From NCBI GenBank assembly GCA_021733925.1, contig JAIPJY010000050.1:1-52585 (forward strand): a stretch of DNA of 52,585 nt, in the 5' to 3' direction. Source of the DNA: Prosthecobacter sp. (GTDB lineage Bacteria; Verrucomicrobiota; Verrucomicrobiia; Verrucomicrobiales; Verrucomicrobiaceae). The position numbers and the translations under genes were made by a program. The notes beneath the pieces were generated by a model that saw nothing but the letters and a program-made list of their open reading frames with translations, made no database searches and had not been told where the DNA came from. Each line of letters begins with the position of its first letter. The stretch's first letter is position 1. This document shows positions 1 through 52,585 of the stretch, one piece after another.

Positions 1-99
1 GCGTGGGAAATGAGGCAGAAAGCAAGTTTGAAGAGCCATGCTCCTGCAACCCAAAAACCACCGCTTTGTTGTACCCCTTATGGCAGGTTTACAGAGGGC

Positions 100-420
100 T
101 CAAAATCCACGATGACCCGCCTTAACTGAGTGCCATTCCAGCCAGACATACAGCGCCACCGTCACCCAGCCGAGAATCGCCGGATAGACGATCGACAGCG
201 TCTCCAACTGGTCCGCCAGCGCGCTGCGCTGATGCAGCAGCCAGATCCCAAAGACCGCCAGCCATAGGAAGGCCACGAAGCGCTCGCGCCGGGCAAACTT
301 TTTCGACAGCGTGAACCAGGACCAAAACAGCGGCAGCACAAAGACGCCGAGCCAGAAGAAGAACTGCCTGCGGTGGTCATTCATGGCGGCAGGCTGGAGC
401 GCTGGATCAGGTGAGGTCAT
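100..420 (-). CDS. small membrane protein, three predicted TM helices
   Basis: This 106-residue hypothetical protein has hydrophobic stretches at about residues 19-38, 48-64 and 77-95, separated by a basic KKFARRER loop, so it should be an inner-membrane protein. I recognise no family. The ATG at 420 overlaps the stop codon of the upstream gene in an ATGA arrangement, which suggests translational coupling. A second ATG at 384 (MNDHRRQ) would trim 12 polar residues. The DNA before that ATG (CCAGC..CTCC..GCC) resembles the DNA before the gene starting at 1303. It is the last gene of the minus-strand cluster of small orphan genes. Confidence 0.6.
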   Translation of the reverse strand: MTSPDPALQPAAMNDHRRQFFFWLGVFVLPLFWSWFTLSKKFARRERFVAFLWLAVFGIWLLHQRSALADQLETLSIVYPAILGWVTVALYVWLEWHSVKAGHRGF

Positions 421-917
421 TGGGGTTTGTCAGTGATGCTCAGCCAGATGGACTTGGCTGTTTCGAGATCCTCCTCCCGGTCAAAATAAATGCTCATCAT
501 GACATGGCCGCCCTCGCCAAAAGTGAAGGTGTACAGGCCCCAGCGCGGCGGGGCATCTTCCTGCGTCTCATGCAGAAGGTAGGCGTAGCGCAGCGGCTGC
601 TTGTCGATGAACTCAAACTCCCGCAGCGCGTCCTTGGATGTCTTGGACTTGCACCACGCCAGCGTTTCCGCAGGCGTCTCTCCCTCCTTCTGATTGTAGA
701 TGCTCGTCCAGCACGTGATGCCCGGCCGCCAAAGTACTATGTCCGTGCCGAATTCGTCTTTTTCGAACCGCTTGGCATACTCGTCCGGCAGCTCGACGCG
801 CCACTCCTGCGTCATCTGGTAGACGCCTCGCACGCGGGGAAACTTCGGCAGTGGTTCAGCACTCATAACAGGGAAACAGGTGAGAAGGAGACAACTCAAT
901 GCGAGAATACGGGGCAT
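417..917 (-). CDS. secreted hypothetical protein, 166 aa
   Basis: The protein starts with a clear signal peptide (MPRILALSCLLLTCFPVMSA, cleavage probably before EPLPK). The mature part of about 146 residues is mixed alpha/beta and rich in aromatic and charged residues, with two cysteines (ITCW and AWCK). It resembles no family I can name. Its start overlaps the end of the zinc-ribbon gene upstream by about 22 bp, and its stop overlaps the next gene by 4 bp, so the three probably form one transcription unit. A periplasmic or lipid-free exported location is inferred from the signal peptide only. Confidence 0.65.
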   Translation of the reverse strand: MPRILALSCLLLTCFPVMSAEPLPKFPRVRGVYQMTQEWRVELPDEYAKRFEKDEFGTDIVLWRPGITCWTSIYNQKEGETPAETLAWCKSKTSKDALREFEFIDKQPLRYAYLLHETQEDAPPRWGLYTFTFGEGGHVMMSIYFDREEDLETAKSIWLSITDKPQ

Positions 918-1303
918 TCAGGTGGCTCCCATGGATAATGAATCGAAAGACTGCATGTGGGACACTCCTGATTTTCCGGAAGCCTGACGGATTGAGGAAG
1001 CGGGTTGCGACATCTAAAGCATACAAAGGGACGAGCCAGCCGATCTGGCGTGATGGGAATATAACGGAGCGTCCCTGGCTCAAAGTGAAGGCACCAATGG
1101 GGTCGCTCGACATTGCCATGATAGCGGCAAGCCCCCGCCACCTCCATTTCTTCGTTATCACACGCCACCAGTTGCAGTCCATCCTCCAGCCGGATCTGAT
1201 AGAAGTGTAAGTCGACCAAGGTGCCGTAGGTATCCAGCTCTACCCAGTCGCTCGCTCCACCCTGGCAATAGCCATTGAAGTTAGCGTAAATTCTCGGGGT
1301 CAT
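896..1303 (-). CDS. small protein with C-terminal zinc-ribbon-like cysteines
   Basis: This is a 135-residue protein if translation starts at the ATG at 1303 (MTPRIYANFNGYCQGG). An earlier ATG at 1369 would overlap the upstream gene by 38 bp and add a low-complexity leader, so I prefer 1303, though neither start has a good Shine-Dalgarno site. Residues 95-98 (CFRC) and 114-117 (CPTC) form two CxxC knuckles typical of a zinc ribbon. The N-terminal part looks like a beta-rich domain. There is no signal peptide or membrane helix, so it is probably cytoplasmic. Its function is unknown. Confidence 0.55.
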   Translation of the reverse strand: MTPRIYANFNGYCQGGASDWVELDTYGTLVDLHFYQIRLEDGLQLVACDNEEMEVAGACRYHGNVERPHWCLHFEPGTLRYIPITPDRLARPFVCFRCRNPLPQSVRLPENQECPTCSLSIHYPWEPPECPVFSH

Positions 1304-1331
1304 GGCGGAGGGCTGGATAAGTGGGTTTGCA

Positions 1332-1844
1332 TCACGGCTCAGCCCCAAAGAACACCTTGCTCCGGTCATGCTGGTTGAACTCGTCCACGATTTTGGTCAT
1401 CCAATCCTTGTTTTCGGGGGAGGCTGAGAAGGTGAGCGGCGTCTTGAGATACTTGGCGGGCAGCAGTCGACGCACGCATTCCAGACAGGCCTTCACGATG
1501 TCTTCGCGGGAGTAGCCTTCCGTGATGACGAACTCGTCCGCTTTCATGAACAGCGTCAGCGGCTTTTCAGAACCGTAATCGTTGTCAAAAAAGAGGTGGC
1601 TGGTGGACGCCAGATTGATATCCCCGCCAGGCTCTTTCGCAAAGTTGGGCGGAATGTTTTTGGCCGAAATGTAACGCAAGGCGTCACCCAGGTAAGTCTG
1701 AGCGTTCCATGCGTAGCATGTCACAGGCTCGATGTAGATACTGGTCCATGCGAACGGCTGATAGGTTCGCACCAAGGCAGCTGTCGTGGCGCTGGCGGGT
1801 GCCGCCAGCCAAAGAGCTAGAATGGCTGTGAGGAAGGTTTTCAT
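1332..1844 (-). CDS. secreted hypothetical protein, 170 aa
   Basis: Translation most likely begins at the ATG at 1844 (MKTFLTAILALWLAAPASA), because a strong GGAGGT Shine-Dalgarno sequence lies four bases upstream and the reading from there is a textbook signal peptide. A start at 1883 would put 13 extra residues before it. The mature protein of about 150 residues contains three cysteines and a C-terminal helix-rich part (NKDWMTKIVDEFNQHDRSK). I recognise no family. It lies between other small secreted orphans on the same strand, with a repeated sequence immediately upstream (1853-1895). Confidence 0.65.
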   Translation of the reverse strand: MKTFLTAILALWLAAPASATTAALVRTYQPFAWTSIYIEPVTCYAWNAQTYLGDALRYISAKNIPPNFAKEPGGDINLASTSHLFFDNDYGSEKPLTLFMKADEFVITEGYSREDIVKACLECVRRLLPAKYLKTPLTFSASPENKDWMTKIVDEFNQHDRSKVFFGAEP

Positions 1845-1848
1845 GCTT

Positions 1849-1854
1849 ACCTCC
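1849..1854 (-). promoter_or_regulatory. Shine-Dalgarno site GGAGGT
   Basis: GGAGGT on the minus strand, four bases before the ATG at 1844. It decides the start of the secreted hypothetical gene in favour of the signal-peptide start. Confidence 0.7.
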
Positions 1855-1895
1855 ATGAAATCGAAAAAGCCGCTGCGGGTCAAGCTTTGAGCTGC
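1853..1895 (-). repeat. short leader repeat, copy 1
   Basis: On the minus strand this reads AAAGCTTGACCC..GC.GCTTTTTCG, followed by a G/C-poor stretch. A second copy, about 80 percent identical by eye, lies at 3028-3070. AAAGC and GCTTT can pair and are followed by T residues, so it may act as a terminator for the gene ending at 1914. TTGACC could also be a -35 box. It sits directly before a small secreted orphan gene. Confidence 0.5.
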
Positions 1896-1913
1896 GTTGG
1901 ATGATGCTGGCTA

Positions 1914-2168
1914 TCATTCCCCATCCGGATCAATTCCCAGCATGCGGAGATGCTGCCGCTGGGCCTCATCCAAAGGCCTGCCAACGCCAAGGGTCAGCTC
2001 CTCTATTTTCGAACGGTGTCCCTGCATGAACGCGAGCGAGAGGCCAAACCCGGCCTTGGTGACAGCCTCCCGAAGCGGCGATCCGGCGTCCAGGGTATGG
2101 TGAACTTCCCTCAGCATGTCGCACAGGCGGTGCAGTTCATTTTCGTCTTCGGCGGTCATGTGGGTCAT
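1914..2168 (-). CDS. small hypothetical protein, 84 aa
   Basis: A short, charged, mostly helical cytoplasmic protein (MTHMTAEDENELHRLCDMLRE) with no signal peptide or membrane helix. The ATG at 2168 overlaps the stop of the upstream secreted protein as ATGA. A second ATG at 2159 (MTAEDENEL) is also possible. The family is not recognised. Its size and its place in a coupled string of unrelated small genes would fit an immunity or adaptor role, but nothing in the sequence proves it. Confidence 0.55.
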   Translation of the reverse strand: MTHMTAEDENELHRLCDMLREVHHTLDAGSPLREAVTKAGFGLSLAFMQGHRSKIEELTLGVGRPLDEAQRQHLRMLGIDPDGE

Positions 2169-2947
2169 GGCTGTTTTTTGCGCGGATGTTCCAGCGACTG
2201 CCTGGCAAAGTTCACGTCTCTTTTCTTTTCAGGAAACTTCTTCTCAATCGCATCAAGCAGCGGCAGCACCTTGTCCTTTGGGAAGCGTCCCGAGCCCAGG
2301 GTTTCGATGGCACAACCCTGCATGTCTTGAATGTGATCCATCGTGTTCACGATCTTATTCTCTCCCGTGGCGAGGTCTCGAACGAAATCGAAAGACCCCG
2401 TGCTCACGGCAAGTGCGTCTGTGGCCGCCTTCTCAGCCTCTTCGGCAGAAACAACCCCTTCCCCCGCATCCGTCGTCAAATCGAGCCAGTCCTGCTTGTA
2501 GAGACGAAAGCGGATCGTTGCAAGCTTGCCAACCTTGGGCTGATGCCCTTTGATTTTGTAGAAACCGCCCTTTCTGACCAGACTCTTAAAATCGTAGCTG
2601 TTGCCGCACCAGCTGAAGGCATGCGGTTGAACGCGCGTCCAGGTGCCATCTTCATTTTTGGCTTCGAGCTTCAGATACACATCTCCATCCTGCGCTCCCA
2701 AGACGATGTCGTGATCGCTGCGATTGATCAGATAGACATCCATCGGCTCGGACTTCCTGGCCCGTGCGTAATCGGCAAAGAGTGTGACCTTGCCCTCCGT
2801 GCTGGGGATTCCGCTGGGAAGACTGGCAATCGGAGCATCGCATGGAAGCGCGTTAAACACCGCATTGGGGGCAAACGGATCAGACGGCTGGGCCTGCGCG
2901 GCCAGCACAGCAAGCAGCAAGGCAAGAGGGATCAATCGAAGGTTCAT
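2165..2947 (-). CDS. secreted hypothetical protein, 260 aa
   Basis: The ATG at 2947 gives MNLRLIPLALLLAVLAAQAQ, a clear signal peptide cleaved near residue 19. Residues about 50-150 (KVTLFADYARARKSEPMDVYLINRS..) look like a beta-sandwich Ig-like fold with the usual alternation of hydrophobic residues. The C-terminal 110 residues are helical and charged (KDKVLPLLDAIEKKFPEKKR) and resemble the HEAT-like or protease-inhibitor-like tails seen in exported Verrucomicrobia proteins, although no specific family can be named. It is the first gene of the coupled pair with 1914-2168. The stretch upstream holds the second copy of the leader repeat. Confidence 0.65.
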   Translation of the reverse strand: MNLRLIPLALLLAVLAAQAQPSDPFAPNAVFNALPCDAPIASLPSGIPSTEGKVTLFADYARARKSEPMDVYLINRSDHDIVLGAQDGDVYLKLEAKNEDGTWTRVQPHAFSWCGNSYDFKSLVRKGGFYKIKGHQPKVGKLATIRFRLYKQDWLDLTTDAGEGVVSAEEAEKAATDALAVSTGSFDFVRDLATGENKIVNTMDHIQDMQGCAIETLGSGRFPKDKVLPLLDAIEKKFPEKKRDVNFARQSLEHPRKKQP

Positions 2948-3027
2948 AAGGACAATGGCTGCGGTTTCCCAGCCTGACGTTCAGAGACACACGCGATGAG
3001 GCAGGATGGATTTTTGAGGAATGCACC

Positions 3028-3070
3028 CCATCGAACCGAAAAAGCTGCGGTGGGTCAAGCTTTGGCTGTG
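3028..3070 (-). repeat. short leader repeat, copy 2
   Basis: Minus-strand AAAGCTTGACCCACCGC followed by AGCTTTTTCGG. It forms a six-base stem (AAAGCT/AGCTTT) followed by T residues and matches the copy at 1853-1895. It lies between the small membrane protein gene (ends 3163) and the secreted gene starting at 2947. Confidence 0.5.
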
Positions 3071-3162
3071 GCTCATGCTTGGTTGAGCAAGCAGCGGGTG
3101 ATGGCGACTTTCCACAGCTCGTTTAGTTTTTTGCAAGGAGTGCTTGAGGAAGGAAACCGAGA

Positions 3163-3450
3163 TCAGCGATAGAATTTGAAAAGCGAAGGCACCCAGGCCA
3201 GGGAGCTGAGGAACAGCACTGTTAGAGCCACAGCACGATGCTTGTGAGTGATCAAAAGCCAAGCAGCAGCTAGGAGGCTGCAAGGGAGAAGAAGTAACTG
3301 TAGCGTAAGAAATGCCTCCCCACTGGAATGAGTCTCTCCACTGAAGAATACAGAGGCAACTTTCAGCGATGTACGAAGGCCAATCAGCACGAGGAGTGCC
3401 GCCACCGCATAACGTGCGAAATCAAGGAATCGTGAGATAGCGGATGACAT
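3163..3450 (-). CDS. small membrane protein, 95 aa
   Basis: Hydrophobic segments at about residues 12-36, 46-67 and 73-90 indicate an integral membrane protein with short loops (HKHR between the last two helices). No family is recognised. It starts at the ATG at 3450 and has no close upstream gene, so it should carry its own promoter, but I see no convincing -10/-35 pair. Confidence 0.5.
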   Translation of the reverse strand: MSSAISRFLDFARYAVAALLVLIGLRTSLKVASVFFSGETHSSGEAFLTLQLLLLPCSLLAAAWLLITHKHRAVALTVLFLSSLAWVPSLFKFYR

Positions 3451-3781
3451 GGTTGTTGGGCGGATGCTTGGGCTCAGGCAACGTCTGGGGGCCGCGCTAC
3501 ATGGCTGACATCATGCATGGTCCATTGCAACCATGCGCCCAATCAATTGCTGTCCCTACTGATAATGACGATGGGGTCCGATAGCAGGTGCATGGTTTTT
3601 TAGGTTCCGGAATCGGGGTCAGGCTGCGGAACCGCGAAGCGAAACCCCGACGCCATGGGGGGGCCTCCAACCGCTGGAAAGCTGGTGCGGTCTGTGCTGC
3701 CTGAGGTATAAGAGGGGGAAACATCGCTGCTCCGCCCGAAAAGAACCCCGCCATGGCGGCGTTAAGCCTTCCATCCCCCTC
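3451..3781. other. intergenic region between divergent genes
   Basis: This 331-bp stretch separates the minus-strand small-gene cluster from the plus-strand DUF4175-like gene and should hold both promoters, but no clear sigma-70 pair is visible. It contains one nested hairpin (3613-3650: TCGGGGT/ACCCCGA outside, GCGG/CCGC inside). A minus-strand open frame at 3497-3754 has no homology I recognise and looks spurious. Confidence 0.5.
3613..3650. repeat. nested palindrome, REP-like
   Basis: The outer arms TCGGGGT (3613-3619) and ACCCCGA (3644-3650) enclose the inner hairpin GCGG-AA-CCGC (3626-3635). It is a possible cruciform or RNA hairpin upstream of the DUF4175-like gene. No second copy was found in this window. 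Confidence 0.4.
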
Positions 3782-6700
3782 ATGAATCTTTCCCTACGTC
3801 CCGCCACGCATGAAGCTTTGCAACGCTTTCGCCTGCGCCGTCAGCACTTGCTGCGACTGAGGGCCCTGCTCTGTGGCGCGGCGCTCGCGCTCGCCGCTTT
3901 TGTGCTCATCGCCCTGCTGGACCGGGCGTGGTTCATGCCAGATGCGGTGCGGCCCTGGGTCACGCTGCTGGCGTATGGCGGGGCTGCGTATGCGGCTTGG
4001 CGGGTGGCGTGGAGATTCATCGCGCAGGGGAACGGCAAGGAGGGCACGGCGAAGCTGATCGAGGCGGCGGAGCCTGCGCTGCGTGAGCGGCTGCTTTCTG
4101 CTGTGGAGCTGGCTGATCCACGCGGTGGTGTGAATGTGAAGGACTCCGTGGAGTTTCGTGAGAAGCTGCAGGACGATGTGGCGGGTGCCGTGGAAGGCAT
4201 CGACTGGAATGCGAAGCTGCCTACGCGGACGCTGCGGCCCTGGTTTTTCGCGGCGGGTGGTGTGGTCGCGGTCATCCTTGTACTCTGTGTCATTCCCGGT
4301 CTGCACCTTGCGGGTTTCATGGCGCGTGCGGCGCTGCCATTCGCGAATCTCGAACGGCCTGCGTCGGTGAAGATCCGCATCCTGGAGCCGCTGCAGGCGA
4401 GCACGCTGGCGCCCATCGGTTCGGAGATGCCGGTGATCATTGAAACTGAAGGCCCGCAGCCTGCGCAGGTCACGCTGGAGTTTGCCGTGGAAGGATCCAA
4501 GCCGCGCCGCACCGAGCTGTCGGCTGTGGGCGCTGCACGTTTTGAAGGCGTGGTCCCCGTGGGCCAGACGGACGTGCGCTACCGCGTGCATGCGGCGGAT
4601 GCCATCACCCCATGGCGCACGCTCAGCGCACGTGCGCGGCCCCGTATCGTGGAGTTCACCAAGACCATCGTGCCGCCTGCCTACTCCGGCTGGCAGGAGA
4701 GCGAGGTCAAGGCCGACCAGGGCGATCTCGAAGCGCTCGACGGCTCCACCATCAAGCTCACGCTCAAGGCGAACCAGCCCGTCTCGCAGAGTGACTTTGT
4801 GTTGAATCCTGATCTGCCTGAGAAAAAGACGGTGACCTCCACCACCACGCCGGAAGGGCTGCTGACGGCCGACATCACGGTGCAGGCCACGCACAGCTCC
4901 TGGCAGATCGCTTTGAAGTCCAAGGAAACCGGCTTCACCAATGAGGAGAGCACGCCCTGGCGCATCACCACCATTCCCGATCTGCCGCCCACGGCGCAGA
5001 TCAGCGAACCAGCCGAGCAGATCGAACTGCTGGCGGATGAAGCAGTGCGGCTCACGGGCCTCGCCACCGACGATGTGGGTCTGGGTGGTATGAAGCTGGC
5101 CCATGCGATCAATGGGGCGAACTGGAGTGAGCGTGACCTGCCTTTCACGAAGGCTGCGAAAGAAGCCCCGGTGCAGACTCTGCTGCCGCTGGCCCCGCTT
5201 GGCGTGAAGACGGGCGATGCCCTGCTGATCAAGCTGATCGCCATCGACCTCAAAGGGCAGAAGGTGGAGTCACCAACAGTGCGCGTGGTCATTCTTGAGC
5301 AGACGATTGATCCACGGCAGCGCGAGTGGGCGGAAAGCCAGCGCCGGCTCGCGGCGAAGGCGGACCGTCTGGATGAACAAACGCGCGAGCTGCGCAAGGA
5401 ACTCGACAAGGTACGCAAGACCGAACGCAACGCCCGCAAGGACCCCGACAAGGCCAAGGACGAGGCCGCGAATGCGCTGGCGAGTGCGCAGGAAAAACTT
5501 GAGCAGGTCAAAGCGCAGTCTGAAGAGCTCTGGAACGCGCTGAAGGAGGCCTCACGCGATGCGCCGAATCAGCTTGATGCTTCGGAAGCGCAGCTGCTGG
5601 GCAAGAAGCTTGCGCAACTCCGCCGCGAGCAGCTTCCCGAACTTGAAAAGCTCAATGCGGATGAGATTGAAAACACGGAGCCGCTGAAGCGCGCCGCCAA
5701 TGAGGCCGCCAGCCACGCCAGCGTCATCGCCGATGCGCTGCGTGCCTTTGCCGCCGAGGACACGGCGAAGATCGCCGCGCAGGAATCGCAGCAGCTTCAG
5801 CGTCAGTCGCGCATGCTTACGGAGACCTCGCTGCAGGCGAATCGTGATGCAGAGCAGCGGCCAAAATGGCAGGAGCAGCAGCGTGCGCTGATGGCGCAGG
5901 CGAAGACTTTGCAGAAGGATCTGGGAAAGCTGGACGAATCGCAGAAGGGCCGCTTTCATGGGCAGGTGCAGGAGATGGACAAACGTCTCACTGAAACCTC
6001 CGCCGATCTCGCCAGCAGCCTCGACAAGCCGGACCAGACCAAGAGCCCGGAGCATCTCTACGGCGCGTCTGACAATCTGCGCAGCCGCTTGCAGCAGGCG
6101 GCTGACATCACCCGTGGCATCGCTGAGCAGACCGCCAACGAAGCGACGCAGCGCCGGGAGAATCTGACGCGTCAGGACAACCCAGCGCTGGCGAAACTGG
6201 AGGAGGCGCGCAACCATCTTGCCACGGCTGAAAACGCCACACGCGATCCGCGCCAGAACAAGAAGACTGACCACGATGGCCTCACCTCCGTCGAGAAAGC
6301 GCAGAAGTTGCTCACCGAATCCGCCAAGCAACTCCAGGACCAGGCCGAACTGCGCGAGCAAAACCAGGCCACCAACACTCAGGCCGCGCTGGACATGAAC
6401 CGCGCCAGCCGCGCCGTGGATGAACTTGCGCGTCAGACCGCCGAGGCGAAGAAGATTCCCCTGCCCTCCCCTGAGGAGGCCGAGAAAGCACGCCGCAGCA
6501 ATGCGCCGCCATCTGAGGCCACCAAGGCGATGGCGAATTTGAAGGAGCAGGCGTCACAGCTTGCGCAGGCTGCGCGTGCGCTGGAGGCGGATGCCCTCGC
6601 GCAGGATGCCGCGCAGGCGCTTGAAGCTGCGCAGGAGGAATCCATGCGTCCGCAGAATCAGCAGGATCTCGCGCAGGGCGCCGCGCAGTCCAAGGCCGCC

Positions 6701-8458
6701 GCCGAGGCGCTGCAGATGCTGCCAGAAAAGATCAACCGCGCGCGCATTCCCGAAGCCATGCAGCAGCAAGATCCGCAGGCCGCGAACAACCTCCGCCAGG
6801 CCGCGCAGCAGGCCAGCGACACCTCGCGCAACGCCGCCGAGCAAAACAAGAATCTCGCCCGCGAAGCCGCGCAGCAGCAGGCTGGGCAGCAGCTTAACAA
6901 TCAGCCCGCGCAACAGGCCACGGTGGATGCGCAGCAGAAGGCGAATGAACTCGCCGCGCAGCTCCAGCCGCAGGCCGAAGCCGCACGTGCGCAACTTGCC
7001 GCGCTCACTCCAGAAGTCAGCGAGATGATGAAACGTGTGGCTGCTGATCTCAAAAAGACGCAGCAGGAAACCCAGACCGCCGCCGATGCCGCGAAGGCTG
7101 AAAAGCCCGTCGCGGAAGTGGCCGAGAAGGCGCAGGAGCTTCGCCCTGAAGCTGCGGAGAATGCGGAGAAGATGGCCTCACTGCAGGCGGCGCTTCGACA
7201 GGAAGCCAATGCCTCGGATTTGACCAAGCAGGCGGAATCCCAGCTCGCCCGCACGGCGGATGTCGCTCTGGCGCAGATGCAGCAGAAGACACCGCAAATC
7301 GCGCAGAATTTGAAGCAGGCCGCGCAGGCCAGCCAAAGCAAGCCGCAGGCGCAGGCGCTGCAGTCCGCCGCCGATGCGCAGCAGCAGACGGCGCAGGCTT
7401 TGGATCAACTCGCACAGAACATGCAGAAGGTGGAGGATGGACAGCAGCTCACGGAAGCGGAGCAGGCCGCCATGCAGCAGATGGAACAGGAGCTCGGGGT
7501 GCAGGAGCCGCTGGATGAAGCCTATGAGCGTGCCAAGCAGCTTGCTGAAATGGCGCAGGACGCCACGCAGAATCCGCAGGCTGTGCTTGAGGCTTTGGAG
7601 AAGGAACTGCCGAAGAATCAGTCCATGCAGAAGGCGCTCGCGGACACCGCGCAGTCCACCGCGCAGCAGGCGGAGCAGGCCGTCGCCAAAGAAACGCAGC
7701 AGGCCGTGCAAAACGGCATGGCGCAGAAGCAGGCCGCGAATGATCTCGCCCGCGTGTCACGCCATCAGCAGCGTCTTGGCGACAAAGAAGCCGCGCAGCA
7801 GGTCGCGCAGGCCAGCAATCAATTGCAGCAGGCCGGTCAGCAGGCGGAGGCCACGCAGGCCAATCCGGTGCCCAATCCGCAGGCCGCGCAGCAGAGCCAG
7901 GCCAATGCCGCGCAGGCAGCGAAAGCCGCCGAAGCCACCGCCAGCAAGACCTCCCCCGCCATGCTGGCGTCTCCGCTTGAGGAGCTTCAGGGCCAGATGC
8001 TCGCGCAGGCGCTGGATCAGCTTGATGCGCAGCTTCATCCCATGCAGGGCGGTCAGCAGCAGTCGCAAAACGGCCAGCAGCAGCAGGGTCAGCAACAGCA
8101 AGGCCAGCAGGCGCAGCAGAGCCTGAACAACGCGCAGCAGGCCCAGCAGCAGAGCATGGCCGACTCACGCAATCAGGGTCAGGCCCCCGGCCAGAAACCT
8201 TCGCAGCAGCAGGCGCAAAACCAGAAGCAGCAGGGTCAGAATTCACAGGCGCAGTCTGCGGATGGCGGGAATCAATCCACGCAGTTGCAAGACGGCGTGC
8301 TCGGCCAGGCCACCGTCCTCGTCAACGGTGACTGGGGCCACCTGCCGCAGAAGATGGCGGATGATTTGACGGAAGCGACGCGCAGCGAGGCTGCGCCGGA
8401 GTACCGCGCGGCGATTGAGAGCTATTATAAGGCGATTGCGGCGAAGGCGAAGAGGTGA
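3782..8458 (+). CDS. DUF4175-like membrane-anchored coiled-coil protein
   Basis: This 1,558-residue protein has N-terminal membrane segments at about residues 29-46, 58-74 and 152-175. An extracytoplasmic beta-rich Ig-like region follows (about 190-500). A very long Ala/Gln/Glu-rich coiled coil runs from about 510 to 1,420, ahead of a poly-Gln linker (8,041-8,240). The last 40 residues read WGHLPQKMADDL..APEYRAAIESYYKAIA, the type of C-terminal motif seen in Planctomycetes and Verrucomicrobia DUF4175-like proteins, which in other genomes often accompany MoxR/DUF58 genes. Those partners are absent here. The start is the first ATG and lacks an obvious Shine-Dalgarno sequence. A structural role spanning the periplasm is inferred. 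Membership of the family is recalled, not searched. Confidence 0.75.
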   Translation: MNLSLRPATHEALQRFRLRRQHLLRLRALLCGAALALAAFVLIALLDRAWFMPDAVRPWVTLLAYGGAAYAAWRVAWRFIAQGNGKEGTAKLIEAAEPALRERLLSAVELADPRGGVNVKDSVEFREKLQDDVAGAVEGIDWNAKLPTRTLRPWFFAAGGVVAVILVLCVIPGLHLAGFMARAALPFANLERPASVKIRILEPLQASTLAPIGSEMPVIIETEGPQPAQVTLEFAVEGSKPRRTELSAVGAARFEGVVPVGQTDVRYRVHAADAITPWRTLSARARPRIVEFTKTIVPPAYSGWQESEVKADQGDLEALDGSTIKLTLKANQPVSQSDFVLNPDLPEKKTVTSTTTPEGLLTADITVQATHSSWQIALKSKETGFTNEESTPWRITTIPDLPPTAQISEPAEQIELLADEAVRLTGLATDDVGLGGMKLAHAINGANWSERDLPFTKAAKEAPVQTLLPLAPLGVKTGDALLIKLIAIDLKGQKVESPTVRVVILEQTIDPRQREWAESQRRLAAKADRLDEQTRELRKELDKVRKTERNARKDPDKAKDEAANALASAQEKLEQVKAQSEELWNALKEASRDAPNQLDASEAQLLGKKLAQLRREQLPELEKLNADEIENTEPLKRAANEAASHASVIADALRAFAAEDTAKIAAQESQQLQRQSRMLTETSLQANRDAEQRPKWQEQQRALMAQAKTLQKDLGKLDESQKGRFHGQVQEMDKRLTETSADLASSLDKPDQTKSPEHLYGASDNLRSRLQQAADITRGIAEQTANEATQRRENLTRQDNPALAKLEEARNHLATAENATRDPRQNKKTDHDGLTSVEKAQKLLTESAKQLQDQAELREQNQATNTQAALDMNRASRAVDELARQTAEAKKIPLPSPEEAEKARRSNAPPSEATKAMANLKEQASQLAQAARALEADALAQDAAQALEAAQEESMRPQNQQDLAQGAAQSKAAAEALQMLPEKINRARIPEAMQQQDPQAANNLRQAAQQASDTSRNAAEQNKNLAREAAQQQAGQQLNNQPAQQATVDAQQKANELAAQLQPQAEAARAQLAALTPEVSEMMKRVAADLKKTQQETQTAADAAKAEKPVAEVAEKAQELRPEAAENAEKMASLQAALRQEANASDLTKQAESQLARTADVALAQMQQKTPQIAQNLKQAAQASQSKPQAQALQSAADAQQQTAQALDQLAQNMQKVEDGQQLTEAEQAAMQQMEQELGVQEPLDEAYERAKQLAEMAQDATQNPQAVLEALEKELPKNQSMQKALADTAQSTAQQAEQAVAKETQQAVQNGMAQKQAANDLARVSRHQQRLGDKEAAQQVAQASNQLQQAGQQAEATQANPVPNPQAAQQSQANAAQAAKAAEATASKTSPAMLASPLEELQGQMLAQALDQLDAQLHPMQGGQQQSQNGQQQQGQQQQGQQAQQSLNNAQQAQQQSMADSRNQGQAPGQKPSQQQAQNQKQQGQNSQAQSADGGNQSTQLQDGVLGQATVLVNGDWGHLPQKMADDLTEATRSEAAPEYRAAIESYYKAIAAKAKR

Positions 8459-8576
8459 TCGAAGAGTTACATGTTTCAAGTTCCCATGATTCGCTCTGCG
8501 TGAGTGCGGCATCGTTTCCAAAAACTATGATTGAACTCGCCAGCGCTGGCGCAGGTCTGACCTCGCTTCGTTCTTC

Positions 8577-9356
8577 ATGCTTCATTGCAAAACATGTCTG
8601 CCCTGGATGCTGGCCGCCGCATGGCTGGCATCCTTCCCATTGTCGGCGCAGGAGGCACTGACCGAAGAGCAGCGGCAGCTTGTGGAGAACTTCAGGAGGG
8701 GGAAGAAAGGAACGTACCAGGAACGCATGCAGGCGGAGGACTATCTGGATGAGATGGACGCCAAGTGGGGAGACCAGGTCTGGTTCAACGCGCTGCTGGC
8801 CGACCTAGGAGGCCCTCGGGAGAAGGACTTTATGACGCGTGCGCGGTCCCTCTCGATGCTGGAAAAGCGTTATGGCAGGAACGAATGGTTCAAAAGCCTG
8901 CTGCTGAAACTGGCCGGGCCGAAGGAGAAGGATGATGCTGTGCGCGGCTGCGCCCTCAGCACTTTGGGCAGGGTCTGGGGGCCTCAGGAGTGGCTGAAGG
9001 ATATTTTGATTTCCCTCGCCGGGCCGAAGGAGAAGAACACTGACATGCGCTTCAAGGCCATCCGTGCTCTAGGACGAATCTGGGGCAGGCAGCAGTGGCT
9101 GAAGGACTTCCTCGTCTCGCTGGCCGGACCCCAGGAAAAAGAACTGAGGGTCAGGCGGCAGGCCATGCAGATGCTGGTGCGAATCTGGGGAGCGCAGGAC
9201 AATTTCAAATCGCTGCTGTTACAGGCCCTTGGACCAGAGGAGAAAAACGCGGAGATTCGTGAAACAGCGGAGAAAGAACTGCACCGCTACTGGCCAAAAC
9301 TCAAGCTCCCGCAGGCGGCGTCGGCTGCCATTGCTGCGAAAAAGAAGGCTGGGTAA
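8577..9356 (+). CDS. secreted HEAT-like repeat protein
   Basis: This 259-residue protein has a signal peptide (about residues 1-24, cleavage near LSA/QEA). After a short helical linker come five consecutive 35-residue repeats at residues 69-103, 104-138, 139-173, 174-208 and 209-243. Their consensus is W(F/L)K..L..LAGP(K/Q)EK....R..A...L.R.WG...: two helices with an invariant GP.EK turn, as in HEAT-like solenoids. It is probably a periplasmic protein-binding scaffold. It lies 118 bp after the DUF4175-like gene in the same orientation and may be co-transcribed. I do not know an exact named family. The repeat spacing is strikingly regular. Confidence 0.7.
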   Translation: MLHCKTCLPWMLAAAWLASFPLSAQEALTEEQRQLVENFRRGKKGTYQERMQAEDYLDEMDAKWGDQVWFNALLADLGGPREKDFMTRARSLSMLEKRYGRNEWFKSLLLKLAGPKEKDDAVRGCALSTLGRVWGPQEWLKDILISLAGPKEKNTDMRFKAIRALGRIWGRQQWLKDFLVSLAGPQEKELRVRRQAMQMLVRIWGAQDNFKSLLLQALGPEEKNAEIRETAEKELHRYWPKLKLPQAASAAIAAKKKAG

Positions 9357-9817
9357 TCATCTCAGGGAGCCCTCTATCATTCCGCGTTGTGGAAGTCGTC
9401 GTCTTCCCCATCAGCCGCTCCATTTGCGCATAGGCAGCGGCGGACGTAAGCCGCGGCATCCGCGAGCGCGCCTGCCGAGCCTGCCTGGAGTAGCTGCTGA
9501 GTGTCATGCGGAAGCATAGGCGAGAAATGATTGGCGGGCAAGAAGGAGGTCAGAGGGGCTGATGCTCGTCTGTGGCATGATGGGGCATTAACAGGATCAA
9601 AGCTGAGGATGAATCTGAAGGCAAGGCTTTGGCGAAGGCGGACACTCCAAGCGTCTCTTCAATCGCTCAGAGAAGGCTTGCTTTGAAGCGTGATTTGGAG
9701 GTGCCCGAATTGTCCAGAGCGAGCTGAAGCTCGCGAGTACTTTGGTTGCGCAGGCGCCTCTCCGCGCTCCTGTCACACGCCGGAAAGGCACATGGCTTTT
9801 CGCGGGTGCTGCTCTCC
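9357..9817. other. 461-bp intergenic region
   Basis: No gene with recognisable features lies here. Open frames on both strands (for example 9301-9507 minus) lack signal peptides and family motifs. GC-rich inverted segments around 9435-9470 may terminate the HEAT-like gene. A small perfect palindrome lies at 9719-9734. The TTG-initiated extension of the next gene into this region (from 9746) is unlikely. Confidence 0.5.
9719..9734. repeat. small palindrome GCGAGC-TGAA-GCTCGC
   Basis: A perfect six-base stem with a TGAA loop, of the kind found as short interspersed palindromes between genes. It lies 84 bp before the spermidine-synthase-like gene. Confidence 0.45.
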
Positions 9818-10489
9818 ATGAAACCTTTTCTTTTGCTGGCTACTTCTCACACGCCTGATGGCGCGGAGCTGACGCTGCATGCGCATGACTCGAATTTTTA
9901 CCTGCGGGTGAACCGGCAGCCATTGATGGGCACCAATGCATCCGAATCCGAAAAGGTCCTCGCAGAGCTGGCCTGTGCGCGACTGAGCGCTGGCCCCGCA
10001 CGCGTCCTCATCGGCGGCCTCGGCTTTGGCTTCACCCTGCGCCGCGTGCTGGAACTCATGGGCCCTGCCGCGCAGGTGCAGGTGGCGGAGCTGCTGCCGC
10101 AGGTGGTCGCGTGGAACCGTGAGTATTTGAGCGGTGTGAATGGGGCGTTGCTGGACGATCCGCGTGTCGAGGTCACGGTGGACGATGTCTTCCAAATCAT
10201 CAGCCGCGCCCCCAAAGCCCACTACGACGCCATCCTGCTGGATGTGGACAACGGCCCCATCGCCATGGTGCAGGACGGCAATGCCCGCCTCTATCAGACC
10301 CAGGGATTTTCCGCCATCACCCACGCCCTGAAGCCCGGCGGCCGCGTCACCTTCTGGTCCGCCAGCACGGATCATGCCTTTGCGAAACGACTCTCCAAGG
10401 CGGGCTTTAAAGTCGAAACGGTCGCCGCGAAGGCGTATCCGCAGGCCAAGCGCTGCACGCACACGATCTTTGTCGCGGAGCGGAAGTAA
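9818..10489 (+). CDS. spermidine synthase-like SAM-dependent protein
   Basis: This 223-residue Rossmann-fold protein carries the glycine-rich motif VLIGGLGFGFTLRRVLE (about residues 63-79). After it come an acidic strand (AELLPQVVAWNREYL) and the post-motif YDAILLDVDNGP, a combination seen in stand-alone spermidine-synthase-like (COG0421-type) proteins. The canonical aminopropyltransferase GGGDG and DSSDP signatures are absent, so polyamine synthesis is doubtful and another SAM-dependent transfer is possible. I take the ATG at 9818 (MKPFLLLATSH) as start. The frame extends upstream only from a TTG. No polyamine genes are nearby. The hybrid kinase gene follows after 165 bp. Confidence 0.7.
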   Translation: MKPFLLLATSHTPDGAELTLHAHDSNFYLRVNRQPLMGTNASESEKVLAELACARLSAGPARVLIGGLGFGFTLRRVLELMGPAAQVQVAELLPQVVAWNREYLSGVNGALLDDPRVEVTVDDVFQIISRAPKAHYDAILLDVDNGPIAMVQDGNARLYQTQGFSAITHALKPGGRVTFWSASTDHAFAKRLSKAGFKVETVAAKAYPQAKRCTHTIFVAERK

Positions 10490-10654
10490 TCGACCTCGTT
10501 CCCGAAGGCTCCATGTGAATTCATGCATCACTGCGCCTGTCACATTGAGCCAGTGCTCAGCAGCCGTTAAAAAAGTCAGGGACCCGCAGACATTTTTAGT
10601 GGCGTTAATGCAATGGAAATGAGAGATTTATCAAATAATCCATTTTAGTAAAAA

Positions 10655-13600
10655 ATGCTAATCCAACACAAAATTCAGGTGGGATTCTTTGCAGCGTTGG
10701 TCTTCCTGCTCCTCACCGGCGTGAGTGCCTGGTGGAGCGAGCAGCAAAATGTGGCCACCTTTGACTCCTTTGACCACACCCACCGCGTCAATGACGTGCT
10801 CGACGAGATTCTCGTGGAACTGCTCAACGTGGAAACGGGAAAGCGGGGGTTTGCCATCTCGGGTGACGAAGCGTTCCTGCAGCCCTACCAGGTCGGCATC
10901 ATTGCGGTGCCAAAAGCATTCGCGCTAGCGAAGCGTTTGATGCTGGAGAACCCCAGACAGCAACAGCGGCTGGCGGTGCTTGATCCGTTGATTCAAGACA
11001 AAATCAACCATGCCAGCGAGGTGATCCAACTGCGCCGCAGCGGCGATGCCGCCGGCGCACTTCGGCTCATCACAGAGGGGCAGGGCAGGCAAAACATGGA
11101 AGAAATCCGCCAGGTGATTGTCGCATTGAAAGGCGAAGAGAACGCTCTGCTCCCAGGCATCGAGACCAAGGCGAAGCAACTCTCCCGCACGACCATGATC
11201 ATTGTGGCCTTCGGCGGCGTGCTGTCCCTCGGCATGATCGGCATTGCCAGCTTCATCGTGAGGCGCGATTTCGAAAAACGGCAGCAGGCGGAGGCAGAGC
11301 GCGAGCTTTTTTTCACCGTGCCGCTGGACATGCTCTGCATCATCAAAGCCGACGGCTATCTCAAACGCGTCAATCCCGCCTTCACCCAAATCCTGGGCTG
11401 GAGCGCCCGGAAGCTGACGACGCGGCCCTACATCGAGTTTGTGCACCCGGATGACCGCGCCGCCACAGAGGCCGAAATTGCACGACAACTTGCTGAGGGC
11501 AAAGGCGTCCTCCAGTTTGAAAACCGCTGTCTGCACAAAGACGGCTCCTCACGCGTGTTCTGGTGGAAGTCCGTGCCACAGCCGGACGGACTCATCATTG
11601 CCACCGCACGCGATGTGACAGAGCAGAAAACCGTCGCTGAAGTCCTCCGCGACCGTGAGGAAAAGCTGGCCGTCACACTCAATTCCATCGGCGACGCCGT
11701 GCTGGCCACCGACGCGCAGCGGCGGATCACGCGGATGAACCCCATCGCGGAAAAGCTCACCGGCTGGACGCTGGCGGAGGCCCAGGGACGCCCGGTGGAT
11801 GAAGTCTTCCACATCATCAACGAAGAGACCCGCGAACCGGCAGTCATCCCGGTGGATGACGTGCTGAGCACCGGCGAAATCCACGGCCTGGCCAATCACA
11901 CGGTCATCATCTCCCGTGACGGCACCGAGCGGCCCATCGCAGACAGCGCCGCACCCATTCGCGACCGCGCAGGCGGCATCATCGGCGTGGTGCTGGTCTT
12001 CCGGGATGTGAGCAAGGAGCACGAAATCGAACGCATTCAGCACAGCAGCGCGGCTTTGAACCGTGCCGTGATCAATTCCATGATGGCCAACATCGCCGTC
12101 GTGGACCGGCACGGCACGATCATCGCCATCAACGATGCCTGGGAACGTTTTGCGCGGGAAAATGGAGCTGATGCCACGATGTCCACCGTGGGCGTGGGCG
12201 CCAATTATCTGGAAGTCTGCCAGCAGGCTGTGCAGGAGCCAGGCGGGGAAGCGCAGCAGATCATGGACGGACTGCGTGGCGTTCTGGATCATTCCTGGCC
12301 GACGTTCAAGCACGAGTATGCCTGCCACTCGCCCACCGAACACCGCTGGTTCACCATGCAGGTCTCCCACTTGTCCCGGGAGGAGGGCGGGGCGGTCATT
12401 GCGCAGATCAACATCACCGAGCGCAAGCGGGCCGAGCAGGTGCTGGCAGATTTCAAAGCCGCGCTTGATGAGCACGCCATCGTCGCTGTCACGGATGCAA
12501 ACGGCGTCATCACCTATGTGAACGACAAATTCTGCGCGACCTCGAAATATCCGCGCGAAGAACTGATCGGCCAGGAGCATCGCATCATCAATTCCGGACA
12601 TCACCCGAAAGACTTCTTCGGCAAACTGTGGCAGACCATCACCAGCGGGCGTGCATGGAAAGGCGAAATCAAAAACCGTGCGAAGGACGGCTCCTTCTAC
12701 TGGGTGGACACCACCATCGTGCCCTTCCTCGGTGCAGACGGGAAGCCCGCGCAATACATCGCCATCCGCACGGACATCACCAGCCGGAAGCATGTGGAGG
12801 ATGTGATCCGCCAGTTCAACACGGAACTCGAGGATCTCGTCGCCCTGCGCACCGGTGCGCTGCAGGAGCGGGAGGCGCAGCTGCGCGAGGCACAGCGCAT
12901 CGGCCAGATGGGCAGCTGGCAGCTGGATCTGCTCACCAACCACCTGATATGGTCGGACGAGATCTTCCGAATTTTTGAGAAGGATCCCGGGCTGTTCAAG
13001 GCGTCCTTCGAGGCCTTCGTGGAAACGGTGCACCCGGATGACCGCAGCATGGTGGCCCAGGCCTACGAGGAGTCCGTGCGCAACCACACCGCCTATGAAA
13101 TCGAGCACCGGCTGCTGCTGCCCGGTGGCCGCATCAAGTTTGTACAGGAGCGTGGCGAGACGGTGTATGACGCCGCCGGCAAGCCCTTGCATTCGTTCGG
13201 CACCGTCCAGGACATCACCGAGCGCAGACTGGCGCAGGAGCGGGATGCCGCGCATCTGCGCAAGCTGCGCCGGCTGTCCGAATTGAGCCTGCAGCTCTCG
13301 GGAGATCCGGGAGCTGTGTTCGAGGAGGTCGTGGGCATGGTGGCGACACTGTTTGACGTCCCCATTGTCTGCCTCTCGGAGATCGCCGGCCATGAACTGC
13401 GGTTCAAGGCGGTGTATCTCAATGGTCAGATTCAGCGGGATGCAGGCGGGTGCCAGCTGGCCGTCACCCCTTGTGCTTCGGTGGAAGCGACCAAGGATTT
13501 ACGCATTTACGAACGTGTTCAGGAACATTTCCCGCAGGCGGCGTTTCTCCGTGACCACAACGCGAACGCCTACTGCGGCGTCCCTTCGCTGGATGCCCAG

Positions 13601-14890
13601 GGCAACGTCGTGGCCATCACCTGCCTGCTGGACTCCAGGCCGCACGAATTCACCGAGGAGGATCAGGAGATGATGCGCATCATCGCCCAGCGCATCGCGA
13701 TGGAACTGGAGCGGAGTCAAACCATCGCCGAACGCAAAAACATGGAAAGCCAGGCCCTGCGTTCGCAGCGCATGGAGGCCATCGGCACGCTGTCCGGCGG
13801 CGTGGCGCATGATCTGAACAACGCGCTCGCCCCCATCCTGATGGGAGTGGAACTGTTAAGAGCGCGGTATCCCCAGGAGTCGAAGATCCTGGATCTGTTT
13901 GAGTCCAGCGCCAGGCGCGGTGCGGCGATGGTGCGCCAGTTGCTGACTTTTGCCAAAGGCGCGGAAGGAGAGCGCGTCGTCCTTCGGGTGGAACATCTGG
14001 TCATGGAAATGGAGAAAATGATGCAGAGCAGCTTCCCCAAGAACATCCGGCTCGTGGTCTCCTGCGCGCCGGAACTCCCCGCCGTGCTCGGAGACGCCAC
14101 GCAGTTGCACCAGGTGCTCCTGAACCTGTGCGTCAACGCCCGCGATGCCATGCCCACGGGCGGCACGCTCACCCTGGAGGCGCAGTCCAGCGTGGTCGAT
14201 GAAGCCTTTGCCAGCACGGTGCCCGATGCACGGCCAGGCAACTACGTGGCGCTGCGGGTGCATGACACCGGCACCGGCATTCCGCAGGAAATCCTCGAGC
14301 GGATCTTTGATCCGTTCTTCACCACCAAAAGCCAGGACAAAGGCACAGGCCTCGGCCTCTCCACCGTCATGGGCATTGTGAAGAGCCATGGCGGATTCCT
14401 GCGGGTTTCCTCGAAGCCGGACCAGGGCTCGACATTCACCGTCTTCCTTCCCGTCCATGCGGCAGACACTGCCGTGGAGCTCACCCCTGCACCGGTGGTG
14501 TCATGCCCCGGCCATGGGGAAACCGTCCTTCTCGTGGATGACGAAGCCGCCGTGCGCGAGATGGCAAGCGTGGTTTTGCAGCGGCTGAACTTCATGCCCG
14601 TGACCGCCACCGATGGCGCGAATGGGCTGCAACTGGCCAAGCAACACCAGGCCGATCTACGTGTCATCATCACAGATCTGCACATGCCCCACATGGACGG
14701 CCTGGCCTTTGTCCGCGTGCTCCGGCTGGTGCTGCCGGACGTCCCGGTCGTGGTCGCCAGCGGGCGGCTGGAGGATCCGCAGGCGGCTGAGATGAAGGCT
14801 CTGGGTGTGACTCACCGGCTGGACAAACCCTTCACGGAAAGACAGCTCGCCGAAGTGTTGCAGGCTGTCCTTGCGCCAAATTTGAGCTGA
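10655..14890 (+). CDS. hybrid sensor histidine kinase (CHASE3-5xPAS-GAF-HisKA-HATPase-REC)
   Basis: This 1,411-residue membrane sensor has TM1 at about 8-26 and a periplasmic CHASE3 domain (about 30-170, with the signature [16 protein letters not shown]). TM2 spans about 179-201. Five PAS-type regions follow at roughly 218-320, 337-455, 468-592, 601-716 and 747-862, with a GAF domain at about 880-1,030. The HisKA phosphoacceptor is His1052 in [11 protein letters not shown]. The HATPase has NLCVNARDA and DTGTGIP and a GTGLGLS lid. The C-terminal receiver has VDDE, the phosphoacceptor Asp1341 (ITDLHMP) and Lys1391 (DKPF). It can phosphorylate its own receiver. No output regulator is adjacent, so the next relay partner is unknown. 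The upstream DNA is unusually AT-rich and has no clear Shine-Dalgarno sequence. Confidence 0.92.
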
Positions 14891-14891
14891 G

Positions 14892-15591
14892 ACCACGATC
14901 AATTGAAAACAGCTCTGTCCCCGGATCGAATCAGCTGCTCTAACTGGGATCATTTCACCTGCGGAGCCGCTCTCCTGTCTTGAAGGCCAACGGCCTTCCG
15001 TATCATAGATAAGGGATGCCGCGTGTCCTCCGAAGCTCAGCTTGCCCTCCCGAATAACTTCCCCCCTCTCTTTTCCCGTTCCACATCTCCGCAGCTCTCC
15101 CGGCTTCTGAGTACGTAGTTCGGGGTTCGCTTCGCGGCTCCGCAGCAGCCCGTTCTGGAAGTCCCGCATCACTCCAGATTTGAAACCAGCCATCGCACGT
15201 TTTGTAGTACCGGCTTTAGCCGGAATCTGGAAACTTAGTTCGCGCATACGGCTCCCAATCAAACTCCCGACAGTTACTCCCCGTTCCACAATCTAGCCGC
15301 CTTGAGTTCAGGTGCTTCGTAGCTTTAGCGAAGAATGGGCAGAGCGAAGGAGGAAGCCTCGGCGAGGCTTCCCTGGTACGGGCCGACACCCTCCGGGCAG
15401 CAAACCCAGCGCGCCCTTCGCACGCCGCGTCCGCCAGCAGCGCCTGCCCGCCATTCCGCCGCACGCAGGCAGTGCTCCCGCAAGCCCCCATGTCTGCTCT
15501 CGATGCCTCCACCCACTTCATAGGGGATCACTCGATCGCACAAATCTCGTCAGTCGGCTGAATGACAGACCCGTTTTCAATCCAGTGTGGT
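14892..15591. repeat. composite intergenic repeat element, copy A
   Basis: The element begins two bases after the kinase stop codon. Its first 117 bp match 52,399-52,515 with two differences by eye. Its end (15,566-15,591) is an imperfect inverted copy of its start (20 of 26 bases). Inside are hairpin 1 (14,982-14,998), a palindrome-rich insert (about 15,025-15,340) and a core (15,343-15,411) shared with copies B and C. No transposase gene is present, so it is a non-autonomous or MITE/REP-type element. The open frames across it are spurious. Apart from this element, nothing else was seen between the kinase and the L,D-transpeptidase gene. Confidence 0.7.
15174..15230. repeat. nested palindrome within copy A
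   Basis: The outer arms CCAGATT (15,174-15,180) and AATCTGG (15,224-15,230) enclose the perfect inner palindrome CCGGCTTTAGCCGG (15,210-15,223). It is part of the segment that separates the two halves of copy A. Confidence 0.55.
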
Positions 15592-15675
15592 ATGAGACTG
15601 CGAACCGGAGCGCAGCGGAGACAGCTGCAGGCCAACTGGCGAAGCCAAACCTTAAACTTGCAACCCACCCACATT

Positions 15676-16302
15676 TTAAGGCACCACTTCCACCGGCGTA
15701 CCGACGGACACCTCGCGGTAAAACTTCTCGGCCATATGCCCCGGCAAACGGATGCAGCCATGCGATGCGGCATAGCCGGGGAGATACCCCTGGTGCATGC
15801 CGACGCCGCCATAGATGCGCATGAAGTAGTACATCTTCGCTCCTTCAAAGCGCGTGCCCGGCGGCTTGCGGTCGGTGCGGTTGCTGATGTTCTGCATGAT
15901 CACGTTGCCCTGGTAGTCCTCGTAGTCGCCGTAGATGGAGGATTTGTGGTCGATGTCCTTCTCGGTGATGTGGTACCTGCCGGGCCGTGTGTCGTAGCCC
16001 TCAGCACCGGAGGAAATGGGCGAGCCACCGGCGAGCTGGCCGCGCTTGAAGAGGTACACCATCTGCTCGCTGAGATTGATCACCACGCTGGGCTTGCCGC
16101 TGATCTCGTCCGCATACCAGAAGGAGTTGTCGTTCGGGCCAAAGAGTCCGGTGAGGCCCTTCCAGACAAAGCGCGAGGCGCGCGGGATGTCACTGGTCAC
16201 AAACCTGCGACTGTAATGAAAGGCATTGTTGCCCGTGTTTTTCACGGTGTTGCAACTGACGAGACTGAGCGAAAAAAGAAGAAGCAGCCGGAGTGACATC
16301 AT
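15676..16302 (-). CDS. L,D-transpeptidase (YkuD) lipoprotein
   Basis: This 208-residue enzyme should cross-link peptidoglycan or attach proteins to it. The ATG at 16,302 gives a short lipoprotein signal (MMSLRLLLLFSLSLVSC, lipobox LVSC). The frame before it starts only with TTG. The YkuD domain occupies roughly the last 140 residues. The catalytic motif SHGCIRLPG, with the active-site Cys and the preceding MHQGY histidine, lies near the C-terminus. The gene follows the giant surface protein gene on the same strand after a 33-bp inverted repeat. A link between this enzyme and anchoring of the giant protein is possible, but only inferred from position. Confidence 0.88.
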   Translation of the reverse strand: MMSLRLLLLFSLSLVSCNTVKNTGNNAFHYSRRFVTSDIPRASRFVWKGLTGLFGPNDNSFWYADEISGKPSVVINLSEQMVYLFKRGQLAGGSPISSGAEGYDTRPGRYHITEKDIDHKSSIYGDYEDYQGNVIMQNISNRTDRKPPGTRFEGAKMYYFMRIYGGVGMHQGYLPGYAASHGCIRLPGHMAEKFYREVSVGTPVEVVP

Positions 16303-16344
16303 GCACCGCAGCAATGCTTCTGGGATGACGAAATGCAACGGCTA

Positions 16345-16445
16345 GAGTTTAAAGTTTCAGGTTTAATGTTTCAAGTTGGCCGGAAGTCCTGCAAGCCCAT
16401 TGGCTGCTCGGGAACTTGAAACTTTAAACATTAAACCTGCAACTC
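16345..16445. repeat. AT-rich 33-bp inverted repeat after the giant gene
   Basis: The left arm 16,345-16,377 (GAGTTTAAAGTTTCAGG..) and right arm 16,413-16,445 pair at 27 of 33 positions with a 35-bp spacer. It stands between the giant gene stop and the L,D-transpeptidase start and could terminate or attenuate read-through. A 12-bp piece of the same motif (ATGTTTCAAGTT) follows the DUF4175-like gene near 8,471, so it may belong to a repeat family. Confidence 0.65.
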
Positions 16446-16455
16446 CCCCCCTGCC

Positions 16456-17790
16456 CTACGGCTTCACCAAGAAGAAGGCACGGAAGCCATCGAGGAGAGG
16501 CAGGTTCGTCACTTCGAGGCCGGTGGTTTCATCCACCCACTGGGACTGCGGGTTGAGGAGGTAGTTTTGATACACGGCGGTGGCAGGGTCGGTGTCGCCG
16601 CTCCAGAGGCGCAGGCGTGAGCCGAGGGTGAAGGGCTGTGTGCCGGGAGCCTGCGGGGTGGCGAGGCCGATGCCGAGCAGCGAGGTGCCTGCGCTCTGCG
16701 GCAGGGCGAGGGCGGCGCTGCGGACTTCACCCAGGAAGGTGAGCGTGGCCGGTGTGCTGCGGACCTGCACCAGCATGCCTGTCTGCGGCGAGATGATGCG
16801 TGCGGCGTCATTCGCGAGTGCGGCGTCTCCATCACGCACCCACTGCGCGGTGCCGTTGGTGGTGGTCTGCAGCCAGTTGATCTGGAACTGGCCGCTGGCG
16901 CTGTCGAAGAACATGATGCGGTCTGCCGTCTCCGCCGCTGTCGCTGGTTGCAGGCCGGTCACCGGCAGCAGGCCGCCAAGAGTCCAGTGTGGACGGATGC
17001 AGATGCGTGCTCCGGCCAGGGCGCTGTCTGCGCTGGTGGTGAGCGAGATGCTGCTGGTGGTGGAGGCGGTGGTGGTGTCGAGATCCATGGTGCGTCCGGT
17101 CAGTGCGCCGCTGAGCACTTCCGCATAGTAGCTCACGCCATTCTGCAACTGCGTGCGGATGTCTCCGCCAATGGTGTTGAGCACCACGGTGCGGCCACTG
17201 ACGGAGGCGACCTGACCCGTATAAACGGCAGGCAGCAGCAGCGGCATGGACAGCGACTGACGGCCCACAGCGAACTGCATGCGTGCCCAGCCCTGAGCTC
17301 CGGTGGTGGCGGTGGCTTCCGGGGTGCCGTCGAGGTTGGCATCCAGCGTGACTTTGATGCGCAGGTAGCCGCGTGAGGCACCGCTGAAGAGGGACTCCAC
17401 ACGGCTGTAGCGCAGCGTTTCCGTCTGATCCGCGTTGACCGTGGTGACCGGTGTGAGGGCCAGCGTGGTCCAGGTGGTGAGATCATTGCTGCCTTCCAGG
17501 TAGAAGCGCAGATCTGCATGCGAGCCGGAAGGCCGTGTGAGCACTGCGTCGATGGCACCCGTGACGGTGTTGTTCACCAGCGTGAAGCGCGACACTCCGA
17601 GGCCGCTGCCACCGGCTGTGCCGAGAGCGTATTCCAGCAGGTTCGTCTGGCCATCGGCATCCGGATCATCATTTGGACTGTTGAGTCCGCTCAGGCTGTT
17701 CTGCGACTGCCATGCGGTGAAGGTGGACGGAGCGGAGTAGGTGCCGGGATTGGTCACGAGGTTGCGTTTGACCTCCACGGCATTTGGCGA
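16456..17790 (-). other. giant protein C-terminal region (TSP3-like motif plus TIGR02597-like domain)
   Basis: This encodes residues about 9,754-10,197. The motif DPDADGQTNLLEYALGTA resembles the calcium-binding thrombospondin type 3-like tail common in exported Verrucomicrobia proteins. A domain follows with RPHWTLGGLLP and repeated FTLGSRLRLW/LRIKVTL strands, which matches my memory of the Verrucomicrobia family TIGR02597. It is a candidate for a sorting or surface-retention domain, but no anchoring motif is visible. Confidence 0.6.
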
Positions 17791-20700
17791 ACCCGCACCG
17801 GCGAGGAAGCCGAAGTCGATGGTCATCATGCCGGAGTCGTCTGCCGCATCATCCATGAAGGACTGGAAGCCATTTTCACCTGTGGTGGAAGTGACGCTGC
17901 TGTTCAGAGGCATGGTGCCGTAGGCGAGATTGATGAGGCCGGTGGAGACTCCCGTCACATCAGGCTGGGTGGCATCAGCTCCATTCTCATCAAAGCGGTC
18001 ATCCTTGCCGGTGTCCGCATTGGTGGTGGGCTGCACGTTTCCATCTCCAATGACCGAGGTCATGCCATAGAGAGGCGCGTCCACGGCAAACATGGTGGCA
18101 GGAATGTGGACGTAGTAGGCCGCAGGCGAGGTGGCGTAGAGCATGTAGGTGCCGTCAGCCGCGGTGACCGCCTCAGACACCGGTGTGTCCGTCACAGCCT
18201 GCGCCTGCTGGAAGAGACGCACGGTGACATTGGGCAGCGGCACGTCGATGCCGGACTCATACGTGCCGTTCGCATTGGCGTCCTGGAAGACGAGATTGCC
18301 AACCATGATGGCCTTCGCCTTGAATCCAAGGTCGATGGTGAGGTCGATGTTGGCATCATCCGCGTTGTCACTGGTCATGTCGTAGCCGGCTTCGCGGCCG
18401 TCCGCATCGGTGGGCAGCGTATTCGCCACGAGGGTGAAGCCGGCAGTGACTGCTCCTGTAGTCTCTGGGCTGGAGGCAGGCTGCGCGTTCTGATTCAGAT
18501 TGTCATCGTTGCCGTTGGTCGTCAGCGTGGTCGGCACCATGAAGTTCAGCGGGCCGGTGCTGCTGAACTGCGCGGCAGGGATGCTTACCTTGTAGCTTTG
18601 TGGAGAAACTGCCTGCGGTGCATACATGAAGTAGCCGCCATTCGCGTCAGTCGTGGTGGTGAAGGCGACCACGTCCTGACCGCCGATGCCGTTATTAAAT
18701 ACCAGCTCGACCGTGATGCCCGCAAGGCCGGTGTCGATGCCGGTCTGGAACTTGCCGTCTGCGTTCGAGTCTCGGAACACCAGGTTGCCCACTCCGAGAC
18801 GTGTGGAGAAACCAAAGTCAACGGTGAGGTCGGTGTTGCTGTCATTGGCATCATCCGAAGAGCCCTGGAAGCCGCCTTCCTGCGCGCCGGTCGGTGCGGC
18901 ATTGGCTGTCAGCGTGACCGCTGGTGCCGTGATGCCTCCCTGCTCAGGGCTCTGAGAGTCGATGCCGTCTTCACCCAGGTTGTCATCCCCCGTGGTGGCC
19001 TGGTTGCCGCAGAGCGACAGCATCTTGTGCAACGGTCCCGGACCCACCGGACCGCCATTGATGCTGATGGAGGCCTTGAAGTTGTCCGCAGCCACATGGA
19101 CGGTGTAAACGCCGGGGTTCAAATTCGTGAAGAAGTAGCGGCCGCTGGAGTCCGTGGTGGTGCTGCGGATGTAGCTGGTGGACCCCGCCGTGCCGCTGCC
19201 GGCATAGAGCAGCATCCAGACGCCGGGAACACCTTCACCCGCATCCGCCACGCCGTTGTTGTTGGCGTCAATGAAGACGAGGTTGCCGATGTTCATCAGG
19301 CTCGGCAGCGAGCCGCCGGTGAAGCCCATGTCGACCGAGAGATCCACATCCGCATCATTGTAGACGTCCTGCGAGGTGAGGAAGCCGGACTCTCCGGTGG
19401 TGGCCAGAGGCTCCGTGCCGTAGGCAAGGGCGAAGACCGTGGAGCTCACGCCCGTGCTCGTCGGATCGGCGGCATCGAGACCGTTTTCATCCACGTCATC
19501 ATCCTGGCCGTCGTCAGCTCCAAAGCCGGTCACAGACGTAGTGCCGAACAGTGCGCCACCGCTGTCAAACTGGGTGGCGGGGATGAAGAGGAAGTACTGT
19601 CCTTCCTCATAGGTGTTCAGCAGGAAGGTGCCGTCGATGCTGGTGGTCGTTTCCATCACCGGCGTGGTGGTGGCTGGATTGTCACCGACTTTGAAGAGGC
19701 GCACAGTGACTCCGGCCACACCGAAGTCCTGGCTGTCGTAGCGGCCGTTCGAATTCACGTCACGGAAGACCAGGTTGCCCACGCTGAGCGGCTTCGGTGC
19801 AAAGCCGAGGTCGACCGTCAGATCCGTGTTCGCATCATCATAATCATCGAGATAGGAGTAGTAGCCGTTTTCGGTGGTTTCGAAGGTAGGCGACTGACCC
19901 GGAACGAGGGTGAAGACAGCGGTGCGTGCGCCATCCACCAGCACGGCGCCTGTCGTGTAGGCATCCTGCTGGGTGTCGTCATCACCGGCAGTCGAGGTGG
20001 GCACGCCGGAACCTGCAGACGCCGGTTTGGAAGGCACGAGATTGGCCAGTGCGCCACCTTCCTGGAAGTTGCTCACAGGAATGCGCACATAGTAGCTGCC
20101 CGGCGCCACGTTGAAGCTGTAGAGACCGCCGCTGTAGGTCGTGGCGCTGCCCACCGGTGCCGTCGCGTTTGCAGCACTGGACCACAGCTCGACGGTGACG
20201 CCATCGACGCCGTATTCGAGGCCGGGATCAAAGAGGCCGTCGTTGTTGAGGTCATTGAAGACCATATTGCCGACGCCTGCACTCTGCACAAAGCCGAGGT
20301 CGATGGTGAGATTGGTGGCTGCATCATCAATGTCGTCGCTGGAGCCCTGATAGCCGCCTTCCTGACTGCCGGTGGGTGCATTGGTCGGAGTCAGCTCAAA
20401 CACGGCGGTCTGGATGCCATTGACGGACGGGCTGGCGTCGTCGAGGCCGTCATCGCCCAGATTGTCATCGCCGGTCTGCGTGCCGAGGATGCTGGCATAG
20501 CCATACAGCGGCGAGTAATAGTCAAACTGCGAGGAGGGCACGCGCACAAAGTAGCGGCCCGGTGTGAGATCGGAGAAGAGGTAGGTGCCGTCCGAGTTCG
20601 TGGTGGTGGTGGCCACGGGTGGATCAAACGGAATGAAAGCACCTTCAGCGTAGAGCTCCAGTGTGACACCGCCCACGCCTTCGCCGGCATCCGCGCGGTC

Positions 20701-23700
20701 GTTGTAGTTTGCGTCGAGGAACACCAGATTGCCGACTGCGACGGAGCGGAAGAAGCCGAAGTCGATGGTGAGGTCGGTGTTGCCATCGTTCACACTGTCC
20801 ATGTAGGCATTGCTGCCGAACTCACCGAGAGAGTCGGTGGGCTCGTCATTTGGTGACAGGTGGAATGGATAGGACACGACGCCGGTGGCGGACGGATCTG
20901 GCACATCGATGCCGTTTTCATCCAGGTTGTCATCCACGCCGTTGTCACTGCCGTCGCCGGGCAGCGAGCGCCAGCCGGAGAGTGGTTTGCCAGCGGCGAA
21001 TTCCGAAGCTGGGATGAAGATCTTGTAGTCGCCCTCGACCAGATTGCTGAAGATGTAGGTGCCGCCGTTGTTCGAGACCACGGTGGAGATTGGGTTGGCG
21101 GCCTGCACGTCGGCGGCAGCGTCAAAGAGCTGCACCTTGACGCCGTCGATGCCTTCACCCGCGTCATAGACACTGTTGCCGTTGAGATCGACGAAGACCA
21201 GGTTGCCCACGCCGACGCCGTTCGGGTTGTTAAGCTCAAAGCCGAAGTCGATGGTGAGGTTGAAGTTGTTGTCGTCGAACGAGTCGATGGTGTTGAACGC
21301 ACCGCTCTCACCGGTGTCATCCTTCGGCTCCGCATCCACCGCCAGGGTGAAGACCGCGCTGCTGATGCCGTTGAGGAATGGTGACGCGTCATCGATGCCG
21401 TTTTCACTGCCGGGCACTTCATCATCGATCGCCACGGAGGCGCTGCTGACGCCCGAGAGGGAGGTCAGACCATTGAGCGGATGCCCGGGCTCGAACTGCG
21501 AATACGGAATATGCACGACGTAGTCGCCGGCAGGCAGCGAATTGAAGAAGTACTGGCCGCCATTGCTGGTGATGGTGCTGAAGAGAGGCACCCCAAAGCC
21601 GGGGGTCTGGCTGCTGCGGTAGAGCTCCACGGTCACACCGTCCACGCCTTCACCGACGTCAGCCTTGCCGTTTTGATTGGCGTCGACGAAGACCAGATTG
21701 CCCACGCCGACCGGAGTCTGGAAGCCGAAGTCGATGGTGAGGTCGATCGCGGCATCGTTCTGGTCATCGGAGGTGTATTCAAAGCCGGTCTCACCGCTGT
21801 CATTCGTCGGCGCATTGCCGGGATAGAGACTGATCACCAGCGAGGAGACGCCGTTGTCCGTTGGCAGGCCATCATTGATGCCGTCTTCACCCACGTCGTC
21901 ATCGCCCACGAGACCTTCGAGAATGCTGATGCGCTGGTAGAGCGGGCCACCGGACTGGAACTGAGAGGACGGGATGTGCACGATGTAGTTGCCGGGACGC
22001 AGGAAGCTGAAGCCGTAGCGGCCCGTGGCATCTGACGTGGTGATGGAAAGCGGATTGTCCACCTCAGGGAACTGCGTGTCGGTGTATAGCTCGACGCTCA
22101 CTCCTGGCAGGCCTTCTCCCGCGTCGTAGTGGCCGTTCGAGTTGTTGTCCCCGAAAATCATGTTGCCAAGCGCCACCGGACGGAAGAGGCCGATGTCTTC
22201 CGTGAGATTGATGTTGATGTCATTGAGGTCGGTGGAGGAGTCAAAGCCGGTTTCGCCGCTCGCATCCGTTGGCGCCTGATCACGCACGAGATTGATGACG
22301 CCGGTGCTCACCCCTGTGATCCACGGCGTGTCCGTCGGCAGGGCGTCCTGGCCGGTGTTGTCATCACCTGCCGTGACGACGGGCAGGCTGTAGAGACCGC
22401 GCAGATTGCCGCTCACTTCGAACTGGTAGGCGGGCAGATGAATGAAGTACTGACCCTGCCACAGATTGCTGAAGAGGTAGAGACCGCCATTGGCGGTGAT
22501 CGCCGTGGCCACAGGCGTCGCGACTCCTGGAGTGTCGCCCCAGCGATAGAGTTCGATGGTCACGTCATCACGGCCTTCACCCACGTCGAAGCGGTTGTTG
22601 CCGTTGTCATCGACGAACACGAGATTGCCGATGCCCATGATGCCGGGCTCCACAAAGCCGAAGTCGATCGTCATGTCACCGTTGGCGTCCACGGTGTAGT
22701 CGTCGAGTTCGCCGCCGGGGCCGAATTCCGCGCCGGAGGAGCCGTTGCCCACAGGCTCGGCGCCGGGAGTCAGAGTGATCAGCGGGCTCTTCACCACGGT
22801 CTTCGGACCGCCGGGCTGAATACCGCTGTCATCACCGTCGATCTGGTCATCCACAATGGACGAAATGGGGCTGCTGTAGCCGCTGCCAGCCAGTGGCAGA
22901 CCGTCCACAAAGTTGGACTCTGGAATCTGCACCTGATACACGCCCGGAGCCTGGCCGGAGAAGTAGTAGAAGCCTTTGTTGTCCGTGTAGGTCCAGCCGA
23001 CGAGGAACTCGGCACCATCAGCGGAATTGCCGTTGAGATCCTGCCACAGGTCCACGCGCACGCCGGGGATGCCGAGCTCTGCCGCATCCTGGATGCCGTT
23101 GGCATTGTCATCATTCCAGACCAGAGAGCCGATGGCGACGGTGTCTGGCAGCGGCGCAAACGGACGACCGATGGCGAGGTCACGCGGGCCGGACCAGACT
23201 TCAAAGTTCGGACCCGGAGGCCGTGGGATCGGCACTTCATAAACATTGACCGTGCCATTGGGCGCACCGGTGATGTCCACACTGACCAGCGCGCCAGTGT
23301 TGTAGCTGCCGGCGTTGACGGGCTTGCCCCAGCTATAACCGGAGATGTAGAGCTTGTTGTTCGAAGGGTTGAACTCGAGGTCGCGTGTGTCCACCTCACC
23401 TTTGCCGGCGCTGGAGAGGGTGGCGATGAGCTGCGGCAGGCCCGGTGCGGCAGGCGTGCTGATATCGAGGCTGAAGACTTCTCCGTCGGTTCGGTTGATG
23501 CCGTAGAGCGTGCTGCCTTCGATGTCGATGCCCGAGATCAGCGCGATGGAATTCCCGCCGGGCACCATGGCCACGAGCTGGGTGTCGGTGACGATGGTGT
23601 TGAGGAACGCGCCGGTCGTCGTGCTGTAGCGGCGCACTTCGCGGATGTCGTTGGTCTGGATCACGAGGTAGAGATTGCCATCCGGACCGAAGTTCATGTC

Positions 23701-26700
23701 TTCCACACCTGCCTGAGTGATGAAGGTGTAGGGTGCTGAAGCGCCGATTGGCTTGCCCGGAATGGCTCCCGTGGGTCCCTGGAAGCGGACGACGCGGCCG
23801 CCATTCACATCAAAGACATAGAAGTTGCCGTCAGGGCCGATGGCGAACTGCGTCACCAGACTCATGCTCGTGACACTGTTGTCGAGCACCGGGCCGAGGT
23901 CGGTGCCGGTGGGGCTGATCTTGCGCAGGTTGCTGGCGCCGTAGTGGGCCACGTACCAGTTGCCGTCCTGACCGAGCTCCATGCCATAAGGCACGTCACC
24001 ATAGTCCGCATTGCCCTGGCTGAGGCTGTTGCCAAAGGCAGGCACCAGAGAGCCGGAATAGAGGCCTGTGCTGGAGTCGAAGGACTGGATGCTGTCCGCC
24101 TGCGTGGCAGAAACATAGATGTTTGGCGTCATGTTGACGAAACCAAAGTCGATGGTGGTTTCTTCGTAGGTGCCGCCGCCGGTGCCCGGCTCATCTGCAG
24201 CGGTGAGGGTGATCACGGGGCTGTTGACCGCGCCACCGCTGAGCTGGAGGCCGTTGTCATCGTTGTCGACGCCGTTGTCCACAAAGGCGGTGGTGCTGCT
24301 GGAGAGCGGCTGCGCTGCGGGCGCACGCGGGATGCGCAGATAGACTTTCAGCGGTGGCACCGAAGTGAAGAGATAGGCCCCGCCACCGCTCGTGGTGGTG
24401 GTTTTCAGCAGCACGTCATCCGTGCCGCCGATGCTGTTGTCTGCGCCTGCATTCCACAGTTCCACGGTGACGCCGTCGATGCCGGGCTCACCGTTGTCAC
24501 GGACGCCGTTGTCGTTGGTGTCCTGCCAGACGAGGTTGCCCACGTTCATGCCGCGGAAGAGGCCGAAGTCGATGGTGTTGTCCGTGTCCGCGTCGCTGTC
24601 ATCCACGGTCGGTTCGGCTCCGGTGGTGAGGGTGACGACCGGGGAGAAGACCGGAGTGCCGGGACCGCCGGGCTGGGAGGCGGCGTTGTTGTCATTGTCC
24701 ACGCCGTTGTCGAGATTCACCGGACTGCCGCCGATGATGTTCAACTCGGTAGGCATCAGCACACGCATGAAGTAGTAGCCGGGCTGCAGATTGATGAAAG
24801 TGTACTCACCCTGCCCGTTGGTGGTGGTGCTGGTATAAAGCAGATCGCTGTTCGGGCCGCTGCCGCCGATGGCGTGGTCCGCGCCGGGGTCCCAGAGTTC
24901 CACGGTGATGCCGCTGAGGCCGGGCTCGCCCACATCACGCAGACCATTGAAGTTGCTGTCTTCAAAGACGGTGTCACCGAGGCTGAGACCCTTCACCAGA
25001 AGCGAGTAGGACTGTGTGGCGGAGCAGTTGTAGGCATCTGTGCTGCGGACGGTGAAATTGGCCGTGCCATAGACCAGGGCCGAGCCTGAAATCAAGCCGC
25101 CGGAGGAGACTGTCATGCCCGCTGGAGGAGAGCCCGCGATCACCGCATACGTGTAGGGTCCGGTGCCGCCGCTGGAGCTGAGCTGCTGGCTGTAGGGGAT
25201 GTTGTAGTAGGCGCTGTTCAGCGTCGTGGGGGTGAGGCTCACGGACGGGCAGTTGACGGCCAGCGTGTAGACCTTTGAGGCGGAGCAGTTGTAGGAATCC
25301 ACCGTCTGCACGGTGAAGGAGGCCGTCGTCGCCTGAGTGGGCGTGCCGGAGATGAGGCCGCTGGCACTCATCGAAAGCCCGGCAGGCAGCGTGCCACTGG
25401 CGATGCTCCAGGTGTAGGGAGCACTGCCGCCCGAGACCGTCAGGGAGGCCGTGTATGAAGTGCCCACGACGCCGTTTGTCAGCGTCGCTGGAGAGATGGT
25501 CATCGTCGGGCAGACGATGGTGATGGTGTAGGGCTGCGTGCCCGGCGCACCGTTCACATCCAGCGCCTGAACCGTGAAGGAGTAATCGCCGGGAGCTGCT
25601 GTGGTGGTGCCGGAGATGGCGCCTGCGGTGGAGATCGACAGGCCGGTGGGGAGGGCGCCGGTCAGCTTGCTGAAGGTGTAAGGCGCGGTGCCGCCGGTGG
25701 CGGTGAGCTGCGTGAAGTAAGGCACCAGACGCGTGGCGTTCCCCAGAGTGGTCGGCGTGATGTAGATCGGCGGGTAGTCCACCGTGAAGGTGTAGGACTT
25801 CGTGGAGAAGCAACTGTCCGCGTCCGTGGCCTTCACCGTGAAGGTGAAGCTGCCGAGGGCGGTGGGAGTGCCGCTGAGCACGCCGCCGCTGCTCAGTGTC
25901 ATGCCAGTAGGCAGCACGCCCGAGGAAAGGCTCCAGGTGTAGGGGGAGGAACCGCCGGCCGCTGTCAGCGTCTGGGTGTAGGCGGCATACTGCACACCGG
26001 CAGGCAGCGCCGCCGGAGTGATGGTGAGCGTCGGACAGGCGATGACGATCGACAGCGCCTTGGTGACGGAGCAGCTCACGGCGTCCGTGGCGCGCACCGT
26101 GAAATTGTAGGTGCCAGGCGCGGAGGTCGGAGTGCCGGAGATCAGACCGGCGGTGCTCATCGACATACCCGCAGGCAGCGCACCGGAAGCGATGGTCCAG
26201 TTGTAAGGTGAGGTGCCGCCGGACGCGCTGAGCTGCTGGCTCGGATACGCCACGTTCTTCGTCGCGCTCGGGAAGGACGGCGCGGTGATGGTGAAGGAAG
26301 GGCAGTTCACCGTGATGGAGTATACGCCGGATTTGGCGCAGCCGTTGGTATCCGTGGCGGTGATGGTGATGTTGTAGCTGCCCGGTGCGCTGGAAGGCGT
26401 GCCGCTCAGAATTCCGCCGCTGCTCAGGGTCATGCCGGTGGGCATCGTGCCAGTGAAGCTCCAGGTGTAGGGGCTGGTGCCGTTGCTGGCGGTCAGCGTC
26501 TGCGCGGAGTAGGCCGCATACTGCGTTGCCGCAGGCACGGTCGTCGGAGTGAGCGAGAGCGCCGGACAGGTGACCGTCCAGGTGAAGGCGGTGTCGAGAG
26601 AGCAGCCATTGGCATCCGTGGAGCGAATGACAAAGGAGTAGCTGCCCGGCGCACCTGTGATGGTGCCGGAAAGCAGGCCGCTGCTGGAGAGTGTCGCGCC

Positions 26701-29700
26701 AGTGGGGAGAGTGCCCGAAGCACGGGTGTAGGTGTAGGCCGAGGTGCCGCCCGTGGTGGTGAACTGCTGGCTGAAGGCGGTGTTTTGCGCCACCGAGGAC
26801 AGGGAGGTCGGAGAGAGCACCAGCGTCGGACAGACCACGCCAATCGTCATCGCCTGCGTGGCGGAGCAAATGGAGGCGTCCACCGCTTTCACCGTGAAGC
26901 TGTAGGTTCCGGTCGCTGCAGTCGGCGCACCACTGAGCACACCTGCGCTCGAAAGCGTCAGCCCGGCAGGCAGTGCGCCGCCGGAGATGCTCCACACATA
27001 GGGCGAGGTGCCGGAGGCGGCAGTGAACGTGGCGGAGTAGGCCGAGCCCTTGAACGCATTGGTCAGAGTTGCGGGCGTGATGGTGATCACCGGGCAGGAG
27101 CGCAGGCCGAAGTCGATGGTGTTTTCCGAGTTGGTCAGGCCGGTGCTGCCAGGCTCACCGCCAGGAGTCAGTGCGAACACCATGCTGTTGATCACCGATC
27201 CTGCGCCACCCGGCTGCGAGCCGTTGCTGTCATTGTTCACGCCGTTGTCAGCGGTGACGACGGTGCTGCTGGCCAGCGAGTAGGCTGCGGGCGGTGTCAG
27301 GCGCACATAGTAGTTGCCGCCGGTGTAAACTTTGAAGCTGTAGGAGCCGCCGCTCAGTGTGGAGGTGGTCTGCAGCACGCTGTCCGCATTCAAGCCGGTG
27401 CCGCCGACGGCATTGTCTGCGCCGGGGCTCATGAGATCCACCTGCACGCCGCCCACCCCGGTTTCCGTCGTGTCCTTGAGGCCGTTGTTGTTGAGGTCAT
27501 TCCACACGAGGTCACCCACGGTGATGCCGGTGAAGAGGCCGATGTCGATGGTGTTGTTGCCATTGGTGCCGTCGCCATCCACTCCAGTGGCGGGTTCCGT
27601 GCCCACCTGAAGATCGACCACCGGACTGTAGACAAACGTACCCGGACCGCCTGGCTGGCTGCCGTTGTTGTCATTGTCCACGTCGTTGTCCAGCGCCACC
27701 ACCACGCCGCTGACACCCGGCACGCTCACCGTCGGTGTGACACGCACGTAGTATTTGCCCGGCACGAGATTGGCAAAGGAATACAGACCCGTGCTGCTGC
27801 TCAGCACGCTCGCTCCCACCTGCGTATCAGCGTCCGCGCCGCTGCCGCCGATGGCATTGTCCGCACCCGGGCTGAAGAGCTGCACCGTGGCGCCATTGAT
27901 GCCGAGCTCGCCGCTGTCGCGCAGCCCGTTGCTGTTGGCGTCATTCCACACCAGGTTGCCGATGCTCACCCACGGCGAGACGGAGCAGGGCTCGGTGGCG
28001 ATGGTGAACACACCCGCTGGATCGGTCACAAAAGAGCCTTCCGTGGCATAGCTGAACGCGGTCAGTGCACCGTTGCTGTCATACGTCGGCGTGCTGCTGA
28101 GATCCACCATGTGCAGCACCATGCCGGTGCTGCCACCGGTCTGGATGCCTTCCCACGTCGAGGAATCAACCCCCATCGCGCTCCAGTTCGTCGCATTGTT
28201 CACGCGGCTCACATCGATCACGCATTGGAAGCGCACATTGCTGCCGGTTTCGGTGACCTTGTTCAGCAGGACGTCTCCCACCGTGCTGCTGCCGGCCACC
28301 GTGCTCACCATCAGGTTCGCCGCCGTCTGCCAGCTCTGGTAGTCCAGCACAGGATCATAGCGGTAGATCGTCACCGTCGGGCTGGCGCGCGTGATGCCGT
28401 CCACATACACGATGGCGTGGTCCGCAGTCGCCGGATTCGCCCCCGTGCTGACCAGGAACCACAACGCGTCCACCTTGGAGGCGCCGATCTGGTTGAACGT
28501 CAGGTCCACATTCAAACGGCTCAACGCCGCATCATAGATCACGTCCGCGTTGCCCATCGTGGCCACTCCGCCCTGAGTGTAGTTGAAATCATAGGCCTGT
28601 GCGGGTGTCCATTCCGTGGCCCCGCTCAGCACGCCGTCGGCGTTCGTGTCCATCGCCAGGAAGTGATAGCAGCCCGTGGCGCTCGGACCGCTGGACTTGA
28701 AGCCGAAATCAATGGTCATGTTGCCATTGTTGTCATCGGAGTCGTCGATGGTGTTGAACGCGCCGCTTTCACCACTGCTGTTGATCGGTTCGCCGCTGTC
28801 GCTCAGGGAGATCAGCGAGCTGCTGATGCCGTTGGTGGCGGGCAGCGCGTTGTCGATGCCGTCGTCATTGCCCACGATGTTGTCATCGATATCGTTGTCC
28901 GAAGAGCTGGCGGGGAAGATGGAGATCGTGTTCACCAGAGCCTTGCCGGTGGCAAATTCGGAGGCCGGCACGCGCACATAGTAGGAGCCTGGCACCACGT
29001 TGGTGAACTGATACCGCCCGCGCACGCTGGAACTGGTGCTCGTGGTCGTGCTCGTCACAAATGAACCGGAGCTGTTGAGCAGTTCCACGCGCACGCCGCC
29101 GACGCCTTCACCGGAATCATAGACGCCGTTGTTGTTGGCATCCTTGTACACCAGATTGCCGATGCGGCAGAAGGTGGGGCGCAGGCCGAAGTCGATGGTG
29201 TTGTCGATGTTGCTGCCGAATGGAGCGAGCAGATTGCCCGGCTCTGTCAGCGCGGAAAGCGTGATCATCGGCGAATAGATCGGCGCGCCGGTGGAGGACT
29301 GTGAGATGCCGTTGCTGTCGTTGTCGATGCCGTTGTCCGCATTGCTGCTGGTCGTGCTGCGCCGTGGGTGCGTGATCGGCGGTGTGAGCTTGATGAAATA
29401 CTTGCCTGCGGTGAGTCCGCTGAAGCTGTAAAGGCCGTCGCTGCCGGTGGTGAAGGTCGTGCCCACTTTCACATCATCACCATTGTTCACCGTGGAGTCG
29501 GTGGAGCTGTACAGTTCCATCTGAGCACCTTCGACACCGGTCTCACCCACATCAACCAAGCCGTTGTTGTTGGTGTCGGCAAAGACCAGGTTGCCCATCG
29601 TCATCGCGGCGCTGAAACCGAAATCCACCGTCATGTCCTGATTGCCGCCGCCGCTGGCGAGGTTGCCGGGCTCTTTTCCGAGCGCCAGATTGATCACCGG

Positions 29701-32700
29701 GCTGGAAACGGCGGTGCCCACGCCGCCGGACTGGATGCCGTTGCTGTCATTGTCCACGCCGTTGTCCAGATTCACGCCGGGAGAAGCCGTCGGCCACATC
29801 GGGTCAGGCGTTGGCAGACGCACAAAATAATTGCCCGCCGTCAGACCGCTGAAGAGGTAATAACCATTCGCATCTGTGGTGGTGGTGGAGACGAGCGTAT
29901 CATCCGCCGTGTTGGCCAGCGAGTCAGCGCCGGGGCTCATCAACTGCACCGTGAGGTTTTGCAGTCCGGGCTCACGTGGATTTTTGATGCCGTTGCCATT
30001 CGTGTCCGCCCAGACGAAATCACCGATGGCCAGCGACTGCGGATTGGTGGTGGCGTCTCCCTGCAGCAGGATGTTGTCGATGTCGATGTATCCGGAGCCA
30101 TCACCGCCCCAGAGATAGATTTCGATCATGAAGGACTTGCCTGCGAGTTCTGCTCCCGTTGGCACCGTGGTCGCTCCGCCGATGGAGGTGGTCCATGCCA
30201 GGTTCATCGAGTACCAGGAAGCGGTGGATGAAAGCTGGAAGACGTTGGTCGTCACCGTGCGCATGGTCGCGCCTTCCATCCAGGAGAGGAAGACCTTCCC
30301 CTGCACCGGCGCGGTGGTGCCGACGCGGTAGACGTCAAAGAGCAGATTGCCGATGTTGCCCGTGGCCGTCGGGTCCATGTCGAAGCGGATCCACAGGCTG
30401 TCCGGACGCTGCACCAGCGTGGTCGGCGTCGAATCATATCCCGTGTCATACGCGGCATCCCAGTCGCGCATGCGGCGTGAGAGCGCACCACTGCGGATCG
30501 GACCATTGTTCGTCGGTTCGCTGATGTCCGTGAGGCCGTTCATGTCGTCCTCGATCTGAATCTTGGCGGCGTTCACCACAGCGGAGCTCTTGAAGCTCGG
30601 CGGCGCAGGCAGGCCGCCGCTGGCGGTGTTCAGCTCGTATTCGAGCAGGTTGGTGAGCGAAGCAGGCACCGCACGCAGCGCAAAGTCCACGGTGTTGTCC
30701 GCATCGATGCCACCCACGATATCACCGGGTTCGCGGCCTACGGCGAGCGTGAAGATCGGGCTGATGATGGCCGTGCCCACGCCGCCGGCTTGAACGCCGT
30801 TGTTGTCATTGTCCACGCCATTGTCCAGCGCGACCTGAGGGCCGGAGGAGAGCGGGTAGGCAGTCGGTGGCGTGGCGATCTTGACGAAATATTTTCCAGG
30901 AGCGAGTCCGGTGAAGGCATAAGCGCCGGAACCGTCCGTGGTCGTCGCGCCTTGAGACACATCATCGCCATTTCCGATCACCGAGTCCGTCGTGGAGAAG
31001 AGCTGGAGCGAGACGCTGCCGATGCCCTGCTCTCCCACATCACGCGTGCCGTTTTGATCAGTGTCCTGCCAGACCAGATTGCCAAGAGAGAGGCCGTTGA
31101 TGACGGCAATGTAGTCACGCGTGCCGGAGCAGGTCGCGCTGTCCAGACCGCGCACGGTAAAGCTGTAGCTGCCCGCAGCTGTCGGTGTGCCGCTGATGAC
31201 ACCGCTGCTGGTGTTCAAGGTCACGCCCGGTGGGAGGCTGCCGGCGGTCACCGAATAGGTGTAAGGACTGATACCGCCGCTGGCGGTGACCGTCTGGCTA
31301 TAGGCCACACCGCGGTAGCCCGAGCTCAGGCTGGAGGGGCTGAGGGCCAGCGTCGGACAGACCACCGTCATGGTAATGGTCGTCGTGCCGGTGCAGGCAT
31401 ACGAGCCGCGTGCAGTCACACCAAAGCTGTAGCTGCCGGGCACCGTCGGCGTGCCGCTGATGACGCCGGTGGGGCTCAGCGCCAGTCCGGATGGCAAGGT
31501 GCTGCCCGACTGCAGACTCCAGGTGTAGGGCGCCGTCGCACCAGAAGCTGTCAGTGTCGTGGAGTAGCTGGTGGCGACGGTGCCGTTTGGCACGCTGCTC
31601 GGTGTGATGGTGACCGCAGGGCACTGCAAGGTCAGCGTGTAGGCGGAGGTACCGGGGCAGTTGTTTTGATCCATCGCCTGGATGGTGAAGCTGAAGGTGC
31701 CTGCGGTGTCCGTGGGTGTGCCGCTGAGCAGACCTGCGGTGCTCAACGTCATGCCGACGGGCAGCGAGCCTGTTTTGACCGTCCATGTCTTGGTGCCCAC
31801 TCCGCCGCTGGAGGTAAACTGCTGCGAGTAGGCCGTGCCCACCGTCGCGGTGGAAAGGGAGGAAGGCGAGATGGTGATGGCCGCGCAGTTCACGCCCAGC
31901 GCGAGAGCCTGCTGAACGACGCAGCCGTTCAGATCGCTGGCCTGTGCGGTGAAGTTGAACGAGCCCACTGCCGACGTCGTGCCGCTGATCAGACCGGAGG
32001 AGGAGAAGGTGATGCCGGAAGGCAGTGCGCCGGATGCCAGCGTCCAGGTATAAGGCGACGTCCCGCCGCTCGCCGTGAGCTGCTGGCTGTAGGCCTCCGT
32101 CGTGGTAGCTTGTGGCAGTGTCGTCGGAGTGATGCTGATCAGCGGGCAGTCAAAGAGGATGGAGTAGTCACGGGTGCCGACGCAAGCGAACGAATCCGTC
32201 GTCTGCACACGGAAGGTGTAGGTTCCCGGCACAGCGGTCGGCGTGCCGCTGATGACGCCTGCGGTGCTGAGCGAGAGACCGGTGGGCAGCGCACCGCTGA
32301 CCAGAGACCAGGTGTAGGGTGAGTTGCCATTGCTGGCGGTCAGTGTCTGGCTGTAGGCCTGATACTGGCGGCCGTTTGGCAGGGTGGTCGGGCTGATCGC
32401 GATGGCCGGGCAGTTCACGTGCAGCGTGTAGCTGCGAGTGCCGGAGCAGCTTGCGCTGTCCGTGCCCTTCACCACCACCGTGTAGTCTCCTGGCGTCGCA
32501 GTCGGCGTGCCACTCAGCAGACCGGAAACCGACAGGCTCATGCCCGTTGGCAGTGAACCGCTTTGAATGGCGAAAGTGTAAGGAGAGCTGCCGCCCGTGC
32601 CATCCAGCAGCACGGCGGAGTAGGAGGCAAACTGCTGCGCGTTTGGCAGAGTGGAAGGTGTGAGCGAAATCGCCGGGCAGATGACCTTCACGGTCAGCGC

Positions 32701-35700
32701 CTTGGTGCTCACGCAGTTGTTGGCATCACGCGCACGCACTGTGAAGGAGTAGGTCGCAGGTGCGGATCCCGGTGTGCCGCTGATGACGCCCGCTGTGCTA
32801 AGGCTCATGCCCGTTGGCAGAGCGCCGGTGGTGATGTCCCACTGATACGGAGCCGTGCCGCCCGTCGCAGTCATCGTCACCGCCGTGTAGGCCGCATACT
32901 GTGTCGCGTCGGTGAAGGTTCCCGGCGAGATGCTGAGGGTTGGACAGCCCACCGTCAGCGAGTAGCTGCGCAGACCGATGCCGCCGAAGGAATCCGTGGC
33001 GCGAACCGTGAATGGATAGCTCGCAGGCAGCGCCGTGGGAGTGCCACTCAGCACACCAGTCGTGGTGTTCAGCGTCAGACCTGTGGGCATGCCGTTGTTG
33101 CCGGTGTTGGTGATGTCGTAACGTGCCAGCGCTTCACCCAGGCTGAGCGCGCGGTTGTAGAGCACCGCTTCATCCAGCGCGCCGTTCCAGCAGGTGCTCG
33201 TCGTGGCGCTGCCACCCATCACCAGAGGCTGCGTCGAGTGGCTGATCGCGGTGGTGAAGGCTTTCGAGGCGATCTGCACGCCGTTGACGTAAATCCGGAT
33301 GTTGGTGAGGTCATACGTGGCCACCACATGGTTCCAGCTGCCCACCGTCACCGGTGCATCGACAAATTCGGACGTGCCTGCCACCGAGTTCGGGCCATTG
33401 ATCCAGAAGCGCACGGTGCTGGTGCCGCTGCGCTGGATCAAACCGTACCCATTGGTCGGAGCGGTCGTGCTCGATGTCTTCGCGATGATGATTTGATCTG
33501 CCGCAGGCGCAGCGCTGGTCGGACGCACCCAGGCTTCCAGACTGATCTGTACGGGACGCATGACCGACTGATCCGCCACCTGCAGGTAGTCATTCACTCC
33601 ATCAAAGCTGAAGGCGCTGCCGACGAGACCAGTGGTGAATGCCACGCCGTTCATGAGAGCGCCGTTGTTGCCAGCGACCACTTCCGTCGCGCCGTTTTCA
33701 CCCGGCCACCAGGCGGCGGTTCCGGTCAGGGCGGAAGGACCATAGCTCCAGGCATAAGGTGAGGTGCCGCCCGAAGCTGACAGATTCTGCGTGTAGGCTG
33801 CATACTGCGTCGCGGCGGGCAGCGTGGCCGGATTGACGGTCACGATCGCGTTGCTCAGCGTCAGCGTGTAGTTTTGAGTTCCCGAGCAGCCGATGCTGTC
33901 GGTGCTGCGCACTGTAAAGCTGTAGCTGCCAGGTGCGGCGGAGGCGCCGGGCGTGCCGCTGATGACGCCTGCGCTGTTCATCGTCATGCCACTTGGCAGA
34001 GCACCGCTGCTGATGGCATACACATAGCCGCCCGCGCCACCACTGGAGCTAAGCGAGAGCGGATTGTAGGCCACATACTGCGTGGCCACCGCCACCGTGC
34101 CGGGGGTGATGGTGATGGTCGGACAACCGCGGAAGCCGAAGTCGATGGTGTTTTCGGTGTTCGAATTGCCCGAGCTGCCAGGTTCGCCGCCAGCAGTCAG
34201 CGTGATGACCGGACTGATCACCGCCGTGCCGATGCCGCCGGTCTGGATGCCGTTGCTGTCATTGTCACGTCCGTCATCCGAAGTGTCCACCACACCGGAA
34301 GCCAGCGGATAGGCCACTGGAGGAGTGGGAATGCGCACGCGGTAGTTGGCAGGCTGATAGACCGTGAAGCCATACACGCCCGAGCTGTTCGTCGTGGTGC
34401 TGGCGATGACCGTGTTCACCGTGCCGTCGAGAAGTTCCACCGTCACTCCGGAGCCCACGCCGTTTTCGGTGGCGCTGCTGAAGACACCGTCATTGTTGGC
34501 GTCGATGAAGAGCTGATTGCCGAGCTGGATGCCGGAGAACAAGCCGAAGTCGATGCTGAGTTCTGTGTCAGGATTGGTGTCGCCATCGTTCGTCGGCTCC
34601 GTGCCGCTGGCCAGCGTAACGACCGGGCTGTAGAGGTAAGTGCCAGGGCCGCCGGGCTGGCTGCCGTTGTTGTCATTGTTCACGCCGTTGTCCAGCGCAA
34701 CGACGTTGCCTCCGGTCGAAGGAATGCTCGCGGGCGGCGTCACACGCACCACATACTTGCCGTCAGCCAGACCGGTGAAGTTGTAGGCACCGGCGGAGTT
34801 GGTGGTCGTGGTGGCGATCAAAAGGTCATCCGCATCTCCGGCGGTGTCATTGATGCTGCGGAAGAGGTCCACCGTGACGCTGCTGATGCCGATTTCCGGA
34901 TTCGTACCCGTGTCGCGCACGCCGTTGTTGTTTGCATCGTTCCACACCAGATTGCCGAGGGTCAGCGTGGCGGTGGTGTTCACCTGGCAGAGATAAACAA
35001 GGTCAGCCGCGACTGCATTGGTGCTGCTGCCGCCGGAGAGCGCGATGCTCGCAGTGTCGATCTGCGACTGCGTGGCGCCATTGGCCACACGGAAGTGATA
35101 GGTGAACTGGCGCCACAGCGGCTGCGTGCTGCTGGCGGTGGCTTCCGTCCAGTTGTTGTAATCGGAAGCGCCAAAGGCCGAGTAGGCCACCGTGCCACCA
35201 TTGTATCCGCAGCACTGGCTCACGCCGGGTGCGGTGGCGCTCATTTCACCCTGCGGCACCGTGTAGTATTGATAGAGGCCCGGTGTGGCTCCGGTGATGA
35301 CCTGGAAGATCTGCGCGTTGGCACCGAGATTCCACAGGATCGAAGCCGCACCTGATGAGGCGCTGGAGGCCCACACGCTCAGTTCGTATTCTTTGCCGGC
35401 CTGCAGCACGGTGCTCCAGCCGCCGCCGCCCGCAGGCAGCAGATTGACGGCGGAGTTCGTGCCCTGCAGCAGCACCATGCGTTTGCCATGGCGGCTCTTC
35501 ACACTCTCCACCCATGAAACTTTGGAGCCGCTGCTGCCTGCCGCGACCTGCACACGCTGAATGGGTTCGCCGATGCCGCTGGTGCCGTTGGTACCGCCGA
35601 GCCACTGATAGGCATTGATGCCGGAGCCAAAGGTGGTGCCCGTGCCGTCATAGCCCAGCACGCTCGTCGCAGTGCCCGTCGCATTTGGCAGTCCGAGCAG

Positions 35701-38700
35701 TTCAAAGCTCGGGTTGTCGATGAGATTGGTGATCTGACATGGGTTGGCATTGGCAAAACCGATGTCGATGGTGCTGTCGAAGTCGGTGTCGTCTCCATCA
35801 ACGCCAGCGCCGGCCTCCGTGTTCGGATAGAGGGTGATCAGCGGCGTGACCACGGCGAGTCCGGACACCGCTTGAATGCCGTTGTTGTCATTGTTGACGC
35901 CGTTGTCCAGGTTCACCTGGCTGGTGCTGACCTTCGGATAATACGTCGGCGGTGTGGGGATGCGCACGTAGTAGGTGGCAGGAGCAAGGCCGTTGAAGAG
36001 ATACGCACCATCGGAGTCGGTGGTGGTGGAGGCCAGCAGCACGTCATCGCCGCTGCCGTTGTTCACCACGCCATTGATGCCCGGCGACCAGAGCTGGATG
36101 GGCAGATTGGGCACGCCGCTTTCACTGGCACCGCGCAGGCCGTTGTCGTCCATGTCCACCCACACCTGATTGCCGATGCCCATGCCTTTGATGTTGTAGG
36201 TCACCGCAGTCGCGGTGCTCTGGCAGCTGTAGGCGTCCGTGGCGCGAACGGTGACGGTGTAGGTGCCGAGCGTCGTCGGCGTGCCGCTCACGCTGCCATT
36301 GCTGGCGAGGCTGAGTCCGGGCGGCAGACTACCACTGACCAGCACAAACGAATAGGGCGCGGTGCCGCCGCTGCCGGTGATGTTTTCGGCGAAGCTGGTT
36401 TGGAGATAGCCGTTGGACGGTGCGGTGCCGCCCACCGTGATCACCGGACAGACCGGCGTGGTGGTGTAAGTGCGTGAACCCGCGCAGCCGTTCGCGTCGG
36501 TGGCGGTGAGGGTGAATGTGACCGGCGTGTTCTCGGTGGCCGTGCCGCTGAGAACACCCGTGCTGCTGTTGATGCTCAGCCATGCGGGCAGGCCCGTGGC
36601 ACTCCATGTCAGCGGCGTCGCGCTGGTGCCGCTGGTGGTGATCGTCTGCGAGTAGCTGAGGCCAAGGAACGGCGCAGGCAGCGTGGTCGGGCTGAGTGTG
36701 ATCACCGGGCAGACCTTCACCTGATAGGTGGCGCTGCCCAGACATCCCGTTGAATCCGTGATGCCCACCGTGATGCTGGAGCTGCTGCCGTCTCCCGTCG
36801 CGGCGGTACCGCTGAGGACGCCGTCGCTGGAAAGTGTGATTCCGGCAGGGAGCGTGCCGCTGCTCAGCGTGTAAGTGTAGGGCCCGGTGCCGCCGCTGCT
36901 CGCCAGAGCCTGCGAATACGCGGTGCCCGCCGTGGCGCTCGGCAGCGTGCCCGGGGTCACGGTGAAGATGGTGCAGCGTGGGTCCAGGGTGTAAATCTGC
37001 GTGGTCGAACAACCGTTGGCATCGGTGGCTTGGAGCGTGAAGTTGCCCGGGCTGTTGTCCGTCGGTGTGCCAGTGAGCTTGCCGGTAGCGGCATTCAGTG
37101 TGCACCAGGCAGGCAGGTCACCGCTGACAACGCTGTATTGATAGGGAGCCGTGCCGCCCGTGGCAGCAACCGTCTGCGAATACTCCTGCCCCACCGTCGC
37201 CGGAGGCAAGGTGGCAGGCGACAGGGTCATGGCGGGGCAGACTTGCAGCGCCGGCCAGACCTGAGAGCCGACGCAGCCATTGGCATCGGTGGCGGTGATG
37301 GTGAAACTGACCCCGACGCCGTTCGCCGCAGTGGGCGTGCCGCTGATGACAGCAGTGGTCGCATTCAGCGAGAGTCCCGCAGGCAGGACGCCACCGGAGA
37401 CTCCCCAGACATAATCCAGCCAGCCCGTCACCGGCTGCAGAGCCAGGTTTGGGCCGGACCACTGCAACTTCATCACCGCCTGACCCGCGGCTTCATAATA
37501 TTCCACGCGGATGGGCACCACGACGCCTGCGGTCAGATTCACCGTGGCGGTGTAGTTGGTGGCGGACTGATCCTGCCATTTGTCAATGACCAGCGTGTTG
37601 TTCACCCAGACGCGGACGCCGTCATCGCTCGTACTTTGGAAGGTGTAGGTGCCCGTGGTCGCCGGACGGACAAATCCGCTCCAGCGAACTGAAAAGCGGT
37701 CCACTGGAACCAGCGCATCCGGCGTGCCATCAGCCCAGTCATAATTGATGGAAGCCTCCTGGCGTGTCAGCACCAGCGTTCTGAAGTCCGACCCCGAGAA
37801 ATACTGGCCGGTCAGACCGGAAGTCGGAGAGGCGCTGAGCGCCTGGCTGTAAGGCACACCCACCGTGGCAACCGCGGGGGAAGCCGGAGTGATAGTGACG
37901 GCGGGGCACACAGGTGGCAGCGTGTAGGTCCGTGAGGCGGAGCAAAGATTGGCATCCGTGGCGGTGACGGTGAAGGTGACGGCGGTGGAGTTTGTCGGCG
38001 TCCCTGACAGCACGCCGGTGCTTTCATTCAGATACAACCATGCAGGCAGGCCCGTGGTGCTGTACACCACCGGCATGGCGGTCGTGCCGGAAGACGTGAT
38101 CGTCTGGGCGTATGGCGAACCAATCACCGGCGGTGGCAGTGTGGTGGGGTTCACGGTGATCACCGGGCAGATCTTGATCTTCAGCGTCTGATCTCGGAAG
38201 CAGGTGTTCGCATCGATGGCGCGCACGGTGACGGTGGTGCCGTTCACTCCACTTGTGGAAGCCGTCGGCGTACCGCTGATGCTGCCCGTGCTGCTGATGC
38301 TCAAACCTTCCGGCCACGTGCCAGAGGACGTGCTCCAGGTGTAAGGTGTCGCGCTGCTGCCGCTGGCGCTCATGGTTTGTTCATACGCAGTGCCCACGAG
38401 GCCGCTGGTCAGCGTTGTGGGCGTCATCGCGATGACCGGGCAGGAGCGGAAACCAAAGTCGATGGTGTTTTCAAAGCTCGAGCTTCCTGTGGAGCCCGGC
38501 TCCGTTCCGGCAGCCAGCGTGATCACCGGACTGATCGTTGCCGTGCCAGCGCCGCCGTTCTGCGCGCCGTTGCTGTCATTGTCCACGCCATTGTCCTCAT
38601 AGACCGTGAGCGTGGCGGATGTATAGATCGCAGGCGGCGTGGGAATGTTGACCCGATAGGTTCCAGGTGCCTGACCGCCGAAGAAGTAAGCGCCGCTGGC

Positions 38701-41700
38701 GTCGGTCGTCGTGGTCAGCAGCACGTTGTTCGTGGTGCCATCCAGCAGCTGCACCGTGATGTTTTCCTGACCGGATTCGGTGTTGGAGTCATAGAGGCCG
38801 TCGCCATTGAGATCGGCAAACACGAGGTCACCCACGCTCACTCCGTCACCCAGGGCGAAGTCGACGGTGAAGTCGGTGTTGGTGTTGGAGTCGCCATCGT
38901 TCACGGACTCCGTGCCGGGGATCAGCGTGAGCATCGGGCTGTAGATCGGCGTGCCGGGTCCGCCGGGCTGCATGCCGTTGTTGTCATTGTCCACGCCGTT
39001 GTCCAGGGCCACCACCACGCCGGAGGTCAGCGGCAGTGAGGCCGGTGGGATGACCTGCACGTAGTAGAGGCCCGAAGGGAGATCGCTGAAGATATAGACA
39101 CCGCTGCTGGTGATCGTGACCGGTGTGCCGATCTCGTAGTCCGCATTTTCGCCGGTGCCGCCGCGCACGCCGTCCGCGCCTGGATGGAAGAGATGCGCCA
39201 CCGCGCCCACAGCACCCGGCTCGCCGTAGTCTTTGATGCCGTTGCGATTCGTGTCCTGCCACACCGAATTGCCCAGGCAAAGCCGTGTGTCCGCCACATC
39301 CACCTTTTGGAACACCATCGAGTCTTCCAGGCCGTAGGGATTGTCACCGTAGACGCCCATCGTCGTGCCGTCTGCGGAAATGCCGTCACCACCATTGTAA
39401 AGATTCCAGAAGGAGTAGGCGTTGTCCTGCGCCACGTGGCCGTCAGAGACGAGCAGGTCTGAAATGCGTGTGTACAAATCCGCCGGCGTGTCCCACATCA
39501 CCGCAAAGCTGCCGGTGGAGGCGCTGCTGTACAAGGTGCCGAGCACGCGGCCAGTGTCGCTCACCGCACCGACGATGCCGCCCAGACTGTCCTGTGGCAG
39601 GATGCGTGGCAGATTGGTCCGAGTGCTGGACTCCGTGTCATACACAAACGGTGTCGGCACGCCGGAAAGGCGCTGGCTGGAACCAATGTAGCGTCCGCTC
39701 GGGCTGATGCGGCCTGCGTTCAACGAACCGCCCGTGAAAGTGACCACCACGGTGCTGTAGCCTGCTGCAGGGCTGCCGCTGAGAACTTTGCCCACGCCGC
39801 TGCTGTCCGTCACCAGCAGCATGGTGCCATCAGCGGAGGCATCGATCACTTCACGCACTCCGGAGATCTGGGTCCATGCGCGCGTGTTGAGATTCCAGTA
39901 ACCACCTTGCGCCAGGACGGGGCGGCCGGGACCGTCAGGGTCCACGGTGCCGAAGGCATAGGCGCTGTCACTGGTCAGCGCGGATGGGATGGCGCTCATG
40001 CTGAGGTTTGAATCATACGGCGTCAGCAGCCGCACCGTGGTGCCGCTGGCCTGGCTGTAGAACCATGGGACGATGCTCAGCTTGCTGCCCGTGGTCCATT
40101 TTTCATAGCCCACCGTATCGCCGCTGTCGTTGACATCACGGCCCATGGCATACGGATGCTTGCTGTCCAGCAGCGGCACATTCACATTCACATTCGTGAG
40201 CGTGTTCATGACGAAGGCGTAGGAGTTCTTGGCCACGCGGATGCCGGTGATCCAGCGTCCGTTCGGCGACATGTTGTAAAGGCAGGTGCCCACGTTGTTG
40301 TTTTCACCGCCGAGCACGTCGCGTCCGAGACGTGTCACCAGGTAGGCGCCGCCGACGCTTTGATTGAGCGTGGTGGGGCAGTTGATGGCGGCGGCGGAAA
40401 TGATGATGCTGCGCGTGATCGTGGTCTGGCAGGAATTGGAGTCGGTGACGTTCACCGTGAGGGTGGAAGTGCCTGCGACAGTTGGCGTGCCGCTGATCGC
40501 ACCGGTGGAGGTGTCGAAGTTCAGGCCTGCGGGCATCGAACCGCCCGTGATCTCGTAGGTGTAAGGAGCGATGCCGCCTGCCGTGATGAAGGTCTGTGCA
40601 TAGCTGGAGCCCACCATGCCCACGGCCAGCGTGCCGGGGCTGACGCTGATGACGGGGCACTGTGGCGTGATCGTGTAGCTGAGCGAACCCACACAGCCGT
40701 TTGCGGACGTGGCGCTGATGACAAAGGTGCATGACACCGCGTTCGTGGGCGTACCGCTCAGCACGCCGGTGCTCGCATTGAAGGTCACTCCGGCTGGCAG
40801 CGTGCCGCTGACGAAGGCAAAGACATAGGGCGCAGTGCCGCCGCTCGCGGACAGTGTCTGTGACGAACTCACCCCGACGGTCCATGTCGTGGTGAGGGGA
40901 GACAGGGAGATGACGGGGCAGATTTTGAGGCTGATGACCTGATCCTTCAGACAGCCGTTGGCAGCCATGCTGCGCACCGTGAAGCTGCTGCCGGCGCCAT
41001 TGGCAGTCGTGGGCGTACCACTGATGACGCCGCTGCTGCTGAGCAGAAGTCCTGCGGGCAGCGTGCCGTTGCTGATCGAGTAAGTGTAGGGCGAGGTGCC
41101 GCCGCTGGAGGCGAGGGCCTGGCTGTAAAAGCTGCCGACCGTGGCCAACGCCGCCGAGGTGGGCGTCACGCTGATGGCCGGGCAGACCTGCAGAGTCAAC
41201 GTCTTGAAAGCCTGGCAGCCATTGGCATCCGTGGCGCGGAAGGTGAGGCTGGTGCCGCTGGCATTCACCGCCGTGGGTGTGCCGGAAATAACGCCGGTGC
41301 TGCTGCCAAGAGTGAGGCCCGTCGGCAGCGTGCCGCTGGTCAGTGCCCAGGTGTAAGCGGCACTGCCACCACTGGCGGTCAGCGCCTGCGAGTAGGCCGA
41401 ACCCACGACGCCCTGCGCCAATGAAGAAGGCAGGATGCTGATGGTCGGGCAGACGGGTGCGAGGGTGCATGCCTGTGTTTTGGCGCAGCCATTGGCGTCC
41501 GTGGCACGCACGGTGAAGGCTGCGGTGGTCGTGTTGTTTGGCGTACCGCTGATCACCCCTGCGGAGCTCAGCGTGGCCCATGCGGGCAGCGAACCACTGG
41601 CCAGCGTGAAGGTGTAAGGTGAGGCGCCGCCGCTCGCAGAAACAGTCTGCGAATATGCCACACCCACCGTTGGCGTGGTCAGTGTCGCAGGCGCGAGTGT

Positions 41701-44700
41701 GATCACCGGGCAGACTTGCAGCGCCAGAGTTTGTGATCCCTGGCAGCCATTGGCATCATTGACCCGCACGATGATGGAGGTTGCCGGGCTGGCCGTTGCC
41801 GTCGGCGTGCCGCTGATGACTCCGGTGCTCGAATTGAGCGAGAGACCTGTGGGCAGTGAGCCGCTGATGATCGTCCATGAACTGAAGGGTGCGGTGCCAC
41901 CACTGGCGGCCAGGGACTGCGAGTAAGCCGTACCCACCGTGCCTTGTCCAAGTGTGGTGGGGCTGATGGTGATCGTCGCGCATGACGGCGTGAGCGTGTA
42001 TGCGCGTGTGCCGGTGCAGCCGTTCGCATCCGTGACACCCAGCGTGAAAGTGGCTGAGGTGGTGGTGGTCGGCGTGCCGCTGAGCACCCCTGCACTGCTC
42101 AGTGTGGCCCAGGTGGGCAGCGTGCCGCTGACCAACGTGTAAGTGTAAGGAGCAGCACCGCCGGAAGTCGTGATCGTCTGAGAATACGCCGTGCCCACCG
42201 TCGCAACGCTCAAAGTGGTGGGAGAAAGCGTGACGACCGGGCAGATCTGCAGCGAGTAGGTCTTCGTGGCGGCGCACGAGTTGGCGCTGTCCGTGGCGGA
42301 GATGGTCACGTTGACTCCACCCGCATTGCCAGTGGTGGGTGTGCCGCTGAGAACTCCCGCGCTGCTCAGTGTCAAGCCCGCTGGCAGCGTGCCGCTGGTG
42401 ACCGACCAGGTGTAGCTCGATGAGCCACCGGAGGCGGAGAGCGTTTGTGAATACGCACTGCCCACGGTGCCCAGCGGCAGTGTGTCATTGGCGATGGTGA
42501 TGACCGGGCAGCCCATGGCAAAGGTCATGGCGCGAGAGCCCTGACAGCCATTCGCATCCGTGGCGCGGATGGTGACGGTGCCGCTGGTCTGGCTGGTGGG
42601 CGTACCACTCACCACACCGGTGGAAGCATTGAGTGAGAGCCCTGCTGGCAGCGAGCCGCTGACCACTGCAAATGTATAAGCCGCAGAACCACCCGAGGGC
42701 GTGATGGTCTGCGAGTAAGCGACACCCACCGTACCCGAGGCCGGAGTGGTGGGAGCGAGAGTGATGGCCGGGCAGATTTGCAGCGTCACCGCCCGTGTGC
42801 CCTGGCAGCCATTGGCATCATTCACGCGGAAGGTGATCGTGGTCGCCGGACTGGCGGACGCCGTCGGCGTACCGCTGACGACCCCCGTGCTGGCATTGAG
42901 TGTGAGGCCTGCCGGCAGCGTACCACCTGTGATGGTCCAGGTGCCGTAGGGAGCGATGCCGCCGCTGGCAGAGAGCGTCTGCGAGTAAGCCGTACCCACA
43001 GTGCCTGCGGCCAGTGCCGAAGGTGTGACGGTGATCGTCGGACACTGTGGCGTGAGTGTGTAGGCGAGCGTGGCCGAGCAGCCATTGGCATCCGTGTAGC
43101 GCAGCGTGAAAATGGAAGTCGCGGTGCTGGTGGGCGTTCCGCTGAGCACCCCTGCTGCAGTCAGCGAAGCCCAGGCAGGCAGCGTGCCGCTGGCCAGGGT
43201 GCAGGTGTAAGGCCCGGTGCCGCCGCTGGCGGTGATGGTTTTCGAATACGAGGTGCCAACCGTCGCCCCGGTCAGCGTGGTGGGTGAGAAGGTGATGACC
43301 GGACAGATCTGCAACGTGATGGCGCGCGTGCCCTCGCAGCCATTGGCGTCATTCACCTGCACCGTGACCGAAGTGGATGGACTTGCAGAAGCCGTCGGCG
43401 TGCCGCTGATGACACCGGTGCTCGCATTGAGTGTCAGGCCCGCTGGCAGCGTTCCTGCGGTGACGGCCCACCCGCTGTAAGGTGCGATGCCGCCCGTGGC
43501 GGAAAGTGTCTGCGAGTAGGAGCTGCCGACGGTGCCGGTGGCCAGCGTTGCAGGCGTGATGGTGACGGTCGGGCAGACCGGTGTCACGGTGTAGGAAAGT
43601 GTATTGGAGCAACCATTGGCATCCGTGACAAGAACGGTGAAGGTGGACGCCGTGTCGCTGTTCGGTGTACCGCTGAGAACGCCTGCGGAACTCAGCGTGG
43701 CCCATGAAGGCAGCGAGCCGCTGGCCAATGTGTAAGTGTAGGCTGCAGCACCGCCGGATGCCGTGAGCGTTTGTGAATACGCCGTGCCCACGGTGGGTGT
43801 CGGCAGGATCGAAGGCGTCACTGCGATGATCGGGCAGATTTGCAGCGTCACCACCTGCGAGCCCTGGCAGCCGTACGCATCATTCACACGAACGGTCACG
43901 GAAGTCGAAGGGCTGGCGGAGGTCGTCGGCGTGCCGCTGATGATGCCGGTGCTCGAATTCAGAGTGAGACCTGAAGGCAACGTGCCGCTGGTCACGGTCC
44001 ATGAGGTGTAAGCTGCTGTACCGCCGCTCGCATTCAGGGTCTGCGAGTAGGCGGTGCCCACCGTTCCCGCAGTCAGCGTGCTCGGCGAAATGCTGATCGT
44101 CGGACAGGCAGGAGTGACGGTGTAGGACTGTGTTTTGGTGCAACCGGCGGCATCCGTGGCGCGCACGCTGAAGGTCGCTGCGGCGGAGCTGGTGGGAAGA
44201 CCGCTGATCGTGCCGCTGCTTGCGCTCAGAGTCAGCCCGGCCGGCAGCGAACCGCTCGTGATCGCCCATGTGTATGGAGAGACACCACCTGCTGCGCTGA
44301 GCGTTTGTGAGAAACTGATGCCGACGGCCGGCGTGTTGAGCGAGGCAGGAGTGACCGTCACCGCCGGGCAGGTCGGAGTCATGCTGATGGCCAGCGTGCC
44401 GGTGCAGCCTTTCGCATCCGTCGCACGCAGCGTGAAGCTGGTAGCGCTGGAACTGGTGACGGTTCCCGAGATGACACCCGAGCTGGAATTCAGCGTGAGA
44501 CCGGCAGGCAGCGCCCCGGTGGCGACCGCGTAGGTGTAGGGTCCGTTGCCGCCGCTTGCAGTCACCGTCTTTGAGTAGGCGGTGCCGACTGTAGGAGCGG
44601 CCAACGTGGTCGGAGTCAGCGTGATGGTGCTGCAAGTCACATTGAAGAGGTAGTCTTCCACTTCACCCGGGCCGCTGGCACCGGAGGGGCCGGGATTGGT

Positions 44701-47049
44701 CACGGCGGTGAGCCGGAAGCGTGCACCCAGACTGCCTACGGCTGCATTCGCGGGAACATTGAAGGTGTAGTTCTGACTGACATTGTTCGTGCCACTGGGA
44801 ATGACCACGTTGTTGATGATCTGGTCGCCGCTGTCCGTCAGGGATCCGTTGTTGGCGAAGTCGATCCAGCCGTTCAGGAAGGCAGGCGCACCGGAGGTGT
44901 TCGTCACCTTCACCGTCACACTCACGCCCGTGGCTCCCTGCACCACGCTGGCTGGCAGTGTGACGCCGTCTTCGTCATCCGTCCATGCCAGGTCGTCCGA
45001 ATTTGCCGCCGTGTTGAACGCAGCCGGAATATCGTAATCAACGAGCGAACCCATCAGCAGCGAGCTGAACACCGTGTCACGTGCCACCCCGAATCCGGAA
45101 TAGTCGCCAAAGTCATCCAGCACCTGCGTGAACTCATAGCGCATGGCACCGCCGGAGACGGCGTTGGACGCCATGCTGGACGTGATGGTGGTGGCCACGG
45201 CGGTGGTTTTATTCAGCGTGTAGAGTGCGTTGCCGGCCTGTGCATACAGCGTGCCGTAACCGTCCGTGGACAGGCCGAAGACATCGGAGATGTTCGATCC
45301 GCTCGTGTTTTTGACCTGGCCCACAAGTTGGGCGGAGGTGCCACCTTCAGGCACTTTGTACAAATAGAAGGAGGTGAAACCGCTGCCCGCTGTGGTGTAG
45401 TACAATTCATTGCCAATCCACGCCATGTCCCCGGCACTGTTGAGCGCCTGACCATTTGGAACCGTGGCCGGCGCGGTGAAGGCGATGCTCGTTGACGTGT
45501 TGGAACTGGTGCTCAGCGAGGAGAGATTGAAGGTGTAGATGTCACCATTGCTGACACTGCTGATGTAGGGCGTACCGGCGGAGTCAAACACCATGCCGTT
45601 GAAGCTGTTGCTGCTGCCGAAACTCCCCAGCTTGGTCACCGCCCCTGTGCTGGGGTTGATCTGGTAGATGTTGTTGAAGTCGATGCCGTAGAGGATGCCG
45701 GAGGGTGACCACGCCAGATCCGTCAGGTAGTGGGAGCTCGAGTCACGCGTCTGGCCGACGAGCGTCTTGGCTCCGGTGGAGACATCATACGTTTCCAGAT
45801 AGCCGGTGCTGCCGTTGCCGGTGCTGACATACAGCAGGCTGGAGTAGCTGGTGCCGGAAGCCACCGTCATCAGATACGACTGCGTGGCGCTGCAGCCGTA
45901 GGAGTCGGTGACCTGCACGGTGAAACTGGAGGTACCCTTCGCCGTGGTCGTGCCGCTCAGCACGCCCGCGCTGCTCAGTGAGAGCCCCGCTGGCAGCGTG
46001 CCGGAGGAACGCGACCAAGTGAGGGGTGTGTTCACGGAGCCCGACGTCGCCGTGGCCACCAGGGTGACATTGACCGTCGTGGACAGATCCCACGAACCCA
46101 TGGCGAACGGTGAAATGACATAGCTGGTGCAGGTCGGCGTCATTGTGTACGTGCGCGTGCCGACACAGCCGCTTTGATCCACCGCCTTTATAGTGAAGGT
46201 CTCGGTGTCCCCGGAGGTGGGCGTGCCGGTCAATGCACCGCCCGAGCTCAGGCTCAGTCCGCCTGGCAGCGTGCCGCTGCTCACACTGAAGCTGTAGGGC
46301 GCGGAGCCGCCGCCGGCGCTGATCGTCTGCGAGTAGGCGGTGCCAACCGTCGCAGTGCCCAGAGTGGTGGGCCCCACCGTGATGGCCGGGCAGATTTGCA
46401 CCAGATAATCTTCCACCTCACCATTGCCTTTCAAGCTGGTGGAGCCTGGACTGCTCGTTGAGGTCAGGCGCACACGCACGCCCACATCGCCGAGGGTGGC
46501 GCCGGACGGCACCGTGAAGGTGAGGGTCCTGTTGGAATTCGACGTGCCGGTGGAGATCGTCGTGTTCGAGGCGATCTGTTCGCCGCTGTCCGTGAGCGAG
46601 CCATTCTTGTTGTAGTCGATCCACGCATTGAGGAAGACGGTGGCCCCGCTGGTGTTCGTCACGTTCACGACCATGCTGCCGGTGGTGCCTGCGACCAGAC
46701 TGCTGGGCAGTGTCACGCCGTCTTCGTCATCGGTGCCATTGAGGTCGTCTCCCGTAGCGAGGGCATTGGAATTAATGTACGATTCGCTGTCCGTCGTCGC
46801 ACCGATCCTGATGGAGCTCACCGTCGTGCTGCTGGCGCTGCTGAAGCCGTTGTAGTCACTGAAATCCGTCGCGGCCAGTGCCGCCACCGCCGATGCCACA
46901 AACAGGCTGATACCTGCCGTCAATGTGCGCTGTCCTCGGGCGCAACGCCTCCTCACCCACGCGGCAGCGCGGTGTATCGAGGCAGTCGTTTCGACTGTTT
47001 CTTCTTTAGAAACATTCGAAGGAGCGCTGTATCCGGGAGGAAGACCCAT
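16456..47049 (-). CDS. giant secreted multi-domain surface protein, 10,197 aa
   Basis: One uninterrupted frame encodes an exported protein of roughly 1 MDa. Residues 1-60 form an extended signal peptide (basic RRRCARGQR, then a hydrophobic core ending AALAA). Domains in order: GEVED; two He_PIG Ig-like modules; propeller-like region; GEVED; 16 He_PIG; HAF-like region; 2 SdrD_B; 7 He_PIG, one split by PA14; SdrD_B; beta-sandwich; 2 SdrD_B; 9 He_PIG, one split by LamG; SdrD_B; beta-sandwich; 3 SdrD_B; a 240-residue unassigned region; 2 SdrD_B; 8 He_PIG; 2 SdrD_B; NHL-like propeller; 11 SdrD_B; a C-terminus with a calcium-type [16 protein letters not shown] motif and a TIGR02597-like domain ending AFFLVKP. 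There is no LPXTG, PEP-CTERM or autotransporter barrel. Roles in adhesion, prey or particle binding, or matrix formation are inferred from the modules. Confidence 0.93.
   Translation of the reverse strand: [10197 protein letters not shown]
17790..23140 (-). repeat. eleven tandem SdrD_B-like modules
   Basis: Eleven consecutive modules of about 155-165 residues each begin with (V/I)GN(L/M)VF.D.N.NG..D.G and carry GxYFVHIP strands. They end with Asp-rich loops of the type GDDNxGEDGxDDxxP and xTIDFGF. This is the Cna-B-like fold of staphylococcal SdrD B repeats, which bind calcium and rigidify. The Asp/Asn-rich loops make the same behaviour likely here. The run forms a stalk between the NHL-like propeller and the C-terminal domain. 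Confidence 0.75.
23150..24130 (-). other. NHL-like beta-propeller region of the giant protein
   Basis: Residues about 7,641-7,967 contain blade-like repeats ([50 protein letters not shown]) of the D-G-N-hydrophobic-Y-V type found in NHL/SMP-30 propellers. It probably folds as a ligand-binding propeller inserted between Cna-B-like stalk modules. Confidence 0.6.
24995..27095 (-). repeat. He_PIG Ig-like block E, eight modules
   Basis: Eight modules of about 85 residues have the pattern CP.(I/L)T(I/L)(T/S)P..L, SGG.SPYTWS, GLS(L/M)S..G(V/L)(I/L)SGTP and DxxxCS. Several use the variant ATQYAAY where block B has ATVGTAY, which ties this block to block D. Confidence 0.75.
30035..30665 (-). other. 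beta-sandwich segment of the giant protein
   Basis: Residues about 5,462-5,672 ([14 protein letters not shown].., [41 protein letters not shown]) look like a galactose-binding-like jelly roll. Such folds usually bind carbohydrate. No family can be fixed by eye. A second segment of similar character at 34,975-35,755 begins NLIDNPSFE, as carbohydrate-binding modules of the CBM4/9 type often do. Confidence 0.45.
31105..34130 (-). repeat. He_PIG Ig-like block D, nine modules with nested LamG
   Basis: Nine modules with the [7 protein letters not shown]-type consensus. The second is interrupted after [10 protein letters not shown] by a LamG/concanavalin-like domain and resumes at [18 protein letters not shown]. 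Confidence 0.75.
33085..33740 (-). other. LamG-like domain nested in an Ig module
   Basis: Residues about 4,437-4,655: [71 protein letters not shown]. These are the standard strands of LamG/Pentraxin-like (concanavalin-like) domains, which bind glycans or proteins. Confidence 0.85.
34975..35755 (-). other. beta-sandwich segment (CBM4/9-like start)
   Basis: Residues about 3,766-4,025 begin [13 protein letters not shown] and include [13 protein letters not shown] and [13 protein letters not shown], as in carbohydrate-binding modules or choice-of-anchor domains. A paired CC occurs in SQCCGYNGG. The assignment is tentative. Confidence 0.5.
37430..37830 (-). other. PA14 domain nested in an Ig module
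   Basis: Residues about 3,074-3,207: [63 protein letters not shown]. These are diagnostic PA14 strands; the DDG is typical of calcium-dependent glycan-binding PA14 domains. The flanking Ig module continues on both sides (ALSASPTS before, [17 protein letters not shown] after). Confidence 0.88.
39290..40385 (-). other. HAF-repeat-like region of the giant protein
   Basis: Residues about 2,222-2,587 contain repeats such as [49 protein letters not shown] and [14 protein letters not shown]. They are typical of extracellular HAF-type or WD40-like propeller repeats (x-ISxDGxxVxG). It probably folds as a propeller between block B and the first SdrD_B modules. Confidence 0.55.
40385..44640 (-). repeat. 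He_PIG Ig-like block B, sixteen modules
   Basis: Sixteen tandem putative Ig modules of about 85-90 residues have the consensus CP.IT(I/L)(S/T)P.TL...TVGTAYSQT(L/I).ASGG..PY, SG(T/S)LP.GL(T/S)L, SG(V)(I/L)SGTP and TDANGC. Two sub-types alternate over much of the block, which gives a two-module higher-order repeat. Confidence 0.85.
44640..46800 (-). other. N-terminal GEVED domains flanking a propeller-like region
   Basis: GEVED-type domains ([44 protein letters not shown] at about 46,385-46,800; a second copy at 44,640-45,110 ending [14 protein letters not shown]) enclose two Ig modules and a propeller-like region (45,110-45,850, [20 protein letters not shown]). The GEVED name comes from its conserved C-terminal motif, visible in both copies. 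Confidence 0.8.
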
Positions 47050-47085
47050 GTATTTTTTGTGAATAATTCCATCGTAACCATACGC

Positions 47086-47091
47086 ATTATA
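47086..47091 (-). promoter_or_regulatory. candidate -10 box of the giant gene
   Basis: TATAAT on the minus strand, 37 bp before the ATG, in a markedly AT-rich patch (47,050-47,130). No convincing -35 hexamer lies at the right spacing. The leader has no Shine-Dalgarno sequence (GGAATTATTCAC then A/T-rich), so translation may rely on an unstructured leader. Confidence 0.45.
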
Positions 47092-47181
47092 ATTTCAATA
47101 GAAATAACGTATTTGTTTAACTTTTCCTAACCAACCGCTTTTCCTCCCCCCCAATTTCGCAAAAAAGACGAACTCCGGCGC

Positions 47182-47210
47182 TCGACACACCTTCGAAAGC
47201 CCCTTATTCT
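47182..47210 (+). promoter_or_regulatory. candidate sigma-70 promoter of argG
   Basis: TCGACA (-35, 5 of 6 consensus) and TATTCT (-10, 4 of 6) with a 17-bp spacer. Transcription would start near 47,217, about 20 bases before the argG ATG. Confidence 0.45.
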
Positions 47211-47237
47211 CGCACCCCCCTCAAAAAAGCGGTCAAT

Positions 47238-48470
47238 ATGAGCAAAAAAATCGTTCTCGCATACTCCGGCGGCCTAGACACCTCCGTCCTTCTCTCCTGG
47301 ATCAAGGAAACCTACAACGCTGAAGTCATCGCTTTCTGCGCCAACGTCGGTCAGGACGACGAACTCAAAGGCCTGAACGCCAAGGCCAAAAAGACCGGCG
47401 CCTCGAAGATCTACATCGACGATCTGCAGGAAGAATTCGCCACCGACTTCATCTATCCGATGATCCAGGCCGGAGCCATCTATGAAGGCGAGTACTTCCT
47501 CGGCACCAGCATCGCCCGCCCACTCATCGCCAAGCGCATGGTCGAAATCGCCAAGGCTGAAAAGGCCGGCTTCATCGCCCACGGCGCCACCGGCAAAGGC
47601 AACGACCAGGTGCGCTTTGAGCTCACCGCCGCTGCTCTGGCCCCCGAGATCGAAATCATCGCCCCATGGCGTGACGAGCGCTTCCGCACCCAGTTCCCGG
47701 GCCGTGCCGAAATGATCGCCTACTGCGACGAGAAGAAGATCCCCGTCCAGGCCAGCGCCAAGAAACCCTTCTCGATGGACCGCAACCTCCTGCACATCAG
47801 CTATGAAGCCGGCATCCTCGAAGACCCCTGGTTCGACGCCAGCGATCCGAAGAACAAAGGCTACTTCAACACCCTCTCCGTCTTCCCCGAAGACGCCCCG
47901 GACAAGGCCGAGACCGTCATCCTCGAATTCGAAAAGGGCAACTGCATCGCCGTCAACGGCAAGCTCCTCTCCCCCCTCGGCGTCATGAAGCTCCTCAACA
48001 AGCTCGGCGGCAAGCACGGCGTCGGCCGCGTGGACATGGTGGAAAACCGCTTCGTCGGCATGAAGAGCCGCGGCGTGTACGAAACCCCCGGCGGCAGCAT
48101 CCTGCACTTCGCCCATCGCCAGATCGAAAGCCTCACCATGGACCGCGAAGTCATGCACCTGCGTGACAGCCTCATTCCGAAGTATGCGACCCTCGTGTAC
48201 AACGGCTTCTGGTACGCCCCGGAGCGCCTCGCCCTTCAGGCCCTCGTCACCGAGAGCCAGAAGAAGGTCAGCGGCACCGTGCGCGTCAAGCTCTACAAAG
48301 GCAACATCATCCCCGCCGGTCGCAAGAGCCTCTTCAGCCTCTACAATCCGCAAATCGCCACCATGGAAGCCGACCCCACCAAGGCCTACAACCAGGACGA
48401 CGCCACCGGCTTCATCCGCCTCAACGGCCTCCGCCTCAAGACGGGTGCGATCCGCGACCGCAAGAAGTAA
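47238..48470 (+). CDS. argG: argininosuccinate synthase
   Basis: This 410-residue enzyme joins citrulline and aspartate with ATP to make argininosuccinate, the penultimate step of arginine synthesis, in the cytoplasm. The N-terminal PP-loop AYSGGLDTS (residues 8-16) binds [16 protein letters not shown] and the [16 protein letters not shown] segment (citrulline/aspartate site) are intact, and the length is normal for the family. The start [12 protein letters not shown] is conserved, although the preceding Shine-Dalgarno sequence is weak. It diverges from the giant gene across a 188-bp region and ends before a strong bidirectional hairpin. No other arginine genes are in the window. Confidence 0.97.
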
Positions 48471-48499
48471 GACGGTTTCACGAGTTTCGACTTAGCTTA

Positions 48500-49108
48500 T
48501 CAACACGCCGAAGAGGAATCCTCTTCGGCGTTGTTGTTTTCAGGGCGTGTGATCACAAATTCGAGTGTTCCTTCGGATGACCTGTCTGCTGCCACGGCAG
48601 CCAGGCCTGGCACACGCAATGTGAGAATGAGCAAAATGTATCGCGCCTCGGTTTCGCCAACCCCAGCGCCAAAGCGAATGGTTTTGCGACCATAGTCGAA
48701 GGTCAGCGTGTTAAAGGGGACCACACGGAGCTGGCGAATCCCGGTCACGTCGTAGTGCTTGCTGCGTCCCCAGCCAAAGATCGCCCGCTTGATGATCAGG
48801 GCGGTGGGAGAGACGGTGATGACTTCGCAACCCTTCATCTGCCACAGCCAGATGTACATGGCGATGACACCACCGAGCGTCCATGCACCCACTGACAAAA
48901 AAATGATGATGGCAAACGTGGGCGGATGGAAGAGAGACTGCAAAAGGAAAGGAGGCGCCACGATCTCGCCGACGAGCCAGATGCACAGCATGAACGAGAG
49001 CAAGACGACCACGAGGACGTTGCGCTTGGACGGGATGCGGAGAACGAGGCCGTCGGCTTGTTCAGTGACTGTATGCCGTGGATCTGGGAGGGAAACAATC
49101 ATGCGCAT
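48500..49108 (-). CDS. membrane protein with PH-like C-terminal domain
   Basis: This 202-residue protein has two transmembrane helices at about residues 31-52 and 64-89. A C-terminal cytoplasmic beta-rich part follows (CEVITVSPTALIIKRAIFGWGRSKHYD), resembling bacterial PH-like domains of small membrane proteins. The start may be the ATG at 49,108 or the one at 49,102 (MIVSLPDP). The last codons (AEEDSSSAC, stop at 48,500) lie inside the hairpin shared with argG, so the terminator sequence is also coding. The function is unknown. Confidence 0.65.
   Translation of the reverse strand: MRMIVSLPDPRHTVTEQADGLVLRIPSKRNVLVVVLLSFMLCIWLVGEIVAPPFLLQSLFHPPTFAIIIFLSVGAWTLGGVIAMYIWLWQMKGCEVITVSPTALIIKRAIFGWGRSKHYDVTGIRQLRVVPFNTLTFDYGRKTIRFGAGVGETEARYILLILTLRVPGLAAVAADRSSEGTLEFVITRPENNNAEEDSSSAC
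48503..48532. terminator. bidirectional hairpin between argG and the convergent gene
   Basis: CGCCGAAGAGG (48,506-48,516) pairs with CCTCTTCGGCG around a three-base AAT loop and is followed on the plus strand by TTGTTGTTTT. It should terminate argG. On the minus strand it lies at the very end of the convergent reading frame. Confidence 0.75.
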
Positions 49109-49192
49109 GGCTGGAGTTCTCTGACCGACGAAGTTAAATCCACATCGGTGTGGAATCCATCGTCACCTCATCCACAACGTGAGCCTCCTTTT

Positions 49193-49475
49193 TTCTACTT
49201 TGGTAAGTCATCGGGGGGACAGAATCCATTGGCCGGTTGTCGCCTTATTTCGTCATCCATCTCCGTTTGACACCAGTCCCAACGGGACTGTGCATCATAG
49301 CGAAGGGTTGCCGAGCCTCAGCGAGGCTACCCTGGTACAGGGGTACAACCCGATTGGGAAGCAAACCCAGCGCCTTCGCCACACACCATGCCCACCAGCA
49401 GCGTCTGCAAGGCACCCCCGCCGCACTCACAACGTCCCGCCAGCTCCCAAATCCCGTTGACTTACCAAAGTAGAA
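49193..49475. mobile_element. 283-bp element with perfect 18-bp terminal inverted repeats (copy B)
   Basis: TTCTACTTTGGTAAGTCA (49,193-49,210) is exactly inverted at 49,458-49,475. Between them lies the dispersed-repeat core (49,296-49,372) with hairpin 1 (49,274-49,290) and hairpin 2 (49,304-49,333). No gene is inside, which fits a MITE-type element. No convincing target duplication is visible (T-rich on both sides). The rest of the interval 49,109-49,548 has no other feature. Confidence 0.7.
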
Positions 49476-49548
49476 TTATTGGGCCATAGGTGATGCCTGC
49501 CAGAATGAAATGAATCTTTTTGGCCGCAAAGTCTTCAGCATCTTTATC

Positions 49549-49983
49549 TCACCACAGCACAAACCCCGTCTCCCCAGCGCGGCGGATGCGGGCGCTGAAA
49601 AGCACAAACAGCGCCCCGACCCCATAGGTCAGATTGGCCATTCCCATCCAGAGGGGAATCACCGCATGAGGCACCAGGGCTGCGCGCGGCTCCGTGGTGT
49701 TTGGCAGGACGCGGCTGAGGAAATACAGACCCGCCGCTGATGCCGAGAGAAACACCAGCGCCAGCAGCCAGCGGCAGGACTGCCGCCCGTTCATGAAGCC
49801 ATACATCACCACCAGGCTCAGGGCATACCAGACCAGCGAGCCGGCAAACCAGCGAAACACCTCGTGAAACAAAAACAGCGTCATCACCACCGCTCCGAAA
49901 ATCATGTGGGTCCACATGAACTTGCGCGTGAAGTTGATCTCTTCACGGTGCTTGGCGCCTCGCTTGCGCTGCACATCAAGCAT
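49549..49983 (-). CDS. four-helix membrane protein, 144 aa
   Basis: Hydrophobic segments at about residues 23-43, 49-64, 72-89 and 108-130 mark an integral membrane protein with a basic N-terminus (QRKRGAKHREE). I recognise no family. Its ATG at 49,983 overlaps the end of the beta-helix gene by 8 bp, so the two are co-transcribed and probably translationally coupled. This suggests a joint role, but none can be named. Confidence 0.6.
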   Translation of the reverse strand: MLDVQRKRGAKHREEINFTRKFMWTHMIFGAVVMTLFLFHEVFRWFAGSLVWYALSLVVMYGFMNGRQSCRWLLALVFLSASAAGLYFLSRVLPNTTEPRAALVPHAVIPLWMGMANLTYGVGALFVLFSARIRRAGETGFVLW

Positions 49984-51211
49984 GGGAGGTCAGGGGGCGG
50001 AGGTTGGGGTTTTCGTCAAGGTTGTCTTTGATCAAGACTCCTGATTTGGGTGTTAAGTCAAAGCAAGCACTCTTTTTAGCAAGTTTACGTCCAATATCCA
50101 TGCAAAGGTTGCATGTGATCATGACATTCTTCACAACCCCCTTACTCCACACCGCTGGGGTGGACAAGCCGGAAAACGTATTCCCATTGAGAATCAGCCC
50201 GTTCACCCCCCCCTCGACCAGCACGCCCGTGCCTGCATCGATCCCCATCGGCGTTTTCGCCTCGGCAGGGCGCTTGTCCTTCCCTGCCCCGATGTAGGTG
50301 TTGCAGAAGGTGTTGCCGCTGATCGTGTTGCGCTCGGAGTCCTTCCCCACCCGCACCGAAAACACATGCGCCAGCACAAAGGTGTTTGCGCTCAGCGTGC
50401 AGCCGCAGGCATCCCGCAGATCAATGCCACCCTGCAGATGATGGGCGATGACGTTTGCACTCAGGGTGATGCCATAGCAGTCGCGGTCCAGAATGATCGC
50501 CGTGCCGTTGCACTCCTCGATCATGTTGCCGCTGAGCACCGAGCCATACGTGTTTTCAATGATGACGCCGTTGCCGAGGTGGTCGTCGATGTTGTTCCCG
50601 TTCATGCACAGGTTGAAGGCGTCGATGCAGCGCAGCCCGTCCCAGTTCTCTTCAAAGTGGTTCGCGTTCACCACGATGTCATGCCCGCCGAGGATCTCGA
50701 TCCCGCTCTTCTTGTTGTAGGTGAGGATGCAGTCCGCCACGCGCGGATCTTCCGTGCAGTTCACCATGTGGATGCCATGGCCGCCGTGGTGATCCACGGA
50801 CACGCCTTCGAAATAGATCTCCTGGATGCCTTCGGCAAAGATGCCGTCGCCGCTCTTCTCATTGCCGCTCACTCGCAGGTCCGCCATCTGCACACGCCAG
50901 AGCTGCGCCTTCTTGTCGGTGTCGAGAGTCGGTGGCCGCAGGATGAAGGCGGGAGCGCCCGCTTCATTCTTGTTGATGATGTGTGTGGCCGCGCCGCTGC
51001 CCACGATGCGCGTCTCCGCCGTCTTCACCCGCAGCGGCTCCGTGATCTCATAATTCCCCGGCGGGATGATCACCAGCCCCCCGGCGGCCGGCACGGCATC
51101 CAGTGCGGCTTGCAAGTTGGGATGTTTGCCAGCGTCCACCGTCACCGGTGTGGCCGTTTGCGCATGAGACATCACTAGAGACAGAAACAGGAGGCAGAAG
51201 ATTGTTTTCAT
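49976..51211 (-). CDS. secreted right-handed beta-helix protein
   Basis: This 411-residue protein has a signal peptide (MKTIFCLLFLSLVMSHA). Next comes a pectate-lyase-type N-cap (TVDAGKHPNLQAALDAVPAAGGLVIIPPGNYEI) and about ten coils with the (I/V)xxNxxxxN ladder (ILTYNKKSGIEIL, VVNANHFEENWDG, VIIENTYGSVLSGNMIEEC, VIAHHLQGGIDL). Such folds belong to polysaccharide lyases, epimerases and NosD/PbH1 proteins. The coils are unusually rich in Cys for the family. Without visible catalytic residues I cannot say whether it cuts or only binds sugars. The start at 51,211 is well supported by the signal peptide. Confidence 0.85.
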   Translation of the reverse strand: MKTIFCLLFLSLVMSHAQTATPVTVDAGKHPNLQAALDAVPAAGGLVIIPPGNYEITEPLRVKTAETRIVGSGAATHIINKNEAGAPAFILRPPTLDTDKKAQLWRVQMADLRVSGNEKSGDGIFAEGIQEIYFEGVSVDHHGGHGIHMVNCTEDPRVADCILTYNKKSGIEILGGHDIVVNANHFEENWDGLRCIDAFNLCMNGNNIDDHLGNGVIIENTYGSVLSGNMIEECNGTAIILDRDCYGITLSANVIAHHLQGGIDLRDACGCTLSANTFVLAHVFSVRVGKDSERNTISGNTFCNTYIGAGKDKRPAEAKTPMGIDAGTGVLVEGGVNGLILNGNTFSGLSTPAVWSKGVVKNVMITCNLCMDIGRKLAKKSACFDLTPKSGVLIKDNLDENPNLRPLTSHA

Positions 51212-51298
51212 CCATCCACAAACGCAGCCCGATCTCCCCTTTCATGTACTTTCCACCTGCAAAAGATCTTCGCCACGCCACGTTTGCCTCTACCACCC

Positions 51299-52330
51299 AT
51301 GATCAAACGCCTCACGCTCCTGTTTGTCGCTGCTCTCTCGCTTTCCGCTTACGCGGAGCCGAAGAAGCTCCTCGTCGTCACTGTCACCACTGGCTTCCGT
51401 CATTCCTCCATCGAAACCGCCGAGAAAGTCCTCGCCGAACTCGGTGCCAAGTCCGGCGCCTTCACCGTCGATTTCGTCCACCAGCCCGAAGGCCAGCCGA
51501 AGAACCCCGGCAAGGCCCCGGTGAAGGGTGAGAAGGAAAGCGAAGAGTCCTTCAAGGCCAAGGCTGAAGCTTTCAGCAAGGCCTCCGCTGACTTCAATGA
51601 AGCCAACAAAATCTGGAACGACAAAATCGCCGCCTACATGGCCGACAAGATGGCGCTCGATAAAATCAAAGGCTACGACGGCTTCGTCTTCGCCAACACC
51701 ACCGGCGATCTTCTCCTCCCTGACCGCGACGGCTTCATCAAGCTCATCGAAGGCGGCAAGGCCTTCATCGCCATGCACTCCGGCTCCGACACCTACCACC
51801 CCTTCCGTGGCTACATCGACATGCTCGGCGGCGAATTTGAAACCCACAAATCCCAGGTGGAAATCCAGCCCGTCGTTCACGACCCCGCCCATCCCATCAC
51901 CAAGACCGTCCCCCTCGGCTGGAAAGTCTTCGACGAGATCTACATCATCAAGACCTTCGAAAAATCCAAGGTCCACGGCCTCCTCGGTCTGAACTCCCAC
52001 CCCAATCTGGCGCAGATGAAAGCGGAAGCCGCCCAGCGGAAGGAAAAGAACATCGAAGACCCCAAGAAGGATGCCGACCTGAAGGATGTGGAAGCCCAAA
52101 AAGGCCGCTACTACCCCGTCTCATGGTGCAAGGAAGTCGGCGCAGGCCGTGTCTATTACAACTCCCTCGGCCACCGCGAAGACGTCTGGGATCCCACCTG
52201 GAAAGCCGACACCAAGGAGCGCAAAAACAGCCCCGAGATCGCCGAGACCTATCAGGAAATGATCCTCGCCGGCATCAAGTGGGCCCTCAAACTCGAAGAA
52301 GGCGTCTCCACTCCCGGCAACATTCCTTGA
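51299..52330 (+). CDS. secreted ThuA-domain protein
   Basis: This 343-residue protein starts at the ATG at 51,299 (the upstream TTG start is unlikely). The signal peptide (MIKRLTLLFVAALSLSAYA) is followed by a ThuA-like class I glutamine-amidotransferase-like fold: LVVTVTTGFRHSSIE near the start, GGKAFIAMHSGSDTYH and GYIDMLGGEFETH in the middle, and PVSWCKEVGAGRVYYNSLGHREDVW near the end. ThuA proteins are implicated in trehalose or other sugar metabolism and are abundant in Planctomycetes and Verrucomicrobia. A charged insertion (about residues 55-120, GEKESEESFKAKAEA) is long for the family. It diverges from the beta-helix gene across 87 bp, and both may serve extracellular sugar use. Confidence 0.9.
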   Translation: MIKRLTLLFVAALSLSAYAEPKKLLVVTVTTGFRHSSIETAEKVLAELGAKSGAFTVDFVHQPEGQPKNPGKAPVKGEKESEESFKAKAEAFSKASADFNEANKIWNDKIAAYMADKMALDKIKGYDGFVFANTTGDLLLPDRDGFIKLIEGGKAFIAMHSGSDTYHPFRGYIDMLGGEFETHKSQVEIQPVVHDPAHPITKTVPLGWKVFDEIYIIKTFEKSKVHGLLGLNSHPNLAQMKAEAAQRKEKNIEDPKKDADLKDVEAQKGRYYPVSWCKEVGAGRVYYNSLGHREDVWDPTWKADTKERKNSPEIAETYQEMILAGIKWALKLEEGVSTPGNIP

Positions 52331-52358
52331 GGAAAAAAACAACTTCCGTCAAACCCAA

Positions 52359-52388
52359 GGGGCGCTGTGCAAACAGCGCCCTTTTTTA
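52359..52388 (+). terminator. intrinsic terminator of the ThuA gene
   Basis: GGGCGCTG (52,360-52,367), a six-base loop TGCAAA, CAGCGCCC (52,374-52,381), then TTTTTTATT. It is a strong GC stem with a U tract 29 bp after the ThuA stop, so it should end this transcript before the repeat that follows. Confidence 0.9.
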
Positions 52389-52398
52389 TTCGTCTTAT

Positions 52399-52585
52399 AC
52401 CACGATCAATTGAAAACAGGTCTGTCCCCGGATCGAATCAGCTGCACTAACTGGGATCATTTCACCTGCGGAGCCGCTCTCCTGTCTTGAAGGCCAACGG
52501 CCTTCCGTATCATAGCGAAGGGATGCCGAGCCTCGGCGAGGCTTCCCTGGTACGGGCCGACACCCTCCGGGCAGCAAACCCAGCG
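52399..52585. repeat. dispersed repeat, copy C (cut by window end)
   Basis: The first 117 bp match copy A (14,892-15,008) with two differences. They carry the ATTGAAAAC end motif and hairpin 1 (52,489-52,505). The core (52,511-52,585) follows with hairpin 2 (52,519-52,548) and ends at GCAAACCCAGCG, as in copy B. The right end is not in the window. The minus-strand frame across it (52,395-52,577) is spurious. Confidence 0.8.

What the first reader, a model, noticed from the sequence alone, without database searches (positions are those of the whole stretch)
16456..47049. Uninterrupted 10,197-codon reading frame for a modular secreted protein
One frame covers 58 percent of the window without a stop or frameshift and includes a signal peptide and a C-terminal Verrucomicrobia-type domain. 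I count about 42 Ig-like (He_PIG), 24 SdrD_B-like, two GEVED, one PA14, one LamG and several propeller or beta-sandwich regions. This is one of the largest bacterial proteins one can expect. Keeping a repetitive frame of this size intact implies selection. The organism and the ligand are unknown.
Basis: partly seen in the sequence, partly recalled or inferred. Interest (0 to 1): 0.75.

Follow-up and report, generated by a model that had tools for sequence, protein, structure and literature searches.

The report
Giant modular surface protein of Prosthecobacter
A bacterium related to Prosthecobacter carries an intact gene for a million-dalton, bead-chain protein whose relatives keep the same long stem but swap the other end, which looks like an enormous surface tether rather than a sequencing error.

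Summary
The frame is real: 16456-47049, minus strand, 10,197 aa, about 1.04 MDa. It is no assembly accident: 20 giant frames were read from 19 genomes, dN/dS is 0.138-0.178 in five pairs, and argG is the divergent neighbour in 10 of 10 same-clade genes whose 5' flank is held. The gene has two zones. From aa 3624 on, modules keep one order and, in 11 same-clade genes, nearly one length (6,563-6,604 aa); outside that clade length varies. The N-terminal part comes in three types. A 12-base promoter element precedes 19 of 19 same-genus starts fetched. A TIGR02597-like domain (below cut-off) ends the protein and recurs at the end of other large proteins. Best reading: a Sec-exported, C-terminally held tether with an exchangeable outer tip. 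Size is no record: a same-family frame has 12,545 aa; print cites 85,800. Ligand, export route, orientation and expression are untested.

The parts
16456..47049 (-). giant gene, 10,197 aa
   Evidence: purifying selection
47071..47099 (-). promoter-like element: ATTGAAATTATA, 11 nt, TAnnAT (sigma-70-like TTGAAA-16-TACGAT); its first base is 50 nt before the start codon
46870..47049 (-). leader: long N-region plus hydrophobic segment, read as Sec signal peptide (about aa 1-60)
   Evidence: inferred, no signal-peptide predictor was run
36181..47049 (-). variable N-terminal part, aa 1-3623: GEVED x2, He_PIG runs, a 365-aa module without known family, two SdrD_B, PA14
46390..46875 (-). first GEVED region (N-terminal type I)
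40390..44634 (-). run of 16 He_PIG Ig-like domains (aa 806-2220); G001, G047 and G022 carry insertions of 177, 354 or 355 aa inside it
39280..40374 (-). module aa 2226-2590 (labelled HAF in my scripts, propeller-like by eye only), the N-terminal module in type III relatives
   Evidence: no Pfam match at E<=1
37447..37821 (-). PA14 domain (aa 3077-3201)
16459..36180 (-). constant C-terminal core, aa 3624-10197
34960..35751 (-). module M265, no family over cut-off (CBM_4_9 at E 0.078 only)
33208..33714 (-). LamG (concanavalin A-like) module
30028..30672 (-). module M216, no known family
27964..28695 (-). module M248, no known family
23134..24135 (-). module M335, beta-propeller by profile match to solved propellers (best E 1.3e-6); single copy in 31 of 33 carriers
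   Evidence: Pfam below cut-off
16459..17808 (-). C-terminal region: NLLEYALG motif, beta-rich domains, TIGR02597-like end
15676..16338 (-). downstream gene on the same strand: L,D-transpeptidase (Pfam YkuD), lipoprotein by its N-terminus (by eye)
47238..48470 (+). argG, divergent neighbour, marks the locus

Best explanation
A giant modular surface tether, adhesin-like. Steps shown: the frame is intact and under purifying selection; it begins with a hydrophobic leader; the C-terminal two thirds are a chain of Ig-like, SdrD_B-like and five single modules in one order, ending in a domain that recurs at the very C-terminus of other large proteins of the order; the N-terminal third is exchangeable; the promoter region is conserved and nearly private to this gene. 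Steps inferred: the chain leaves by Sec, crosses the outer membrane by an unidentified route that reads the C-terminal domain, stays held there, and projects as a rod of roughly 0.3 micrometre (recalled domain sizes), stiffened by calcium in SdrD_B loops and by cysteine pairs in the Ig-like domains. The variable N-terminal tip (GEVED, PA14, Kelch or DUF11 modules by species) meets the ligand, probably carbohydrate or another surface; the LamG and propeller modules of the core add binding sites along the stem.
For: Selection and frame; 61-68% of substitutions at codon position 3 in three pairs. Fixed core and variable N-part. The C-terminal match ends within 16 aa of the stop in 29 of the 32 loci examined (the strongest hits, three further loci not examined). 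PA14, LamG, Kelch and propeller modules. Calcium-type loops: 16 matches to a DxNxNGxxD-like pattern; 86 of 99 cysteines in or within 6 residues of He_PIG domains; pI 4.05. Promoter element.
Against: No localisation, adhesion or expression data. No export system identified: the SprA search was uninformative because its control rang nowhere. The C-terminal model (mean pLDDT 71.8) has no PDB match at E<=0.001, so its role rests on position only. Hydrophobic windows also occur at aa 1066, 6727 and 6998-7001. Neither G057 frame shows a leader in its first 70 aa; one has a hydrophobic stretch just beyond, so its start is probably misplaced; the other is open. 20 of 48 same-genus genomes have no M335 match, though G036 and G014, among them, hold close C-termini on short contigs. 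Which end points outward is inferred.
Confidence: 0.6

Rival explanations
1. Structural envelope or matrix component (sheath, S-layer-like coat, prostheca or holdfast scaffold) with no specific ligand; the modules serve length and stiffness.
For: Core order fixed and core length nearly constant in 11 argG-clade genes; one M335 copy in 31 of 33 positive genomes; mostly Ig-like and SdrD_B repeats.
Against: The N-terminal third differs in module type between species, and PA14, LamG, Kelch and propeller modules are binding-type folds (recalled); 20 of 48 same-genus genomes show no M335 match, some of them fragmented; core length varies from 4,072 to 7,001 aa in the seven genes fetched from outside the argG clade.
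Confidence: 0.22
2. Weapon or digestive protein acting on other cells or polymers, as proposed in print for giant proteins of predatory PVC bacteria.
For: Print links giant PVC proteins to predation and carbohydrate degradation (PMC12057145, passages). Laminin_G_3 is described in Pfam as lectin/glucanase superfamily.
Against: No peptidase or toxin family, and no hydrolase family beyond that lectin-like one, at E<=0.001 in the whole frame or in the N-parts of the two relatives scanned, G004 and G026.
Confidence: 0.1
3. Assembly artefact or decaying repeat gene without function.
For: One relative (G032) has a TAG inside its C-terminal match and shorter frames, 2,166 and 5,606 aa at the two places hit.
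Against: 20 giant frames read from 19 genomes, one from a 6-contig assembly (G015, 11,510 aa); dN/dS 0.138-0.178; argG neighbour in 10 of 10 held flanks.
Confidence: 0.02

Closest known systems
Giant extracellular proteins Giant1-5 of Apilactobacillus kunkeei (PMC12863079, abstract and section list seen)
   Same: 3,000-8,000-aa elongated surface proteins, N-terminal binding-type domain, diversified by intragenic recombination
   Different: Gram-positive (recalled), cluster of five genes, beta-solenoid tip; here an Ig-like/SdrD_B chain, three N-terminal types, Verrucomicrobia-type C-terminus
SiiE of Salmonella and other type I-secreted giant adhesins (PMC6272769, search listing with start of abstract only; mechanism recalled)
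   Same: very long chain of Ig-like domains with a distal binding part
   Different: SiiE leaves by type I secretion (listing); absence of a Sec signal and RTX repeats as family marks are recalled; here a hydrophobic leader and no RTX motif in this protein
Staphylococcal SdrC/SdrD MSCRAMM adhesins
   Same: SdrD_B repeats; the NCBIfam SdrD model aligns in 9 stretches of the last third
   Different: 206.8 bits against a cut-off of 2,500; no LPxTG in the last 60 aa, one at aa 10028 without a membrane segment at the end of the protein
TIGR02597 proteins
   Same: about 185 aa of the C-terminal region align; the own genome has one stand-alone 382-aa open frame at 398 bits
   Different: the giant's match is below cut-off (34.9 of 50 bits); no paper in the library holds the name
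Giant genes of Omnitrophota and other PVC phyla (PMC12057145 and PMC11573180, passages seen)
   Same: PVC superphylum, predicted giant proteins, extracellular in one case described
   Different: here a Verrucomicrobiaceae family with conserved neighbour and module order; not mentioned in the passages seen

Membership tests
giant modular adhesins (works like) | very long repetitive chain with binding-type modules | tested here: met
giant modular adhesins (works like) | surface location and adhesion phenotype | not testable with these tools
   no bench or proteome data
MSCRAMM SdrD/SdrC | score over the family model's cut-off | tested here: not met
   206.8 of 2,500 and 110.1 of 1,700 bits for aa 6641-10197, the only third scanned
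MSCRAMM SdrD/SdrC | C-terminal LPXTG sorting signal followed by a membrane segment | tested here: not met
   no LPxTG in the last 60 aa, highest 19-residue hydropathy there 1.03
type I-secreted RTX adhesins | RTX nonapeptide motifs (mark recalled) | tested here: not met
   0 pattern matches in this protein, 1 in G047; no RTX family
type I-secreted RTX adhesins | absence of an N-terminal Sec signal (mark recalled) | tested here: inconclusive
   a hydrophobic leader is present but no predictor was run
type IX secretion cargo | host genome encodes SprA | tested here: inconclusive
   no match, but the control rang nowhere
type IX secretion cargo | known C-terminal sorting domain | tested here: not met
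   for the last 430 aa NCBIfam at E<=10 gives TIGR02597 only
TIGR02597 | score over the model cut-off | tested here: not met
   34.9 of 50 bits
TIGR02597 | restricted to Verrucomicrobia | tested here: inconclusive
   none of 14 control genomes rang; no wider search was made
polymorphic toxins | C-terminal toxin domain | tested here: not met
   no toxin family for the last third at E<=0.001 in Pfam, nor for the last 450 aa at E<=1 in Pfam or the last 430 at E<=10 in NCBIfam

The most novel reading that the evidence does not exclude
The locus is a dedicated tip-exchange platform: a private promoter and leader, a fixed C-terminal stem of about 6,570 aa, and an N-terminal slot into which whole module sets are swapped between species; export and holding depend on an undescribed Verrucomicrobiales pathway that reads the TIGR02597-like C-terminal domain, possibly with covalent attachment by the neighbouring L,D-transpeptidase.
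Probability: 0.25. Interest if true: 0.75.

Novelty: new variant of a known kind. Interest (0 to 1): 0.5.

Why it matters
Giant bacterial genes are easily doubted as assembly errors. Here the same 10,000-aa gene can be followed through a genus at one locus, with selection measured along its whole length and its parts sorted into a fixed stem and a changing outer end. If the C-terminal domain is an export or holding signal, it opens the question of how Verrucomicrobia move very large proteins across the outer membrane, for which no system was identified here (one search, uninformative).

Tried and rejected
Artefact: rejected. A strict molecular ruler: the core is 6,563-6,604 aa in 11 argG-clade genes, but seven further genes, fetched to test this, gave 4,072, 4,083, 5,265, 6,227, 6,401, 6,739 and 7,001 aa, and G041, G042 and G033 lack the M216-M248 block. 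The core boundary at aa 3624 was chosen after seeing the conserved block.

L,D-transpeptidase as a partner: it follows the giant in 11 of 29 3' flanks examined (8, 3), but homologues of 70-74% identity stand away from the giant in G015, G026 and G028, and the family is multi-copy (7 matches in the own genome; 114 of 115 genomes). Weak evidence. The plus-strand ORF 15562-16296 was first taken for a gene, then read as the antisense of it.

Promoter element as a regulon: the one off-target among 21 instances (G012) precedes a lipoprotein gene. Of 25 loci of that gene, L174-L180 and L183 carry TATTGTAATTATA, L181 TATTGCAATTATA, only G012's L182 the giant's letters, and the rest two or three mismatches or no match upstream (some of these loci are cut). 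I claim no regulon. Against full privacy: the exact 13-mer occurs a second time in the own genome, 162 nt before a 329-aa frame, though without the rest of the pattern.

Folds: the C-terminal model has no PDB match at E<=0.001; the M265 model was too poor (pLDDT 56.6) and not searched. Profiles of M265 and M248 gave one hit each at E 0.01 and 0.1, M216 none; I set these aside.

Tree test of exchange: core and argG trees disagree on G026 with local support 1.0 on both sides; one taxon, one small gene, so not counted as proof.

Literature: complete listings for TIGR02597 (0 papers), Prosthecobacter with 'giant protein' (1) and with 'adhesin' (3) were seen as listings only and none names such a protein in title or abstract start; some searches showed only the top 12 to 20 of longer lists. 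bioRxiv and most subscription papers are not held, so this is no proof of absence.

They confirmed YkuD and a di-haem peroxidase gene, placed the 177/354/355-aa insertions in the He_PIG run, and removed my unproved 'HAF propeller' claim.

Full report
The observation. One search lists one ORF at 16456..47049 on the minus strand, 10,197 aa; one search translates it with a single stop at its end. At 62.9% G+C the chance of a run this long without a stop is about 10^-133, and the other five frames of the stretch hold 54, 236, 320, 360 and 548 stops. Long plus-strand ORFs inside it (for example 1,112 aa at 17518-20856) are read as by-products of G+C-rich codons (inference). Computed mass of the whole translation 1,038,440 Da, pI 4.05. 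Tandem Repeats Finder at its default score reports no array inside the frame, so the repeats have diverged.

Whose gene. The window is a whole contig (C92) of a 7.3 Mb genome in 127 contigs, 93% complete. Contigs of same-genus genomes agree in length and place with named records: G030, G004 and G011 with Prosthecobacter sp., G027 with Verrucomicrobiaceae UBA7681, but G031 with a record titled Akkermansia muciniphila. I place the window in Prosthecobacter; the own genome's name was not seen.

Is the frame kept by selection. The last 430 aa were searched in 115 genomes, own included: 96 match at E<=0.001. I fetched 10 same-genus giants and one contig of another genus with two: frames of 8,537 (contig cut, G030) to 12,545 aa; seven more came later. 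Nei-Gojobori dN/dS against G027, G001, G030, G047 and G022 is 0.138, 0.155, 0.155, 0.178 and 0.164, at dS 0.30-1.07 (8,516 codons for G030, over 10,000 for the others). In 26 windows (400 aa, the last 197) it runs 0.071-0.329 for G027 and 0.071-0.382 for G001, highest at the N-terminus. Of the substitutions in three pairs 68%, 65% and 61% fall at codon position 3. Between aa 1423 and 1591, inside the He_PIG run, G001, G047 and G022 carry insertions of 177, 354 or 355 aa, about two or four Ig-like units, as expected of recombination between repeats (inference); other large indels are 967 aa in G001 and 136, 153, 53 and 78 aa in G022. Counter-sign: G032 has a TAG within its C-terminal match and shorter frames.

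The locus. argG lies divergently beside the gene in 10 of 10 argG-clade genes whose 5' flank is held (G000, G027, G001, G022, G047, G004, G008, G028, G026, G015; G030 is cut); in G004, G028 and G015 the gap is 2.3-2.4 kb, filled in G004 by a di-haem cytochrome c peroxidase gene. argG is not in the 12 other 5' flanks fetched, 5 kb each. The M335 module as a marker: 33 of 115 genomes at E<=1e-10, 28 of 48 in the genus, 5 of 20 in other genera of the family, 0 of 47 in other families of the order; 31 of the 33 have one copy. Some of the 20 same-genus genomes without it are fragmented; G036 and G014 hold close C-termini of the gene.

Two zones. From aa 3624 to the end the gene measures 6,563-6,604 aa in 11 argG-clade genes, own included, while the part before it is 3,622-5,296 aa in the 10 whose N-part is complete. 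For G004, G008, G026, G028 and G015 the 600-aa bins of the core keep 49-80% identity where the first four bins have 29-53%. The module order M265, SS, HH, LamG, eight H, S, M216, SSS, M248, SS, eight H, SS, M335, S run, C-terminal domain is kept in these 11 (one H fewer before LamG in G028). Of seven more genes it is kept in G039, G017, G024 and, with an unrecognised 168-aa stretch in the first Ig run, G005, while G041, G042 and G033 lack the M216-M248 block; G057's second giant has an unrecognised stretch in the place of M248 and an added block before the end. H and S are my own models of He_PIG and SdrD_B built from this protein. Outside the argG clade core length runs 4,072-7,001 aa in the seven genes.

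The N-terminal part comes in three types: GEVED first (G000, G027, G001, G047, G022, G026); a ~420-aa domain with no Pfam match at E<=1 first (G004, G008, G015, G028, G005, G024); or the module that here is internal at aa 2226-2590 (G041, G042, G033, G017, G039 and, by their first residues, G018, G037, G045). Pfam finds DUF11, Kelch, DUF7483 and PA14 in G004's N-part and 13 GEVED in G026's. The core tree puts G026 with G008 and G004, the argG tree with G015 and G028, each with local support 1.0 for the grouping; this fits exchange of part of the locus but rests on one taxon.

The promoter. The 12-mer ATTGAAATTATA stands before the start in 10 of 10 argG-linked genes and 9 of 9 same-genus genes with other 5' neighbours, 19 of the 28 same-genus carriers; allowing one mismatch there is none in the three other-genus flanks nor in the G057 stretch. 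The longer pattern, with TAnnAT 11 nt on, occurs once each in 18 of 115 genomes, all of the genus, and its reversed control in none. With G027, G047 and G028 added, whose second box deviates, 21 instances align: 20 precede a giant's N-terminus (G045's known by its first 494 residues only) and one, in G012, a lipoprotein gene. The exact 13-mer also occurs once more in the own genome. The scan tool calls TTGAAA-16-TACGAT a sigma-70-like site, 9 of 12 matches. Conservation of the spacer is more than a core promoter needs, so a bound regulator is likely (inference).

The C-terminus. The match ends within 16 aa of the stop in 29 of 32 loci, the window's own among them; the three others are L026 and L039, partial matches 82 and 51 aa short, and L040, read on the wrong strand by my script. 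L041-L043 were not examined. It resembles TIGR02597 below cut-off. AlphaFold gives a beta-rich model at pLDDT 71.8 without PDB relative at E<=0.001. Position and recurrence suggest an export or holding signal (inference).

How it may work. See the best explanation. The calcium and cysteine statements rest on motif counts, the rod length on recalled domain sizes. No toxin or peptidase family was found at E<=0.001. Giant surface proteins as such are known; I found no description of this family in the listings seen (complete; 22, 23, 52, 78 capped).

Noticed in passing
window 16346-16377, and by eye just after the L,D-transpeptidase gene near 15640: AT-rich near-repeats (AGTTTAAAGTTTCA type) between the giant and the transpeptidase gene, with a similar motif after that gene.
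   Followed up: no
G057 contig C63 (loci L073-L076): Two giant frames in tandem, 12,545 and 9,836 aa, 99 nt apart, in another genus of the family; by frame and match positions, G055 and G056 may be alike.
   Followed up: partly
L174-L183: A lipoprotein gene has its own conserved upstream element, mostly TATTGTAATTATA followed by ATATTGTCAAT or a near form, close to the giant's element.
   Followed up: partly
window 10655-14890: Large hybrid histidine kinase with CHASE3, several PAS, GAF and a receiver domain; only weak matches (25-28% identity) in the relatives' flanks held.
   Followed up: no
window 3782-8458: 1,558-aa Q/A-rich protein with N-terminal hydrophobic stretches by eye, no Pfam or NCBIfam match at E<=0.001, found near the giant in five relatives, in G047 only in part.
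   Followed up: no
G004, G015, G028 between argG and the giant (L058:8213-10210 in G004): An extra gene; in G004 a di-haem cytochrome c peroxidase family protein. The gap is present beside the second N-terminal type but not in G008, which shares that type.
   Followed up: partly
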